Below, piece by piece: positions 1 through 64,000 of a stretch of DNA of 64,000 nucleotides (position 1 is the first letter of the stretch; each line of letters starts with the position of its first letter). Where the stretch lies: positions 1 to 64,000 of the IMG/VR virus record IMGVR_UViG_3300018420_000012; one strand, given 5' to 3'. The notes under the pieces were generated by a model. That model had not been told where the DNA came from and did no database searches. It was given only the letters and a program-made list of their open reading frames with translations. Both the position numbers and the translations under genes were made by a program. This stretch comes from a virus.

Positions 1-105
1 ACCACTGGCAGGCACAATGGCTGGGTCTAGGGTGCAACCTACTGGGTTGTACTCGCAACCGAAAACTGCATCGTATAGTGCGTCGATGGTGTTGAAATCG
101 TACAT
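1..105 (-). CDS. 5' part of a hypothetical protein (cut by window edge)
   Basis: The first 35 codons of a minus-strand gene are present, starting at the ATG complementary to 103-105 and open to the window edge. The visible start reads MYDFNTIDALYDAVFGCEYN and the segment contains two cysteines. An AAAGG ribosome binding site lies about eight bases upstream, and a good sigma70-like promoter sits at 172-199 on the same strand. This supports a real gene transcribed away from the structural operon. I do not recognise the family, and too little is present to assign a role. Confidence 0.6.
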   Translation of the reverse strand, partial: MYDFNTIDALYDAVFGCEYNPVGCTLDPAIVPASG

Positions 106-171
106 GGTAAAAACCTTTGAAAAGAGAAAAAAAGAAAACTTGTTTGAAGCGTTGTTTGCTTCGATGCCTTA

Positions 172-199
172 ATTATACGGCAAAAGTCAAGTCTGACAA
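172..199 (-). promoter_or_regulatory. sigma70-like promoter for the leftmost minus-strand gene
   Basis: On the minus strand TTGTCA (194-199) and a perfect TATAAT (172-177) are separated by 16 bases. The gene starting at 105 lies about 65 bases downstream. Unlike the plus-strand late promoters, the -10 box is preceded by CCG and not GTG, which suggests a different, perhaps host-polymerase, class. Confidence 0.55.
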
Positions 200-485
200 T
201 AACTTATTTTTTCATTTTGTTCAAAAACACCGTAAATTACGGGCTAAAAATCTTTTTTCGACTTTTTTGGAAGTCCCGATGGACACTTAGAATTTGCACA
301 CTTGACCGCTCAACTGTCAGTATGGCAGCCTATTGGTGCTGGGATTGGGTTGTATTATTTTGAGAATGGGGGTCTTTTATCTTGCCTGCCTAATCTACCC
401 GATTTGCCTAAAATACCGTGGGTGCTTCCCTCGCAATACGAACACAAAATTATTATGTCTTACCCAAACCATATAAATAAGTCCA
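200..485. other. non-coding stretch between minus-strand genes
   Basis: No convincing gene was found here. Open frames that cross it lack ribosome binding sites or overlap better genes. A perfect short palindrome, CCGTAAATTACGG, lies at 230-242 near A and T tracts. It could be a small bidirectional terminator or an operator; nothing in the sequence decides between these. Confidence 0.3.
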
Positions 486-508
486 TATAAAAGAATCGTT
501 GATCCTTC
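486..508 (-). terminator. weak intrinsic terminator candidate after the zinc-ribbon gene
   Basis: On the minus strand, AAGGATC and GATTCTT form a 7-bp stem (one G-U pair) around an AAC loop, followed by a short T run. It begins about 17 bases after the stop of the gene at 525-674. The stem is AT-rich and the T tract short, so its strength is doubtful. Confidence 0.35.
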
Positions 509-524
509 TCGCCCCTTCATGAAC

Positions 525-674
525 CTATTCCAAATCGTCACGGCCCTTCTCGCGACATAAAACACAAGTACGTGTGTTACCTTCAATTTTAAATACCTTG
601 CAGCCACAGACGCACACAGACTGTCTAATGACCGTATATGGTTCGACCTTCTTCTTTTTCTTTCTCTTGCTCAT
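525..674 (-). CDS. small zinc-ribbon-like protein, 49 aa
   Basis: This 49-residue minus-strand protein starts with a very basic stretch (MSKRKKKKKV) and carries cysteines at 21, 23, 25, 37 and 40. The arrangement CVCGCKVF followed by CVLCRE is typical of a treble-clef or zinc-ribbon fold. A GAGGG ribosome binding site stands about seven bases before the ATG. Small basic zinc-ribbon proteins in phages often bind nucleic acid or host transcription and translation machinery, but the role here is inference. The next gene upstream on the same strand ends at 707, so the two are probably co-transcribed. Confidence 0.6.
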   Translation of the reverse strand: MSKRKKKKKVEPYTVIRQSVCVCGCKVFKIEGNTRTCVLCREKGRDDLE

Positions 675-706
675 AATTTTGCCCTCTGTTACACACATGA
701 ATACTG

Positions 707-874
707 TCAGTCTACACCAAGACCATCTATACCTGTAAAGAGCTGGAAGAGGCCCTGTCGGTATTGGTTACTTTGAGAAGCGGTAAAGTCTTGTTTGCTT
801 GATTCTTTTACTTTTACTAAATTCCAACCGTTAGGTTGTTCACATTTCTGTGCTTTACAGGACTGAGTTGACAT
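707..874 (-). CDS. small hypothetical protein, 55 aa
   Basis: A 55-codon minus-strand frame begins MSTQSCKAQKCEQPNGWNLV and ends in GIDGLGVD. An in-frame stop directly upstream makes this ATG the first possible one. Its ribosome binding site is poor, with only a weak GAGC. The polar composition with a Cys-x4-Cys pair looks protein-like, and it fits the spacing of the two-gene minus-strand group. No family is recognised. A promoter candidate lies upstream at 1039-1067. Confidence 0.45.
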   Translation of the reverse strand: MSTQSCKAQKCEQPNGWNLVKVKESSKQDFTASQSNQYRQGLFQLFTGIDGLGVD

Positions 875-1038
875 GGTGGGTCATTGCTCAGATTCTTTTT
901 GCTTGCTTTACCTCGGAGTGCTTGTTCACTCGCCAGTGACTTCTCTATTCAACAAGTGGTTAGAACGCTAACTACACCAATAACGTTTTTTTACAAATTT
1001 ATGTCGAATCCAGACGCTAGATAACCATCGTCTACAGT

Positions 1039-1067
1039 ATATTAGTCTAAAATTACAAGTTTTGCAA
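1039..1067 (-). promoter_or_regulatory. minus-strand promoter candidate, divergent from the structural operon
   Basis: TTGCAA (1062-1067) and TAATAT (1039-1044) on the minus strand are 17 bases apart. They point toward the two small minus-strand genes and stand back-to-back with the plus-strand promoter at 1076-1104. CAAGTT occurs twice as a direct repeat (1056-1061, 1065-1070) across the -35 region and could be an operator. The -10 is a weak match. Confidence 0.35.
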
Positions 1068-1075
1068 GTTCTTTT

Positions 1076-1104
1076 TTGGCATTTTACCGTTTCAAGTGTA
1101 TAAT
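1076..1104 (+). promoter_or_regulatory. promoter of the packaging operon (GTGTATAAT class with a -35 box)
   Basis: GTGTATAAT at 1096-1104 includes a perfect TATAAT -10. Unlike most other copies of this motif in the window, it has a reasonable -35, TTGGCA at 1076-1081, with 17-base spacing. It could therefore be read by unmodified host sigma70. It would drive the operon that includes the phage sigma factor, with the first likely start at 1144. Confidence 0.65.
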
Positions 1105-1143
1105 AGTATAGAAACCAAATTAAACGCTCATGAAAGGTATGTA

Positions 1144-1329
1144 ATGACTCGCAATAAAGATAAGTGCGTTAAAAAATGTGACGCTGAATTAAAATGCAAA
1201 TCGACTTCGGCCCTTGAGAAGTCTATCGCTAACGATCTAACAAAACCTGATGGAAACTTAGAGGAACTACTGAATGAAAAAGATAGTAACCAAGTCGCTG
1301 GCACTGACACCAGCGAAACAGATAGCTGA
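1144..1329 (+). CDS. small hypothetical protein, 61 aa
   Basis: This is the first gene after the operon promoter. The start ATG at 1144 is chosen because AAAGG lies about six bases upstream; an in-frame GTG at 1096 is part of the promoter -10 and cannot be the start of a leadered transcript. The protein is short, hydrophilic and mostly charged, with cysteines at 8, 12 and 18 and an acidic C-terminal tail. It overlaps the next gene by 56 bases in another frame. No family is recognised. Confidence 0.45.
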   Translation: MTRNKDKCVKKCDAELKCKSTSALEKSIANDLTKPDGNLEELLNEKDSNQVAGTDTSETDS

Positions 1330-1954
1330 TAGTAGTGACCTTTTAATAGGGCACTGTTGTATTGGCGAATGTAATCACATGCTATCTGCGTTAGCCTATG
1401 TTGAAGATAAAACTGACACACTAGGGCAACTTTGCGTTATTAATCAAATAGGACTAGATCAGCCATTTTTCTATCAGGCCGAGGTTTGGAAGAGCAAGAG
1501 CGTACTACACTTTAGAGAAAGAGGGGTTGGTACTCTTGTTTCTCACGATGATGGTATACATCTACAGAGGGACGTTGTTTTTGACCACGATCATTGTGAA
1601 CAGAATGTATGCAAGCAATGTGATACACCTCATGACTTTGGAGATGCCCCTATTGTAATAGGTACTTTCCAACCAAAAGATATTTATATTAAATATTTTA
1701 TGCCAGCCTCTTTTATGACTTCACACGGACTGATTTGTATGGAGCCGGGAGAGTTTCTTTTTGTAAATTCTGAGGGCGACTTTAGCGGCGGTAGTGTAGA
1801 GGTCATTACGGAAATGATACGAAAAAACAAGGGCGGCCTTCAGGTTGGAACTGTAAAACCAAAAAAGCCAATTCAGGGCACCATTATTTATAACAAGGGA
1901 ACCAAAAACTTTGAGGGTTATGACGGGAAAAAATGGAGGACTTTAGGTGGTTAA
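1274..1954 (+). CDS. hypothetical protein with fibre-like C-terminus, 226 aa
   Basis: The ATG at 1274 has GAGGAA nine bases upstream, which supports this start despite the long overlap with the preceding gene. The N-terminal half carries two cysteine-rich patches (HCCIGEC near residue 28; CEQNVCKQC near 113) that could bind metal. The middle includes LQRDVVFDHD, which resembles LSRDIVFDSS in the N-terminal domain of the fibre at 20289. The C-terminus, IIYNKGTKNFEGYDGKKW, matches the short tip motif that ends many phage fibre proteins. A virion or fibre-associated role is therefore plausible, though its place beside the sigma factor is odd. Family-level identity is not certain. Confidence 0.5.
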   Translation: MKKIVTKSLALTPAKQIADSSDLLIGHCCIGECNHMLSALAYVEDKTDTLGQLCVINQIGLDQPFFYQAEVWKSKSVLHFRERGVGTLVSHDDGIHLQRDVVFDHDHCEQNVCKQCDTPHDFGDAPIVIGTFQPKDIYIKYFMPASFMTSHGLICMEPGEFLFVNSEGDFSGGSVEVITEMIRKNKGGLQVGTVKPKKPIQGTIIYNKGTKNFEGYDGKKWRTLGG

Positions 1955-1955
1955 T

Positions 1956-2474
1956 ATGAAAATACCAAAAGGAATGTCAGAACAACAGGTTATAGATCAA
2001 ATAGATATTGTATGTAATAGGATTGCTCCTAGATATACCTTTTATGGATATACTGTTGATGATATAAAACAAGAGGCTTTTATTATTTGTATGGAGGCCC
2101 TTAACAGATACGATGAGGCTAGGCCCTTAGAAAACTTCCTAAGTGTCAATCTCTCCAACAGACTTAAAAATTTTGTCAGGGACAATCATTTCGTTGGCGA
2201 TGAAAACTTGGATAGACAGAGGGTATACCAACCTGCACAGTTAGACTATGACGACAATATCGTTGACGAGGATGAAAAGTTTTCGAGTGATTATGAGACC
2301 ATTGAATATAACGACATGGCCTCCATCCTAGATAAACACTTACCAGCCAAAGACAGAATGGACTACTTGAAGCTAATTAACGATGTTTACATCACAAAAC
2401 AAAGACGAGAAGAGATACTGGGCATTATCTATCATATTCTAGAGGAACATGGTTATTACGATGAAGACAGGTAG
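1956..2474 (+). CDS. phage RNA polymerase sigma factor (late-type), 172 aa
   Basis: Residues about 15-77 match sigma70 region 2: VDDIKQEAFIICMEALNRYD followed by RPLENFL and NRLKNFVRDNH, the core-binding and -10-recognition helices. This pattern is typical of compact sigma factors of large aquatic phages, functionally like T4 gp55. After an acidic linker, residues about 125-165 are helical and basic in part (TKQRREEILG) and could be a reduced region 4; no full region 3 is present. ATG 1956 is preferred over GTG 1947 because AGGTGG lies five bases before it. The protein would redirect host RNA polymerase to phage promoters. The repeated GTGTATAAT motif upstream of structural genes is the obvious candidate target, by inference. 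Confidence 0.75.
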   Translation: MKIPKGMSEQQVIDQIDIVCNRIAPRYTFYGYTVDDIKQEAFIICMEALNRYDEARPLENFLSVNLSNRLKNFVRDNHFVGDENLDRQRVYQPAQLDYDDNIVDEDEKFSSDYETIEYNDMASILDKHLPAKDRMDYLKLINDVYITKQRREEILGIIYHILEEHGYYDEDR

Positions 2475-3273
2475 AATATCAAAGATAGAAGAGAAATATA
2501 TCTTAGACCATATTGACGATGACTACAGAGAGGTCGCAGTCGAGTTGGATAGGAACCCTGAGTCTCTTTTAGAATTTATTAAGAAGAAAGTTGCCAAGGG
2601 CGATCTTCCAGAGCCAGTGTGGATGGAGGATCAATACAATGAAGAGAAAGCCCAATATGACTTATCTTTTAGGCCATACTTTACGGAACTAAAGCAACAG
2701 TTTACGGAGGATGAGCTTAAATTGTTTCAATATCACTGGGCCAGAATCATCTCCCAGTTCAAAGACGACGTGATTCCTACAGAGGAGCTTCAAGTTGTTG
2801 ATTTGATTAAATTAGAATTATTAATGAATAGGGCACTCAAGGGCAACAAGGAGAACATTGAACAGATATCTGCTTTAGATGCCCTCATAACCGCCGAGAG
2901 GCAACGCGACCCCGACCAGATGGATAAGGACCAGCTTTTTAATATGGAGCGTCAGGTGGCCTCTCTGAAGGCTTCACAGGAGTCTCTCAACAAAGACTAC
3001 CGAGAGCTTCAGACAAAAAAGAACAGTATGCTCAAAGAGATGAAGGCTACTCGTGAGCAACGTGTCAAAAGACTCGAAGACAGCAAACAAAACTTCACGA
3101 GCTGGTTGGCTTACTTGGTTGCAAATCCAGAAATAACAAGAAAGTTCGGAATCGAAATGGAAAAAATGAAACTAGCTCAAGAGAAAGAAAAAGAACGACT
3201 TTCTCAGTTTCATAAGTATACAGACGATATGGTTGACCAACCATTCTTAACCCCAGATACAGTAAAGGACTAA
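2449..3273 (+). CDS. probable small terminase subunit (HTH plus coiled coil), 274 aa
   Basis: The N-terminus (about residues 10-50) has helices ending in YREVAVELDRNPESLLEFIK, reading like a helix-turn-helix for DNA recognition. Residues about 150-210 form a strongly charged coiled coil (MERQVASLKASQESL and onward), fitting an oligomerising small terminase. It precedes the large terminase in the same operon, but several other genes intervene, so the assignment rests on architecture and position. The start is uncertain: ATG 2449 has GAGGAA very close (three bases), while ATG 2461 would give 270 residues. It overlaps the sigma factor gene by 26 bases. Confidence 0.5.
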   Translation: MVITMKTGRISKIEEKYILDHIDDDYREVAVELDRNPESLLEFIKKKVAKGDLPEPVWMEDQYNEEKAQYDLSFRPYFTELKQQFTEDELKLFQYHWARIISQFKDDVIPTEELQVVDLIKLELLMNRALKGNKENIEQISALDALITAERQRDPDQMDKDQLFNMERQVASLKASQESLNKDYRELQTKKNSMLKEMKATREQRVKRLEDSKQNFTSWLAYLVANPEITRKFGIEMEKMKLAQEKEKERLSQFHKYTDDMVDQPFLTPDTVKD

Positions 3274-3274
3274 T

Positions 3275-4333
3275 ATGGACCAGAAAAAAGCAATTATCTT
3301 CGGAGTAACAGGGCAAGACGGAAGTCATCTAGCCGAATTACTACTAAGCAAAGGTTACATCGTTGTTGGCGTAGCTAGAAGAGCCAGTACGGATAATACT
3401 GAAAGAATCAAAGGTATCCTAAGCAACAAAATGTTCCTAATGGAGCAATCGGATGTTACTGATGCATTTTCATTGATACAATTATTTAATAAACACGACA
3501 ATGTAGATGAAGTCTATAATCTAGCTGCACAAAGTCATGTTGCTGTATCTTTTAAACAACCCGCACTCACTTGGGACATAACAGCCAAAGGATGTTTAAA
3601 TATCTTACAGTGCATGTTTGATCTTGGGATTAAAGCTAGATTTTATCAGGCTAGTTCTAGTGAGATGTATGGAAAACATTACGCAGTAGATCAAGATGGC
3701 AATAAGTATCAAGACGAAGATACAAAGTTTATGCCACAGAGCCCATACGCCATTGCAAAATGTGCGGCTCATCATATAACTAGACTATTCCGTGAGGGTT
3801 ACGGGATACATGCTAGTGCTGGTATTTTATTCAATCACGAGGGGCCACGCAGAGGAGAAACCTTTGTAACACGAAAGATTACTAAGTGGATTGGCGATTA
3901 TACCAAATGGAAAAATAGAGCTGTAAATCCAACTCAACCAAATGAATACAATTTCGACCCTGATAATATTATCATTAACGAACATAAGTTTCCAAAGCTG
4001 CGTCTAGGTAACTTGGAAGCATTTAGAGATTGGGGGTACGCAGGAGATTACGTGGAAGCGATGTGGATGATGCTACAACAGGAAAGTCCGCAGGATTACG
4101 TTATCTGCACCGGCGAAACTCATACTATTCGCGAGTTTCTAGACGTAGCATTTAAACACGTTGGTATAAACGATTGGTCTGATTATGTGGTTCAAGACCC
4201 TGAATTCTATAGACCGGCAGAAGTAGATTACCTAAGAGGAGATTGCAGTAAGGCTAACAAGGTATTAGGTTGGAAACCAAAGCACTCATTTGAGGATTTG
4301 ACAAAACTCATGGTTGACCACGACATATCATGA
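3275..4333 (+). CDS. gmd: GDP-mannose 4,6-dehydratase, 352 aa
   Basis: This is a full-length short-chain dehydrogenase/reductase of the Gmd family, converting GDP-mannose to GDP-4-keto-6-deoxymannose, the precursor of GDP-fucose, GDP-rhamnose and related sugars. Visible are the NADP-binding loop GVTGQDG at 10-16, the SSSEMYG segment near 127-133, and the catalytic YxxxK (Y158, K162). The substrate-site sequence HEGPRRGETFVTRKI is also characteristic. AAGGA lies six bases before the ATG. It sits between the probable small terminase and nuclease genes, in the packaging operon. A role in glycosylating virion proteins or altering host surface polysaccharide is inference; no glycosyltransferase or epimerase gene is seen in this window. 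Confidence 0.9.
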   Translation: MDQKKAIIFGVTGQDGSHLAELLLSKGYIVVGVARRASTDNTERIKGILSNKMFLMEQSDVTDAFSLIQLFNKHDNVDEVYNLAAQSHVAVSFKQPALTWDITAKGCLNILQCMFDLGIKARFYQASSSEMYGKHYAVDQDGNKYQDEDTKFMPQSPYAIAKCAAHHITRLFREGYGIHASAGILFNHEGPRRGETFVTRKITKWIGDYTKWKNRAVNPTQPNEYNFDPDNIIINEHKFPKLRLGNLEAFRDWGYAGDYVEAMWMMLQQESPQDYVICTGETHTIREFLDVAFKHVGINDWSDYVVQDPEFYRPAEVDYLRGDCSKANKVLGWKPKHSFEDLTKLMVDHDIS

Positions 4334-4593
4334 AGCTCTACTGTTTAAGATTAGATATTTCAATGTGCATAGCCAGACTAAAAGAGTTTGAGCTACGACA
4401 GTTTAATAGTGCATTTCCAATACTATTTATAGAAGCAAAAGACCCAGATGAGGCTTGCTATAAATGTTTATGCATGTTCACTGAAAATATCCTTAAACAA
4501 AATGAATCAAAACAAACAGCAACTTTAATCAGGGACATTTTAAAAGATGTCCGAGTAACAAAGGTATATTGCAAAGATGAGAAGAAATTATGA
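4330..4593 (+). CDS. small hypothetical protein, 87 aa
   Basis: The start ATG overlaps the stop of gmd (ATGA), so it is translationally coupled. The protein starts MKLYCLRLDISMCIARLKEF, is mixed helical, and contains four further cysteines or hydrophobic patches in the centre (CYKCLCMF). No family is recognised. Its place between gmd and the HNH nuclease does not identify a role. It overlaps the next gene by 17 bases. Confidence 0.55.
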   Translation: MKLYCLRLDISMCIARLKEFELRQFNSAFPILFIEAKDPDEACYKCLCMFTENILKQNESKQTATLIRDILKDVRVTKVYCKDEKKL

Positions 4594-4843
4594 TGATCCT
4601 GTCTACAAAGAATGGCGGCTTAGAGTTTATAAGCGTGATAAATTCAAGTGCCAAATGCCAAAATGTAAATGTAAAACAAGGCTTCAGGCTCATCATATAA
4701 GAAAGTGGTCTTCAGCCTCTATGTTGAGATACGATGTAGATAATGGCATAACACTATGTAGAAAATGCCATGAATCAATAAACGGGCAAGAGCACTTATA
4801 TGAATCCTTATTCATGGAGATAATAAGAAAAAATGCCAATTAA
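4577..4843 (+). CDS. HNH endonuclease, 88 aa
   Basis: A compact HNH domain fills the protein: a CQMPKC zinc pair (C25, C30), the AHHIRKWS catalytic histidines (H39-H40), the DNGITLCRKCH segment with N56, and the second zinc pair C61 and C64. HNH proteins of this size next to terminase genes are common in HK97-like phages, where they assist DNA cutting during packaging. A free-standing homing nuclease is the alternative; the tight overlap with both neighbours favours a resident packaging role. Confidence 0.85.
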   Translation: MRRNYDDPVYKEWRLRVYKRDKFKCQMPKCKCKTRLQAHHIRKWSSASMLRYDVDNGITLCRKCHESINGQEHLYESLFMEIIRKNAN

Positions 4844-5342
4844 AGCACCAGCCTATACGGTAATTAAAGATACTAGAGAGCAAGATGGTTATACTTTTGA
4901 GAAATTCAATAGTAGATATGCTTCCTGCAATGGAATGGTTGTTAGAAAATTAGACACTGGTGATTATTCACTTGTTGGCCTTGAAGATAAATTATGTATA
5001 GAAAGAAAGGGTAGAATATCAGAGCTTGCTATCAACCTTGGAAAAGATAAGCATAGGTTTATGAGAGAAATAGAAAGGATGAAGGAGTTTCCTTTTAGAT
5101 TTCTTATTTTAGAATTTTCATTAGAGCATGTAATGAATTTTCCAGAAGGGTCAGACATACCAGAAAGTAATTGGAACTCTATCAAGATAACAAATAAATA
5201 TATGCTTAAAATGCTCATTGAGTTTCAGATGTATGATGACATCCATGTTATATTTTGCGAAAACAGGAAAAATGCTAAACTTGTAGTCAATAGCATATTA
5301 AAAAGAGTGAATGAATTTTACTCAGTAGGGAGAAAAAAGTAA
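4833..5342 (+). CDS. ERCC4-type (XPF-like) nuclease, 169 aa
   Basis: The protein carries the ERCC4 nuclease signature: DTREQ at 13-17, LDTGDYS at 40-46 and CIERKG at 55-60, the last corresponding to the ERK part of the ERKxxxD active site. Downstream helices (KDKHRFMREIERM) are typical for the fold. Enzymes of this family cut branched or flap DNA. In a phage packaging operon it may clear junctions or branches from replicating concatemers ahead of the terminase, a role comparable to T4 endonuclease VII but with an unrelated fold; this is inference. It overlaps the HNH gene by 11 bases and the following gene by one. Confidence 0.75.
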   Translation: MPIKAPAYTVIKDTREQDGYTFEKFNSRYASCNGMVVRKLDTGDYSLVGLEDKLCIERKGRISELAINLGKDKHRFMREIERMKEFPFRFLILEFSLEHVMNFPEGSDIPESNWNSIKITNKYMLKMLIEFQMYDDIHVIFCENRKNAKLVVNSILKRVNEFYSVGRKK

Positions 5343-6001
5343 TGACTACCAATCTTACTATAGATGTAATATCCGATATCCATAGTCATAATGTCGATGT
5401 AGAGCGAAGGGAAATTTACCTTCACGGGTATGTGACAAACGGAGATGAAGACCCCGGCGTTGAGTATAGGATGGCTACCAATTTCTACAAGAATATAAGA
5501 CTATTAGATTCTTTATCAAAAGACCCTATAATTATACATATGCACTCCGTTGGCGGCAACTGGAATGATGGGATGGTCATGTATGATGCTATCAGAATGT
5601 GCAACTCCCATGTAACAATAGTTGTTTACGGGCAAGCAGAATCAATGAGTAGTATTATCTTGCAAGCAGCTGATAAAAGAGTTATGACAAAAAACTCTTA
5701 CTTTATGTGTCACTTTGGCTCTAGCGGATATGGCGGCCATTATTTAAATGTTCAGAAGGGTGCTGCTTTTGAAAGAAAATTAGCAGAGGCAATGTTTGAT
5801 ATTTATACAGATGTATGCATGAAGGGTAAGTATTTCAAGGAGCATTACACAGAGCCAGACTTTGATAAGGTTAAAAATTATTTAAAAAGAAAATTCAAAG
5901 ACGGAGACTGGTATCTAGACTCTAACGAGGCTGTTTACTATGGATTTGCCGACTGTGTTCTCAACACTAGAAGATTCAAGGATATAGATAGCTTAAAATG
6001 A
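5342..6001 (+). CDS. ClpP-like serine protease, 219 aa
   Basis: The crotonase-like ClpP fold is recognisable: IIIHMHSVGGNWNDGMVMYD (ClpP INSPGG region), GQAESMSSIIL with S101 as probable nucleophile, and YFMCHFG with H124 as the catalytic histidine. The length fits ClpP. Many phages use ClpP-like enzymes as prohead proteases, but this phage also has a separate protease fused to scaffold at 10077, so this one may cleave other virion or host proteins. It begins one base before the previous stop ends and overlaps the terminase start by four bases. Confidence 0.75.
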   Translation: MTTNLTIDVISDIHSHNVDVERREIYLHGYVTNGDEDPGVEYRMATNFYKNIRLLDSLSKDPIIIHMHSVGGNWNDGMVMYDAIRMCNSHVTIVVYGQAESMSSIILQAADKRVMTKNSYFMCHFGSSGYGGHYLNVQKGAAFERKLAEAMFDIYTDVCMKGKYFKEHYTEPDFDKVKNYLKRKFKDGDWYLDSNEAVYYGFADCVLNTRRFKDIDSLK

Positions 6002-7974
6002 GTAAACTAAAACTTATAGATGAGGCTTGGCTAAATATAGGTGGTGTTCAGGACAAAGACCTGTTTAACCCATTTGATATAGTCGATTTCAATGAGGATG
6101 ATTTTCACCTCAGAATGATGTGGCTCATGACAAGACCGGAATACTTCTCTTTTCTATGCAAGCACGTATTCAACATTAATATTCTACCATCGCAAGCACT
6201 ATTCTTGTGCGAGATGTGGAATAGGAAGTTCCCGATGCTGATTGCTAGTCGTGGATTCGGTAAGTCCTTTATCTTATCCTTATATTCATTAATAAGGGCT
6301 TTGATCTTGCCGGATCGAAAGGTTGTGGTTGTCGGTGCCGCTTTCCGTCAATCTAAGGTTTTGTTTGAATACATGGAAACAATTTGGAATAATGCACCAA
6401 TTTTAAGGAGTATGTGTGATGCGAATAGTGGGCCAAGGCGGGATGTTGATCGTTGTGTTATGCGTATTAATAAATCTCGCGTCACTTGCCTCCCTCTGGG
6501 AGATGGACAGAAAATTAGAGGTCAGCGTGCTAACGATATTATTTCTGATGAGTTTGCTTCCATTCCAAGGGACATCTTTGAGACAGTCGTGGCTGGATTT
6601 GCCGCTGTTAGTTCTGACCCAATTGAAAATGTCAAAAAAATTGCGGCAGCAAAAAAAGCAGCAGAGCTTGGAGTCGAATTAGAAGCAGAAAGCGATAGTG
6701 TTATAGAAAAGAAAGACAACCAGATTATCCTCTCTGGTACTGCGTATTATGATTTTAATCATTTCGCTGACTATTGGAAAAGGTGGAAGTCTATTATCAA
6801 AAGTCAGGGTAAATTCAGTAGACTAAGAGAAATCTTTGGTGAAGACCCGCCCAACGATTTTAACTGGAGGGACTATTCTATTATTCGTGTGCCATATGAA
6901 CTTTTACCAGAGGGCTTTATGGACGCATCTCAGGTGGCTAGGTCAAAAGCCACAGTTCATGCTGGTATTTATCAAATGGAGTTTGGTGCCTGCTTTACAC
7001 GCGACTCTCAAGGGTTTTTCAAGAGAACATTGATTGAATCTTGTGTTACAGATGACAAGGGTACAATAAAAGATAGTAAAGGTAATGATATTTGTTTCCA
7101 AGCACAATTAATGGGGAACAAGGATAAGAAATATGTATTTGGTGTTGACCCCGCTTCCGAGGTAGATAATTTTAGTATCGTTGTATTAGAACTCAATCCT
7201 GACCATAGAAGAATTGTTCACTGTTGGACAACCAATAGAGAGCAGCACAAAGAAAAGGTTAAAAGCGGATATTCTAAAGAGAGTGACTTTTATGCTTATT
7301 GTGCAAGGAAAATTAGAGACTTAATGAAAATATTTCCGTGTGTGCATATTTCTATGGATGCTGGTGGTGGTGGTATCGCCGTCATGGAGTCTTTACACGA
7401 TGAAGATAAAATTCAAGATGGTGAATTCGCTATTTGGCCTGTGATAGATGATGACAAACCAAAGGATACAGATGACCATAGAGGACTTCATATCCTAGAG
7501 ATGTGTCAGTTTGCTAAATATGACTGGCTGGCAGAATCCAATCATGGTTTAAGAAAGGACTTAGAGGACAAAGCCGTTTTATTCCCAATGTTTGACTCGG
7601 TAAGTCTTGGCATTGCAAACGCTGAAGATGGACTTAAAGGAAGAAATTATGATACTCTAGAACAGTGCGTAATGGAAATAGAGGATTTGAAAGATGAGTT
7701 GACAATGATTCAGATTACTCAGACTGCTACAGGAAGAGACAAGTGGGATACTCCAGAAACAGTTATTGGCACCGGGAAAAAGGGTAAACTCAGAAAAGAC
7801 CGTTATTCATCATTAATCATGGCTAACATGGCTGCTAGAACAATAGCTAGAACGCCAACTCAGGCTGAGTATACTTTTTACGGCGGATTTGCAACTATCG
7901 AGAAGCCAAAAAAAGGTGCTCAAATGTTTTCTGGTCCAGCGTGGTTTACAGACCATATGAAGGATGTTTATTAG
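5998..7974 (+). CDS. terL: large terminase subunit, 658 aa
   Basis: The ATPase-nuclease motor that pumps DNA into proheads and cuts concatemers. The ATPase half shows Walker A ASRGFGKS (83-90) and Walker B IISDE with the catalytic pair D184-E185. The C-terminal RNase H-like nuclease half shows FGVDPASE with D384 and ISMDAGGGG with D454; a third acidic residue is likely near the RKDRYSSLI segment about residue 615. At 658 residues it is longer than many terminases; a charged helical insert (about 205-240) and extra nuclease loops account for some of this. It ends the operon and is followed by a new promoter. Confidence 0.9.
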   Translation: MSKLKLIDEAWLNIGGVQDKDLFNPFDIVDFNEDDFHLRMMWLMTRPEYFSFLCKHVFNINILPSQALFLCEMWNRKFPMLIASRGFGKSFILSLYSLIRALILPDRKVVVVGAAFRQSKVLFEYMETIWNNAPILRSMCDANSGPRRDVDRCVMRINKSRVTCLPLGDGQKIRGQRANDIISDEFASIPRDIFETVVAGFAAVSSDPIENVKKIAAAKKAAELGVELEAESDSVIEKKDNQIILSGTAYYDFNHFADYWKRWKSIIKSQGKFSRLREIFGEDPPNDFNWRDYSIIRVPYELLPEGFMDASQVARSKATVHAGIYQMEFGACFTRDSQGFFKRTLIESCVTDDKGTIKDSKGNDICFQAQLMGNKDKKYVFGVDPASEVDNFSIVVLELNPDHRRIVHCWTTNREQHKEKVKSGYSKESDFYAYCARKIRDLMKIFPCVHISMDAGGGGIAVMESLHDEDKIQDGEFAIWPVIDDDKPKDTDDHRGLHILEMCQFAKYDWLAESNHGLRKDLEDKAVLFPMFDSVSLGIANAEDGLKGRNYDTLEQCVMEIEDLKDELTMIQITQTATGRDKWDTPETVIGTGKKGKLRKDRYSSLIMANMAARTIARTPTQAEYTFYGGFATIEKPKKGAQMFSGPAWFTDHMKDVY

Positions 7975-7976
7975 AA

Positions 7977-7989
7977 TTTTGTGTATAAT
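7977..7989 (+). promoter_or_regulatory. late promoter motif TTTTGTGTATAAT before portal
   Basis: The GTGTATAAT core (7981-7989) starts six bases after the terminase stop codon and about 40 bases before the portal start. No -35 hexamer is found at a normal distance. It is one of six intergenic copies. Confidence 0.65.
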
Positions 7990-8031
7990 TCAATAACGAT
8001 CCAATTACATTCCAAACGCGAGGAACAGTAG

Positions 8032-10023
8032 ATGTCAAACGACCCCATCATTAGCTGGGAAGATGGAGATGCCAGAGGGAAAGCCGAGGCTTTTGCTAAG
8101 TTCTCAGAATCCCAAGATGCTTACAATGGCGTATCCAGAGCTTATCATAGAGATTTTCTCGATATTGAACCAAACCGTTCAGTAAAACCTCATTTTGGAA
8201 GTCACGATTACTATGCCTTTAGGCCAGAGGAAGAAGTTCCAAGAAAAGCCAAGGGTATTATCAAGATGTGCATGGATGCTTACGATAAGGTTGGTATCGT
8301 GCGAAACATTATCGACCTCATGGGTGACTTTGGATGCCAAGGTATTAATATTGTCCATGAAAACAAAAGCGTGGAAAAGTTTGGTCAACAATGGTTTAAA
8401 AAGATAAACGGAAAAGAGAGATCGGAAAGATACCTAAACAACCTCTATAGAACTGGAAATGTATTTATCTATAGAAGCTATGCAGATATTACGCCAGAAA
8501 TCTCCACCTATCTTAAATCATTAGCGAACGATATTCGCTTAGAAACCCCAGAGATAAAAAAGAATCAAATACCTTGGAGGTATAATTTCTTTAATCCATT
8601 AACATTGGATTTGAAAGATGGAAAGGTTGGACTATTCTTAGGTAAAAAGAACTATGCATTAAATGCGAATACATTTTTCGATAACTTCAAGGATGGCACT
8701 ATACCGGTAAAAGTTCTAGAGACTTTACCAACAGATGTAAAAAATGCAATCAAGAGAAACGACAAAAAGATCGACCTAGACCCAGAAAGGCTATCAATCC
8801 ATCATTATAAAAAGGATGATTGGCAACAGTGGGCACACCCTCTTGTTTATGCTATTCTCGACGATATCATCATGCTTGAGAAGATGAAACTTGCAGACCT
8901 TGCCGCTCTGGATGGTGCAATTTCCAATATTCGACTATGGACACTTGGTGACTTTGACTATAAAGTTTTACCAACAAAAGAGGGTATCAATAAACTCCGT
9001 AATATATTAGCTAGTAACACTGGCGGCGGAACTATGGAGCTTGTTTGGGGTCCAGAACTCAAATTTACAGAAAGTAACTCTCAGGTTTATAAATTCTTGG
9101 GTTCAGAAAAATACCAATCAGTTCTCAATAGTATCTATGCTGGGCTTGGCGTACCTCCAACCTTAACTGGTATGGCTGGTCAAAGTGGTGGATTCACTAA
9201 CAACTTTATCTCATTAAAAACTTTGGTTGAAAGACTTCAGTACGGAAGAGACTCTCTCACAAAATTCTGGGAGCAAGAGTTAGAGTTTGTTAGAAAGTCT
9301 ATGGGCTTTAGAAAGCCTTTCCATGTTGTCTACGATCAAATGAGCTTATCTGACGAGGCTTCAGAAAAGAACCTTCTTCTTCAGCTTGCTGATAGAGATA
9401 TTATCTCTCACGAGACTGTCCTAGAAAGATTTAAAGAAGTTCCAGCCGTTGAAAGAGTTAGGCTGCAAAGAGAAGACAAAGCCAGAACTTCTGATAAGAT
9501 TCCCCCAAAAGCAAGTCCATTCCATAACCCTAATCATGATCAAGAGTTGGAAAAAATTGACAAGCAGGGTAAAATCAATGAAAAGATTAGCGAGAAAAAG
9601 GCCAGTCAAAAACCAAGCAACGAAAACGGAAGACCTCCTAATAAATTAGATGAGGGCCCAAGAAAGAAGCGTGTAGATACTCCTAGATCAAAACCGGGAG
9701 TAGCTGAACTTGTTGTGTGGGCAACATCTGCTTTTGAGGCTGTTGAGTGTCTCAATAAAGGATATCTTGATATGAAGTCCAAGTCTAACCTTCGTCAATT
9801 AACAAAAGATGAGGCGGCAGAACTGGACAATATTAAGCTATCTGCTTTTTTAGCACTTGAGCCGCTGTGTGAATTGAACAACAATAATATCCACAAGGCT
9901 ATTGCCTCTTCTTATTCAATTTCAGGCGATTTTAGATCACTAAGAGAAAAAAGTACAACAACTGAAAATTATAAAAAACTTGTTGTTGGCACCTATATTG
10001 AGTCATTCATTGGTGGTAATTAG
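8032..10023 (+). CDS. portal protein, 663 aa
   Basis: The dodecameric ring through which DNA enters and leaves the head. The assignment rests on position after the large terminase, length, and portal-type sequence: an N-terminal wing with YDKVGIVRNIIDLMGDFGC, the clip and crown region rich in charged residues, and a core with YAGLGVPPTLTGMAGQSGG followed by a long helix. The C-terminal 130 residues are basic and low in hydrophobics (KASQKPSNENGRPPNKLDEG), then end in a helical domain, perhaps a barrel extension. GAGGA lies about eight bases before the ATG. A late promoter stands directly upstream. Confidence 0.85.
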   Translation: MSNDPIISWEDGDARGKAEAFAKFSESQDAYNGVSRAYHRDFLDIEPNRSVKPHFGSHDYYAFRPEEEVPRKAKGIIKMCMDAYDKVGIVRNIIDLMGDFGCQGINIVHENKSVEKFGQQWFKKINGKERSERYLNNLYRTGNVFIYRSYADITPEISTYLKSLANDIRLETPEIKKNQIPWRYNFFNPLTLDLKDGKVGLFLGKKNYALNANTFFDNFKDGTIPVKVLETLPTDVKNAIKRNDKKIDLDPERLSIHHYKKDDWQQWAHPLVYAILDDIIMLEKMKLADLAALDGAISNIRLWTLGDFDYKVLPTKEGINKLRNILASNTGGGTMELVWGPELKFTESNSQVYKFLGSEKYQSVLNSIYAGLGVPPTLTGMAGQSGGFTNNFISLKTLVERLQYGRDSLTKFWEQELEFVRKSMGFRKPFHVVYDQMSLSDEASEKNLLLQLADRDIISHETVLERFKEVPAVERVRLQREDKARTSDKIPPKASPFHNPNHDQELEKIDKQGKINEKISEKKASQKPSNENGRPPNKLDEGPRKKRVDTPRSKPGVAELVVWATSAFEAVECLNKGYLDMKSKSNLRQLTKDEAAELDNIKLSAFLALEPLCELNNNNIHKAIASSYSISGDFRSLREKSTTTENYKKLVVGTYIESFIGGN

Positions 10024-10034
10024 GCTTTTTTTTG

Positions 10035-10059
10035 AAAAAAATATTTTTTTGTGTATAAT
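10035..10059 (+). promoter_or_regulatory. late promoter with A/T palindrome before prohead protease
   Basis: GTGTATAAT lies at 10051-10059, and the T run in front of it is half of a perfect palindrome, seven A, TA, seven T (10035-10050). TTGAAA at 10032-10037 with 16-base spacing could act as a -35. The A/T tract may bend DNA or serve as an upstream element. Confidence 0.65.
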
Positions 10060-10076
10060 TGTCTGAGGTTAAAAAT

Positions 10077-11579
10077 ATGTCAATAAAAATCTATCAAAGC
10101 GAAATAAACGACGGCATTGGCGAACTCATTAAGAGTACCGCCAGTGTTGCGTATTGTTCTGAAGCCACTGTTAAAAGGGGCGAGTTAGCGGTCGCTAAAG
10201 AAGTGATCTCTAATGTAGATGTTCTCGACAGAGTGGTTGCAGAAAACAAAGACCAAATAGACCTATATTATTTAGAGTCTGTTCTTGTTTCAACCGGCTG
10301 GAATAAAAACGATGATGTATTCTTATCAGAAGCAACTTGGGCTGCTAGAAATACCCCCGAAGACAAGCAGTTCAACTTCATGCACGATGAGAATGACATC
10401 ATTGGTCATATAACTGGTAGCTATGTTTTAACTAAGGATGGCAAGGCTGTAGCAGATGAAGATATAGCTAGACCAGACGAGTTTGACATTATTACTCAGG
10501 GCGTTCTTTACAATAGCTGGACCGGTGAAGAAAACAGAGACAGAATGAGTAAAATTATAGCAGAGATTGAAGAGGGTAAATGGTATGTCTCTATGGAGTG
10601 CCTATTTGCTGGTTTCGACTACGCTTTAATTGATGAAAAAGGTGTTGCCAAAGTATTACCTAGAGATGAGGCTTCCGCATTTCTAACTAAACATCTTAGG
10701 GCTTATGGTGGAGCTGGTGAGTATGATGGATACAAACTAGGTCGTGCTTTATCTAATATTGCATTTTCTGGAAAGGGATTGGTATCTAAGCCCGCTAATC
10801 CTAGAAGTGTTATATTAAGTAAGAGTGCAGCACAATTCAATGTAAATAGCGATTCTATACTTTCAATAGGAGAATTTAAAATGTCAGATTTGCTAGAAAA
10901 GCAATTGGCTGAAGTTCAGTCGCAGCTTGCACAAGCTAAGACTGAAAACGAGGCTATTAAAGCTCAAATCGAAGAAGCAAAAGATAAAGAGTTTGCCTCT
11001 AAGGTCGAGACTTTTGAAGCAGCTGCTGAGTCGAGCCAAGCTACAATTGACGAGCTAAACGAGTCGATCAAATCAACTCAAGCTCGTGTCGCTGAACTTG
11101 AGGACGCACTTCAAGCATCCCAAAATGAATTGGCAGAAGCCATGAAAGAAGTGGATGAAATGAAGAAAAAAGAGAAAATGGAAAAGCGTAAGGCTGGTTT
11201 GGCTGAAGCTGGACTAGAAGAAGAAGAGATTTCAGAAACTCTCGCCTCCTTCGACGCTCTCAACGATGACGCTTTTGAAGCTATCGTTGCTATGATGAAG
11301 AAGAAGGCTGGTAAGAAGTATGCTAAAGATGACGAAGCGGAAGCTGGTATGCCTCCCGAAGTCAAAGAGCAGATGGAAAAGAAAAAGAAAGAAAAAGACG
11401 CTAAAGATGCTAAAGCTGAACAAGCTGAAGAAGCTGAAGCTGAAATTTCTGAAGATGCGTTTGAAAACGTAGAAACCTCGGAAGCAACTATGGTTGAGCC
11501 AGAAGCTGCTGACGAACTAGACCAAGCAAGAGCCAGCGTTGCAGACTGGTTCTCTAACCATGTTCTTAAAAACAAGTAA
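10077..11579 (+). CDS. prohead maturation protease fused to scaffold, 500 aa
   Basis: The N-terminal ~260 residues look like a herpesvirus-assemblin-fold prohead protease (S78/U35-like): FMHDENDIIGHITGS supplies the likely catalytic H103 and KWYVSMECLFAG the likely S172. The C-terminal ~230 residues are a glutamate/lysine/alanine-rich coiled coil (LAEVQSQLAQAKTENEAIK) typical of scaffold. A second start inside the gene at 10881 has its own AGGAG, so scaffold is probably also made alone, as with lambda C and Nu3. ATG 10077 is chosen: GAGG is eight bases upstream, while in-frame TTG 10059 overlaps the promoter -10. The fused protein would digest scaffold and itself during head maturation. Confidence 0.8.
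   Translation: MSIKIYQSEINDGIGELIKSTASVAYCSEATVKRGELAVAKEVISNVDVLDRVVAENKDQIDLYYLESVLVSTGWNKNDDVFLSEATWAARNTPEDKQFNFMHDENDIIGHITGSYVLTKDGKAVADEDIARPDEFDIITQGVLYNSWTGEENRDRMSKIIAEIEEGKWYVSMECLFAGFDYALIDEKGVAKVLPRDEASAFLTKHLRAYGGAGEYDGYKLGRALSNIAFSGKGLVSKPANPRSVILSKSAAQFNVNSDSILSIGEFKMSDLLEKQLAEVQSQLAQAKTENEAIKAQIEEAKDKEFASKVETFEAAAESSQATIDELNESIKSTQARVAELEDALQASQNELAEAMKEVDEMKKKEKMEKRKAGLAEAGLEEEEISETLASFDALNDDAFEAIVAMMKKKAGKKYAKDDEAEAGMPPEVKEQMEKKKKEKDAKDAKAEQAEEAEAEISEDAFENVETSEATMVEPEAADELDQARASVADWFSNHVLKNK
10881..11579 (+). CDS. nested scaffold protein from internal in-frame start, 232 aa
   Basis: ATG 10881 is in frame with the protease-scaffold gene and is preceded by AGGAG (10868-10872) at an ideal eight-base distance, better than the outer gene's own site. 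The product starts MSDLLEKQLAEVQSQLAQAK and is almost wholly coiled coil, with no protease residues. This is the lambda Nu3 arrangement: much free scaffold and a small amount of protease-scaffold fusion from one reading frame. Direct evidence would be a separate peptide start; the sequence alone makes it likely. Confidence 0.7.
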   Translation: MSDLLEKQLAEVQSQLAQAKTENEAIKAQIEEAKDKEFASKVETFEAAAESSQATIDELNESIKSTQARVAELEDALQASQNELAEAMKEVDEMKKKEKMEKRKAGLAEAGLEEEEISETLASFDALNDDAFEAIVAMMKKKAGKKYAKDDEAEAGMPPEVKEQMEKKKKEKDAKDAKAEQAEEAEAEISEDAFENVETSEATMVEPEAADELDQARASVADWFSNHVLKNK

Positions 11580-11596
11580 TCTAAGGAGAATTAACT

Positions 11597-12097
11597 ATGG
11601 CTCTTAAAGCAGATAGATACGAAGAATCAACTGATATCAGCTATTTTTACACAGCTGGTGCCGTTTCTCGCGGTGGAGTTGTTTGCCTAGAAACACTTAG
11701 TGCTTCTGGTGCAGCAATGGATCAGGGTGACAACACCGTTTCTTACCAGCAAGCAGCAGCTTCTGATGTTCCTGTTGGTGTTCTTTTGAATGACGTTGTA
11801 AATAAAGACCTAACCAGAACTCACCTTAATCAGTATAAGGATGAAGTTCAACTTGGCGGCAAAGTGACTGTCATGACTCGTGGTTGGGTTGTCACTAACA
11901 TGATTGACGGCACTCCAAGTCCGGGCGACGTTGCTTACGCATCTGACGCTGGCGGAACTGCTGGATATATCACCGATAGTGCAGCTTCCGCTACAGCTTC
12001 TGGTAACTTGGCAATTGGCCGATTCATGTCCGCTAAGGATACTGATGGCTACTGCAAAGTTTATGTCAACCTTCCTAATCACGGCCCACTTGCCTAA
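11597..12097 (+). CDS. capsid decoration / cement protein, 166 aa
   Basis: This protein lies directly before the major capsid gene, the usual place for head decoration proteins such as lambda gpD. The sequence is beta-rich, small and alanine/glycine-rich, with segments such as AGAVSRGGVVCLETLS, DVPVGVLLNDVV and GWVVTNMIDGTPSPGDVAY. That pattern (a parameter-like beta domain with PGD turns) is common in capsid cement proteins of aquatic and Gram-positive phages. A strong AAGGAG precedes it. It would bind the capsid lattice after expansion and stabilise the head. Confidence 0.7.
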   Translation: MALKADRYEESTDISYFYTAGAVSRGGVVCLETLSASGAAMDQGDNTVSYQQAAASDVPVGVLLNDVVNKDLTRTHLNQYKDEVQLGGKVTVMTRGWVVTNMIDGTPSPGDVAYASDAGGTAGYITDSAASATASGNLAIGRFMSAKDTDGYCKVYVNLPNHGPLA

Positions 12098-12122
12098 GCC
12101 ATAATCTAAAGGAGATTTAATA

Positions 12123-13130
12123 ATGTCATATACAGAAAGACCAAGTGATGAATTTCTCAGTCTTTACAGAAAGACTGGTGATAACGATCAAAATGTGGCT
12201 TATGCCGCACAACGCGAATTCGCAAAAGCTCTTGAGCTTCCTTTGCGTAAGGGCGTTCTGATCGGAAACATTCTCGGAAATATTTTCGAGACTATTAACG
12301 TTGAGCCGGGAGCTACTACTGAGTACCCACTCGACCTCATTTCGCCGGGACTCGAAGGTGAGCATGTTGCTTACACCAATCCGGGTCATGGTCGCATCCC
12401 TGAGCGTGCGGTCGAAAGCGATTACGTCATGATTCCAACCTACAGCATCACTTCGAGCATTGATTATTTGCTCCGTTATGCTCGTGAGGCTCGTTGGGAT
12501 GTGGCTGGTCGTGCTGCACAGGTCATGGAAGCTGGTTTCGTAAAGAAGATGAACGATGACGGATGGCACACCCTTTTGGCTGCTGGCGTTGACCGTAACA
12601 TCTTGGTTTACGATGGTGACGCAACCGCAGGTTTGTTCAGCAAGCGACTTGTTAGCTTGATGCAAACTGTTATGCGTCGTAATGCTGGTGGTAACACCGG
12701 CTCTGCTAATCGTGGTCGTTTGACCGACCTATACGTTTCTCCAGAGGCTCTTGAAGATGTCCGTAACTGGGGATTGGATCAGGTTGACGAAGTTACTCGT
12801 CGCGAAATCTACACCGCGAGTGAAGGTGGTGCTCCTATCACCCGTATCTTTGGTGTCAACTTGCACGATCTTGATGAGCTTGGCGAAGGTCAAGAATACC
12901 AAGATTTCTTCGTGACTGGTCTTGGCGGTGCTCTTGAAGCAAGCGACCTTGAATTGGTCGTTGGTTTGGATCAAGGCTCGAATGACAGCTTCGTTATGCC
13001 AATGAAGCAAGCTCTTCAAGTCTTTGAAGACCCAACCCTACACCGTCAGCAACGAGTTGGCTACTACGGGTGGGCTGAACTTGGATTTGGTGTTCTCGAT
13101 AACCGTCGCGTTATGCTTGGCTCCTTCTAA
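12123..13130 (+). CDS. major capsid protein, 335 aa
   Basis: Position after protease, scaffold and decoration protein, length, and composition identify the HK97-fold-type major capsid protein. The N-terminal ~45 residues are charged and helical; LYVSPEALEDVRNW and the strands DFFVTGLGGALEASDLELVV resemble A-domain and P-domain segments of the fold. AAGGAG stands nine bases from the ATG. Arginine is mostly coded by CGT/CGC here, whereas neighbouring genes prefer AGA, consistent with very high expression. A strong intrinsic terminator follows the stop. Confidence 0.85.
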   Translation: MSYTERPSDEFLSLYRKTGDNDQNVAYAAQREFAKALELPLRKGVLIGNILGNIFETINVEPGATTEYPLDLISPGLEGEHVAYTNPGHGRIPERAVESDYVMIPTYSITSSIDYLLRYAREARWDVAGRAAQVMEAGFVKKMNDDGWHTLLAAGVDRNILVYDGDATAGLFSKRLVSLMQTVMRRNAGGNTGSANRGRLTDLYVSPEALEDVRNWGLDQVDEVTRREIYTASEGGAPITRIFGVNLHDLDELGEGQEYQDFFVTGLGGALEASDLELVVGLDQGSNDSFVMPMKQALQVFEDPTLHRQQRVGYYGWAELGFGVLDNRRVMLGSF

Positions 13131-13155
13131 TAATCCGATTGAGTTCTGATTATCT

Positions 13156-13195
13156 AAAGAGTCATCCTCATATCATTGGGGATGGCTCTTTTTTT
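13156..13195 (+). terminator. intrinsic terminator after major capsid gene
   Basis: AAAGAGTCATCC (13156-13167) pairs with GGATGGCTCTTT (13180-13191) in a 12-bp stem with one G-U pair and a 12-base loop, followed by an unbroken run of seven T (13189-13195). This would end the head operon. Its T run is also the T tract of the next promoter. Confidence 0.85.
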
Positions 13196-13204
13196 GTGTA
13201 TAAT
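13191..13204 (+). promoter_or_regulatory. late promoter fused to the capsid terminator
   Basis: TTTTTGTGTATAAT begins inside the terminator T run; the -10 TATAAT is at 13199-13204. No convincing -35 is present (TTGGGG at about the right distance is in the terminator loop and stem). It would start the fibre gene block. Confidence 0.65.
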
Positions 13205-13206
13205 AG

Positions 13207-13228
13207 GTTGTAATTCGCGTCTTACAAC
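13207..13228 (+). promoter_or_regulatory. 5' mRNA hairpin at start of fibre operon
   Basis: GTTGTAA (13207-13213) and TTACAAC (13222-13228) form a perfect 7-bp stem with an 8-base loop, beginning only three bases after the promoter -10. The transcript would start at or within it, so it may protect the 5' end. Alternatively it is an operator site in DNA. Confidence 0.45.
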
Positions 13229-13261
13229 ATAATAGGATTTTCTTTAAGGGGAAAATATATA

Positions 13262-13726
13262 ATGACAGCTTTATCAGACTATCTAGAATCTGGTCTATTG
13301 CACCATGTATTCAGAGGCCAAGAATTCCCAAAATTTGGCGGTGTAGCTATCGCCCTCTGTAGTGGAGTCCCCGTTGACAGCGATGACGGAACGACTATTC
13401 CAGAATTACCAACAGGAATTGCTGGTGATGATACTGGCTACAGAAGATACAATCTTGGCAGCCCAACTGATAGTGGGAACTATTTTTGGGAATATAATAT
13501 AAATGACCACAATGCTGGAAGTGGCCTAATTAAAAATGATGTAACTTTACTATTTGATACAGCACTCCTAGACTGGGGTTGGGTATCGGGTATAGCAATT
13601 GTCGATTCCGGCGACTATGGAACCGGCAACCTCCTAATGTATTCAGAACTAAGCAATCCAAGAGTAATTTATCAGGGGGATTCAGTTAAATTTGACTCCT
13701 CTACCCTGCAAATCAAATTCAAGTAA
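13262..13726 (+). CDS. virion-associated fibre-domain protein, 154 aa
   Basis: The protein matches a widespread small phage family: the N-terminus ALSDYLESGLLHHVFRG, then a beta domain ending with LLDWGWVSGIAIVDSGDYG and strands such as NLLMYSELSN and GDSVKF. Members usually lie among tail fibre or head-adjacent genes and probably form a beta-sandwich platform to which longer fibres attach. AAGGGG serves as ribosome binding site; the flanking bases ATTTTC and GAAAAT could pair and place it in a loop. It is the first gene after the capsid terminator. Confidence 0.65.
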   Translation: MTALSDYLESGLLHHVFRGQEFPKFGGVAIALCSGVPVDSDDGTTIPELPTGIAGDDTGYRRYNLGSPTDSGNYFWEYNINDHNAGSGLIKNDVTLLFDTALLDWGWVSGIAIVDSGDYGTGNLLMYSELSNPRVIYQGDSVKFDSSTLQIKFK

Positions 13727-13735
13727 GGTTAAATT

Positions 13736-15352
13736 ATGATTTTGACCAAATCAGAATATCTGAGTAAGATAGATATCTTACTAGCAGATAACTCTACGCA
13801 AGAGATTTCACCTTTAGATATTAGAACAAGTTTAGTAGACTTGGTTGATTCAATAGGTAATCTCGTAGAGGGTGCAGAGTTAATTGCGACAAACTTCTCT
13901 AGTCCAGACACCAGAACTACTAGGGGTGGTGATTGGTCCCTCAATAGCATGTTTTTGGCGGGAAGGTCTAGCGTAGATAACTCTGCTTTTGGTTACGCAT
14001 CACTTAGAAATAATTACAACGGAATAGAAAATACCGCTGTTGGCTCTTATTCTTTAGCTTGTAATTTATATGGTAGTCATAACTCTGCCCTTGGTTATCT
14101 ATCTCTTTCTCACAACACGAATGGTAGCGGTAATGTTGGCGTTGGCCCATTCTCACTAAGCAATAATAAACGTGGCAATTTTAATATTGGTATAGGTCAC
14201 GGTGCTGGTTACTATATAGACCAAGACGATGATTTTAAATTTTATCTTGGTTCTTTCCCAATTACTTCTGGTGACACTTGTGTTGGTGACACGCCAGTAA
14301 CCAGCGGTGCCGCACCGCTTCTCTTTGGCGACCTAAAAGTTGAATCCCATAGACTAGGGATTGGCGTTAATGAATTACACAATTATGGCATGTTGCAAGT
14401 TTCTGGCGACGTATCCCCTGTTACTAGTGGCTCTTTTAACCTTGGAAATAGCTCACGACCTTGGTCGTCTATCAATAATGAAATCCAGTTTTCTGGTAGT
14501 TTTATTGGTTTTGGCGGCCCTCCATCTGGCGATGTGCATGGTATACCAGACGCGAATACTACTATGCATGGCGACCTGCTTCCGGGGGAAGACGGCAGGT
14601 GGGCTTTAGGTAATCCGGGAACTGGTGGAAATAATAGACTGCTTTGGGATGGTTACTTTAACGATGTTTTAATTAGCGGTCAGGCATTTATTAATGAAGC
14701 ACAATATAATACAATAGAAGAGTGCCTGTATGAATGTAAGACGTTACACTTAGCTACTAGCGGCTTCTGCGACCCAGAAAGCAATGGTTTTGACGATTCT
14801 GCCGTTTGCGGAATCTTGAACGATGAAGGGCTAGACGGTGCTGGTTTTGAAATTCACTCCAGTGGTGCTGGTAATTCCTACAGAAGAGATTATAGATTTA
14901 TTTATAGACCACCAGATGTTGATCTAAATTGTCTACCGGTAGATAATGCTTTCACTAGATCAAGATTTGAATCCAACATTTCTCTAGAAGTTGTTGACGG
15001 TGCAGCATTAATCAGCGAAAGATTGCTTGGTAGATATGACACCAGCTTGGCTATTCAAAGTGGCTGCATGGGTATCTTCTTAGAACCATACGCCGTTTCT
15101 GGGCAAAGGGTGGTTGTAGCTCAAGAGCCGCATTACACCAATCAGTACCCAACCCTGAATGATGTAAACTTTATCTCACGTTCTGGTACAGACATTATTG
15201 ATGGTAATCCTAGCGGTTACAATTATACCGCCATGTACGGAACTGTAGACTCTGGCGTTCAAGTCTCACAAAGATTTGCGAGTAGAATTAAAAGCTCAAG
15301 CACTGTTCGTGGATTCAGTATTGTTTACCATGACGAACTAGATCAGGAATAA
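13736..15352 (+). CDS. fibre protein with YadA-like head repeats, 538 aa
   Basis: The N-terminal ~40 residues (LLADNSTQEISPLDIRTSLV) form a likely anchor shared with the gene at 38788. Residues about 79-165 carry repeats of the YadA-head type, such as NSAFGYASLRNN, NTAVGSYSLACN, NSALGYLSLSHN and NVGVGPFSLSNN, which build trimeric left-handed beta-rolls in adhesins. The rest is glycine/serine-rich beta structure with a cysteine-containing segment near 330-365. A trimeric fibre for host binding or head decoration is inferred; exact location on the virion is unknown. Confidence 0.7.
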   Translation: MILTKSEYLSKIDILLADNSTQEISPLDIRTSLVDLVDSIGNLVEGAELIATNFSSPDTRTTRGGDWSLNSMFLAGRSSVDNSAFGYASLRNNYNGIENTAVGSYSLACNLYGSHNSALGYLSLSHNTNGSGNVGVGPFSLSNNKRGNFNIGIGHGAGYYIDQDDDFKFYLGSFPITSGDTCVGDTPVTSGAAPLLFGDLKVESHRLGIGVNELHNYGMLQVSGDVSPVTSGSFNLGNSSRPWSSINNEIQFSGSFIGFGGPPSGDVHGIPDANTTMHGDLLPGEDGRWALGNPGTGGNNRLLWDGYFNDVLISGQAFINEAQYNTIEECLYECKTLHLATSGFCDPESNGFDDSAVCGILNDEGLDGAGFEIHSSGAGNSYRRDYRFIYRPPDVDLNCLPVDNAFTRSRFESNISLEVVDGAALISERLLGRYDTSLAIQSGCMGIFLEPYAVSGQRVVVAQEPHYTNQYPTLNDVNFISRSGTDIIDGNPSGYNYTAMYGTVDSGVQVSQRFASRIKSSSTVRGFSIVYHDELDQE

Positions 15353-15355
15353 ATA

Positions 15356-18034
15356 ATGAAAGATAGACTATCAATACATATAGATAACGGTCAAGCCGAC
15401 GTAAGAGAAGCAGTGACCGTATTAAGGAATGGTGGTACTGGTTCGCAGTCTGGATTGGTTGGTATCACTAATGCGGTTTATGATCCTGACACTGGCTCTC
15501 CCGTTATACCGAACACTATATTCAATGTTCAATCAACTGGCGACTCTACCATTAGATTTACTAGTGGTCCATCCAAGGATTATAGAAGCTCATTAGAATT
15601 ACTCGGCGTTAGTAATACGCGATCTTCTGGGTTGCACATTACCTATAATCCTGAGTTTGATGATGCGTACATCGAGGAAGTATCAAATGGCTATGGCTAC
15701 AACGAGCCATGTATCAATCCGGGGGTCAGTGATAAAACAGTGGCCGACTTTTCCCTGATTCGCCCCAGCGGAAACGAAGGGATGGAATTTTCACATATTT
15801 CTCTTTCTGAGCGTGGGTATGTCAGTATTGGATTAACAAGGGCACATGAGCAGAGAAACTTTGAAGCTAACGCACCGCTCACCATCGCATATGACTGTGC
15901 TGGACACCAAGATAGCGGCACCATATCTATTCACGAACAAGCGTCTTCACCAGCAGACCATGCAGATTTTGGTAAATTATATGTTAAACCGTATTCCGTT
16001 GGCGGCAGAACTCAAGCGATTTATTTTAAAGACGACGGTGGAAACGAAACGAATCTTGTCTTATCCCAAGACTTAGAACCTACTAACCCTGAAGATGGAT
16101 TAGTTTATGGTGATGCGTTTTGTAATACTTACGGTGGCTTAAATAGTCCTCCAACTAGAGCAGAAATATCTGCCCGAACACAAAATACATTCTATGGTAA
16201 TAACGTTGCTAACGATACGGTATATACAAGCGGCAACTTACTTATGGGGTGCGTAACCGCTAGTGGTCTCACTGAAGTATTCAATAATATTGTGCTTGGC
16301 AATGGGTCTGCACAAGATGACGGCGAACTTAAAAATAATATTCTTATCGGTCACGGGTCAATTCAAGGGCTGTCGAATGGTCTTATAAATTCTATCGTTA
16401 TCGGTCATGATTTACAGATTGATGACTCTGATGCGACCGTTGATGGACTACTTTCTATCGGGGGGTTGCTTGAGGGCAATCTTACTGAGAATAGTAAATA
16501 CCTATCAGTTACAGATGGTTACTTTTCTGTTCTTGAAACTGATGATGTAGAGTTCAAAATATCTCAAGAGTATGATGATGGACTTTCTAGGTTTACTACC
16601 AATATTGACGTTATAGATTACGAAACTTCGTCTAACACAGACTATAATCTCAAGTTTAATTTTAAAGGTAATAATCCATCAAGCTCTACCTTAACCCTAT
16701 TTAGGTTGGAGCCAAACAACACGAAGATGACCAATTCTGTTAGCTTCGGAACTCAGAGTAATCCATATGCAAGACTTGAGGGCGATTTGCTTATTAGAGG
16801 GGCTATTAAATTTGCCGATGGCTCGACTATTAATGGTCTGTCTGATGCCGAGTACACACCCGTTGCTGGTGTTACCGGCGTTCAGGTTGTATTCCAAGAT
16901 AATGTAGATAAAATCAGGCTTAATTATTCTTCACTAGATTTGGCTTCTTCACTTGATACTATAGAGCCCAGCACGGCTTTTGTGGCCCTGCAAGTTGGTG
17001 GAACTTCTTCAAGTAGTATTGGTAAAATTTCTCTTGAGGGTCTTGCTGAGTATGTTGGCGGTGGCGGTGGAGATGGAGGTGGAGACACAATCGCTGTAGA
17101 AAACTGCAATATACTGGCTACAAATTCTGAAAACAGAAACAGTGTTTCCACAGCATTAAATACCGGTTCTGTGATGATGGGTTGTGATGTCGCAGAAAAT
17201 GCCCAAGGCTGGGTAAACTCAGTTATGATTGGTACTGAGGCTGGTGCCGATGCCACTACACCAAACGCTAATCTAGATATTGAAAGTGCGGCAGTATTTA
17301 TCGGTACTCGTGCTGGTAAAGATTGCGATAATGTTTATAGAACAATTTGTATTGGTAACAATGCTGGTCAAACAGCCAGCGGCTCTACTGACTCTGTATT
17401 TATTGGGGCCAGTGCTGGGTTTGGCTCTAACTATGATGAATCTTTGGGGCTTGGTGAATGGGCACTTGCTAGTCCACTTGGCGAAGTTAATGCTGGGTCA
17501 GGAAACTTAGAAATTGTAACTGGTTTACTGAATAACCAACGACTGTTCCACCCAACTGTTCTTGATGAGAATGGCGATCCAAGACAGTTAAATTATAGGA
17601 TGAATATCCAGAATACTATCGCTGGACGCACAGATAAAAGAAATATTTCTGTCGGAGACGCTAGACTGTCACCAACAGCACCGCTAGAAGTTAGAAGATC
17701 GAGTACGCTTCATGGCGACAATCCGAACAACTATGTTCAGGCTTGGTACTGCGATGATGTTCTTGTTGCCAGCTTGGATTGCGACGGTAATTTTGTGGCT
17801 GGCGACGAAGCCCAAAACGTTGAAGGCTTTGTTGTTGGTTCTGACTTGACCGGTAGTGCAACAATGAGCCTTCCAACTTCAGGAAAGTTGAACATTTATG
17901 AAGACGGTGTTTCTACGGGGCGAGAAATTTATATTAAAAACAGAGACCCTAACTTAACCATTAACGGAGGAACTTATGTGGTCGCCACTAAGATAGGTAG
18001 TGATTATAGACCGATTTGGGTAAGCTGCTCTTAA
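15356..18034 (+). CDS. large fibre protein with two beta-roll repeat blocks, 892 aa
   Basis: The start ATG follows the previous stop by three bases, with AGGA upstream. Repeats of the form IVLGNGS, ILIGHGS and IVIGHDL near residues 300-350, and VMIGTEAGADA, VFIGTRAGKDC, ICIGNNAGQTA and VFIGASAGFGS near 620-690, are YadA-like trimeric beta-rolls. A glycine linker (GGGGGDGGGD) separates the blocks at about 565-575. The C-terminal ~90 residues (MSLPTSGKLNIYEDGVSTG) look like a beta-sandwich tip domain. It belongs to the host-recognition apparatus by inference. Confidence 0.7.
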   Translation: MKDRLSIHIDNGQADVREAVTVLRNGGTGSQSGLVGITNAVYDPDTGSPVIPNTIFNVQSTGDSTIRFTSGPSKDYRSSLELLGVSNTRSSGLHITYNPEFDDAYIEEVSNGYGYNEPCINPGVSDKTVADFSLIRPSGNEGMEFSHISLSERGYVSIGLTRAHEQRNFEANAPLTIAYDCAGHQDSGTISIHEQASSPADHADFGKLYVKPYSVGGRTQAIYFKDDGGNETNLVLSQDLEPTNPEDGLVYGDAFCNTYGGLNSPPTRAEISARTQNTFYGNNVANDTVYTSGNLLMGCVTASGLTEVFNNIVLGNGSAQDDGELKNNILIGHGSIQGLSNGLINSIVIGHDLQIDDSDATVDGLLSIGGLLEGNLTENSKYLSVTDGYFSVLETDDVEFKISQEYDDGLSRFTTNIDVIDYETSSNTDYNLKFNFKGNNPSSSTLTLFRLEPNNTKMTNSVSFGTQSNPYARLEGDLLIRGAIKFADGSTINGLSDAEYTPVAGVTGVQVVFQDNVDKIRLNYSSLDLASSLDTIEPSTAFVALQVGGTSSSSIGKISLEGLAEYVGGGGGDGGGDTIAVENCNILATNSENRNSVSTALNTGSVMMGCDVAENAQGWVNSVMIGTEAGADATTPNANLDIESAAVFIGTRAGKDCDNVYRTICIGNNAGQTASGSTDSVFIGASAGFGSNYDESLGLGEWALASPLGEVNAGSGNLEIVTGLLNNQRLFHPTVLDENGDPRQLNYRMNIQNTIAGRTDKRNISVGDARLSPTAPLEVRRSSTLHGDNPNNYVQAWYCDDVLVASLDCDGNFVAGDEAQNVEGFVVGSDLTGSATMSLPTSGKLNIYEDGVSTGREIYIKNRDPNLTINGGTYVVATKIGSDYRPIWVSCS

Positions 18035-18054
18035 AAATGAATAGGATTAGATAG

Positions 18055-20298
18055 ATGGGAAGACCTGAAGACTGCAACTGCTGCGAAGATTTTGGCAATC
18101 CGCCACTGCCACCAATTACTGATTGTGATGGTGCGATCTGCATTGCATTTATAGACGAGAACAACGACAGTAACGGTAGAGACACCGTTGATGCTAAGTT
18201 TGCTGAATGGGTAAAGGCTTTTCCCAATAGAATTCTTTTTGTGGTAGATGTATTTGTTAGTAATCCATTGAATCCAAACGGGACGCCAAAGTTATATTTT
18301 CCAGATGGCTGGGACGATCACAATAATGCTTTTAATCTTCGCGGTGAATTTATTCGTGGCCTTTCCGTTCCAGAATTTTGCAATAGAGACAATGGAGACG
18401 TTGGTCTTGCAACAGATATTTGGGCTGCACTTACTACAATTGCTGCTGATAGGGGTATCTCAGCCGAACTTGCTTCCGCAACAGATGTTTCTATCTTTGT
18501 TGACACAACAAATAGTATGCCAGATGGTACAGTTCTAGCTGCTTATAACTTACTTGTTAGCGAAGCTGAATCTGCCGGTAAGACAATAACAACTAGCACT
18601 TTCAATTCTGATGAAGATTATATCTGCCCATTTGTAAATTCTACCTGTTGTAATAATGAATTCGTAAAACCCTTACAAGATTTATGCAATGTCACCCCTA
18701 CGTGTGAACCGGCGTATCTTAAATTAACAAATAGATCATTACCTATTGGCTCAACAAATTTTCTTATTAGGGAATATATCGACTATGATCCCGACAATCC
18801 ACCAAGTGAGGAATGGTACTCAATTTATGGCGGCGTTGAAAGGGTGTATGCTCTTGAATACGCCGGTGCTGGAACAGCTTATGAAGCAAACACGACAGAC
18901 CAACGTGCGTTAGTAGCGGAAACAAACGATCAACAACTAGTAATGCTTGCCGAAGTTACTAATTCTGAAGGTACAAGTTTAGACTTTGTAGACATTAACT
19001 ATACTATAGAGTATAGCGATGACAACGGCGTGACTTGGACAGAAATAGAGAACTTGGGCAATAGGACATCTGGGCAAACCTTAACGAAAAAATTTCTTGT
19101 TGATGATTATGGTGGTAGTTCTGCATCCGCCGAAACAGTCCACACCTTGCTTGGTGATACTGTTAATAACTACACAACTACCACATGGGAAGCAAGATTT
19201 AACGCTAGAAGAATATATGATCGAGATTTTAGAATTGTAGCTTCTGCCCCAGATTATCCAGCACTAGGTTCTGTCGCGTTTGGTTTTAAATTAGAGGAAT
19301 ACAGGGTGGCTGGCAGAACTGGTGCTACTGTGCCAGACCCAGAGGTAATAACGAATTTTCTCATTGATTACCATCAACTTAATGCAATATTCCTTAATAC
19401 TTCTCTATTTCGCTGCTTCAAAGAATTAAACTTTGTAAATGGACTTCCCGTCCCCACTTTCGGGTTGCTCAATAATTATAATTATGGTAAACTTCCAGAA
19501 AATGTATATTACGGTGTTGACTACAGGGTTGGAGGACAATATATCCAAGAAGACTTCAATTTAAGTTATGAATATCGCGACAAAATTGACTTGGCGGAAA
19601 GTAGTAGTACCGGCTCTTGCTGGAGTACAGAAACAATTTATACCAACTGGATTAAATCTTTTTCGAGTCTGGGTACGGGAACATCCAATGCTAACGGTGT
19701 CGGAAGCAAAAACAACAAATACACTGTTTCATCATCTTTTGCAGAGGGCATGTCTATTAGTATGTATGATGCTTTTAGTCGGCTGCAAGTCGATGACGGT
19801 TATCCGCTTTTTGATACTGGCATTTCTTCCCTGAGAACTTGGTACAACAGTGACCTTAGTGATCCAAAGAATATTCGCGGGGAATATCAGATTAACGATT
19901 CAGTTTTCTCAACAGGTCAGCGAGAGGAACTTCTGGAGATTGCGTGCTATTATCGCAGTGATCGCGGTATCAGATACGTTAAGACTGAACCAGTTTTTAG
20001 ACTTGAAGACTTCAAGAGACTTTATTTTAAAGACGGTATATGGAATGACTGTGCACGTTGCTGGTTATATTATGACGATCAGTTAGTCCTTGATTACACA
20101 GCAGAAGGACGCTCTTTTTTACGATATTTTGGTATAGAGGTTTTACGATCAAATAGAGAATACAGATTTGTAGCGACGATTAATAATACAGACACTAAAA
20201 TTTATTCACCAGTATTTCGACCGCTGTTCCTCTGTTATGATCGGCGGTTTGGGTCTTACGCTAATCAATATATTCCGTGTGACGATATATGTTCATAA
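18055..20298 (+). CDS. cysteine-rich virion protein with possible VWA/MIDAS domain, 747 aa
   Basis: The N-terminus is cysteine-rich (CNCCEDF). Residues about 25-200 read as a von Willebrand A-like alpha/beta domain: a first core strand ILFVVDVFV, then DVSIFVDTTNSM giving a D150-x-T152-x-S154 metal-ion-dependent adhesion motif, followed by a helix and a cysteine-containing strand. The next part is beta-sandwich-like (NYTIEYSDDNGVTWTEIENL), and the C-terminal third is rich in tyrosine and aromatic residues. VWA domains bind protein ligands through a metal ion, so an adhesin role is plausible. The next gene overlaps its stop by ten bases. Confidence 0.55.
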   Translation: MGRPEDCNCCEDFGNPPLPPITDCDGAICIAFIDENNDSNGRDTVDAKFAEWVKAFPNRILFVVDVFVSNPLNPNGTPKLYFPDGWDDHNNAFNLRGEFIRGLSVPEFCNRDNGDVGLATDIWAALTTIAADRGISAELASATDVSIFVDTTNSMPDGTVLAAYNLLVSEAESAGKTITTSTFNSDEDYICPFVNSTCCNNEFVKPLQDLCNVTPTCEPAYLKLTNRSLPIGSTNFLIREYIDYDPDNPPSEEWYSIYGGVERVYALEYAGAGTAYEANTTDQRALVAETNDQQLVMLAEVTNSEGTSLDFVDINYTIEYSDDNGVTWTEIENLGNRTSGQTLTKKFLVDDYGGSSASAETVHTLLGDTVNNYTTTTWEARFNARRIYDRDFRIVASAPDYPALGSVAFGFKLEEYRVAGRTGATVPDPEVITNFLIDYHQLNAIFLNTSLFRCFKELNFVNGLPVPTFGLLNNYNYGKLPENVYYGVDYRVGGQYIQEDFNLSYEYRDKIDLAESSSTGSCWSTETIYTNWIKSFSSLGTGTSNANGVGSKNNKYTVSSSFAEGMSISMYDAFSRLQVDDGYPLFDTGISSLRTWYNSDLSDPKNIRGEYQINDSVFSTGQREELLEIACYYRSDRGIRYVKTEPVFRLEDFKRLYFKDGIWNDCARCWLYYDDQLVLDYTAEGRSFLRYFGIEVLRSNREYRFVATINNTDTKIYSPVFRPLFLCYDRRFGSYANQYIPCDDICS

Positions 20299-22565
20299 TA
20301 TCAGATAGAGTACGAGAAACATCATCCACTACTGGCACCGGTTCAGTTGTGTTGAATGGTGCGTATGGTGCTTTCCAAACATTCAATACTGGTATTGGAA
20401 ACGGAAATACGACTTACTATACCATTGAGAGCACTACTCAGTGGGAAGTTGGTCAGGGCGTTTACGACTCATCAACTAATTCTCTGTCGCGAGATATAGT
20501 TTTTGACAGTTCTACTGGTGGAGGAAAGATCGACCTTGATGGCGTGTCGATTGTATTCTGTACCCTTCCAGCGGGTAGAACATTTGTTGAAGACCCAGAT
20601 GGTAATGTTTTTGTTTCTGGTGTTCACGCAACGAGTGGCATATTCGAGTCGCTACAAACTCAAGATTTGACGCTAACTAATGATCTTGTTGTTAGCGGAG
20701 ATACTTATCTAAATACTCTGAGTGCTACTGGTGATTCGTTAGTTTCCAATATTGCTTCTACTGGCGAAGTTACCTCTAGCGGATTTCTAACACTAATTAG
20801 GCCAAATTCTGCTGGCAACTTTTTCCACGCATACAAAGACGACTCTATCAATCAAACAGTTTCTTTGCATGTAAACTCTAACACCTCTCCGCTTTGGAGA
20901 CTTGGATTAAAAACAAATCCAGACAGTCAAACTGATCCACCTACATTTGCTTATGTGTATGGTAGTGATGGGTCGGTTGGTCTATTAAGTAATGTCGATA
21001 ATTATATTGCTTTGGCAGATAGTCTTGGCTTTTTTGTTACCCACGACAACAACATTATATTTAGAGCCAGTTCTCAAACCGGTGTCTATATTGATGCTAA
21101 TAATTCTGCTTACCCAGCTTTTACAATTAGTGGCCCAATTCTAGGCGTAGAAGATTTACAAAGATGGGAAGACTCTGCTGGTAATATTTTATCGGTAGTA
21201 GATAGCGGTGGAAGGTTTGGTATCCTAACAGAATCGCCAGACTACGAACTGGACGTTAATGGTAGTGGTAGATTTGAGACCGCTTTCTATACTAGCGGTA
21301 TTTATTTTCAAGACGGTAGTTTTCAAAATACTGCGGTTCTTGGTAGCGTGGAGCAGATTGAGGCTGTATCTGGAATTGCCGTTTATGCATCTGGACTAGC
21401 AGATCAGAACGCACTAGATATATTGACTGTTTCTGGATTACTTGGAGGCTCCTTTGAGAATGACTTAACTGTTTCTCTTGGTGGTGGCAAAACTTTCGGT
21501 CGTTACGAAAATGGCGATGTAATACCCGCATCTGGATTAACTCCAATTGATGTGATAACTCTCGCGGTAACTGAACCAATAGCACCAACGGTTAGCCTTA
21601 CCTCATCATCTCAGGTTGATTTTAATCAAACCAGCGTGAGCGTAACCTTGAATTTCAGTCATACAATCAACTCACTAGGTGCTTCTGTATCTTCAGCGTC
21701 ACTAGAGTTTAGACGTGGGAATACTGGGTCTTGGACGGTTTTATCAACATCTACTTCTACTCCAGACTCTTATGTTCATAGCTTTACCGATACATCATTT
21801 AATACAGACGTTCTCAATTATAGATATGTTGTAACTGATAGTGTTGGTGCTACAGCTACGGCAACAAAAGATATTCAGCCAGACACTTATTCTGCTCCAA
21901 CAATTTCGTTCACAGTTGTCGCCAACTCGACTACTTCGCCTGAGACAAACTCATCTAGAGAGCGTGGCAACGTTGACTCGCAGATTAGCGGCTCTGTAAC
22001 AAGAAACGAAACCTACGTTGACCTAATTAGTTATACATTACAATACAGTGTGGACGGTGGTGCTTGGACAGATATTGGCTCTGCCGTTTCTATAGGTCCG
22101 GGTAGTGACACAATAGCTTCCACAAATCATAATCCAACGTCAGATAATACTGCGTCAAATATTAGATATAGAGTTAAGGTCATTGATGATTACACCACTA
22201 CATACTCATCTACATCTACTGTAAACTTTGGGTTCCTAATATTCTACGGTCCAGATAGTGCTGCACCAGTAACGTCTGCCGCCGTAAGAGCTTTGCCAGA
22301 TAGGTTGTTTACAGATGGCAACGACACATTCAATCTTAACACTGGGAACACCCTTATTAATTTCACGGTTGCTATTCCTAGTACAGAGACTATCTCAGAA
22401 GTTCTTGATTTGGATGCACTCAACGCTAACATCACGTCAGAATATATCAACAACCCATTCAATGTAGATGACGCTGGTGGAACATCGGTATCTTATAATG
22501 TTTATACGATGACCATCTCTATTCCTTATTCAACAAATCACAGACATCAGGTTACAAAGGGATAA
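20289..22565 (+). CDS. tail or head fibre protein, 758 aa
   Basis: The N-terminal ~95 residues, starting ISDRVRETSSTTGTGSVVLN and including LSRDIVFDSS, form a beta anchor domain that recurs at the start of the 1503-residue fibre at 39809. The centre holds stretches like QTQDLTLTNDLVVSGDTYL and FETAFYTSGIYFQDGSFQN, a coiled fibre repeat style. Residues about 430-680 contain Ig-like beta-sandwich modules (SLEFRRGNTGSWTVLSTST; LQYSVDGGAWTDIG). The segment AVSGIAVYASG is shared with the next gene. It lacks a strong ribosome site and is probably coupled to its overlapping predecessor. Confidence 0.65.
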   Translation: MFIISDRVRETSSTTGTGSVVLNGAYGAFQTFNTGIGNGNTTYYTIESTTQWEVGQGVYDSSTNSLSRDIVFDSSTGGGKIDLDGVSIVFCTLPAGRTFVEDPDGNVFVSGVHATSGIFESLQTQDLTLTNDLVVSGDTYLNTLSATGDSLVSNIASTGEVTSSGFLTLIRPNSAGNFFHAYKDDSINQTVSLHVNSNTSPLWRLGLKTNPDSQTDPPTFAYVYGSDGSVGLLSNVDNYIALADSLGFFVTHDNNIIFRASSQTGVYIDANNSAYPAFTISGPILGVEDLQRWEDSAGNILSVVDSGGRFGILTESPDYELDVNGSGRFETAFYTSGIYFQDGSFQNTAVLGSVEQIEAVSGIAVYASGLADQNALDILTVSGLLGGSFENDLTVSLGGGKTFGRYENGDVIPASGLTPIDVITLAVTEPIAPTVSLTSSSQVDFNQTSVSVTLNFSHTINSLGASVSSASLEFRRGNTGSWTVLSTSTSTPDSYVHSFTDTSFNTDVLNYRYVVTDSVGATATATKDIQPDTYSAPTISFTVVANSTTSPETNSSRERGNVDSQISGSVTRNETYVDLISYTLQYSVDGGAWTDIGSAVSIGPGSDTIASTNHNPTSDNTASNIRYRVKVIDDYTTTYSSTSTVNFGFLIFYGPDSAAPVTSAAVRALPDRLFTDGNDTFNLNTGNTLINFTVAIPSTETISEVLDLDALNANITSEYINNPFNVDDAGGTSVSYNVYTMTISIPYSTNHRHQVTKG

Positions 22566-22568
22566 AGG

Positions 22569-23960
22569 ATGGCTCTGGAACTACCATTTGGTGTAAAACC
22601 CGTTAATCCTGTACCAGTTGAATTCTGGTCTGGGCCTTATAGCGGTGTGCTTACTCAAGAAGCTATCAATTCTGCAAACAGTGGAATACCAAGCGGTGTG
22701 CGTTTTGCCTCTATGGAAGTTAGTCTGCTTGTCGATGGTACTCCTGAAAAATACTGGTATAATTCTGGTATTGGTGATGAGTTTTTAGTTCCATTTAACG
22801 CATCGCTTAGTGGCTATGTAGACGCTGAGATTGACGCCGTTTCCGGCATTGCTGTTTATGCTTCTGGACACACCCTACAAACCGTTACAGATAACGGTGC
22901 GGTTACAGATAACGAAATTACTATAAATGCTAATTTCTTTGCTGTTAGCGGTGGCTTATCTGGTATTGATTTTACCCCACTCGCTGAAGCTAGTTACCCG
23001 CCCCATCAAGAAGGTCGCATCTTTTATGATGAAGATAATCACACGCTTTCGCTATACAATGACGAGTCTGCGGTTTCTCTTCAGGTTGGTCAAGAGACAC
23101 ACCTTAGAGTTAGAAATGAAAATTCATACACTCTAGCAAATGGTTCTGGACTTTATCTTGTTGGTTCTCAAGGGACTCACCCAACCGTAGATTACGCTAT
23201 TGCTAGTGGTGAAAATACTTCTCATGTGGTTGGTCTTGCTACTCACGACATTTTACCAAACTCATTTGGTTATGTAACTACATATGGTATTGTTAGAGAT
23301 GTAGATACTAGTGCTTTTGGCGATGGGGATGAGCTTTATTTATCAGCAGAACATTCTGGTGTTCTCGTTAATGTCTCACCAATATCACCAAATTATAGGT
23401 CTACTATTGGTCATGTCATCAGAAGTCACCCTTCTAACGGTTCTATATTAGTATTTAACGAAGGGAAAAAGCTGGGCGGCGGTGACGCTAAAACGCTTGG
23501 AAATATTGGCACTAGCGGTATAGCATTTTTTGAGGGTGTTACCCCAGATAATAGTGCTGGTATCCTAGCTTCTGATCCAGATTTTTACTTTGACCAATCT
23601 AATAGCAGGGTCCAGCTAGATACTGGGGGTATTAGGTTTAGTGACGGAACAATACAAACTACAGCCTCCGCAGGGGCTGGAAATAGAACATACAACAACA
23701 TATCGTCCGACTTTAGTATGTCAGACACTTCAGATGTTGTATTTATGGATACAAGCTCAGGACCAGTTAATGTTTATTTACCAACGGCAATTGGACAGGG
23801 TGGAAAGGAACTTATGATAAAGATGAAGGCTGGCAGTAATTCAGGAGTTCTTTTGGCTAGTGGTGCTCAAGCTATTGATGGAAACAGCCAATTTCCCGTG
23901 TATAATCTATATGAGAGCATTACTTTAATTTCCGACAATTCTAATTGGTTCATATCTTAG
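22569..23960 (+). CDS. fibre protein with C-terminal tip domain, 463 aa
   Basis: The N-terminus (PFGVKPVNPVPVEFWSGPYS) is distinct, while AVSGIAVYASG near residue 96 repeats a segment of the preceding fibre. The middle (residues about 170-300) holds a small beta domain seen in many phage structural proteins (GDGDELYLSAEHSGVL). The C-terminal ~90 residues, containing VNVYLPTAIGQGGKELMIKM and ending ITLISDNSNWFIS, form a tip domain shared with the next gene. An intragenic GTGTATAAT (23898-23906) lies 64 bases before the next gene's start. Confidence 0.65.
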   Translation: MALELPFGVKPVNPVPVEFWSGPYSGVLTQEAINSANSGIPSGVRFASMEVSLLVDGTPEKYWYNSGIGDEFLVPFNASLSGYVDAEIDAVSGIAVYASGHTLQTVTDNGAVTDNEITINANFFAVSGGLSGIDFTPLAEASYPPHQEGRIFYDEDNHTLSLYNDESAVSLQVGQETHLRVRNENSYTLANGSGLYLVGSQGTHPTVDYAIASGENTSHVVGLATHDILPNSFGYVTTYGIVRDVDTSAFGDGDELYLSAEHSGVLVNVSPISPNYRSTIGHVIRSHPSNGSILVFNEGKKLGGGDAKTLGNIGTSGIAFFEGVTPDNSAGILASDPDFYFDQSNSRVQLDTGGIRFSDGTIQTTASAGAGNRTYNNISSDFSMSDTSDVVFMDTSSGPVNVYLPTAIGQGGKELMIKMKAGSNSGVLLASGAQAIDGNSQFPVYNLYESITLISDNSNWFIS

Positions 23961-23969
23961 GAGATATCC

Positions 23970-26465
23970 ATGTCATACAAACCAAATCTTAGAAATACAA
24001 GTGGTATTGTATTTTTTGGTGAGCAGGGTAGTCAGCCTACTTACTACTCTGACTCTAATTTTTTGATTGAGGATGGTGCTGCTGGTAATATTCAGGCACC
24101 AAACCTTAAAATTTCAGACGGCGGAAATATCGGTAGTGTCTCTGATCCAGACGCTATTGCTATCGCTGCTAACGGCAATGTTACATTATCTAAAAGTCTT
24201 AGCGTTACTGGCGATTTGACAGTAAATGGTACTACGACCACGGTTGATTCTACCGTTGTTACGATTGAAGACCCGGTTATTATCATTGGTGCTCAAGCTG
24301 GTGATAACCCCTACGGTTCCACAACTGACGACAATAAAGATCGTGGTATTTCTTTCTTCTGGAATGACGGAACTGGTCCGTCTATTGGTTTCTTTGGTCA
24401 CGACGACTCCAGAAAAGGCTTTGTTTATGTTTCTAGTGGTACTTTCGATGCAACGTCTGGAGTTATCACTGGTGATCCGGGCTGGGCTGTATTTGCTGGT
24501 GTTTCTGGTGCTTTGGCTGGAAATGCAACTACCGCCACCGACGCTACCAACGTAACTGTAACCGCTAATAATACAACTAATGAAACTGTTTACCTAGCAT
24601 TTGTTGATGGTGCTACTGGCTCACAAGGTATTGAAACAGATACCGCACTTAGCTATAATCCGTCTACGGACACTTTAACCGCTGGTACGTTTAACGGCAA
24701 TCTAACCGGAAATGTTACTGGTAATGCAGATACAGCAACTTCAGCCGCAGCTTTGACCAACGAAAGATACATTGGTGTTTCTGGTCAAGTTGTTGGCAGC
24801 GGTGCATTTGATGGAAGTGCAGATGTTGTTGTTAATACAGATTTGACTCTAGAGGCTATTAGAGATCAAACTGAGAAAGGCTCTGCTGCGGTTGCTGCCG
24901 ACTATATCTTATTGATGGACTCAGAAGATAGTGATAACCTGAAAAAGATTTCACGATCTAACCTTATTAGTGGTCTTGGTGGCTTTAGCAACTTTACCGT
25001 TAGTGACAGAGTAACCACCGGAACTGTGGACGATGGTGAGCAACTTATCTTCACTGATGGTCCAACTATCAACTTTACAATTGCAGCAGAGGGTAGTAAT
25101 CACACTGTTAGCGGTGTTGTTGTTGACAATAGTATTGATGAAAACAAGCTAACCACATCCGTTGCTGGTCTTGGTATCGCTGGTGGTAACGGCACCGCAC
25201 TTTCGTTTGCACCTAGTGAACTCACTGATACAGCAATTGCCAACGGTGACTCGCTCGTATTCATGGATGCTACTGATAGTAATGCTCCAAAGGTAGAAGC
25301 TCTTGCTGATATCGCAACCTTGTTTGCTGGTGTTGGCCTTAGTGCTTCTAATTCTGTACTTGCTGTTAATGCCGGTGTTGGTCTTGTTGCTAACGGTGAC
25401 AATATTGATGTTGACTTGAGCGAATTTAATGCAGTCGCCTTGGCTTCTGGTGACAGTTTTGCTACTCTGGATTCTGATGGATCAGCCGAACAGCGAACTA
25501 CGATCATGGACCTTGGTGCCTACCTCGCTGGTGGTACTGGTTCTAACATTGTCGTAAATGGTAGTGGTCAGTTGTTTGCACAGGCTTCTTCTTCGTTTAC
25601 TATCACTGACGGATCGACCCCTCAAGTTATTGAGGATGGCGACACAATTACATTCAGTGACAGTACACGCATTAACTTTAGCACTTCTGCCACTGACACC
25701 GTTAGTGCTGATCTTATCGCTAATACTGTTAGTGAAACCTACTTGACAACTTCGGTTGCTGGTGCTGGTCTTTCTGGTGGTAATGGTACTGCACTCGCTG
25801 TAGATATTTCTGAATTCAGTACCGTTGCAGTTGGTGCTGGTGATAGTTTCTTGGTTCTTGATAACGACGGAAGCACTGAGCAACGTGCTACAGTTGACCA
25901 GCTTGGTACTTATCTTGCTGGTGATAACATTACTAATACCGCTGGTGTTCTTAGTGTTGCTGATAGCGATATTGAAGCCGCTATCTTTACTGATGCAAAC
26001 TTCACCGATGGAACTACCGTAAACTTTACTGTTAGTGCTGGTGCCAGTGTTACTGCTGAAGTTCAAGCAATTGACACTACTCACTTTAATGCGACTGCAC
26101 TTGTTACTGAGGGAGAAGGTATTGGGTCTAACGACAATGATACCACGATTCCAACATCTGCTGCTGTTAAAGATTATGTAGATAATGTTGCGGTTAAGAC
26201 GGTTGTTACTGACAGCACAACTAGTGCTATCCTTTCTAGTGAAGATGTTTCACTAGCAGATGCAAGTGGTGGCTCTATCACTCTTACTTTGCCAACTCAT
26301 TCTTCTGGTAAGGTTGTGACCGTTAAGAAAACTGATTCTAGTGGAAACACAGTAACCGTTACTGGTGCTACTGGAAATGTTGATGGTGCATCTAACGTTA
26401 TTCTATATTCGCAGAATGAAAGCGTAACCGTTATCTCTGACGGTGCTAACTGGTTTATTATCTAA
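23970..26465 (+). CDS. modular fibre protein, cyanophage-like, 831 aa
   Basis: Residues about 70-110 (VNGTTTTVDSTVVTIEDPVI) and NLTGNVTGNADTATS near 245 are hallmarks of long fibres in T4-like cyanophages and other aquatic phages. At least three internal modules of about 120 residues repeat, with cores YILLMDSEDSDNLKKISRSN, FATLDSDGSAEQRTTIMDLG and FLVLDNDGSTEQRATVDQLG. The C-terminal ~85 residues (ITLTLPTHSSGKVVTVKKTD, ending SVTVISDGANWFII) match the tip domain of the preceding gene. AGGAG precedes the ATG. A trimeric fibre shaft with exchangeable tip is inferred. Confidence 0.7.
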   Translation: MSYKPNLRNTSGIVFFGEQGSQPTYYSDSNFLIEDGAAGNIQAPNLKISDGGNIGSVSDPDAIAIAANGNVTLSKSLSVTGDLTVNGTTTTVDSTVVTIEDPVIIIGAQAGDNPYGSTTDDNKDRGISFFWNDGTGPSIGFFGHDDSRKGFVYVSSGTFDATSGVITGDPGWAVFAGVSGALAGNATTATDATNVTVTANNTTNETVYLAFVDGATGSQGIETDTALSYNPSTDTLTAGTFNGNLTGNVTGNADTATSAAALTNERYIGVSGQVVGSGAFDGSADVVVNTDLTLEAIRDQTEKGSAAVAADYILLMDSEDSDNLKKISRSNLISGLGGFSNFTVSDRVTTGTVDDGEQLIFTDGPTINFTIAAEGSNHTVSGVVVDNSIDENKLTTSVAGLGIAGGNGTALSFAPSELTDTAIANGDSLVFMDATDSNAPKVEALADIATLFAGVGLSASNSVLAVNAGVGLVANGDNIDVDLSEFNAVALASGDSFATLDSDGSAEQRTTIMDLGAYLAGGTGSNIVVNGSGQLFAQASSSFTITDGSTPQVIEDGDTITFSDSTRINFSTSATDTVSADLIANTVSETYLTTSVAGAGLSGGNGTALAVDISEFSTVAVGAGDSFLVLDNDGSTEQRATVDQLGTYLAGDNITNTAGVLSVADSDIEAAIFTDANFTDGTTVNFTVSAGASVTAEVQAIDTTHFNATALVTEGEGIGSNDNDTTIPTSAAVKDYVDNVAVKTVVTDSTTSAILSSEDVSLADASGGSITLTLPTHSSGKVVTVKKTDSSGNTVTVTGATGNVDGASNVILYSQNESVTVISDGANWFII

Positions 26466-26476
26466 TAGGTATCTTG

Positions 26477-28336
26477 ATGTATAGCATAACACTACAAACA
26501 ACCGATAATGTTATTACCTCTGGCGATAGAATAGGGCAGCTGCAATTCGCTGCCTCGTCTGAGTCAGATGGTAGTGCAGCCATCTCTATTGCTGGTAGTG
26601 TTTATGTTCAGGCTGAAGGAAGTTTTCAGTCTGCATCAAATGCCGCATCTATAGTCCTAGCTACAGCCGCTGCCGATGCGTCGGCGGCGGTTGGCAGGAT
26701 TAAGGTAACAGATAATGGTCATATTGTACCAATGGCCGCAGATTCTTATGATTTGGGTGATTCAACTTTAAGGTTTAAGGATGTTCATGCATCAGGAGGG
26801 GTATTCTTAGCAGACACCACTCCTGCCGTTACTACTAATAAATTATACAACGAAGGCGGCACCCTCAAGTTTAATGGCTCTGCTGTTGGCGGTGGCAGCT
26901 ATACTGCTGGTAGTGGATTGGTACTGGTTGGGGATGAGTTTAATACCGCTGGCACCGCTAGTTTTGAAAAAATATTGTTTGATAATACTGATGCTGTTCA
27001 GATCGGATTATATTCTGAAGCCGCTGCTACAGGTATTGCTATTGGGTATCAAGCTGGCTCTGGTGCATCTGACATTGGAGATAATGTATTTATTGGCAAC
27101 GGTGCCGGTGCCGAATCTTTTACAGCTCACGATGCGGTTATAATTGGTTGGCAGGCTGGTTATGATGCTCATTCAGATGGCACTGTTGCTGTTGGTCGTG
27201 AAGCCGGAAAATTTGCCTATATGCAAGACGGTGTTGCTATAGGAAATCGTGCTGGAATGAGAACTTCTTGGAGTGCAACTAATGATCTCTATAAGGTGTG
27301 TGTAGGTGCCGACGCTGGATATCTTAGTTCTAACGCTGATTATGCCGTTCACTTGGGGTATCAAGCTGGATACAGTGCTGACAGTCAATGGGGCGTTGGT
27401 ATTGGATATAGAGCACTCAAAGAATGTCACGGTGCTAGAAACTTAGAGATATTGTGTAACTCTACTTCTCCTTCTACATCCGTTATAGGTACTTCTAACA
27501 CAGACAAACTTCATATTGCAACTATTATTATTGGGGATCACGCCAGTAAATTATTAGCTATTGGAAATGTGACAAGTGCAGATATCACTCCAGACGCTAC
27601 ATTAGAAATACTTCCAAATGCTGCGACAGATGTTGGGCTTATTGTTCAAGGTGCGACTTCACAAACCGCAGATTTTGCTCAGTTCCAGAATAGTTCTGAA
27701 ACTGTACTATCACATATTGATTCTACCACTAGGACGATTTATGATGTTGATACAATTCTTTCTACGCCAAGCACAAAGGGAATTGGTCCTTATGGTAAAT
27801 CAGTTTCAATATTTAGTCAAACCGATGGATCAATAACGGCACAATTTTTTAATGACGATGTTGGCAATCATTATACAGCACTCAACGCTCCAGAACTACG
27901 ACTGTTTAATGGTACGACATATTTACAATCGCTTCGAGATGGACTTTTTGGTGCCGATGATGGTGGACTTGCTATTTATGATAGCGATGGAACTACTTCT
28001 GGTATACTTCAGTGTGGAGCAATTAAAACCCCCATCCAGTCAAATACAGACGGAGCCACTGTGACTTTTGACATGGATGTTTCTAATCTTCATACCGTAA
28101 CACTAGCTGGCAATAGAACGTTGGCCGTTTCAAATGTAGATGGTGGACAGAGATTTATTATTAGATTAGCTCAGGATAACACTGGAATCAGAACAATAAC
28201 TTGGTGGTCAAATATTAATTGGCCCGGAGGGTTAGAACCAATCCTTACCAATACACCAAACGCTGTTGACGTTTTTGGGTTTATAGCTACCGCTGGTGGC
28301 AATTATGACGGTTTTGTTATAGGATACGATTTATAA
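26477..28336 (+). CDS. fibre protein with YadA-like repeats, 619 aa
   Basis: ATG 26477 is preferred over the adjoining TTG 26474; AGG stands seven bases upstream. Residues about 175-322 carry beta-roll repeats: IAIGYQAGSGA, VFIGNGAGAES, VIIGWQAGYDA, VAVGREAGKFA, VAIGNRAGMRT, VCVGADAGYLS, VHLGYQAGYSA, VGIGYRALKEC. The N-terminal ~120 residues have another fibre style (MAADSYDLGDSTLRFKDVHA), a phrase common in phage fibres. The C-terminal ~95 residues (TVTLAGNRTLAVSNVDGGQR) form a beta-sandwich tip. It ends in TAATG, coupling the next gene. Confidence 0.7.
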   Translation: MYSITLQTTDNVITSGDRIGQLQFAASSESDGSAAISIAGSVYVQAEGSFQSASNAASIVLATAAADASAAVGRIKVTDNGHIVPMAADSYDLGDSTLRFKDVHASGGVFLADTTPAVTTNKLYNEGGTLKFNGSAVGGGSYTAGSGLVLVGDEFNTAGTASFEKILFDNTDAVQIGLYSEAAATGIAIGYQAGSGASDIGDNVFIGNGAGAESFTAHDAVIIGWQAGYDAHSDGTVAVGREAGKFAYMQDGVAIGNRAGMRTSWSATNDLYKVCVGADAGYLSSNADYAVHLGYQAGYSADSQWGVGIGYRALKECHGARNLEILCNSTSPSTSVIGTSNTDKLHIATIIIGDHASKLLAIGNVTSADITPDATLEILPNAATDVGLIVQGATSQTADFAQFQNSSETVLSHIDSTTRTIYDVDTILSTPSTKGIGPYGKSVSIFSQTDGSITAQFFNDDVGNHYTALNAPELRLFNGTTYLQSLRDGLFGADDGGLAIYDSDGTTSGILQCGAIKTPIQSNTDGATVTFDMDVSNLHTVTLAGNRTLAVSNVDGGQRFIIRLAQDNTGIRTITWWSNINWPGGLEPILTNTPNAVDVFGFIATAGGNYDGFVIGYDL

Positions 28337-28863
28337 TGGCTTGGAACACTCACCCTCATCCACCACCAACTTATTATACTAACTCAGTAATGCCATCGGC
28401 TGAAATTAGACAATTAGGATTTCCATTATATCAAACCTCTGACATTGTAACGCCCGCTTCTGGACGGCCCGACATTGACGGAATATGGTATATGGATGAT
28501 TGCACCGGTTCTGGGCCGATTTATGATATTTGGATAAGTGGCTCAATGAATTCGTCTGGTATATTTCTCATAAGGCCCGGCGATAGCATTATAGCTGGTG
28601 AGGATACTGACTCCATCGAGGGAGGTGCAGTTAGTTGGTACAGATATGACGTTACACAGATATTGCAGTCTGGGTCTATTACCGATACTCAATCTAGCGG
28701 ACAATTTCGTGTAAAATATATTACTGACACATTAAGTGTTGGAGATCAAGACCCATGTTCACTATATCATACATATGTTGAAGATGGTTACGGGTATGCA
28801 CCAAGCGTACAGATAACACAAATTTATAGACAGATGAATACTAGTTTTTTATTAGGAGAATAA
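28336..28863 (+). CDS. virion structural protein, unknown, 175 aa
   Basis: The ATG overlaps the stop of the fibre gene upstream. The protein starts with a proline/histidine-rich segment (THPHPPPTYYTNSV) and then looks beta-rich and aromatic (GIWYMDDCTGSGPIYDIWIS; AVSWYRYDVTQILQ). No family is recognised. Its place inside the fibre block and its coupling to neighbours suggest a structural part, perhaps a fibre connector or chaperone. Confidence 0.5.
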   Translation: MAWNTHPHPPPTYYTNSVMPSAEIRQLGFPLYQTSDIVTPASGRPDIDGIWYMDDCTGSGPIYDIWISGSMNSSGIFLIRPGDSIIAGEDTDSIEGGAVSWYRYDVTQILQSGSITDTQSSGQFRVKYITDTLSVGDQDPCSLYHTYVEDGYGYAPSVQITQIYRQMNTSFLLGE

Positions 28864-28864
28864 C

Positions 28865-29173
28865 ATGGCACAATTTTCAATTGAAATTGCTGATGCTGAT
28901 GTGGATAGAGTCCTTACAGCAATAGCAAAAAATTACAATAGGCCGGAACAGGTCTCGAATCCAGACTTTGATCCGGGTAGACCAGAAAACCCCGGAAATA
29001 ATCCAAGGGATGTAGACAATCCAGAGACTACATATCAATTCGCAAATAGAATTGTGCGAGAATTTTTAGAAGCTAACTGTCAGGCGTATGAAATTAAAGA
29101 AGCGAAACGTGCCGCTGAAGATCAGGTTCGTGGCGGTAGCAAACCAGTAATTAGAGACCCTCAACGTCCATAG
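28865..29173 (+). CDS. small phage structural-region protein, 102 aa
   Basis: This matches in outline a small family seen among phage structural genes: an N-terminal strand and helix (FSIEIADADVDRVLTAIAKN), a variable proline/aspartate linker (DPGRPENPGNNPRD), then a long helix (YQFANRIVREFLEANCQAYE) ending in basic residues. It is of unknown function. GGAG lies before the ATG. It may be an adaptor or assembly factor for the large protein encoded next. Confidence 0.5.
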   Translation: MAQFSIEIADADVDRVLTAIAKNYNRPEQVSNPDFDPGRPENPGNNPRDVDNPETTYQFANRIVREFLEANCQAYEIKEAKRAAEDQVRGGSKPVIRDPQRP

Positions 29174-29180
29174 GTGAAAA

Positions 29181-31805
29181 ATGGCTATTACATCAACAGC
29201 CGGTGCTGGTATTACCGTAACAACTGCCGCAGTTAGCGACACGCTAGGAACTGCTGGCACGACTACTACTATAACATTTACTAACACGTTTGCTAACTTA
29301 GACAATGGTAATACCGGTACATCGTCATATGCTGGTAGATTAGCTATTTTACGTCCGGGGACCGCTACAGAAGAAGTTAGATATATCTCTAGTGAAATCA
29401 CGACAACTCAAGTAGAAGTCAGTGAGCCGTTTGAAATTGCACCAGCTAGTAGCGATGTTGTTGATGTTTCTTATATTATTGAGGATGTTGCAACAGTCAA
29501 TGGTCTTTCTCTTATCAACAAACGTACAAATGACTATAGTTCTTCTAGACGATTAACTATTGGTACTAATGGATTTTTGGCACTTCTTGATGGTGCGTCG
29601 GTGGAAACCGTGGGTAACGGCTCAACGACCACGGCAGACATTATTGTTCAGGGTAAATTCCATAATGGGTACTTGAATAACGGAAAAGCTGTTTCCGGTG
29701 GTTCGATCTTTGGTGCTGGTGGTGCTGGTACTGCCGATGCTGACTTGGTATTTGATGCACAAGCTGGTTCAGACGTAAGAATTTACGACCTTCTATTCAA
29801 GTCGGTAAATGTAAACGCCCAATCACTTCAGGGTAGTGGTGATTTTCAAAGGGCTAAGTTTTTCTCCTCTAATTATACGATGGATTTAACTGGCCCAAAC
29901 GAACTACGTGACTGTATTATTGAGGGCATTGGCGGTCTAGGCGTTGAAACAGTAGAAGTAGACAATAACACAATCATTAATGGCCTAAACCTTGTTGCTA
30001 CCAGTGGTTTCGTTAATCCTGCCGCTGGCTCTATATCAATTTCAAATCTTAGAAATATTAGTTTTATTAACAATTCAAGAAATGTTAATGTTGGTAATTT
30101 TGAAACGTGGGTTTTCACAAATCCAAATTGGACTATTGATACGGCAACACAGGAGCAAATCTACTTTAGTGGTACAATCATCACAGCCTCAGTAAAAGAG
30201 GCTTATTCATTTACCAGTGAGATTCTTGACGCTTCAGCCAACCCCGTTTCTGGTGCTTCATATACTATCTTTGAGAGTGGCAGAACGCAAGAAGCTCAAT
30301 ATTTTGGTTTATCTGATATCAGTGGTATCTATGAGCAAGATATTAATACCAATACCTATACCGATAATGGCGGAACAGCTTTAAATGAAGTTAAAAATTC
30401 TGGTTATTTTCTTAAAGTTTACGACTATGGACTTCAGCCAGCACTACTTCCACTTACCGTAGATCAGGCTCTATCTGTTCCGATTACGCTATCGGCAGAC
30501 GTTGCTATAACAAACGCGAGTCAAAGCGGTGCCGTTGTAGATGGACCCCCAGATGTATTAAGAAAAGCGGGTATTAATGCATTTCAGGTAATAGCTTATG
30601 ATGGTGGCACAGGTGGATTACCGACTATAGGAGAAGAGGTCGGTGCGGGAGTATCTAGTGCCACAGTGTTAGGCTATGAAGGGACCGCAGAAACCGGAAT
30701 ACTAATTTTAGGTGATGATTATGTAACCCCAATTGGTAATAACGCTACATTGAATGGGTCTATTGGTACATTTTCAGCACTCGCTGATAACACAACATTA
30801 GATTTAGACTTTGAATATATTATTGATTGCTCTGGATTATCTTTAGATACTGTTTATAACTCTTGGACTGCACAGCTTTCTAGCCCAAGAAGTGCTTTCT
30901 GCGTACAAGATGATGGCGGCGTTCTCACAAACTGGACCAAGGAAGCTCAAAAAAGAGAGGAGGGCGATGGCTCTGCGGGCTTTAGTGATGAATTTAATAT
31001 GTTTAACACCTCGGTAGTAAACGACGCCTTCTACATGGGTTCACTTACACCATTTAATAATGTTGCGATATTTTTAACAGCAACGGGAGGTGGACTTGGT
31101 GACTCAGAATACGTTTGGGAGTATTGGGATGGATCAACTTGGCAAACAATCACACTAACTACCAATGATGGCTTTACCGGTGCCATTGGTGTCGAGTTTA
31201 ATTATGGCTGGAATCCAATTTTAGATTGGGCACCGCAAGCTGACCTAACTGGTGCTGAATACGATTTATTTTACGTTAGGAAGAGATGCACAACCGCTAA
31301 TGACGGAACCACTCTTAGAGGTGGCTATGTCGTTATAGAGCCAAACTTCCTTTCTGTAATTGAGGATGGTGCTAACCAATGGGCAAATCCATTCACAAAT
31401 GTTGGTGGTTCTTATCAAACAGTCAGAACAACATTTAATAATTTAAATCATGGATTCTGGTTGTTGAATCGTGGTGATGGTAGTGTTTCATTCATGACCT
31501 CTAATGACGGAACGACCTATACTCCACCAGTTCAGTATACTTTCACATTAACTGGTCTCCAGCCAAATACAGAAGTCAGGATTTACACAGACGATGGAAA
31601 TAGAACAGAACTCGCCGGGGTGGAAAATAGTTCGACATCATTTTCCTATAGCTACCAATATGGCGGCTCAGATACAGATATTTATGTAATAATTCACCAC
31701 TTAGATTATGAATTTATTAGGTTGGACGGGTTGACTCTGAGTAACTCTAATCAGTCAATTCCAGTCCAACAAAGAGAAGATAGAAATTACGAAAACCCTA
31801 ACTAG
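29181..31805 (+). CDS. large virion structural / fibre protein, 874 aa
   Basis: The protein is beta-rich throughout, with glycine/threonine repeats in its first 90 residues and beta-helix-like asparagine and glycine turns in residues about 150-310 (NTIINGLNLVATSG; NLRNISFINNSRNVN). Further modules follow, one with tryptophans (YVWEYWDGSTWQTITLTTND). The C-terminal ~90 residues form a domain (LTGLQPNTEVRIYTDDGNR) that ends RNYENPN, closely like the end RNYSNPS of the gene at 32129. This C-terminal domain is seen in other aquatic phage structural proteins. A tailspike-like or baseplate-attached role is possible. Confidence 0.6.
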   Translation: MAITSTAGAGITVTTAAVSDTLGTAGTTTTITFTNTFANLDNGNTGTSSYAGRLAILRPGTATEEVRYISSEITTTQVEVSEPFEIAPASSDVVDVSYIIEDVATVNGLSLINKRTNDYSSSRRLTIGTNGFLALLDGASVETVGNGSTTTADIIVQGKFHNGYLNNGKAVSGGSIFGAGGAGTADADLVFDAQAGSDVRIYDLLFKSVNVNAQSLQGSGDFQRAKFFSSNYTMDLTGPNELRDCIIEGIGGLGVETVEVDNNTIINGLNLVATSGFVNPAAGSISISNLRNISFINNSRNVNVGNFETWVFTNPNWTIDTATQEQIYFSGTIITASVKEAYSFTSEILDASANPVSGASYTIFESGRTQEAQYFGLSDISGIYEQDINTNTYTDNGGTALNEVKNSGYFLKVYDYGLQPALLPLTVDQALSVPITLSADVAITNASQSGAVVDGPPDVLRKAGINAFQVIAYDGGTGGLPTIGEEVGAGVSSATVLGYEGTAETGILILGDDYVTPIGNNATLNGSIGTFSALADNTTLDLDFEYIIDCSGLSLDTVYNSWTAQLSSPRSAFCVQDDGGVLTNWTKEAQKREEGDGSAGFSDEFNMFNTSVVNDAFYMGSLTPFNNVAIFLTATGGGLGDSEYVWEYWDGSTWQTITLTTNDGFTGAIGVEFNYGWNPILDWAPQADLTGAEYDLFYVRKRCTTANDGTTLRGGYVVIEPNFLSVIEDGANQWANPFTNVGGSYQTVRTTFNNLNHGFWLLNRGDGSVSFMTSNDGTTYTPPVQYTFTLTGLQPNTEVRIYTDDGNRTELAGVENSSTSFSYSYQYGGSDTDIYVIIHHLDYEFIRLDGLTLSNSNQSIPVQQREDRNYENPN

Positions 31806-31814
31806 GAGTAAAAT

Positions 31815-32048
31815 ATGAATATTCAATGTGGTTTGCTTGAGACAAAATTAACCACAGAGGACAAAAAGTGTCAAGCACGAGATTGTTTTAGGATGATTAA
31901 AACTGACGATCCCTGCTTTGTGGATGTTACAAATTCTTCAGTGCTTTGTGATAACTGTGGAAAATGCGAGAGGTATTCTAGAAAAAAGGAAGAAGAGAGA
32001 AAAAATGAAGGAAAAGACTTACCTCTTATAAAAGGTCTAGACTATTAA
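31815..32048 (+). CDS. cysteine-rich zinc-binding-like small protein, 77 aa
   Basis: Seven cysteines lie at residues 5, 19, 24, 34, 45, 48 and 51. The LCDNCGKCERY segment resembles a zinc knuckle, and the C-terminal third is a charged helix (SRKKEEERKNEGKD). AGGAG lies before the ATG. It ends the first fibre transcription block; a late promoter follows directly. Function unknown; metal binding is inferred from cysteine spacing only. Confidence 0.55.
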   Translation: MNIQCGLLETKLTTEDKKCQARDCFRMIKTDDPCFVDVTNSSVLCDNCGKCERYSRKKEEERKNEGKDLPLIKGLDY

Positions 32049-32060
32049 TTTGTGTATAAT
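32047..32060 (+). promoter_or_regulatory. late promoter motif before the 920-aa structural protein
   Basis: AATTTGTGTATAAT follows the preceding stop codon closely; the core GTGTATAAT is at 32052-32060. No -35 hexamer is seen at normal spacing. About 68 bases of leader precede the ATG at 32129. Confidence 0.65.
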
Positions 32061-32093
32061 ACTGGGAATAGGATCATTTTTCAGGAATTACGT

Positions 32094-32109
32094 AAAAAAC
32101 ATGTTTTTT
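32094..32109. repeat. A/T palindrome in the leader of the 32129 gene
   Basis: AAAAAACATGTTTTTT is a perfect 16-base palindrome about 35 bases downstream of the promoter -10 and 20 bases before the start codon. Similar A/T palindromes flank the promoters at 10051 and 46677. In RNA it would be a weak hairpin; in DNA it may bend or be a protein site. Confidence 0.5.
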
Positions 32110-32128
32110 CTTCAAACGGAGATTTCAA

Positions 32129-34891
32129 ATGACTATTATCAACGATCCTGACCAACTTGATAGGTTTCAAGTTGCTATTGATCCACTTTACAAGACAATT
32201 TCGCTTCGCGGAAGTGGAACTTTTAGAATTCAAGCTAATACCGGAAGTGGGACAACTGAAGGTACTTTTATCGACTCTTCTGTAAACTTTAGTACGGCTA
32301 GTGTTGCAGCAAATGACATCCTCGCAGTCGTTTCTGACGAATCTAGTAACGGCGGTGTTATTGGACACTATAAAATCTCTGAGGTCGCTGGAACTTCGGG
32401 TCTAGTATTAGATAGATCAATTTCTCAGACTGGTGGTAGCGGAATTTCATATCAGGTTTATAGTACCGGCACTCGTGATGTTGCTTATCCAGCCTTGGCT
32501 GACGGCGTGACCATGCAGGCACTTTACTCCTTCCTCAAAGAAGAGTGGAGAAATAACAGCCTAAGTGCTTCTGGCGAAGACTTGATTAAATATACCTTCC
32601 CAATGGTTTCTATTACGTCCGAGCAATTCGAGGTTGGTGGTGTTTCCAACTCGAACTGGGAGTTTTCTAATGATTCTGGCGATGGAGATTTCTCAGATGA
32701 ATCACCAAGAAACTTGATTCGTACTGGCGGATGGGCTAGTATCAATGAGTCGGGTGTCATCATTGAAAACTACCCATCTATTGTTACTCTGGGTGCTCTT
32801 GGTGCTACTTCACAGGTTTACTATCAGCAAACCAGTGCGACTACTGACCCTCAAGACTTCGTTTTGACCGGCCCTGTGAATCAGGCTATTAGAACTCTTG
32901 AAACTAACGGTGGTGCTTCTGTAACTGGAAACAAAGTCCCACTTAGCGGCGTGAATGGTGCTATTCAGTTTGTATCTAGCCCAGCTTCTATTCGAGCACC
33001 TAATGGAACCGACCTATTCGCACTTGGATTTACTTCTGGTGAATTGATTCAAGTTCGCAGAAGCTCAAGTAACAACGGCTTCTTTACTATTCAGGCTTCC
33101 GGTGGAGATATTGGTGTTAGTGGTGTATTTGTTAGTGAGACCGTCGTTGACGAATCAGCTTCAGCAGCGGTTGTTTCACCATTGATTGACAACAGAGACT
33201 ACCTCGTTCTTCGTGTTAGAACGAAAGGCCAATCTTATGCTCAGTCTGAAATTGCTGACATCGGTGTTACAACAATCAATACTATTGTCAACCGATTCCC
33301 TCTATCTGAATCTTCTGATCCAGCTATTGTTCTGACAGATGGGCAACTTGGCGGTGACGGAACTGACGCAACTGATGAAATTCAAGAAGTTGAAACCTTT
33401 AATACCGCAAGCAATGGCGTTATTGGAGCATCTTTGGCGAATGGTGCGTTTACCTTCACCTCTGCTGGTGCGGGATTCTTGGCTGGTGACGCTTCCTTCT
33501 TTGACAACTGCATCTTGCAGCCGGGAGACTCAATTCAGATTGAAAATAGTGGATTTATGGAAGTCAAGAGTATTGATTCCGATACACAACTAACAGTCTT
33601 TTTTGAGCCTACTGGTATTACTGGTGGTGGTACAGCAGACTTCACTGGCGGTGGAACATCTGTTGTCTTTACAACTAAGACAGCTACTGTTGATTCTGGT
33701 TCTGTTGCTGGTACTTTTGCCTTCACCACTGGCGGTGCTCAGGCAACCCTTACCGATGCTTCTAGAGCCTTTACGACCGATAATGCCCTTGGTGATAGAG
33801 CTATTGTTTCTGGTAATATTCTCGAAGTTACAGCAACAGACGGCGACACTGATGCTATTGGTTATTATATTGTTGAGTCTGTAGCTAGTACCGCCCTAAC
33901 TGTTTCAGCACGAGACTTGGTTGGAACTTCAACAATCGTTGGTGACTCTGTGACTTATCGTGTCCTTGACGATGGAATGTTCTTGCAGTACAAGAAAGTT
34001 GACGGAACTGCTATTAGTGGTATTGATACTTTCAGCGGTGCTACAATTACTGATGCTTCTATTAGCGGTACAGACTTCAAGGTTGGTGGAACTGCTACTG
34101 TTAGCGGAACGTCAAATAACGATGGTAGTTATATCATCATAGATGTTACATCGACCACCATTACCGTGGTCAATACAGATGGAACATCACCAACATTTAA
34201 TGGTGCTGATGATGGAACGGGAACTCTTAACACAAGTTATGGATTTATTCGTGACATTGGTGGGGTTGAATACTCTTATAACTGGAGACTATTTGGTAAC
34301 AATGGTTCTCTAGCACAGTGTTTCCAATTCCTACAAAGAGAGTTACGTCGAGCGACTGATATTGATGGTGGTACTGGAACTTCTCGTGGTGACATTACTG
34401 ACCTCTTAATGACGTTTGCTTCACCTAACGGTACTACTCTTAACCTTGTTATTGACGATGTTAATCCTGCTGAGAAAAACAACTTGACTCAGCAAGATAG
34501 CACCGATACTAACCGAAACTTCCCATTCTTGGTTACTCTTCGTATTGCTTTGAACAACAATATCACTGGTGCTTCCACCAATAAGGTTGTTGTATTCTTT
34601 AGCGATGCTGATGGAAATCCGGGTAATGGTGACGAGTTTGGTACTTCTGGTGCTTCTATCGTTACTGACGAAAATAGTCAAAACATGGTCGCAGAAGATC
34701 AATCATCTTCACCTAAAGACTTTGTTTATGACTATACGGCTGGTGGAAGTACCGACAGGGCTATCACTGTTGTTTGTATTACGGATGATACAGGTCAATA
34801 CGTGGCAGCACAGAGTACACTAACGGAAGACAACGTTGTAAACGTGTCGCTCGTTGCTGGTCTTGAAAGAAACTATAGCAATCCTTCGTAA
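32129..34891 (+). CDS. large virion structural protein, 920 aa
   Basis: The gene has its own promoter and a GGAG ribosome site, and ends at an intrinsic terminator, implying separate high expression. The protein is beta-rich and Gly/Ser/Thr-rich. Two similar segments bracket it: MQALYSFLKEEWRNNS near residue 130 and AQCFQFLQRELRRATD near 735, suggesting an ancient internal duplication. The C-terminus RNYSNPS matches the protein at 29181. Proteins of this style are found among uncharacterised virion proteins of large aquatic phages. A fibre, decoration or baseplate part is possible; I do not recognise a specific function. Confidence 0.6.
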   Translation: MTIINDPDQLDRFQVAIDPLYKTISLRGSGTFRIQANTGSGTTEGTFIDSSVNFSTASVAANDILAVVSDESSNGGVIGHYKISEVAGTSGLVLDRSISQTGGSGISYQVYSTGTRDVAYPALADGVTMQALYSFLKEEWRNNSLSASGEDLIKYTFPMVSITSEQFEVGGVSNSNWEFSNDSGDGDFSDESPRNLIRTGGWASINESGVIIENYPSIVTLGALGATSQVYYQQTSATTDPQDFVLTGPVNQAIRTLETNGGASVTGNKVPLSGVNGAIQFVSSPASIRAPNGTDLFALGFTSGELIQVRRSSSNNGFFTIQASGGDIGVSGVFVSETVVDESASAAVVSPLIDNRDYLVLRVRTKGQSYAQSEIADIGVTTINTIVNRFPLSESSDPAIVLTDGQLGGDGTDATDEIQEVETFNTASNGVIGASLANGAFTFTSAGAGFLAGDASFFDNCILQPGDSIQIENSGFMEVKSIDSDTQLTVFFEPTGITGGGTADFTGGGTSVVFTTKTATVDSGSVAGTFAFTTGGAQATLTDASRAFTTDNALGDRAIVSGNILEVTATDGDTDAIGYYIVESVASTALTVSARDLVGTSTIVGDSVTYRVLDDGMFLQYKKVDGTAISGIDTFSGATITDASISGTDFKVGGTATVSGTSNNDGSYIIIDVTSTTITVVNTDGTSPTFNGADDGTGTLNTSYGFIRDIGGVEYSYNWRLFGNNGSLAQCFQFLQRELRRATDIDGGTGTSRGDITDLLMTFASPNGTTLNLVIDDVNPAEKNNLTQQDSTDTNRNFPFLVTLRIALNNNITGASTNKVVVFFSDADGNPGNGDEFGTSGASIVTDENSQNMVAEDQSSSPKDFVYDYTAGGSTDRAITVVCITDDTGQYVAAQSTLTEDNVVNVSLVAGLERNYSNPS

Positions 34892-34913
34892 TTTAGATTG
34901 CTTGTTATTTTTA

Positions 34914-34942
34914 GCTCGCCCTCACCTTGGGGGCGGGCCTTT
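34914..34942 (+). terminator. intrinsic terminator after the 920-aa structural gene
   Basis: GCTCGCCC (34914-34921) pairs with GGGCGGGC (34931-34938) in an 8-bp GC-rich stem with one G-U pair and a nine-base loop, followed by a short CTTTAT. It lies 22 bases past the stop codon. The stem is strong but the T run short. No GTGTATAAT motif follows, so readthrough probably serves the genes from 34979 onward. Confidence 0.7.
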
Positions 34943-34978
34943 ATAAACTACTATCAATAATATTTTAGGATCAGTTAT

Positions 34979-36631
34979 ATGGCATATAATGAAGCGGGGT
35001 TTGTTCGGCTACCGCCCGACAGCACCGGCAAACGATCTGCTGCTGCCCCAAGACTAATAATTAGATGTGATAGTTATGACCCCTCGGTAAATAGACTTGA
35101 TAGGGAAACAACTATAACTGGCTCTTTGTCTGGTGCTACAGCAAAAATCGTTGGTATTCACACCGAAGGTCTTGCTGCCGGTGAAGTAGAATTATACTGT
35201 AATTTAGATTCTCTCACCGGAACTTTTATTCAGGGTGACGATATCAGAATCGGTGCTACAACATATGCCACGATTGCGGCTGATGCGGATTTAGAACAAA
35301 TTTACTATCAAAAATCAGTAATTGTAGATAGAGATGACCTAGATAGAACCATGAGAATCGGTGAATATGGTGACGTTTACACCAGATTCGATGAGGGTTC
35401 TCCTGCACTAAGTAGTTTTGGCGGTCTTGTAGTAGAAGCACCGGAAACTTCTCGTCAATACGTATATGCTTACGATGAAAAATCGGGCGAATTTTATGAT
35501 GTAGAAACTGGTGCGGCTACAATAACATATCTTTCAGATGAAAGAGCTATTTTATTAGATACTAACGGTACATCCAGTGGCGATAAAGTAACAAGACAAT
35601 CTCATCTTTATCATCCATACCAGCCGGGAACCATGAGTAAAATCATGCAGACGCTTGCTTTGGGCGACACTGGAAAAGCAAATGTTCGTAGACGCTGGGG
35701 ATATTTTGATGAGAATGATGGTTTATTTTGGGAATTAGATGGTACTACGTTGTATGTTGTTGTACGCTCTAGTACAACTGGATCGCCTGTAGACACTAGG
35801 GTTGCACAAGCAAGCTGGAACGGAGATAGTTTAGATGGCACAGAAAATTTCAACCTAGATGTTTCAAAAACAAACCTTTACTGGATTGACTTTCAATGGT
35901 TAGGCGTTGGTATTTGTAGATTTGGTGTTTACGCTGACAATGGAGCCAAAATTACCGCCCATACGATTGAAAACCCAAACAACCAAGTTACTGCGTATAT
36001 GAAGACCGGCACCTTGCCGGTTAGGTATGAGATTGAGAATACAGACACAGCTGGCTCCTCTAGCGAGATGAAAGCTATCTGCTGCGTTGTTCAGATCGTC
36101 GGGAAAATAAAAAGGCAATTTACAACCTTTGGATCGTCTTGTGCGAGCACCCAATCTGTAACCTATGGTGAGGGCGAAAAAGTTTTGATGACGATTAGAT
36201 CAAAAGAGCTTTTAAATGGGCTGATTAATCACGCTATAACAACACCAAGTGAGATACACATTGTATCAGACCCAGCAACTTCTAGTGGTCTATACAATAT
36301 TAGATTAAGAGGGCTGAGTTTTACTCAGGGTGGTACTTGGCAAACGCAATCAAGTACATCTGCAACGGAATACAACTGTGGTGTGACCGGATTCTTAGGT
36401 GGTGCTCCTGCTAGTTCTGGTACTGTCCAGTATGCTGCACCAGTCAAGGGCGGCGATGATTATGACCACCGCTTTAACAATTTTGACGAGACCGCCCAGT
36501 ACAGTATTCTAACAACTACGCTTTCCGATCAAACCACAAGACCTGAGATTGCAATAACGGTAGAAGCCATCACGCCCGGTGCTAGTGGCGACTTTTTCTC
36601 AGCAATAAACTATGACGAAATGGTATACTAA
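34979..36631 (+). CDS. virion structural protein, 550 aa
   Basis: The central part (residues about 220-320), with RRRWGYFDENDGLFWELDGT followed by WNGDSLDG and FQWLGVGICRFGVY, matches a domain seen repeatedly in structural proteins of aquatic and other phages; its fold looks like a concanavalin-type beta-sandwich. The N-terminus and C-terminus are less distinctive. AGGA lies eight bases upstream of the ATG, and the stop overlaps the next start (TAATG). It likely forms part of a tail-attached or neck-attached complex together with the next gene. Confidence 0.6.
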   Translation: MAYNEAGFVRLPPDSTGKRSAAAPRLIIRCDSYDPSVNRLDRETTITGSLSGATAKIVGIHTEGLAAGEVELYCNLDSLTGTFIQGDDIRIGATTYATIAADADLEQIYYQKSVIVDRDDLDRTMRIGEYGDVYTRFDEGSPALSSFGGLVVEAPETSRQYVYAYDEKSGEFYDVETGAATITYLSDERAILLDTNGTSSGDKVTRQSHLYHPYQPGTMSKIMQTLALGDTGKANVRRRWGYFDENDGLFWELDGTTLYVVVRSSTTGSPVDTRVAQASWNGDSLDGTENFNLDVSKTNLYWIDFQWLGVGICRFGVYADNGAKITAHTIENPNNQVTAYMKTGTLPVRYEIENTDTAGSSSEMKAICCVVQIVGKIKRQFTTFGSSCASTQSVTYGEGEKVLMTIRSKELLNGLINHAITTPSEIHIVSDPATSSGLYNIRLRGLSFTQGGTWQTQSSTSATEYNCGVTGFLGGAPASSGTVQYAAPVKGGDDYDHRFNNFDETAQYSILTTTLSDQTTRPEIAITVEAITPGASGDFFSAINYDEMVY

Positions 36632-37359
36632 TGTTTCACCACAGTTGGCCTCAAAATCAAGACTTATGGGCCTTATATCATAAGGTTACATTTGATGGGG
36701 TCAATAGGCAAATTATTATTAATCCTAATGAATTAGATGTTGAGGTAAAAATAGATTTATATTCAGACTGGAAGGAGTGGGCACTACAAAGAGATCATTT
36801 GAAATTTTTACCAGCTATGCGTTCGGTGGGTGGTGACGCTACGGTTGGTGGAAACTTTCTTGGATCGACATTTTTTACCATTAATAACTGGAATATTTTA
36901 GTATCAGACAGCACTGTTTTTACAGGTAACTTATTTTCTGATAACTTTGATAGCCCATTTGTTACTACGGTTGGAGCTAGAGTGGCGAGACAGCAATTTT
37001 CAAACCTTGTTGACTCAGTTTCGATTGACACCGGAGATTTGATTACAGCCGGTATAGCGACAACTACTAACATAAACAACCAGACTACTACATTACAGAC
37101 AGATATTTCAAACCAAACTACGACAATACAGAATGATTTAGCGTCTATTTCTGGTGCCTTACCAGCAGACGTTATAACGCAACTTAACTCAACAAATTAT
37201 GATGGAGTACCATTTGGAGACATAATGAACATAATTCTCTCAATGGCACAGGGGAGAATAGTAGAAAATGGGACGGGCGTATTTGAATTTTACGCACAAG
37301 ACAATAGTACAATACTTTATACATTAACTAAATCTGGCAACGAGAGAAATAGATCATGA
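36631..37359 (+). CDS. conserved phage structural protein, 242 aa
   Basis: The first ~100 residues match a family found in many phages: VTFDGVNRQIIINPNELDVE, then YSDWKEWALQRDHLKFLPAM and GGDATVGGNFLGSTFF. The C-terminal half is a coiled coil with asparagine/threonine heptads (NNQTTTLQTDISNQTTTIQN) and a short tail domain, suggesting a trimeric stalk. It is coupled to both neighbours by overlaps (TAATG, ATGA). The role is probably an attachment or neck-whisker-like part; this is inference. Confidence 0.6.
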   Translation: MFHHSWPQNQDLWALYHKVTFDGVNRQIIINPNELDVEVKIDLYSDWKEWALQRDHLKFLPAMRSVGGDATVGGNFLGSTFFTINNWNILVSDSTVFTGNLFSDNFDSPFVTTVGARVARQQFSNLVDSVSIDTGDLITAGIATTTNINNQTTTLQTDISNQTTTIQNDLASISGALPADVITQLNSTNYDGVPFGDIMNIILSMAQGRIVENGTGVFEFYAQDNSTILYTLTKSGNERNRS

Positions 37360-37646
37360 CTACCGAGCTAACATCTGTATCGACTTTTGGTTGGTTTACA
37401 GATGAAAGCACTTATGAGTTAGATTTATTAACATCTGTATCGACTCACGGTTGGTACGGTGTTACGTTAAAGGATTTAATAGAAAGATACCCAACCCTTG
37501 ATTTTGGCCTTATTATTGACCGACTTCATGAGGTTGGGGTTGAAATAGAAGCGATACACGAAATAGAAAACTTAGAAATAAAGACACTTGAAGAGCTGGG
37601 GAATTTTGAAATAACTCAATTATACAATATAAACTTGAAAAGATAG
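37356..37646 (+). CDS. small structural-region protein with tandem repeat, 96 aa
   Basis: The N-terminal 40 residues repeat a 20-residue unit (LTSVSTFGWFTDEST then LTSVSTHGWYGVTLK). The DNA repeat TAACATCTGTATCGACT occurs at 37369 and 37429, exactly 60 bases apart. The C-terminal part is acidic and helical (RLHEVGVEIEAIHEIENLEI). Start overlaps the previous stop (ATGA). No family is recognised. Confidence 0.5.
   Translation: MTTELTSVSTFGWFTDESTYELDLLTSVSTHGWYGVTLKDLIERYPTLDFGLIIDRLHEVGVEIEAIHEIENLEIKTLEELGNFEITQLYNINLKR
37369..37445 (+). repeat. 60-bp-period tandem repeat inside a small gene
   Basis: Seventeen identical bases (TAACATCTGTATCGACT) at 37369-37385 and 37429-37445, in frame, followed in both by a GGTTGGT segment. 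This is a recent partial duplication of a 20-codon unit. Confidence 0.75.
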
Positions 37647-37649
37647 AAA

Positions 37650-37925
37650 ATGCTTTACGCTGGGTCATCTTGGTCAGAATTGCCGATCTCTACATCTCCA
37701 CAACAGGAGTCTAGCGGTGAAGAATTTGGCTACGAGTTTACTATTGATGAGTTTTTTGAGATAACTGGTGATATAGACGGAACAAAAAGTTTTAGTCTCT
37801 ATATCTGCGAAAACCCTTCTTTTAGTGTAACTATAGTTAGAGAAGTAAGTAATTTGTTAGAATTAGAACAACAGCAAGAATTTACTTTGCGTATAGACGA
37901 CGACAATACTTGGAATTTATCCTAA
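37650..37925 (+). CDS. small hypothetical structural-region protein, 91 aa
   Basis: An acidic protein with beta-strand and Ig-like feel (FGYEFTIDEFFEITGDIDGT; SVTIVREVSNLLEL). It sits in a run of short genes with little spacing. No family recognised; likely a small virion part or an assembly factor. Confidence 0.45.
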   Translation: MLYAGSSWSELPISTSPQQESSGEEFGYEFTIDEFFEITGDIDGTKSFSLYICENPSFSVTIVREVSNLLELEQQQEFTLRIDDDNTWNLS

Positions 37926-37934
37926 AGGTGAAAC

Positions 37935-38240
37935 ATGGCTAGTGAAATTCATGAAGGAGATATTGGCACAAAGCTGCTCATCACGGTGACTGATGACGGT
38001 AGCATTGTAGACATATCTTCTGCATCTAGCTTGTCTATTTACATTAAAAAACCAGACGGTACGATATTGACTAGAACTGGCGTTCTAGAGACAGATGGCA
38101 CAGATGGAAAAATGTACTATATTACAGTCGCTGGGGATTTAGACAGGGCAGGCAATTACAAAATTCAAGGTAAGGTAGTTCTTCCTTCTGGAAGTTATTA
38201 TACCAGTACCGCTACTTTCAAAGTTCATTGTAACTTATAG
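37935..38240 (+). CDS. BppU N-terminal-like baseplate/fibre domain protein, 101 aa
   Basis: The sequence follows the pattern of the N-terminal domain of phage baseplate upper proteins: GDIGTKLLITVTDDGSIVDI, SLSIYIKKPDGTILTRTG, then GDLDRAGNYKIQGKVVLPSG. In BppU-like proteins this beta-sandwich anchors receptor-binding fibres; here it stands alone as a single-domain protein. AAGGTG lies before the ATG. It may serve as an adaptor between virion and one of the fibres. Confidence 0.65.
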   Translation: MASEIHEGDIGTKLLITVTDDGSIVDISSASSLSIYIKKPDGTILTRTGVLETDGTDGKMYYITVAGDLDRAGNYKIQGKVVLPSGSYYTSTATFKVHCNL

Positions 38241-38250
38241 GGGTTAAATC

Positions 38251-38772
38251 ATGTCGTGGCAAGGTCAAATGGGAACTATTGTTAGATACCTAATCAGCGA
38301 TGTAGACCCTGACAATTATACTTTTTCGGACCATAGAATAGAGACAACCATACTCGTAGCAGCTCAATTATCTCAAATGAGTATTGAGTATAGCCAGTCT
38401 TATAATGTGAATGTTGAGAATTGCACACTAGACCCTGACCCAACAAATTCAGATAATGAAGATTACTCTTTCATAACTTTGGTTTGTTTGCGTGCAGCGT
38501 GTATAATAATAGGAAGTCAGATAAGAAGTGAGTCTGGAAACGCCATTTCTATCAAAGATGGTCCATCAGCGATAGATTTGCGTGGGGTTACTCAAACACT
38601 CACCGTTCTTTATAAAGATTTGTGTGAAAAGTATGAAAAAGCAGAACTTGATTATAGAGCTGGAAGCAGCATAGCTGGTCAAGCAATCCTTGGTCCTTAT
38701 AGCCCCGGCTCAGATTATGTGTCGAGGAACAGTCACGGCGGTCACAGAGCCGGTGGATATTTCGATTATTAA
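38251..38772 (+). CDS. possible head-tail connector (adaptor-like) protein, 173 aa
   Basis: The pattern MSWQGQMGTIVRYLISDVDP, then DHRIETTILVAAQLSQMSIE, LDPDPTNSDNEDYSFITLVC and ILGPYSPGS matches a conserved structural protein family in aquatic phages. Its helical layout resembles phage head-completion or adaptor proteins of the gp6/gp15 kind, placed around the portal exit. The C-terminus is a Gly/His/Arg-rich tail. An internal GTGTATAAT (38499-38507) lies about 280 bases upstream of the next gene. The connector role is moderately supported at best. Confidence 0.45.
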   Translation: MSWQGQMGTIVRYLISDVDPDNYTFSDHRIETTILVAAQLSQMSIEYSQSYNVNVENCTLDPDPTNSDNEDYSFITLVCLRAACIIIGSQIRSESGNAISIKDGPSAIDLRGVTQTLTVLYKDLCEKYEKAELDYRAGSSIAGQAILGPYSPGSDYVSRNSHGGHRAGGYFDY

Positions 38773-38787
38773 CAGGAGAATTAAACA

Positions 38788-39792
38788 ATGCCTAATCAAT
38801 TAAATTCAGGCGAAATCATTACGAGTATTCAGGCTGACTTAGCAGACAATAATGCTGGTCTTATTTCCGCATATGACATTCGTCATAACATGGAAGACAT
38901 TGCATTTTCCATAAATAAAATTGTAGCGAGTGGAGACACTGAGACTGAGTTTCCATTCTTTAATATAGTAAAGGTTAGCAATGTTGATGCTGTCAGTTCT
39001 TCAAGCACAACCGCCACAAATGGCGACTTGGTTCTTGAGTCTGGACTTTTCTTCCCAAACGCACCGGTTAATTCCACCAAGCGGCAGGATCGCCCTTGGC
39101 TTGGCGAAGAGAATATCGACCACAATATCTTAGACAATTTAGATGCTGGTGATGTTCACACCCAATATTATCACAGGGCGGGCAAAGATGCCCCTAGAGC
39201 TGGGTCTAACGCACTGACTGGCAACATGGAAACAGCAGATGTTTGGATTAACACATCTGGTATCGACGATGTTGGCTTTAAATTTGTTCAAACTAACCCA
39301 TCAGCTACAGAGCAAGAAATTTATGTTTCTGGAACGATGAGATGGGCAAATACTGATAATTCTATTTTAGAAAATGCGAAGGGCGTTGCTAAGGCTTGGG
39401 CTTTCTTTAGTGCTAGTGGTAATGGCAATGTCCCAGAAATCTACGGTTGGCACAATATTGACAGTATTGCTAGAAAGGGCGAAGCTGGCAAACTAAAAAT
39501 CACCTTTAGTTCTGGTACTTTTGAAAATAATTTCTTTGTAGCGATGGGCACTTCCAACGGAACAACCTCTAGTGGTAATTTGCTGGATATGGATGTAAAT
39601 TCTGTAGCCTGCATTGCACGATCTGGAGATGACGGGAACATGCTTAGATCGGTCACTTATGTAATTCAGGATGAGGCTGGTCAATATGTTGACGGTAAAA
39701 TTTGCACGTTTGTCGCATACGGCTATAGCCCCGGAGAATCTTCTGGTACTGTTCCTACTATGATTGATGAATCATCAGCACCGACGTTTTAA
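38788..39792 (+). CDS. fibre-like structural protein with shared anchor, 334 aa
   Basis: The N-terminus (ADLADNNAGLISAYDIRHNM) parallels that of the fibre at 13736 (LLADNSTQEISPLDIRTSLV), implying the same attachment partner. The middle holds a typical fibre phrase (HNILDNLDAGDVHTQYYHRA) and NALTGNMETADVWINTSG, and the C-terminal ~150 residues form a beta-rich domain, with SFAYG-style aromatic strands near the end (GKICTFVAYGYSPG). AGGAG lies before the ATG. Likely a short fibre or the collar of the large fibre encoded next. Confidence 0.6.
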   Translation: MPNQLNSGEIITSIQADLADNNAGLISAYDIRHNMEDIAFSINKIVASGDTETEFPFFNIVKVSNVDAVSSSSTTATNGDLVLESGLFFPNAPVNSTKRQDRPWLGEENIDHNILDNLDAGDVHTQYYHRAGKDAPRAGSNALTGNMETADVWINTSGIDDVGFKFVQTNPSATEQEIYVSGTMRWANTDNSILENAKGVAKAWAFFSASGNGNVPEIYGWHNIDSIARKGEAGKLKITFSSGTFENNFFVAMGTSNGTTSSGNLLDMDVNSVACIARSGDDGNMLRSVTYVIQDEAGQYVDGKICTFVAYGYSPGESSGTVPTMIDESSAPTF

Positions 39793-39808
39793 TCTATAGG
39801 AAAAAATA

Positions 39809-42800
39809 ATGTTAAACTTCTTCTTGGCAGATAGAGTAAAAGAAATATCTTATACTGTTGGTACTGGCCCGCTTCAGCTTGAAGGTGCGGCTGCTGGCTT
39901 CAGTGGATTTGATGATATTTTTGCGTCTGGCGATTTAGTATTCTACGCTGTTACTGATAATGATAAGTATGAAATTGGCTCTGGTATTTATGAAAAAAGC
40001 GGCTCGTCAAGAGTTCTTACTCGAAATGTTATTAGAAGTTCTAATTTAAATATTGGTCCATACTATGTGGACGGTACAAGTAATCGCGGCCCTACTGATG
40101 GTCAGAATGGATATTTTCATCCGTTATGGCTGTCGAGGTCCGCAGCGGTCAGCGGTGTTGGCCTTACTGATGGGCCATTTAGTGATGTCAGCGGAATCTC
40201 GTTCGATGAATTTCCGGGGCAAACTTTTTATTATGTTCCTGAGTATTTCGGTGCTGCCGAACCTTCTCACTCTGGATTAAGCGGTGTTGATTTTAATGCG
40301 TCTGGGAATCCAGTTAGCTTTGTCAACGATGGAGTAAAAGAGGTATTTGTAACATATCCGGGCAAGACGGCTGTATACAACGCTTACGGTATAGACCCAA
40401 GTGTTAAAGAACCACAGAGAAGTGGTATTGCGTTCTGGGAAAATGGACAAATTATTAATTATGCATCTGGCATGTCTTGGGACAATGTAGCAGATGCACT
40501 TGGCTTCCGCAAGCATAACCCTACTTATGCCATTGATGTTGGTGGGAATATCGACTACTCAGTAGTTAGAGCTTCCGGTTTTGTTGATGGTGGTTCAGGT
40601 ATTTTATTCTCTGGTGTTGCTGGTTCATTCTCTGGTGGTCGTCAGCTAGAGCCATTTCTTAGAAATGTATTAAATAATGAGACTGGTACGGACGCTGTGT
40701 TTGAACTGAGCGGCGTGGTAGACCAAGGGATCATGTTCCAAAAGCAGCTTCCTAGAACTTTCTTTATTGGTCCATCTGGCGAGTGTGGATGCGTTGATGA
40801 CTACCCCGTGTTCAGAGAATTGGTAGCAAGTGACTTAGACCCTATCGTTGCTGATTTACCATTTGTTTCTCAGAACAATGTCGGTATTGGTTCAAATTCA
40901 GAATATCCTTTTGTTGTTGGTCAGATCGCAGTATATAGAGCTAGTGGCGAAATAACTTATGATAGTGGTCTATATTATGACGCTAATAATAATCGTCTCG
41001 GTATTAATGGCGTGACCGATGGATATTTGGTTCCAGAGTATGTACTGCACGTTAGCGGTGATATGGCTGCACAGTCTGGATATTTTGACCAAGTATTATT
41101 TACTGACGACATTATCAGAATTGGCGAAAATGCCGGTACTTATCTTGATAATCTATTCGTTGTAAATATTGGCTATAATGCCGGTGCTAATGCTAGTGGC
41201 GTAGAAGATGGTGTTATTGTCGGTAGTGGTGCCGGTAACAACCTAAAAGATTCTGACAAAGTTATTGTAATTGGTAGAAACGCTGGTCAACTCACTAGAT
41301 ATACAGATTCCATCATTGGAATTGGCTCTCAATCCGCTGAAAGTGCTAGTGGATTATACAATATTACGGCTATTGGCTCTGGTGCTGCTTGGGGAGCTTC
41401 TCAGGTAGATCAGAGCTTTATCGCTGGTCCTTTCGCTGGTAGTGGATTAGAAGAAGCTGAATCCGTTGTGGCTATGGGCTGGAATGTATTAGCGAACGCT
41501 TCCGGTGTCACAGATGTTGTAGCTGCTGGTAAAAATGCTCTCAGGGGTTCACAAACCGTATCAAACGCCCAAGTTGTTGGTGAGTCAGCTGCGAGCGGCT
41601 CCTTCAATCTTTCGCAAGTTTCTGCTGTTGGCAATCTTGCGGCAAACGAAGCGTCTGGCTTGACAAATGTTGTAGCTGTAGGTCAACATTCTGCTAGATA
41701 CGCTGAGACACTAGACGATGTTGTTGCTATCGGTCGTGCGGCTGCCCAGTCTGGACTAGAGCTTGGTGACACTGTTGCGGTTGGAACATCTGCTGGATCA
41801 CAAGCTAGTGGCAATTTCAATATTTACTTTGGTGCTAATGCCGGTGCTTCACTATCTGGTAATGAGAACATTGAGATTATCGCTTCTGGTTCATCTCTCA
41901 GTTTCTTAACAAATGAAGCTAGTGGCAAACTTAATATCGGCAATACCATTGTTGGTGATATTTATCAGGGTAGAGTAAAGGTTGGTGCTCCAACTGACGC
42001 TTCTCCAGATGCAACCCTTGAGGTTCGCCCAGATAACGCAGAAGAAATCGGACTACTTGTTCGTCATGTTGGCTCTGGTGGGTCGGAACCTTACTTCGCC
42101 CTACAATCCGGTGATGCTACTACATTCTTCCATATTAACAATAGTGGCGATGTCATCACTAGTGGCTGTGTAAATCCTAGTGGCGGTGTTTTGTTTAACG
42201 ATATCGTCCCTCAAGACATTACTAATAAACTTTATAATGACGGCGGTACATTATTCTGGAATGGATCACAGGTAGACACTGCTGGCGGAACCAGTTGGTA
42301 TCTTAGCAACGACCAGCTAGGTGCGTCTGTTGGGCAAAATATTACCACAGATCAAACTGTTACAATTAGTGGTGTTAGTGGTGTTACGATAGACCAGATT
42401 GGTAGATATTTGCAAATCTCAGCCGGTGAATTGTCCGGTGTTCTTCAGCCACAGATAACCAATTCTCTTTATACATTTGATGTTGGTGCTAGTGGTTACG
42501 ACGCAAACAATAATGACCCCGCAACGATCAATCAGGGTGACATAGTTTTACTTTCTGGCGTTAGCGGTGTTCACGTTGATTTTGAAACTAGATACGCTGG
42601 TGGTCAACGGTCTGGTATTTTTGTTATTGGTTATGACCCAACCATTACCTACGCATTTAATGCTGTAGCTAGTGGAAATGGTGGACAAAACAATACGCCA
42701 AAATCAATGGTTAATGATTCCGTTCTTGCTATCTCCGGTGTTAGCGGTATTAATATTGACTTTGAGAACCGCTCAGATGGAACAAATGAGAGCGGCGTTT

Positions 42801-44320
42801 TTGTTCTAGGATTTACCGAAGAATACTGGAGCAAAGCGTCTGGCGAAGGGAACTACAGCCAGATTTTAGAAAATACAGCCAGTGGACTTGCTATTAGCGG
42901 TATCTCTGAGTGGGCATCTGGTGAGTTTGGAAGACTTGGACTTGGTGGCGGCACCAAGGGTACAAGTGGTATTATCTTCCAAGACGACCATTTGATTCTT
43001 GACCCACAAGGTTCTGGTTCACTCGCTAGATTGAATCTTAACGACAATAATAGCGTTATTATTCAAACAGAAGATGGTTATGAATTCTTTGGTGGTAATA
43101 GTAATTCGGTAATTGTTGGAGAGTCGGCGGGTAGTGGCTCTGTTGACTTAGACGGTAGCGTTGTGATCGGGAGTGGTGCTGGTCAAAACTCGTACTGTGG
43201 CCCGGATGTTTACAGTGGGCCGTGGGCGGGTTCTAATAATGTTCTTATAGGTAGTAGAGCTGGAGCTTTTAGCAGCGGTGATGCTGCCAACTACGGAAAC
43301 GTGGTAGCCGTGGGAAATGCGGCTGGTTCTGGCGGTTGGAACGCAACGGACGGCGTGTTTGTTGGAGGACGTGCGGGCAGCAATATCGAATCATCCACCC
43401 AAGCCGTGTGTATTGGTTCGCGAGCTGGTGAAACTTTAATTGAAAGTCCACGCTCAATATCAATTGGTTGGTATGCCGGAAGAAATGCTTCTGGCATTAA
43501 CGACTCTGTTAATATTGGATGGAGAGCCGGAAGCTTTTCAGACAACTGTACGAACGCAATAAATATCGGCGGCTATGCAGGCTATACCGCTGAAAATAAT
43601 TCCCAATCTGTAATCTTAGGCGACGAAGCGGGAAGTTATTCAAACAATAATTACCGATGTGTTATGGTTGGTTGGGATGCTGGTAGAGAGTCTGCTTCTG
43701 GTCAAAACGAAATTTATATAGGTGCAAACGCAGGGTTAAACGCTTCCGGCGACTCGGCTTATAATATTTACATAGGTCAAGACGCTGGACGAGGAAGAGT
43801 CGGCTCAAATTCTATTATGATTCATAAGGGAAATGTTGCAACAGATAATCTCAAGGCCGACCACGATAGAGATGATTTGCTTGTGATTGGAGACAACATT
43901 CTCGGCATCGAAGATTCCTATCTTCATATCGGTTATAGTCTGGTTAATGATAAGGATCAGTCTTTATTTGGAACTTTAAATACTGCCGCACTCAATCTAA
44001 CACCTCACAGCACTACAAAATCCGCACTTTACCTAAGACCACTAAGTAGTCAATCTTCATCATTGATGAAAACAAAAAGCCTGTACGGTGCGACCTACTT
44101 TGATACAAATATTATTAATAAAAATGGACAGCTACTTGTTCAAGTGGCTAATAGCAAATCTGGTAACGAGATTCTTACCACTGGTGGAAGTGTAATACCA
44201 AGAGCTACGGCTGGACAGATAGCACTTTATGAGACAGTTTCAAATACTGGAATTGCAATTCTTGTTCAGGATGGCGGTGCTTTAACTTGGAGATACCTAG
44301 AACTTGGCTTCCTTCCTTAA
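39809..44320 (+). CDS. giant trimeric fibre protein with two YadA-like repeat blocks, 1503 aa
   Basis: The N-terminal ~95 residues (LADRVKEISYTVGTGPLQLE) are the anchor domain also seen at 20289. Two long blocks of about 20-23-residue beta-roll repeats follow, at about 440-690 (FVVNIGYNAGANASGVEDG; VIVGSGAGNNL; VIVIGRNAGQL) and 1090-1345 (VIVGESAGSGS; VVIGSGAGQNS; VLIGSRAGAFS; VCIGSRAGETL; IYIGANAGLNA). They are separated by modules with ISGVSGVTIDQIGRYLQI and repeats of YAFNAV style. The C-terminal ~60 residues end in WRYLELGFLP, a tip. Such repeats build trimeric adhesin shafts; by length this is the longest complete fibre in the window. Confidence 0.75.
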   Translation: MLNFFLADRVKEISYTVGTGPLQLEGAAAGFSGFDDIFASGDLVFYAVTDNDKYEIGSGIYEKSGSSRVLTRNVIRSSNLNIGPYYVDGTSNRGPTDGQNGYFHPLWLSRSAAVSGVGLTDGPFSDVSGISFDEFPGQTFYYVPEYFGAAEPSHSGLSGVDFNASGNPVSFVNDGVKEVFVTYPGKTAVYNAYGIDPSVKEPQRSGIAFWENGQIINYASGMSWDNVADALGFRKHNPTYAIDVGGNIDYSVVRASGFVDGGSGILFSGVAGSFSGGRQLEPFLRNVLNNETGTDAVFELSGVVDQGIMFQKQLPRTFFIGPSGECGCVDDYPVFRELVASDLDPIVADLPFVSQNNVGIGSNSEYPFVVGQIAVYRASGEITYDSGLYYDANNNRLGINGVTDGYLVPEYVLHVSGDMAAQSGYFDQVLFTDDIIRIGENAGTYLDNLFVVNIGYNAGANASGVEDGVIVGSGAGNNLKDSDKVIVIGRNAGQLTRYTDSIIGIGSQSAESASGLYNITAIGSGAAWGASQVDQSFIAGPFAGSGLEEAESVVAMGWNVLANASGVTDVVAAGKNALRGSQTVSNAQVVGESAASGSFNLSQVSAVGNLAANEASGLTNVVAVGQHSARYAETLDDVVAIGRAAAQSGLELGDTVAVGTSAGSQASGNFNIYFGANAGASLSGNENIEIIASGSSLSFLTNEASGKLNIGNTIVGDIYQGRVKVGAPTDASPDATLEVRPDNAEEIGLLVRHVGSGGSEPYFALQSGDATTFFHINNSGDVITSGCVNPSGGVLFNDIVPQDITNKLYNDGGTLFWNGSQVDTAGGTSWYLSNDQLGASVGQNITTDQTVTISGVSGVTIDQIGRYLQISAGELSGVLQPQITNSLYTFDVGASGYDANNNDPATINQGDIVLLSGVSGVHVDFETRYAGGQRSGIFVIGYDPTITYAFNAVASGNGGQNNTPKSMVNDSVLAISGVSGINIDFENRSDGTNESGVFVLGFTEEYWSKASGEGNYSQILENTASGLAISGISEWASGEFGRLGLGGGTKGTSGIIFQDDHLILDPQGSGSLARLNLNDNNSVIIQTEDGYEFFGGNSNSVIVGESAGSGSVDLDGSVVIGSGAGQNSYCGPDVYSGPWAGSNNVLIGSRAGAFSSGDAANYGNVVAVGNAAGSGGWNATDGVFVGGRAGSNIESSTQAVCIGSRAGETLIESPRSISIGWYAGRNASGINDSVNIGWRAGSFSDNCTNAINIGGYAGYTAENNSQSVILGDEAGSYSNNNYRCVMVGWDAGRESASGQNEIYIGANAGLNASGDSAYNIYIGQDAGRGRVGSNSIMIHKGNVATDNLKADHDRDDLLVIGDNILGIEDSYLHIGYSLVNDKDQSLFGTLNTAALNLTPHSTTKSALYLRPLSSQSSSLMKTKSLYGATYFDTNIINKNGQLLVQVANSKSGNEILTTGGSVIPRATAGQIALYETVSNTGIAILVQDGGALTWRYLELGFLP

Positions 44321-44356
44321 TTTTAACTAAGAGAGTAATTAAATTGGAGAAAAATA

Positions 44357-44551
44357 ATGTCTGATGTAATAAGGCCAGTAACCACCGCAGCTGCGGGAAT
44401 ACAAAATGGCTCTATCGTCACGCTAGTTTTCGAGACTGGTCAGAATAACCAAGAAAGAAATCCTGATGTAAATCAGTTTGTGCCTTCTGGAACTATTCAG
44501 TCGAGGTTAGACACTAGATTCGATGAGCATTATGGCGGCGGGGCTTCCTAA
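44357..44551 (+). CDS. small hypothetical protein, 64 aa
   Basis: TTGGAG lies before the ATG. The protein (MSDVIRPVTTAAAGIQNGSI to the end HYGGGAS) is small, with one beta stretch (SIVTLVFETGQ) and an acidic C-terminal part. It stands between the giant fibre and the neck genes. No family is recognised; a fibre-assembly factor or small neck part is possible. Confidence 0.5.
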   Translation: MSDVIRPVTTAAAGIQNGSIVTLVFETGQNNQERNPDVNQFVPSGTIQSRLDTRFDEHYGGGAS

Positions 44552-44565
44552 TATAAAGGTATAAG

Positions 44566-45048
44566 ATGCCAATTAATATTCCAGAGTCAGTATTCGACAA
44601 ATACTACGATATTATTGATTCCACTATCAATGATATTTTTGGTGTTGTATGTCAACTTGTTTACATAGAGAAGGTAGAAGAAATTTCTAATACCTACGAT
44701 AATCTTCCGTCCAGAAAAAGCATCAATGCTCACCGTCAAAAGGGTGATGGATACAGAAGAGAAAACAAGGTTTACAAAGAGGTCGAAAAGTTTGAAGACG
44801 TAAAACTAAAAGTTTACTGGGATAGCAGGAATTGGACAAAGGTTGGCGGTAATATTGTCATTCCAGATAATAGTATTCAGACGATCTTTTTCGCATCAGA
44901 CTTAGATAAGATTGTGAGGGCAAAATATCTCATAGCCCATAAAGAAATTAAAGACCAAAGAGAGTTTAGGTTTTCCAGATTGGGAGAGCCTTTTCCAATG
45001 GGTCTTAGACAAAATAGATACTTTGGATGTTTTTGGGAGCGTGCATAA
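44566..45048 (+). CDS. probable neck / head-closure protein, 160 aa
   Basis: Position upstream of tail-completion and tube genes, size, and layout fit a head-closure (stopper) protein. The segment VIPDNSIQTIFFASDLDKIV followed by AKYLIAHKEIK resembles beta-barrel stoppers of siphophages and myophages, in which a loop plugs the DNA channel. The stop overlaps the next start (TAATG). Moderate confidence, from context and general pattern, not from a specific signature. Confidence 0.5.
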   Translation: MPINIPESVFDKYYDIIDSTINDIFGVVCQLVYIEKVEEISNTYDNLPSRKSINAHRQKGDGYRRENKVYKEVEKFEDVKLKVYWDSRNWTKVGGNIVIPDNSIQTIFFASDLDKIVRAKYLIAHKEIKDQREFRFSRLGEPFPMGLRQNRYFGCFWERA

Positions 45049-45686
45049 TGGCTAGAGTTGGACTGAAGATATTAGAATCCAACAAAAAGATAGAGAAAGA
45101 AATGTATCTAGCAATAGCTAATTATATTTCAGGTAAAATTAATAGCAATAGAGAAAGAGTGCAAAAAAGACTTCAGGCTCGTATTCCTGAGTGGATTAGA
45201 AGTGCAGATGAGATAGTTTCTCTAGAGAGTGATGGTCAGCAGGGTAGTTTAAATGCTCAATTTGGATTGCGGCCCGGAACCGCATCGTCCGCTACTGATG
45301 CTATTATTCAGGCTATAGTTAGCAGTATTGAGGTAGAAGTAGGTAGAATAGACAAAAGACTTAGAGGTTACATAGTATTTAATTTTCAACCAAACGATTT
45401 TAGAAATTTATTGGCCTTACCACAAGGGGTCGTTGTTACAGCCGCTGGTCAAACAAACCTCGCTTGGCTTGACTGGTTATTAACAGCTGGTGGCAAAGTT
45501 ATTATCACAAATTATAGTTATGTTCCAGAGATAGGGGGGCGATCTGGTGGTGGTACGATGAACGCTGGGGGTGGATGGAGAGTTCCTCCGCTATTCCAAG
45601 GTACTACAGATGACAATTTTGTTACTAGGGCATTAAGCAATCGGGAAAGAGAGATAACGCCAATCTTACAAGGATTACTTGAGTAA
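45048..45686 (+). CDS. probable neck / tail-completion protein, 212 aa
   Basis: ATG 45048 is chosen because GGGAG lies eight bases upstream and it overlaps the previous stop; the in-frame ATG 45027 would add seven residues without a good site. An N-terminal helical part (KILESNKKIEKEMYLAIANY) with basic residues, followed by a beta part with tryptophans (LAWLDWLLTAGGKVIITNYS), is like HK97 gp10-type tail-completion proteins. Its coupling to the genes on both sides supports an ordered neck assembly set. Moderate confidence. Confidence 0.5.
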   Translation: MARVGLKILESNKKIEKEMYLAIANYISGKINSNRERVQKRLQARIPEWIRSADEIVSLESDGQQGSLNAQFGLRPGTASSATDAIIQAIVSSIEVEVGRIDKRLRGYIVFNFQPNDFRNLLALPQGVVVTAAGQTNLAWLDWLLTAGGKVIITNYSYVPEIGGRSGGGTMNAGGGWRVPPLFQGTTDDNFVTRALSNREREITPILQGLLE

Positions 45687-46669
45687 TGTATACTTTTTCA
45701 CCACTTAAAGGTTTTAATAGCATAAATGATGCTACAGTAACCAATCTTATGCAAGATGGGTTGATTGAGTATTTTGACTATGCCCTATTAGATAAGGGTA
45801 ATTATTACAATGTTGATTTTGGTGAAACAGCCCCGAACGGAGAAGATTATAGCAGATTAAGACTTTCCTCGAATGACCAGTACGTTTCAGGTCAAGTTTG
45901 GGAAGGGTTTAGAGGTAACTGGGTCTGGCAAAGCGGATTGACACCAGACGGGAAAACGCCACCAAATGTCGGCACTAATAAAAATTATCCCGGAATTAGC
46001 GGTGTCTATGTAAATGGCAATTTTCAACCTACTTCTGGAGAGGGGACTTATGCTCACTATGTCGATTATTTTAATGGTAGGGTTGTTTTCGACAGTCCAA
46101 TACCAACTGGATCAACGGTCCAAGCTGAGTTTAGTTACAAATACATAAATGTTGTTTACGCCAATAATATGCCTTGGCTTAGAGAGACGCAGAAAAGAAC
46201 GATGCAGCCAACAGCCAATTTTCTTGGCGTTAGCGAGGGTGCTTGGGATATGCCCCCAGAGAGTAGACTCCAATTACCAGCAATCGCTATAGAGGCTGTG
46301 CCACAAAGAAGGTTTAAAGGATATCAACTTGGTGGTGGTCAATGGGTATATTCAGATATTATTTTCCACTGTATAGCAGAGGACGAATATACTAGAAATT
46401 TACTACTTGACATAGTTTCTAATCAGAATGATAAAAATATTTTTATTCCTGATAGTAACATGATTGACAGTAGTGGTGCCTATCCTTTAGACCAAAATGG
46501 AACTCCGGTTCCAAGTGCCTTACAGTATCCAGAGCTTATCAACGACTACTCTAGAGGGTCTAGAATAAGATTAACAAAAGCTAATATTTCAGATATGTTT
46601 ATACCACAATCTGAACTTTATGGCGGTACAGTGAGAATGACAGCAGAGTTGATAAAATCAAATATTTAA
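45686..46669 (+). CDS. tail-completion or tail-terminator-like structural protein, 327 aa
   Basis: The gene overlaps the preceding stop and precedes the tail tube gene, where tail-terminator proteins lie. The protein is beta-rich with strands such as GRVVFDSPIPTGSTVQAEFS and YKYINVVYANNMPWLRETQK. It ends RMTAELIKSNI, as tail-completion and terminator proteins often end with a strand. It is larger than lambda gpU-like terminators (~130-180 residues), so it may instead be a distinct collar protein. The ribosome binding site is weak; expression is likely coupled. Confidence 0.45.
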   Translation: MYTFSPLKGFNSINDATVTNLMQDGLIEYFDYALLDKGNYYNVDFGETAPNGEDYSRLRLSSNDQYVSGQVWEGFRGNWVWQSGLTPDGKTPPNVGTNKNYPGISGVYVNGNFQPTSGEGTYAHYVDYFNGRVVFDSPIPTGSTVQAEFSYKYINVVYANNMPWLRETQKRTMQPTANFLGVSEGAWDMPPESRLQLPAIAIEAVPQRRFKGYQLGGGQWVYSDIIFHCIAEDEYTRNLLLDIVSNQNDKNIFIPDSNMIDSSGAYPLDQNGTPVPSALQYPELINDYSRGSRIRLTKANISDMFIPQSELYGGTVRMTAELIKSNI

Positions 46670-46671
46670 GG

Positions 46672-46685
46672 TTTTTGTGTATAAT
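46672..46685 (+). promoter_or_regulatory. late promoter motif before the tail tube gene
   Basis: TTTTTGTGTATAAT starts two bases after the preceding stop codon; the core is at 46677-46685. No -35 hexamer is found at normal spacing. It separates the tail genes from the neck genes and would give the tail tube, a high-copy protein, its own transcript. Confidence 0.7.
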
Positions 46686-46691
46686 TTACTA

Positions 46692-46707
46692 GAAAAAATA
46701 TTTTTTC
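46692..46707. repeat. A/T palindrome in the tail tube leader
   Basis: GAAAAAATATTTTTTC is a perfect 16-base palindrome seven bases downstream of the promoter -10, at or just after the transcription start. It is similar to the palindromes at 10035 and 32094. Confidence 0.55.
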
Positions 46708-46728
46708 CATGAACAGGAGAGATTCCAA

Positions 46729-47907
46729 ATGAGTACAAATCAAAGAATTTTCTATGCATGTCAAGCGGTCAGTCTAGAAAATGACGGCAATGTTGCCGCT
46801 CTAACCGATAGTAACATGATCCACGGCCTACAAAGCATTGGTATCACCACCAACTTTAATCTTGAGCAGGCTTTTGAACTTGGTCAGATCGAAATCTATG
46901 AAAACATCGAGGGCACTCCAGATATTGAGGTTACTCTCGAAAAGGTTTTGGATGGCTATCCGTTGATTTATCATATGGCAAGTAGTGGGGTCGGAGCAAC
47001 TGCCGCCAGCGGACTAGCTGCTAGATCAAAAGAAAAATGTACTCTTAGACTTGGTATCTTCCCAGAAGAATTTAATAATGTAGATCAGGGCAGTGCTAAC
47101 GCCGAGGTTGAAGTTGAGTGCTCTGGAATGTTCATTTCAAGTATCTCATATTCAATTCCAAGTGAAGGTAGCATGACAGAATCTGTTACTCTTGTTGGAA
47201 ACAATAAAAGATGGCTAAGAGGTACTAGCAATACTAAAATCATTGCAGCAGCTGTTGATGCGTTTGATGGTAACGACGCACCATTAGCACAAGGCGTAAC
47301 GGGTTCAGCTTCTGGTGGTATTCAAAGACGAGAAGACGTTCTATTGTCTGGTTCGATTTTACCAGTATCAATTGACGGTGTTGTTGGTAGTGGATACTCC
47401 AACGCTCTCGATAGTAACGGATCACCAAGGATTCATATTCAAAGTATTTCAATTAGCACCGACTTTTCGCGTGACGATATTTTAGAACTCGGCAGAAAGA
47501 CCCCTTACTATCGTCCTGCTAACTTCCCAGTCGAAGTTACTTGTGAAATCGAAGCCATTACAGCTTCTGGTGACTTTATTGATGCATATGAAACTGGTGA
47601 TCCAGACCTCAACGCAACTATCGACTCTGGTAATAACCTAACCAATGACCCAATCTTTATTCTCACAAGAGCTGGTTACGCTTGGGATTTAGGCAACAAG
47701 AACAAGATTAGCTCTGTTTCCTACGGTGGGGGTGATGCTGGCGGTGGTAATGCAAGCTGTACTTATAGTTACACTAACTTTAACGCCCTTGATGTTCAAC
47801 ATAGACGAAATGGCTATGTTGGCTTTAACTGGCTAAATGATGGTGCTGCTGACATTGGTCAGGGTACTTTCCCACCTAACTTATTAACCGGTGGTCAGAA
47901 CGACTAA
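46729..47907 (+). CDS. tail tube (major tail) protein, 392 aa
   Basis: Position between the neck genes and the tape measure, a dedicated promoter, and a strong AGGAG all fit the high-copy tail tube protein. The sequence is beta-rich with a recurring pattern: GLQSIGITTNFNLEQAFELG, then IEGTPDIEVTLEKVLDGYPL, and later IHIQSISISTDFSRDDILEL with FPVEVTCEIEAITASGD, suggesting two related tube-like domains in one chain. At 392 residues it is larger than the usual single-domain tube protein, consistent with such a duplication. A hairpin and leader ORF follow the gene. Confidence 0.75.
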   Translation: MSTNQRIFYACQAVSLENDGNVAALTDSNMIHGLQSIGITTNFNLEQAFELGQIEIYENIEGTPDIEVTLEKVLDGYPLIYHMASSGVGATAASGLAARSKEKCTLRLGIFPEEFNNVDQGSANAEVEVECSGMFISSISYSIPSEGSMTESVTLVGNNKRWLRGTSNTKIIAAAVDAFDGNDAPLAQGVTGSASGGIQRREDVLLSGSILPVSIDGVVGSGYSNALDSNGSPRIHIQSISISTDFSRDDILELGRKTPYYRPANFPVEVTCEIEAITASGDFIDAYETGDPDLNATIDSGNNLTNDPIFILTRAGYAWDLGNKNKISSVSYGGGDAGGGNASCTYSYTNFNALDVQHRRNGYVGFNWLNDGAADIGQGTFPPNLLTGGQND

Positions 47908-47928
47908 TAGTTTAATTATTATTTGGAA

Positions 47929-47977
47929 AACCCCGACTCTGCGTTAGCGAACAGGATAGCGAGTAGGGTTGGGGGTT
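47929..47977 (+). terminator. GC-rich hairpin after the tail tube gene (possible attenuator or terminator)
   Basis: AACCCCGACTCT (47929-47940) can pair with AGGGTTGGGGGTT (47965-47977) in a 12-bp stem with one bulged base and wobble pairs, closing a 24-base loop that contains TAGCGA twice. No T tract follows, so it is not a standard intrinsic terminator. It may reduce readthrough or protect the 3' end of tube mRNA. Confidence 0.45.
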
Positions 47978-47991
47978 ATGGAAGGAAATAT

Positions 47992-48045
47992 ATGAATAAA
48001 ATAACATACTCCCGTTGTCGTGAGAATTCGTATGAGTCCTTATGA
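47992..48045 (+). CDS. 17-residue leader peptide overlapping the next gene start
   Basis: ATG 47992 has an excellent AAGGA (47982-47986) five bases upstream and reads MNKITYSRCRENSYESL before TGA. The frame covers the start region of the next gene, whose own ribosome site is poor. The 5' and 3' parts of an inverted repeat (48006-48055) bracket the segment. Translating the leader would open that stem and may allow re-initiation at 48032. It may be a regulatory leader with no function as a peptide. Confidence 0.45.
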   Translation: MNKITYSRCRENSYESL

Positions 48046-48055
48046 GCGGGAGTAT
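48006..48055 (+). promoter_or_regulatory. inverted repeat enclosing the start of the 48032 gene
   Basis: ATACTCCCG (48006-48014) and CGGGAGTAT (48047-48055) are perfectly complementary, with a 32-base loop that contains GTG 48020 and ATG 48032. In mRNA the start codon sits in the loop. It may control translation together with the leader ORF. Confidence 0.5.
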
Positions 48056-49066
48056 TTTATATCAAGACTTAGAACTGGCTTCTATATTATAAATGACGGT
48101 GAAACAAAGATTAAAATTGTTCCACCAACAATAGAGCAAGAGTATGAATCAAACGAAGTGTTCATGGATTCGTACAATCGTTGTCTAGCTGATGGATTCT
48201 TAACAGAAGATGAAATGCTAGAATGGATGATTGAAAAAGGTTTATGGTCAGAAGAAAAGCAAAATCAGTTTGATAAAACTGAAAAAGATATAGAGTCATT
48301 CAAAGTCGAGCTGTTTCAGAATAGATCAAAGGAAGCAGATAGGGAAAAAATCAGAAAATTAATCAGTGGAGCTAAGACATTTAGACGCGAGCTTGGTAAA
48401 GAAAAAGAAGAATATTTTTCTAATACATGTGAGGGTATAGCATTAAATGATAAGAATGTCACCATGTTTGAATGGTGCTCGATTGTTGATGGCAAACCTT
48501 ACAGGTTCCCTAATGACAATTCTTTTCAATTATACTTTACATGGATTTCTAAAATACTTAGAGAACATCAAGTTCGTGAGCTTGCAAGGACAGAGCCTTG
48601 GGGTTCATTTTGGGCGTTAAGAAGTCAAGGGGTATTATTTAAAAATAAAGAGCAATTAACAATAGACCAAAAAAATATTCTGGTTTGGTCGCAAATGTAT
48701 GATAATGTGCAGGAATCAATGGATTGTCCACCCAAGTCTGTTATCGAAGATGACGATATGCTGGACGGCTGGATGATCTTACAAAGGCGTAAGGCTGAAT
48801 CAGAAAAATCTCAGTCAGAACTGGAGACAAAATTGAGTAATTCTAAGATTTCACAATCCGACGAGGTGTTTATATTTACAGATAATAAAAAGGACGCTCA
48901 AGATATTAATGATATGAATTCTTATGGGTCTAAAAAAATAAAAGAACAAAGAATGTCGGTCTTAGCATCGCGGGGCGAGGCTAGAGACTTAGACTTTAAA
49001 GATCAAAAGATCAGAGTTTCAAATATTCAGAACGAACAATTTAAAGGAAGATTTGGAGGGAAATAA
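48032..49066 (+). CDS. tail-assembly-region protein, 344 aa
   Basis: ATG 48032 is preferred; in-frame GTG 48020 has no ribosome site. The protein is highly charged and helical (PPTIEQEYESNEVFMDSYNR; FKVELFQNRSKEADREKIRK), with a middle domain containing tryptophans (MFEWCSIVDGKPYRFPNDNS; TEPWGSFWALRSQGV) and a basic C-terminal tail. It lies between tail tube and tape measure, where tail chaperones are encoded, but it is larger than typical chaperones. No family recognised. Its translation may be controlled by the leader and stem described above. Confidence 0.55.
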   Translation: MSPYEREYFISRLRTGFYIINDGETKIKIVPPTIEQEYESNEVFMDSYNRCLADGFLTEDEMLEWMIEKGLWSEEKQNQFDKTEKDIESFKVELFQNRSKEADREKIRKLISGAKTFRRELGKEKEEYFSNTCEGIALNDKNVTMFEWCSIVDGKPYRFPNDNSFQLYFTWISKILREHQVRELARTEPWGSFWALRSQGVLFKNKEQLTIDQKNILVWSQMYDNVQESMDCPPKSVIEDDDMLDGWMILQRRKAESEKSQSELETKLSNSKISQSDEVFIFTDNKKDAQDINDMNSYGSKKIKEQRMSVLASRGEARDLDFKDQKIRVSNIQNEQFKGRFGGK

Positions 49067-49068
49067 AA

Positions 49069-49431
49069 ATGAACGACGGTTTTGATAAACTGATTCGCAA
49101 GCAATCAGAATACAAGTCTGTAAGGGAGGATAAGTACAAAACTGACTCTCGCTCTAGACTTTCTAAGATATTAAAAAAGAAAGTTGAAACCACCATGATA
49201 GGTGCATTATCTTCAATAGAAGAGCATTTTTCATTCTTGTGGGCTTCTGACGCTGAAGGGCTTACGCCAGAGCAAAAGTTGATGTATGATTTGTTTCAAA
49301 AAGTTAGATCAGAGATTTTGGATAAAGGAAATTCTCAGTCTAGAAATATAGATGCTGAATTATCTCAGTATGAAGTAAAATGGCTAAGATATTCTGTGGA
49401 AATTCCAGTTAAGAAAACGGAGGAGAAATAA
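49069..49431 (+). CDS. possible tail assembly chaperone, 120 aa
   Basis: A small, basic, helical protein (FDKLIRKQSEYKSVREDKYK) with a central hydrophobic helix (MIGALSSIEEHFSFLWASDA). GGAGGG precedes the ATG. It starts two bases after the preceding stop and is the first of two genes before the tape measure, the usual place for chaperones that coat the tape measure during tail assembly. I looked for a programmed frameshift into the next gene and found no convincing slippery site; the next gene has its own ribosome site. Confidence 0.45.
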   Translation: MNDGFDKLIRKQSEYKSVREDKYKTDSRSRLSKILKKKVETTMIGALSSIEEHFSFLWASDAEGLTPEQKLMYDLFQKVRSEILDKGNSQSRNIDAELSQYEVKWLRYSVEIPVKKTEEK

Positions 49432-49432
49432 G

Positions 49433-50284
49433 ATGAGTAATAGGGTAGATAGGACGATTACTGTAAACGGGCAAGAAATCGAGTTTTATGTTGTTAGACC
49501 TTCAAACGAGACTGTCAGATTGGCAGATAGGTTCAGAACTAAAACATGGACTGACTGCTGTAACGATGGCATACCAACAAAAAAACAGCTCGTCAAAATG
49601 AACATGGAAAACGGCAGTTGGGCAAAAGAAAAGTCCGACGCTGAAATTTACATCACTAGAGAAATTGTTAGGCTAGAGAAAGAACTGTATAGCGGTGGCG
49701 ATAAAAAGAAAAAGCCTAAACTTTCTGACGGTAGAAATCTAGCTATTAAAATTAGACAATTAAGATTAGAACTTAGAGACTTAATCGCAGAGAGAATTTC
49801 ACTTGAAGAGAATTCTGCTGAAAACCTAGCAGATAATGCAAGATTTGACTTTCTTGTTGCTCATTCTACATTCTATAAAGACGGTAGAAGGATTTATAAA
49901 GACTTTAAAGATTATAATAGTAAAAGTGCGGATGAAGTCGCATTTGCTGCGGCACAAATTTTGGCCGAGATGGTGTATAATATAGATGTGAGCTTTGAAG
50001 AAAATCTTCCTGAAAATCTTTTCCTTAAAAAGTACGGACTGGTTGATGATAAGCTCAGTTTGATTGATCCAAATACAGGTCACTTGATTGACATTAATGG
50101 TCATAGAATTGACGAGCAGGGCTATCTATTAGATGACGATGGCAAAAGGGTCGATAGAGATGGAAACAGAATTACTGAAGACGGTAACTATGAGTTAGTT
50201 GAGTATGAAAATGATCTCGTAATTAAAAAACCGGCCAGAAGAACCAGAAAAAAAGCAGAAGAACCACAAACAACGGAAAGCTAA
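49433..50284 (+). CDS. tail-assembly protein with C-terminal heptad repeats, 283 aa
   Basis: GGAGGAG stands eight bases before the ATG. Residues 1-200 are helical and charged (IEFYVVRPSNETVRLADRFR; LAIKIRQLRLELRDLIAERI). Residues 214-255 comprise six perfect-length heptads of the form xxGxx[ILV]D (NTGHLID, INGHRID, EQGYLLD, DDGKRVD, RDGNRIT, EDGNYEL), then a basic tail. As the last gene before the tape measure it is a candidate tail chaperone or tape-measure partner. An intragenic GTGTATAAT lies at 49973-49981, some 340 bases before the tape measure start. Confidence 0.5.
   Translation: MSNRVDRTITVNGQEIEFYVVRPSNETVRLADRFRTKTWTDCCNDGIPTKKQLVKMNMENGSWAKEKSDAEIYITREIVRLEKELYSGGDKKKKPKLSDGRNLAIKIRQLRLELRDLIAERISLEENSAENLADNARFDFLVAHSTFYKDGRRIYKDFKDYNSKSADEVAFAAAQILAEMVYNIDVSFEENLPENLFLKKYGLVDDKLSLIDPNTGHLIDINGHRIDEQGYLLDDDGKRVDRDGNRITEDGNYELVEYENDLVIKKPARRTRKKAEEPQTTES
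50072..50197 (+). repeat. six in-frame 21-bp (heptad) repeats
   Basis: Six consecutive units of 21 bases encode heptads with invariant glycine at position 3 and acidic residues around it. DNA similarity between units is modest, so the repeat is selected at protein level. Confidence 0.7.
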
Positions 50285-50323
50285 AATTGGATAGTGTAGT
50301 TATAACAACTCTAAGGGATTATT

Positions 50324-53300
50324 ATGTCTAGATTCGTATTGACTGCACAATTACAGCTTGCTGCACCAACAAACACAAGAAACGTAATAGATCAAATTCG
50401 TCGTGAGCTTAGAAGTTCGGGCGGGGTTGAGATTCCTGTCGAGGTTAGAGGTGCCCGCCAAGCAGAGCGAGCTGTTGAGAATGTAAGAAGAGAGACGGAG
50501 CGTGCGACCGGTGCGGCTGATGCACTTGGTCGTAGCTTTGGTCTTGCAACCAGAAGATTTGCTGCTTTTACAGTGGCAAGTAGGGCTGTAAGTCTGCTTA
50601 CAAATAATCTGTCTAAGGCTGTTGATGAAGCTATTGCATTTGAGCGAGAGCTAATCAAAATCTCTCAGGTTACTGGCAAGACGTTAAAAGACCTTCGGGG
50701 GCTCACTAGTACAATTACTGAGCTTTCTACCACCCTTGGCGTTGCAAGTTCTACACTCTTGGGCACAGCTAGAATTCTTTCTCAGGCTGGTTTTAAAGCT
50801 AATGATTTACAGGCCGCACTTACGGCTTTGGCGAAAACAGAGCTTGCTCCGACGTTTGATGATATCAACAAGACGGCAGAAGGTGCTATTGCTATTTTCT
50901 CGCAGTTTGGACAGGGTGCTTCCGCACTTGAGGCACAGCTTGGTTCTATCAATGCTGTTGCTGGTCAATTCGCTGTTGAATCTGGTGACTTGATTGACGC
51001 TATTCGTCGTACCGGTGGTGTGTTTAAATCTGCCGGTGGTACACTAGAAGAGTTCTTGGGGCTTTTCACTTCTATTCGTGCAACTACCCGTGAATCTGCC
51101 GAGTCGATTGCTACTGGTCTTAGAACCATCTTGACAAGAATTCAGCGTCCTTCTACAATTGCATACCTTGAAGAGCTTGGTGTTAATCTTACTGACCTAA
51201 ACGGTAAGTTTGTTGGCCCATTTGAAGCGGCTAAAAGACTTGGTGAGGCTTTTGGTTCACTTGAGCAAGGTGATTTAAAGTTTATTCAAATTGCTGAAGA
51301 GCTTGGTGGATTCCGTCAGATTGGTAAGGTTATCCCTCTTTTACAGCAAAGTGCATTAGCACAAGACGCTTATCAGGCAGCATTAAAGGGTACCAACTCT
51401 TTAAGTAAAGATGCCGAAACTGCACAGCAAAGTCTTTCGGTCCAAATAGCAAAAGTTAGAGAAGAATTCTTAGCTTTGATTCGTGGCATTACGGACACCG
51501 GCTCTTTTAGAACATTTACCTCTATAGCTTTAGGGCTGGCTAGTGCGTTTATCAAGGTGGCCGATGCTATCAAGCCACTACTCCCACTTATAACTGCTTT
51601 TGCTGCCGTTAGGTTTACGGCTGGGATTTCTCGTTTTATTGGCGGTGCTGGTGCTGCCCTGCGTGGTGCTGGACCTCAAGCCAGAAATGCCGGTGGTGAA
51701 ATTCTTGGGTTTGCTAGAGGTGGTTTTGTTCCCGGCTCTGGCAATAGAGACACTGTTCCAGCAATGCTTACTCCGGGCGAATTTGTAATAAAGAAAAGCA
51801 GTGCCGCGAAGATGGGTGCTGGCACGCTACAGGCAATGAATGAGAATAGATTTGCCGGTGGTGGTAGAATACCTCTTTCTGATGTCCTTGGGGAAAACAA
51901 GAGTCCTGCAATTGGATTTGCAATTCTCGAAACGGATAAGGCATCTGTGGCATCTTCGACTTATGATGTTAATTCATCTGTGTTGCAGGATAAACTGGCG
52001 AAGGCTGGTTATACAGTCGATGGAAATAGGAAAGAGGCTTTTAAAAGATTAATTACCCCTAAAGCTAGGACTGGAGCAAGACAGGGCGTTAGTGAAGAAA
52101 ATAGCAAACAATTACAAGCTGCTATAGATACAGGACTAATTGCTGGAACCAATGTCGCAGCACAAAATGCCGCATCAGTTTTTGGTGTGCAAGGCATAAC
52201 GGGTGTATCCGAAGAGGCTTCAGCAGAATTTATTTCTAGTATAAATTCCGCTTCGAGGGGGAATCTTTTTGAAAATATAATCTCTGTTTTTCAAAATAAC
52301 CTTCAAGGTACAGCTTTCAGTGATACCCCCGGTAAACCATTTGATTTTGAGGATGGTGTTGATGGTCTTTTTGGTAATACCTTTAATAGATTAAAGGGGC
52401 AGACTTATGTTGATGCTAAGGCTTCATACGACGTAGCTAGTCCAAGAAAAAACACCGGGAAAATAGCAAATCAGATTGCTGATGAACTTATTGCAGACGC
52501 AGTATTGCGAGAGAAGTATGGTATAACAACATTAGAACAAGCATCATTGTCTTCGGGCAAGGGTAAGCCACAGAAGAAAAACAAGGGCGGTGGAATTAGC
52601 GGTTCTAGCGATACCGTACCGGCCCTTCTGACTCCGGGCGAATTTGTTATCAATAAGAGTTCCGCCCAAAGTATTGGATATGGCAATCTCAATAGCATGA
52701 ATAAAACTGGCGTTGCTCGATTTGCTAAGGGTGGGCCAGTCGGCGTCCAAAGGTTTGCGTTAGGTGGGGGTGTTCAGGGTGCTGGCCTTGCTGCTGCCGG
52801 TGTTGGGTTTGCATTTCAGGCTATAGATAAATTTGCAGCCGTCACAGAAGATGCTTCAGAATCTACAGTAAAAACCAATCTTGCATTAAAGGGCCTTTTA
52901 AATTCGGTACTTGCAGTTGGCCTTATTTTTAAGGGCGTGGTTGGGTTGAGAGCTATTATAAACGATTGGGGAAATGGCGTCAAGAAAAGCACCGAGACTA
53001 CCAAGCAAGACACGCAAGCCACAAGAGAGGCTACTCAGGCTACTCGTGAAGAAGCACAAAATAATAGACAATCCACATCCGGCGGCGGCTCTGGCGGCTC
53101 TGACGACTCTGACGATGAGAATACGCAAAAATTATCTAAGGCCGAGCAGAATAGAATTGCTAACGCAAAGAAGATACTTGAGCTTGAGAAGAAAAGAGAT
53201 GTTAGTGCTCAACGCAGCATCAAGTCTGCTAATAAGGCGACAGCCGCTGATAGAAAACTTGCAGATACAAGTCAAAAACTAGCTTCGACTCGTCGAGATG

Positions 53301-56300
53301 AGGCAATTCAAACTAGCAAAATCGAAACCTTATCAAAAAAATCACGCGAGCTAAGAAGAGCTGGAGTAACAGCAGACAAAAATTCTCAGGATATTCAAAA
53401 AAGAGCACTTGCTACAATAGAGGCAAGAGCCAGAGCGTTAAAGAAGGAAAGAACAGAAACAAGAGCGAGCGTTACTACTCTGGTAACATCAGAGACTAGA
53501 CTAAAGAAAGCTAGAAGTGTATCTATTCTACAAACAAATAAGCAAGCAAAAGCTGCAAATGCTCTTAATGCTAGAATACAAAGAAAGACAAGAATTGAGC
53601 AAATTAATAATAACACGCTTTTAAAAACCGAAGTTACTCTCGCGAAAATGAGGAACGCATACATAAAAGAAAGGGACGCACGCCGATCAGCCCAACAGGG
53701 AATGACTAGATTCCGGCGGAACCTTGTTAGATTATTTAATCCTGTTGCGGCAGCTAGTTCTAGTGTTAAAGTGCTAACGAGAGAAATATCAAAATTGAAT
53801 CGTGAGGCTAAAAAGGGCAAGGGCTTTGGTCAGAGAGTTAGGGGTGGCATTGCCAAAGTTGGTGGTACACTCACTGCCGCTGGCGGTGGAGTTCTAGCTC
53901 TTGGTGCTATTGGAAGCCAAATTGCTTCGGGGTTCCAGCAGCTTGCCGACAGACAAAAGGATGTAGCGTTAAGACAGGGAAACACAGCTGGTGCTGTTAA
54001 GGCTGCTGGTGCATCTGCCCAAGCCGAGACGATTGGAGAATTATTTACTGCTGCTGGTTATATTGAGGCACTTACAGACCCAGAAGGCTTCGCAAACAGA
54101 AGATTCGAGAAAAAACAGAGAGCAGAGGCCGACGCTGCGGTTGAAAGTTCGCTTAAAATTTCACAAGCAAGTGTTAAATCCTTGGGTGAAGGCGGGTTTA
54201 ATAATCAAGATGGAACAATTGATTTTCAACGATCCGCCCAAGACAGTGCTAAGGCTTTTGCAATAGCCAGAAGAGAAATTAGTCAGCTTCCATATGCAGA
54301 ACGTGCGGCAGCGGAATCGAGGTTGTTAGATCAGCAAGTGGAACAAATTACGAGTTTAGCTAATGCTGGTGCAAGTCTAACAGAACTACAAACAATTGCC
54401 GATCAGTTTACTGGTGGTTTCGGTAAAGGTTCCGATAGATTAAATAAGCTAATAGACAGCCTTATCTTGGCTAGAGAAGTACAACAACAATTAAATAAAG
54501 CCAACATTGATAGTTTAAAAATTACTAGTGCATTTAACGCAGCTAATCTTGCCGTTCAAAACTTTACAAATCAAATCACTTCAGGTGCCGACCCTCTTCA
54601 GACATTCTTTAATACATTTGAGGCAAGCAAGCAAAATATTGGTATTGATGCTTCTGCTGCAATTACTGAGATTGAAAATGCATTAGTCGAATCTGCCACC
54701 GGTGCTGGTGCTAGAAGATTAGCATCATCTATTCAGGGGCAAGCTGCTACGGCTAGGGCTGTAAATGAATTTAACGCAACCGCTGGTGCTAGAATATCTA
54801 ATGTTAATTTACGAACAGGTGATGCTGGTAAAGAAGATTTAGAAAAGGCATTGCTAGAGGGCGTTGATGACCCTCAAATTAGAAAAGCTGTTAGAGCAAA
54901 AATCAATGCCCTAAATTCAGAAGAGATTGCCACAACCGATATCAGCAAGTTTGTTCAAGAAATTCAAGCTGAAGTTGGCGAACTAAGCAAGGGCTTCACT
55001 GGTGCTGCTCAGGCTTTACTTGCACATAATCAGCAAATGGCACAGCTTTATGCAAAAAGAGAGCAATTAGAACAGGCGGCGGCAGAAGCACAAGTTAAAG
55101 CAATCGACACGCAAATTGAAGCTGCGAAGATTGCAGAAGAGTTTGGTGGTCCAAAAGTTACATCTGGGGCAATTGAAGCAGCCAGAGTAGCACAGTTTAA
55201 TGCGATTGGTGGACTAGCTGGTGCTACACTTGGTAGCGGCTCCGCACAAGAAATAGGAAGAATCAGGCAGCAGTTGGCGGACCAGTTTGCTGCGGCAAAT
55301 GAGACAGCTTTCCAAAATATAGTTCTTTCTGGTGCTGGCCTAAATAATAGAGGTGCTTTTGCTGGACAGCAAGGAAATGTAGACGATGTAAGACCAGAAA
55401 CGGTCAGAGCACAAGAAGCCTTAAATACTATAATTAGACAACAAATTGAAGCCAAAAAAGAAGAACTTAAAATAATCAAGGAAAAGAACGCAGCTGAAAA
55501 ATCCGCTCTAGACAAATTAATAAGTGGCGATGTAGCAGGTTTTATCGCACAGCAAGAAGCTGCCGGTGCAGCCGCAGCTCTTGAGACTGGAGATAGAGGC
55601 TTGGCTGGCTTGTTTGACGCTTCTGCACTCGGTGCTGGATTCAAGGAGCTTGAAAAGCGTGGTGCCGCAACCTTCGAGGCCGCACAAGCTACCCTTTCCT
55701 CTTTTGGTATTGCTGACACTAGTAGTGCTAGGGTTCTCTCTGGCACGACAGCTCAAGAAGAGGCGGCTAAGTCACAGATCAGAGCACTAGCTGGTGAACT
55801 TGGTCAACTAGCTACAGATCAGGCGGTTATTGCACAGTCGAATATTTCGATTCAAGATGCAACAATTACTGCTGCACAGGTTAGCTTCGAGAGGGGATTA
55901 AGGACGACATCTGAAAATAATACTTCCGAAGTCAGCTCAGTGTCTCAATTCGCTAGAGGGGGAACCGTTTATGCGAACCGTGGAATGTTTGTTCCTCGTG
56001 GAACCGATACTGTTCCAGCTATGTTGACTCCGGGAGAGTTTGTGGTTAATCGTTCGGCAGTTCAGCGTGGTAACAATTTGCAAATTTTAAACGCCATGAA
56101 CTCTGGTGGCGGTGCTAGTTCGCCAACCGCAAAGAGTGGTGGCGGACCAGTTCAATATTATCGTTTTGGCGGCCTTGTGGACGCTATTAATTCAGCCTTC
56201 ACATCTGCTGGAAATGGACTACAGGGTATATTTAATCAATTCGCTAAGAGCGTTCAAACATTAAGTGACACCAAGTTTTCTATTAAATTAGACCCAGTTC

Positions 56301-56458
56301 AGATAAATATTAATGGTGGATCATTCCTTGGTCTGATGAAGCAAGAGATCAAGGATGAATTACTCAAAGAAGTCGGTAAAGAGCTGCAAAAGGGAGGATT
56401 CAATAACACTGGATCATTTACAACTAGTAACTCAGTTTTACAGAGGCCAGCTGGCTAA
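50324..56458 (+). CDS. tape measure protein, 2044 aa
   Basis: The longest complete gene, placed after the chaperone-like genes; it sets tail length (about 1.5 angstrom per residue, so near 300 nm). Residues about 70-400 match the TP901-type tape measure core (ERELIKISQVTGKTLKDLRG; GGTLEEFLGLFTSIRATTRE; YLEELGVNLTDLNGKFVGPF). Hydrophobic glycine-rich segments near 430, 810 and 1180 could enter the host membrane. A coiled coil with TREATQATREEAQ lies near 890-1130. A motif DTVPAxLTPGEFV recurs at residues 476, 763 and 1895, each between Gly-rich segments. AGGGA precedes the ATG. Confidence 0.9.
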   Translation: MSRFVLTAQLQLAAPTNTRNVIDQIRRELRSSGGVEIPVEVRGARQAERAVENVRRETERATGAADALGRSFGLATRRFAAFTVASRAVSLLTNNLSKAVDEAIAFERELIKISQVTGKTLKDLRGLTSTITELSTTLGVASSTLLGTARILSQAGFKANDLQAALTALAKTELAPTFDDINKTAEGAIAIFSQFGQGASALEAQLGSINAVAGQFAVESGDLIDAIRRTGGVFKSAGGTLEEFLGLFTSIRATTRESAESIATGLRTILTRIQRPSTIAYLEELGVNLTDLNGKFVGPFEAAKRLGEAFGSLEQGDLKFIQIAEELGGFRQIGKVIPLLQQSALAQDAYQAALKGTNSLSKDAETAQQSLSVQIAKVREEFLALIRGITDTGSFRTFTSIALGLASAFIKVADAIKPLLPLITAFAAVRFTAGISRFIGGAGAALRGAGPQARNAGGEILGFARGGFVPGSGNRDTVPAMLTPGEFVIKKSSAAKMGAGTLQAMNENRFAGGGRIPLSDVLGENKSPAIGFAILETDKASVASSTYDVNSSVLQDKLAKAGYTVDGNRKEAFKRLITPKARTGARQGVSEENSKQLQAAIDTGLIAGTNVAAQNAASVFGVQGITGVSEEASAEFISSINSASRGNLFENIISVFQNNLQGTAFSDTPGKPFDFEDGVDGLFGNTFNRLKGQTYVDAKASYDVASPRKNTGKIANQIADELIADAVLREKYGITTLEQASLSSGKGKPQKKNKGGGISGSSDTVPALLTPGEFVINKSSAQSIGYGNLNSMNKTGVARFAKGGPVGVQRFALGGGVQGAGLAAAGVGFAFQAIDKFAAVTEDASESTVKTNLALKGLLNSVLAVGLIFKGVVGLRAIINDWGNGVKKSTETTKQDTQATREATQATREEAQNNRQSTSGGGSGGSDDSDDENTQKLSKAEQNRIANAKKILELEKKRDVSAQRSIKSANKATAADRKLADTSQKLASTRRDEAIQTSKIETLSKKSRELRRAGVTADKNSQDIQKRALATIEARARALKKERTETRASVTTLVTSETRLKKARSVSILQTNKQAKAANALNARIQRKTRIEQINNNTLLKTEVTLAKMRNAYIKERDARRSAQQGMTRFRRNLVRLFNPVAAASSSVKVLTREISKLNREAKKGKGFGQRVRGGIAKVGGTLTAAGGGVLALGAIGSQIASGFQQLADRQKDVALRQGNTAGAVKAAGASAQAETIGELFTAAGYIEALTDPEGFANRRFEKKQRAEADAAVESSLKISQASVKSLGEGGFNNQDGTIDFQRSAQDSAKAFAIARREISQLPYAERAAAESRLLDQQVEQITSLANAGASLTELQTIADQFTGGFGKGSDRLNKLIDSLILAREVQQQLNKANIDSLKITSAFNAANLAVQNFTNQITSGADPLQTFFNTFEASKQNIGIDASAAITEIENALVESATGAGARRLASSIQGQAATARAVNEFNATAGARISNVNLRTGDAGKEDLEKALLEGVDDPQIRKAVRAKINALNSEEIATTDISKFVQEIQAEVGELSKGFTGAAQALLAHNQQMAQLYAKREQLEQAAAEAQVKAIDTQIEAAKIAEEFGGPKVTSGAIEAARVAQFNAIGGLAGATLGSGSAQEIGRIRQQLADQFAAANETAFQNIVLSGAGLNNRGAFAGQQGNVDDVRPETVRAQEALNTIIRQQIEAKKEELKIIKEKNAAEKSALDKLISGDVAGFIAQQEAAGAAAALETGDRGLAGLFDASALGAGFKELEKRGAATFEAAQATLSSFGIADTSSARVLSGTTAQEEAAKSQIRALAGELGQLATDQAVIAQSNISIQDATITAAQVSFERGLRTTSENNTSEVSSVSQFARGGTVYANRGMFVPRGTDTVPAMLTPGEFVVNRSAVQRGNNLQILNAMNSGGGASSPTAKSGGGPVQYYRFGGLVDAINSAFTSAGNGLQGIFNQFAKSVQTLSDTKFSIKLDPVQININGGSFLGLMKQEIKDELLKEVGKELQKGGFNNTGSFTTSNSVLQRPAG

Positions 56459-56474
56459 CGGAGAAATATAGGGA

Positions 56475-59400
56475 ATGTCAGATTTATTTTTTAAAGCACT
56501 AGAATGTTCTTGTGTAAAAGGAACCGCAGTTACTTGTCCTGCTGGTGGCGAGATCGTTGCAACTATGTCTGCGACAGCTACAATATCTGCTTCCGTTGAA
56601 TCAGATTCAAAAATATTTTCACCACAACCCGCAGATATTTGCAATGATACAGTTCAAGCCATTTCCGGTAGTGGCCCACTTTACCTTGTTACTACAAATG
56701 GTTCGTGTGGTGATATCAACACGGATTCTCTAGCTCAAATTTCTATTGGTGAAGAAACTTATTATTACAACATTATAACTATTGATGGTAATTCAATAAC
56801 TTTAGAGTATGATAATAGTACAGACGATATTGATAGACAGATAGAGATTGGTGATAGTCTACAATTCACTACTTATCTTGACACTATTCCGGTAGCTATA
56901 TCAAGAACAAGGGGTTTGTCACAAGTTGTCGAGGCTGACTCCGAGGTTTCAGCAAAGGCTTCTGCTAGAATTCAATTTGATCTAGACGCTTTCTTAGCGG
57001 AGGGTGAAATTGTTGAAGATTTATCAGCCGATTATTCTGCCAGTGGATTATTCATATCCGATGGGGAGTTTATAAATACAAATACCGACAAGGTTAATGG
57101 TGAATTTAGTGATTTTTATTGTCAACAAATTCTTTATCCAAGTGGCGACTTAGCTATTGATGAAGGGTTTGGCTCCTTCATCGCCGTCTATAATCAGAGT
57201 GGCAATCTTTATTCGTACATTGATGAGGGTGTCTATCAGGGCTTATTGATGGACCGTGGAGATTCCGTTCTATTAACCGACGATATAAATTCATTTATTC
57301 ACCCAAATACAATTCACACAGAGGGCTTCTTTCAGTATAAATGCTCTCTTACAGAGCTATACGTTCGTCCAGACGATTCGTATTTAAGAATGAGGGTTTC
57401 TGCTCCACTCAGAAACTACGAATCTAGAATTGCCCCTCTCTATACCGTCTATAATATTAGGCTTAATGACCCATCTGGTAATCTTATTATTAAGTACAAA
57501 GATTTTACCGTAAGGGGAGACTCAGATCAAGAACATCCAAACTATACAACTTACTCCATATCCACAGAGCAGAATGTATTAGCCGAAAGCTATGACTGGG
57601 AGAGAACGACACAGCCACATATGCACGAGGTTAGTGGCTATTCGTTGTCATTTAATATTAGAGCTATAGCACTTGATGATGCATTTACAGAAGGTTTTGA
57701 CGAGGGCTTTGAAGAAAATTATATCATACCAGAAATATTTAATGTTAGCGGTAATAATTATTTAGCACTAGATGGTTCTCCAATTTCCACCCAAGAAGAA
57801 AGATTTATTAATCCTACGGATGGGTTTAGAATTTCTGCTCTAGAAATTTGTAATAGTGGCGGGATTGGGTTTGGTTATAGAATAGAAAACACTCTGTCAT
57901 TCTATACTGAAGTACCAGAAACCGGAAGAAGATTAGAGCGTCAAATTCTTCCTTCCTTTATGCCAGTGTCTACGTTTGATACATCAATCTGGCCTTCTGT
58001 TAGTAGTGTCTGGGAAAGCTCAAGAGACAACTCTGTTACCAATCTTGATAAGTGCGGTTCAGAAGAACTAATTAAAATTCTAACGGGTGGTGGCCCTGAT
58101 TATATTACCCTTAATGCTATGGGTGGCGATAATATTGCCGACTCTGGAAAACTCACCATTAAATTTTCTTATGGGCCTTCTCCTGTCAGCGAAGTGACAT
58201 TAGGTGCGTTCAATTCTGATTTTGACCAAAACACTGAATCTATTTGGTTTAGCCCAAGCGGTGCTTTTAATACAGAAAATACAACTACTGGAGATCGACT
58301 AAAGCAAGATTTGTCTTTTGTTGATATTGACACTCTCACACTCAAAGTTGTAGCCAAGAAAGAAATTGGTTCTAGAGATTACATCCTTGATGTTGTTGGA
58401 TACAGTGATGATAAACTTCTAAATATGACCCCTGCTTCCGGTGGATTTATTCAAGACCCATCTGGAGTTATTCTTAATGATCTATTTGTTCCGAATGTAG
58501 GTCAACATCCAGTTCTGTCTGGTTTTTATTCTAATGGCAACGACTTCGCACTTGGTGGCACCGCCATCTCCCAAAAAGAACAATACTATCAAGCCAGCGG
58601 AAACGATCACTATAAACTCGCTCAGTACCCAACTGTTACCGGTACAGAATTTGAGACTTATGAGATACCTTTAGTTATTATAGATGAATCAGTAATCCTT
58701 GGTAAAGGTAAAGATTACAGTCTTAGCTCATTATTTGAACACCTATATTTAGATATATTTCCACTCCCAAGTGGTGCTAGTATCCGAGATATTTCTTTAT
58801 GTGCTAGGTACAAACCACAAAACGCTTTGCAATTCTATACTGAAGGTGGAGAGGGCATAGGCAAGCCTCAAGATGGTAGGTCGGAAGCGGCATTATTCCC
58901 ATCCGGCAGACAAACTGGTGATAATATATTAAATGCTGGTTCTGGATACGGCCCAATTTCTACCATAGAAGGTCTGCCCCATGCGTTTAGTTCGCCTGAG
59001 ACAATCAAATCAAACTACTCAAGAAGGTGGCGTGGTCGTGAAGGCACAGTAAGAGGGCCATACGACATAGACCAGTTCTCGTTCTCTTTTGAGAATCCTC
59101 TATTAGATTATCCATTCTTGTCTGGTTACTTCAAGTTTGACGATATTGAAGATGGATATGTCAAATCTGCGATTCTTGGCGGTGACTATGGAACCGTTAG
59201 TGGTTTAATAGTTGGCGACTTTGAATCATATCAGAATGTTGGATGGAGACTAACAAGCGGAACCTTGTTCCAAGATGCTATGCCGGGATTCAGCGGGAAC
59301 TATACGACAACCGACTGGACTTCTTTATCCAACGGGTCAACGACGTTTGTTGGCAATCCAATGTACGGAAAAATTGCCGATGCTTTTGATAGAGTCGTAA

Positions 59401-62400
59401 GAATATCTGGCGAGTCACAGAATATTAACTTTGGAAATATTGATACTGCGAGTGGCTTCTCTGTCTTTGCTAGATTTACACCGGACGTAAATGTTTCTGG
59501 TGCTGATTACGATTTATTTGAAAGCGGAATTTTATTCGCTAAGTGGGACGCTGCTGGCGATTTAGATTTTGCCCTAGCCTATAGTGGCGGCTTCTTAGCT
59601 GGTTATGCACAAGACGACATTGGTAATATTATCAAGGTTATAGATACTGTACCTTATAGCGGATATCAATATCCATTAAATGTTATCTTAACTTATAACG
59701 ATCATCAACAAAGCGGTCTTAAACTTTATACTGATAATGAATTCTGGCAAGATGAGTTCCCAGTATTGAGAGCAAGTGGTGGTCCTTTCTACAAAAACAC
59801 AACTAACGCAGATTTAGTTCTTGGTTTTGGTGCTGGTTCTGGCGTTGGCATGAACATGCTCGTTAGTGAATTTGGTATTTCAACGTGGGCTTCTGGTGTC
59901 TATGGCTCTGGAACAAACATTGTAGAATCCAATGCCGATAGAACATACAGACAGGTAACAGCTGAAGATTTCTTAATCAATAGTAGAGTTAAATTCTTTG
60001 ACCCGGACGAGGTTGCTTCTAACGACTCCTACAAGTTGTGGGATAGAGTAAATGAAGATACTTACAACGATTGGGATATTGGTGCTTTCCAGAACTGCAT
60101 GTTCTCCTCTGCTTTTGATGAATTGCAGATCAGACCTAGCATGGAGCAGATTGTATTTGAGATCAAGCATCATGGTTCTGGTTATACTCAGTACGCAGAC
60201 CTTCCCTCTCCGTCATCTGTAAATAGTGGTGTGTCCTACCACACCCAGATTGAAAACGACTTCCTTCGTTTCCACCTGACAGATGTTCCAGATAATTTCT
60301 ACTCAGTAAATAGAAGAATCACCAAGACATTACCGATTGGGTACAAGTTCTCAGAGAAAGCACTTGTTGTAGAGAGCGTGATCGAACATCACTCTAGCGG
60401 AGATATTGTATGGCCTGAGTGTGATGGTCAAGAGGGTCCACGATTAATCATTAGTCTTTACACCAAAAACAAAGACCCATACTGGAATACTACTGAGCCT
60501 AACTGGGGATTGGTTAATAGAAAAATTCATTATGTGCCACCATCTGCTTGTATTTATAGATTTGATAGCACGTTTACCTATGATGATATTTGCGACACCT
60601 CAGAAGAGTGGGCTATTTTCCCACAAGAGCCAAGACAGAGAGAATTTAAAGAGTCTTATTTCTCTGATGATGTAAACGATATGTTCGTTCAGTACGACCT
60701 TGTTTACCCATCCGGCCCAGCTTTTGAGTCAAGGCTTGACCTCCATTCATCACACATCAGAATGTCAGAGGCCAATATCCTCAAATTAGATGATTCTGGC
60801 GTTATGAATCTTTACGCAAGTGGCGGATTCCCAGCTACAGAATTCATTAATTTGGTTTGTGGTGAAATTGCTGTGTCTGGCACAGATAGTTTGCCATTGT
60901 TGATTGGCACTCCATTGCCGCTTGATAACCTTGAAGATACATCTGGTTCTGGATTCTTCTTAACAATCAGTGGTGCAATTAGAGTAGCTGAAATTTTACC
61001 TCTCTTTACACCTCTACAGTCTGGTATTGAATATCTAGACCTATTCATTAGTGGTCAAGAGCCTAGCTCAACTTCTAGCAGTATGAACTTGGCTATGCCT
61101 TATACCATTGGCTTCTTTGATTCGTCGAGCGATGCAAACATTAGAACCACCAGTGGCGGTGGCGGCGGTGGAGGTGGCGGTGGTCAGTCTACGGGTGGCG
61201 ATCCCGGAGATGATGCTACAATCGGCGGTAAACCACCAGCTAGTATTACATCAAGTTTCTTTGGTATGCCAATGGTTCTACTTGGAGAATCTGGAGTATA
61301 TGCAAATAATGATATTCCGCTATATGTCTATGCGACAAATATCGGAACCTCTGGCAGTTCTACAAACATGCCAATGACCCTTTGGAATAATTTCAATAAT
61401 ACTACCGCAGCAAATAATTCTGGCGTTCTCAATCTAACAACTAGAGCTATAGGCAAAATAAGAAGTAGATTTAGAAGCGATTACATGCCGCTATTTATCT
61501 CTGCACCATTAACACCATCTGCTATACTTCCTTTATACGTTACTAACTTCAATATTCCTGTTCAGAATACTGGTAGTATGAACCTAATGACGGCTAATTA
61601 CTCGTCGGCTGGCGGTTCTGCTTATGGGTTGTGGGATAATATTAATTACGGAACTGGTATTGAGCTTGATGATAATGTCTACGCAACAGTTCCAGTAGAC
61701 AATGAAATAAGGGGCGTTGATCTGACGGCTTATGGCTCTTGTGATGGTGATAGTCCAAGTAAAGCTATTGATCGTGCCTTGGCTACCGACTGCGTAGCTT
61801 GGAGAGAAGAAACGTGTAATGACGGCGGTATATTTAGAGCCAAAGAAACTTACACAAACCCCGAAGCAACTGGGTTTGACGGGGTAACTCTTGGCTATAG
61901 CGGCAATTACTATGGTCTTAGAAAGTTTACCGATCTAGTTCCTTCGTATAATTATTACACAACTGTAACTATCAAGACCGGCTCTACTGACCCAATTCCT
62001 GTGCCAAGAACTTTTGAGGAATGGGAATATGGAATGTGCGGCCCCGCTTGGGACGCTGATGGTTGCTGCACAGAAGATTGCGATCAGAACCTCGTGTTCT
62101 CTGGTGTTAAGTTGATTGGTGACGATGCCTGTGGTGTTCCTCCATCCAGTAACCTGTGTGTAGACCCAGATTCTATCGTAGCCTCTGGCAGACATGAATT
62201 TGCTAAGTATGGCAAAGCTCTGGCCGTAAAGAATGATTTAATGGCTGTATCTGCTCCTAATCAAACTATTCCAGAGTACGATATTTATTCAGACCCACCG
62301 ACTATGGTAGATGTCAGCGGTGCTGGCTCTGTATTCCTTTATCGTAGAGGCGACGACGTTGCTGGCAAAAAGGCTTCTTGGGAACTCGCAACACAACTCA

Positions 62401-64000
62401 TGCTTCCTACTGGATACCGAAAAGACTACCCTCAAAGAACCATTGACAATCTTCTTAGGTTCGATAACTTTACAATCTCTGGCGTTAAGTGGCAGATTGG
62501 TCAAGAGGGTCGTCAATTTGGTGAGTCTGTAGACTTATGTTCTAGCGGCGATAGAGAAGTAGTTGTAGTTGGAGCACCTAGAGCAAAATGGAGTAGAAAC
62601 TTTGAAGATATTGTAACGTCTGGAATACCAACCGCTGCTATTATCTTTGCCGATAGGTTTGCATATAGTGAAGTCTCTCTAAATAGAATTGCTGCAACAG
62701 CTAAAAGATTTGACATCTTATGGAAGTATTTCTCGGCACCTTGGTATGCAGACTCAATTTATGGTGGAACCCCACCTGAGTTCCAACCTCAGATTGAAAC
62801 AAAGTTCTTGGTTATTCAATCTTCATTGTCTAGTAAAGATAATCCACTAGTTCCTTCTGACAATGATTGGTTTAAGCACATCTATATTCCAAGATTAGAT
62901 GATTATGATCTATTGGTAGAGACTGGCTCTGGCGTATTCAGCGATGCCGGTCAAACGGGGACCGTTCAGCAATACTTTAACTCTGGACTTCCAGTTGTAT
63001 TTGAACAAATCAATAGTGGTATTAAAGCAGCCTTCTTTGAATTGTTCCCAAGCGGAAGGTCAGATGTTCTCTATAGTGGTGTACCAGCTATTGTTGGAAT
63101 GTTCCAAGAGCAAAGCTCGTCTACGTTAGGTGCCTTATCATTTACTTCTGAGGGCGGAACTTTCAATTCTGTATACAAAGAGTTTGAAGATTTCTATAAC
63201 TCTTATTCCATTAGTGGTGTCTATAATCAGATTACTGGAAATCCTGAAAGTGGACACTTAAATATTGTTCAAGATAGGTCAGAAGATTGGGTTGAAACTA
63301 CTCAAGAATTGATCTATAACACATTTGACTCTGGAAGGCTTGCGTCGTCTTACACGAATACAACACTAAATCAATACTTCATCACTAGCGGTGTTGGTCA
63401 AGAGTTTGCACAAGAATTCAACATTAATGAATTCCAGATCGCTCCAGCTTCCGGTGGTCGTGTTTACATCTTTGAAAATGAGAGGGGTAACTTTAATTGT
63501 ATCCAGCAGATTATTTCTCCTAATGATACATCAGACTTCTTTAACGACGAGACAGATTGGTATCTCGGAAACTCTTATGGCAAAAACTACAATGATAGAT
63601 TTGGTCACTCTGTTTCTATTAGCCAAAACGGTGAAGTTATTTCTGTTGGCTCTCCATTCTTAGCTGGCTCTCCATGTAGAATCTATGAAAGATCAGAGTC
63701 AGCAAATGCATTATTCTATGATGCAGTAAGAAGTTTTGCGTCCTACATAGGAAACACGGACGCTGTAGATCATTATGACAATATCCTCGCGTTGTCTGGT
63801 GCTGCCGTTGCGAAAGAATCAGCCTATGACTATCTAAATGATTCAGAGAGATTTAGATTAAGAACTGATATAAACTTCTGGGACGGCGATCCACCTAGTG
63901 TTTATCAAATTAGCTTTAGCTATAGCTATGGCGATATCGAGTATCGGGGCACGAGAAAGTTCTTGCCAGATGAGTTCGCTGGCGGATCAAGGCTTGGTTG
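56475..64000 (+). CDS. giant distal tail adhesin with LamG-like and FG-GAP repeats (3' end beyond window)
   Basis: Starting at ATG 56475, with GGAG upstream, the frame is open for at least 2508 codons to the window edge. Early residues include cysteine pairs (LECSCVKGTAVTCP). At about 985-1140 lies a LamG/concanavalin-like domain (SGFSVFARFTPDVNVSG; LNVILTYNDHQQSGLKLYTD). A run of ten glycines at 1561-1570 is a linker, flanked by repeats with the SSMNLAMPY / GSMNLMTANY style. From about 1905 FG-GAP-like propeller motifs appear: YGKALAVKNDLMAVSAP, FGESVDLCSSGDREVVVVGA and FGHSVSISQNGEVISVGSP. Position after the tape measure fits a distal tail or tip protein that binds the host; glycan binding is inference. 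Confidence 0.7.
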   Translation, partial: MSDLFFKALECSCVKGTAVTCPAGGEIVATMSATATISASVESDSKIFSPQPADICNDTVQAISGSGPLYLVTTNGSCGDINTDSLAQISIGEETYYYNIITIDGNSITLEYDNSTDDIDRQIEIGDSLQFTTYLDTIPVAISRTRGLSQVVEADSEVSAKASARIQFDLDAFLAEGEIVEDLSADYSASGLFISDGEFINTNTDKVNGEFSDFYCQQILYPSGDLAIDEGFGSFIAVYNQSGNLYSYIDEGVYQGLLMDRGDSVLLTDDINSFIHPNTIHTEGFFQYKCSLTELYVRPDDSYLRMRVSAPLRNYESRIAPLYTVYNIRLNDPSGNLIIKYKDFTVRGDSDQEHPNYTTYSISTEQNVLAESYDWERTTQPHMHEVSGYSLSFNIRAIALDDAFTEGFDEGFEENYIIPEIFNVSGNNYLALDGSPISTQEERFINPTDGFRISALEICNSGGIGFGYRIENTLSFYTEVPETGRRLERQILPSFMPVSTFDTSIWPSVSSVWESSRDNSVTNLDKCGSEELIKILTGGGPDYITLNAMGGDNIADSGKLTIKFSYGPSPVSEVTLGAFNSDFDQNTESIWFSPSGAFNTENTTTGDRLKQDLSFVDIDTLTLKVVAKKEIGSRDYILDVVGYSDDKLLNMTPASGGFIQDPSGVILNDLFVPNVGQHPVLSGFYSNGNDFALGGTAISQKEQYYQASGNDHYKLAQYPTVTGTEFETYEIPLVIIDESVILGKGKDYSLSSLFEHLYLDIFPLPSGASIRDISLCARYKPQNALQFYTEGGEGIGKPQDGRSEAALFPSGRQTGDNILNAGSGYGPISTIEGLPHAFSSPETIKSNYSRRWRGREGTVRGPYDIDQFSFSFENPLLDYPFLSGYFKFDDIEDGYVKSAILGGDYGTVSGLIVGDFESYQNVGWRLTSGTLFQDAMPGFSGNYTTTDWTSLSNGSTTFVGNPMYGKIADAFDRVVRISGESQNINFGNIDTASGFSVFARFTPDVNVSGADYDLFESGILFAKWDAAGDLDFALAYSGGFLAGYAQDDIGNIIKVIDTVPYSGYQYPLNVILTYNDHQQSGLKLYTDNEFWQDEFPVLRASGGPFYKNTTNADLVLGFGAGSGVGMNMLVSEFGISTWASGVYGSGTNIVESNADRTYRQVTAEDFLINSRVKFFDPDEVASNDSYKLWDRVNEDTYNDWDIGAFQNCMFSSAFDELQIRPSMEQIVFEIKHHGSGYTQYADLPSPSSVNSGVSYHTQIENDFLRFHLTDVPDNFYSVNRRITKTLPIGYKFSEKALVVESVIEHHSSGDIVWPECDGQEGPRLIISLYTKNKDPYWNTTEPNWGLVNRKIHYVPPSACIYRFDSTFTYDDICDTSEEWAIFPQEPRQREFKESYFSDDVNDMFVQYDLVYPSGPAFESRLDLHSSHIRMSEANILKLDDSGVMNLYASGGFPATEFINLVCGEIAVSGTDSLPLLIGTPLPLDNLEDTSGSGFFLTISGAIRVAEILPLFTPLQSGIEYLDLFISGQEPSSTSSSMNLAMPYTIGFFDSSSDANIRTTSGGGGGGGGGGQSTGGDPGDDATIGGKPPASITSSFFGMPMVLLGESGVYANNDIPLYVYATNIGTSGSSTNMPMTLWNNFNNTTAANNSGVLNLTTRAIGKIRSRFRSDYMPLFISAPLTPSAILPLYVTNFNIPVQNTGSMNLMTANYSSAGGSAYGLWDNINYGTGIELDDNVYATVPVDNEIRGVDLTAYGSCDGDSPSKAIDRALATDCVAWREETCNDGGIFRAKETYTNPEATGFDGVTLGYSGNYYGLRKFTDLVPSYNYYTTVTIKTGSTDPIPVPRTFEEWEYGMCGPAWDADGCCTEDCDQNLVFSGVKLIGDDACGVPPSSNLCVDPDSIVASGRHEFAKYGKALAVKNDLMAVSAPNQTIPEYDIYSDPPTMVDVSGAGSVFLYRRGDDVAGKKASWELATQLMLPTGYRKDYPQRTIDNLLRFDNFTISGVKWQIGQEGRQFGESVDLCSSGDREVVVVGAPRAKWSRNFEDIVTSGIPTAAIIFADRFAYSEVSLNRIAATAKRFDILWKYFSAPWYADSIYGGTPPEFQPQIETKFLVIQSSLSSKDNPLVPSDNDWFKHIYIPRLDDYDLLVETGSGVFSDAGQTGTVQQYFNSGLPVVFEQINSGIKAAFFELFPSGRSDVLYSGVPAIVGMFQEQSSSTLGALSFTSEGGTFNSVYKEFEDFYNSYSISGVYNQITGNPESGHLNIVQDRSEDWVETTQELIYNTFDSGRLASSYTNTTLNQYFITSGVGQEFAQEFNINEFQIAPASGGRVYIFENERGNFNCIQQIISPNDTSDFFNDETDWYLGNSYGKNYNDRFGHSVSISQNGEVISVGSPFLAGSPCRIYERSESANALFYDAVRSFASYIGNTDAVDHYDNILALSGAAVAKESAYDYLNDSERFRLRTDINFWDGDPPSVYQISFSYSYGDIEYRGTRKFLPDEFAGGSRLG

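What the first reader, a model, noticed from the sequence alone, without database searches (positions are those of the whole stretch)
13262..44320. A 31-kb island of fibre and adhesin genes between capsid and neck genes
Most long-tailed phages keep fibres after the tape measure. Here at least eight fibre-like proteins lie between the major capsid gene and the neck genes, and at least one more giant adhesin follows the tape measure. Their position next to capsid genes raises the possibility that some are head fibres or neck whiskers. The virion may carry many different adhesins at once.
Basis: partly seen in the sequence, partly recalled or inferred. Interest (0 to 1): 0.7.

Follow-up and report, generated by a model that had tools for sequence, protein, structure and literature searches.

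The report
Two fibre-gene cassettes around phage neck
A widespread but uncultured group of aquatic bacterial viruses keeps a large, changeable set of fibre genes beside its capsid and neck genes instead of only at the tail tip, which suggests that the particle carries extra adhesins around its neck or head.

Summary
Between the major capsid gene (12123-13130) and the tape measure (50324) lie 37 kb, of which 31 kb are fibre-type and small structural genes; lambda has 3.4 kb there. Eight or nine ORFs have fibre or virion-family support. This is not a late insertion: in 18 of 18 relatives with both landmarks the spacing is 19-37 kb, and a frame recurs: a Gp80 bead (PF23140, family of podophage GP4 fibre I), a fibre with N-terminal anchor "DNS", usually a fibre with anchor "SDR", variable cargo, a putative head-tail adaptor, a second DNS+SDR fibre pair, a putative stopper. 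The two cassettes share homologous anchors, found nowhere else in the three records checked. N-termini are conserved while C-termini diverge, as in receptor-binding fibres. Gp80 next to an SDR fibre beside the capsid gene also occurs in short-tailed phages (Venkman, ctXG6705). Best reading: an ancestral, expandable set of neck or tail-vertex fibres. Attachment is inferred from gene position and precedent, not shown; a Gp80 homologue after baseplate J in myophage PVJ1 warns against treating Gp80 as head-specific. The giant protein after the tape measure looks like a tail-tip structural protein. New variant of a known kind.

The parts
12123..13130 (+). Major capsid protein; left boundary of the island
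13262..13726 (+). Gp80 family bead/fibre subunit (154 aa)
   Evidence: Pfam PF23140 1.3e-20; PDB 8jou chain a (140-aa 'virion-associated phage protein') profile E 3.3e-7; follows the capsid gene in 73/75 loci
13736..15352 (+). Cassette 1 fibre with N-terminal DNS anchor (aa 1-62) and 17-residue repeat
   Evidence: 55/55 loci; lag-17 repeat z=8.5; phrog_6002 4.5e-14
15356..18034 (+). Fibre continuation; fused to 13736 as one gene in several relatives (e.g. G005, G006, G002, G003)
   Evidence: 40/40 loci; fusions seen
18055..20298 (+). Variable cargo, 747 aa; possible VWA-like motif near aa 150 (by eye)
   Evidence: hits in only 2 of 17 relatives
20289..22565 (+). Cassette 1 fibre with N-terminal SDR anchor (aa 1-105), variable C-terminus
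   Evidence: coverage by fifths 0.83 to 0.06; SDR-type N-terminus also in Venkman, HTVC023P and CRP-6
22569..23960 (+). Fibre-like protein with fibre C-terminal domain
   Evidence: phrog_37034 at C-terminus 7e-4; variable
23970..26465 (+). Structural/fibre-like protein
   Evidence: phrog_697 7.6e-21
26474..28336 (+). Tail-fibre-family protein
   Evidence: phrog_24369 2.4e-10, phrog_9017 2.3e-8
28336..28863 (+). Small variable protein
   Evidence: iterated profile finds it in 7 genomes
28865..29173 (+). Small protein, present in about half of relatives, not fibre-like
   Evidence: 9/17, 10/19
29181..31805 (+). Variable cargo, 874 aa
   Evidence: only in closest relative G009, C-terminus only
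32129..34891 (+). Variable cargo, 920 aa
   Evidence: phrog_1236 'head protein' 7.8e-6; only in G009
34979..36631 (+). Virion structural protein family of cyanophages and HMO-2011
   Evidence: phrog_1645 1.7e-69; tblastn to 175 phage records
36631..37359 (+). Cargo protein, 242 aa
   Evidence: shared only with G009
37356..37646 (+). Small cargo ORF
   Evidence: shared only with G009
37650..37925 (+). Small ORF
   Evidence: 8/19 genomes
37935..38240 (+). BppU_N domain protein, 101 aa
   Evidence: PF10651 3.4e-8; 15/19 genomes
38251..38772 (+). Putative head-tail adaptor (neck)
   Evidence: 18/18 genomes, position and size only; no profile match
38788..39792 (+). Cassette 2 fibre: DNS anchor plus tail-fibre tip domain
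   Evidence: found next to the adaptor in 35 of 37 loci; phrog_11355 in 29/33 members; DNS homology hhalign E 1e-14
39809..44320 (+). Cassette 2 giant fibre (1503 aa): SDR anchor, conserved first third, 17-residue repeat arm
   Evidence: SDR homology 18/18, E 1e-22 to 1e-8; repeat z=14.4; N to C coverage 0.82 to 0.43
44566..45048 (+). Putative stopper (neck); right boundary
   Evidence: 18/18 genomes; no PDB match
50324..56458 (+). Tape measure
   Evidence: size and conserved N-terminus in relatives
56475..64000 (+). Start of 4186-aa protein after the tape measure (continues to 69035 of the record), FG-GAP repeats

Best explanation
The island is an ancestral, expandable locus of virion fibres in an uncultured group of long-tailed phages with records up to 174 kb. 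It consists of two cassettes on either side of the putative head-tail adaptor gene. Each cassette starts with a fibre carrying the same short 'DNS' anchor, and a fibre with the 'SDR' anchor follows (always in cassette 2, in 15 of 18 genomes in cassette 1). Cassette 1 also has a Gp80 bead gene directly after the capsid gene. Shown: the genes, their order, the conservation of the frame, the homology of the anchors and the N-conserved/C-variable pattern. Inferred: the anchors bind at the tail vertex of the capsid or on the neck ring, the repeat arms reach outwards, and the variable C-terminal parts bind host surface sugars or proteins for first, reversible contact, while the conserved tail-tip module after the tape measure does the committed binding and DNA delivery. 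Lineages change receptors by swapping cargo genes and fibre C-termini while keeping the anchors.
For: Spacing 19-37 kb from capsid to tape measure in 18/18 genomes, against 3.4 kb in lambda. Frame genes in 18/18. Anchor homology between cassettes found with profiles that did not include the other family. Anchors found nowhere else in the G000, G001 and G002 records. Fibre-type conservation gradient and 17-residue repeat. Gp80 profile match to PDB 8jou. Gp80 then SDR fibre then repeat adhesins beside the capsid gene in Venkman, and Gp80 then SDR in ctXG6705; SDR fibre between portal and capsid genes in CRP-6. Literature precedent for 15-fold collars and neck fibres.
Against: No virion, proteomic or microscopy data. 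Adaptor and stopper are named by position only. Anchor models are weak (mean pLDDT 62-67) and gave no fold match. Gp80 follows the baseplate J gene in myophage PVJ1, so Gp80 alone does not fix a place. In A-1(L) the distal carbohydrate-binding module of the neck fibre did not bind the host.
Confidence: 0.6

Rival explanations
1. The fibres are ordinary tail-tip or baseplate fibres whose genes merely sit upstream; gene position does not reflect place in the virion.
For: Gp80 lies next to baseplate J in PVJ1; BppU_N is a baseplate-type domain; phage Slash has an annotated tailspike gene upstream of its tape measure.
Against: Position is conserved in 18/18 genomes with two fibre genes between the putative adaptor and stopper; neither anchor is found in genes after the tape measure in the records checked; similar sets sit beside head genes in short-tailed phages and CRP-6.
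Confidence: 0.22
2. They are neck or head fibres but serve assembly, stability or regulation (like T4 whiskers or A-1(L) neck fibres) rather than host adhesion.
For: A-1(L) neck-fibre tip module did not bind its host, and T4 neck fibres were proposed to help or control the tail fibres (both stated in PMC10966104).
Against: Strong C-terminal turnover and cargo exchange with N-termini kept is typical of receptor-binding parts; tail-fibre tip family in 38788.
Confidence: 0.13
3. The variable cargo block (18055 and 29181-37646) is accessory, non-virion or decoration material that rides in a permissive spot, with only the frame being true fibres.
For: These genes are mostly restricted to the closest relative G009.
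Against: 34979 belongs to a virion structural family, 32129 matches a 'head protein' family.
Confidence: 0.05

Closest known systems
Podophage GP4 fibre I (gp80, PF23140; PDB 8jou)
   Same: Homologous bead subunit; fibres at the head-tail junction; 15-fold collar cited in PMC10925440. Further details of the GP4 virion are from memory; its paper is not held.
   Different: Long-tailed phage with tape measure; several further fibre types with DNS and SDR anchors; two cassettes around the adaptor.
Methylophilales phage Venkman / Podoviridae ctXG6705 fibre module
   Same: Gp80 then SDR-anchored fibre downstream of the capsid gene; Venkman also has a repeat adhesin of the 13736 repeat family.
   Different: No long-tail gene set; one cassette only; no DNS-anchored fibre detected.
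Cyanophage A-1(L) neck fibres (gp82-gp81-gp80)
   Same: Long-tailed phage with fibres anchored on a neck ring.
   Different: Genes lie far from the other structural genes; no PDB chain matched the anchor profiles convincingly.
T4 fibritin whiskers and phi29 head fibres
   Same: Fibres at neck or head, encoded near neck or head genes (own knowledge).
   Different: No Pfam match to these families among the island proteins scanned.

Membership tests
Gp80 fibre-subunit family (PF23140) | Score above Pfam cut-off over most of the domain | tested here: met
   13262: 74.5 bits against cut-off 27, positions 1-127 of 128
GP4-type fibre I system | Attachment at the tail vertex through a 15-fold fibre-tail adaptor and rope protein | not testable with these tools
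   No structure of this virion; the GP4 paper is not held
T4 fibritin (whiskers) | Sequence homology to fibritin | tested here: not met
   No fibritin family among Pfam hits for the 20 island proteins scanned
A-1(L) neck fibre | Anchor homologous to gp82N | tested here: inconclusive
   No plausible PDB match for anchor profiles; that the chain is in the copy was not verified; structure comparison used weak models
YadA-type head repeats | Match to solved YadA-type heads or their 14-residue repeat | tested here: not met
   Period here is 17 residues; no PDB match. The 14-residue period of YadA is from memory
Caudoviricetes head-neck-tail module | Capsid, adaptor, stopper, tube, tape measure in order | tested here: inconclusive
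   Terminase, portal and a phage G-like major capsid protein recognised; adaptor and stopper not identified by profile
DGR-diversified fibres | Reverse transcriptase in the genome | tested here: not met
   No RVT_1 in 9 records, controls positive

The most novel reading that the evidence does not exclude
The virion carries two separate rings of fibres, one on each side of the head-tail adaptor, built from the same pair of anchors but with different arms. A long-tailed phage would then combine a collar of many exchangeable adhesins of the short-tailed-phage type with a conserved tail tip.
Probability: 0.35. Interest if true: 0.7.

Novelty: new variant of a known kind. Interest (0 to 1): 0.5.

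Why it matters
If its main variable adhesins sit at the neck or head, host-range prediction from tail-tip genes would miss them, and the two-cassette anchor system gives a simple test of how phages add and swap adhesins without changing the tail.

Tried and rejected
Late insertion of non-virion genes: rejected by synteny in 18 genomes. Diversity-generating retroelement: no reverse transcriptase. S74 chaperone-matured fibres: none found. YadA-type heads: wrong repeat length and no PDB match. Fold search with predicted models of 20289 (N-terminal 363 aa) and 38788: no significant match. Host assignment from MAGs: hits lie in SAR202, Alphaproteobacteria, Chitinophagia and Flavobacteriales bins, so unresolved. 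An outgroup (L159/L160) lacks fibre genes between adaptor and stopper, but both contigs start too close to the adaptor to show the region back to the capsid gene. Literature search for the GP4 structure paper: not held.

Full report
What was checked. The window is bases 1-64000 of a 91,943-base IMG/VR record. ORF lists show a nearly unbroken run of + strand genes from 13262 to 44320. Upstream are terminase (5998), portal (8032), a decoration-type protein of the XM1 gp53 family (11597) and a capsid protein with distant similarity to that of phage G. Downstream follow seven conserved tail and neck genes, a 2044-aa tape measure and a 4186-aa protein. No sheath gene was recognised, so a siphovirus is likely but not proven.

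Fibre evidence inside the island. Pfam and PHROGs support 13262 (Gp80), 13736, 23970, 26474, 32129, 34979 and 38788; 39809 has a weak PHROG match and a strong 17-residue repeat (z=14.4), also present in 13736 (z=8.5). 15356 and 20289 are added by homology and by their conservation pattern. Across 17 relatives, mean coverage by fifths falls from 0.83 to 0.06 in 20289, 1.00 to 0.60 in 13736 and 0.82 to 0.43 in 39809, whereas 13262, 38251, 38788 and most tail genes are covered evenly.

Conservation. After it come 13262 in 73/75 loci long enough, 13736 in 55/55 and 15356 in 40/40. Eighteen records, the window's own included, contain both capsid and tape measure; spacing is 19.4-37.2 kb, the window having the largest, against 3.4 kb in lambda. 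Two records (G001, G014) were read across their ends on the assumption that they are circularly permuted. In all 18 the order is Gp80, DNS fibre, further genes, adaptor, DNS fibre, SDR fibre, stopper. A first SDR fibre is present before the adaptor in 15 of 18 (absent in G002, G018, G021). 38788 lies next to the adaptor in 35/37 loci.

Two related cassettes. A profile from the 13736 N-termini alone finds 33/33 members of the 38788 family (E 6.5e-12 to 0.0023), and hhalign gives E 1e-14 over 52 columns. A profile from 20289-type anchors alone finds 18/18 of the 39809 family (E 1e-22 to 1e-8). Shuffled controls gave at best 0.017. Neither anchor is found outside the island in the G000, G001 or G002 records.

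Relatives elsewhere. Gp80 of the window matches PDB 8jou chain a, which I take from memory to be GP4 fibre I. Venkman has capsid, 'tail tube A', Gp80, SDR protein, fibres and a repeat adhesin in a row; ctXG6705 has capsid, Gp80, SDR fibre. Roseobacter phage CRP-6 has an SDR fibre between portal and capsid genes. PVJ1, a myophage, has a Gp80 homologue after baseplate J, so Gp80 does not by itself mean head or neck. Published precedents for fibres at the head-tail junction are the 15:12 collar in DEV 'like in the podophage GP4' (PMC10925440) and the pentadecamer-anchored neck fibres of A-1(L) (PMC10966104); in the latter the distal carbohydrate-binding module did not bind the host.

Interpretation. 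The simplest account is an ancestral fibre locus whose anchors attach at the tail vertex or neck and whose arms vary between lineages. Attachment and host binding are inferences. Two structure predictions (mean pLDDT 62.5 and 66.9) and their PDB fold searches gave no significant match, so the anchors remain unidentified in structural terms. The giant protein after the tape measure is conserved over its full length (47% to G001) and is more likely a tail-tip component.

Outgroup. Two contigs, L159 and L160, with adaptor proteins at about 42% identity, have only an 82-aa ORF between adaptor and stopper and a UDP-galactopyranose-mutase-like ORF (identified by eye) just before BppU_N and adaptor. 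They suggest that cassette 2 can be absent, but both contigs begin too close to the adaptor to show what lies back to the capsid gene, and they represent one lineage.

Noticed in passing
window 3275-4333: GDP-mannose 4,6-dehydratase gene inside the packaging module, conserved (63-69%) in all five relatives whose region was read; may supply a sugar for modifying virion or DNA.
   Followed up: partly
window 1947-2474: Sigma-70 region 2 protein, a candidate late sigma factor, conserved in relatives.
   Followed up: no
window 5342-6001: ClpP-type protease just before terminase, likely prohead protease.
   Followed up: no
window 48020-49066 and 49433-50284: Two genes before the tape measure are homologous to each other (cross hits).
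   Followed up: no
window 56475 to record 69035: 4186-aa protein with FG-GAP repeats, conserved end to end in G001.
   Followed up: partly
window 18055-20298: Possible von Willebrand A-like motif (FVDTTNSM) seen by eye, no Pfam support.
   Followed up: no
L152: In this relative cassette 1 is reduced to Gp80 plus one fibre, and large genes follow cassette 2 instead.
   Followed up: partly
L199-L202: Capsid relatives lie in MAG bins of four unrelated bacterial groups; host unresolved, probably binning errors.
   Followed up: no
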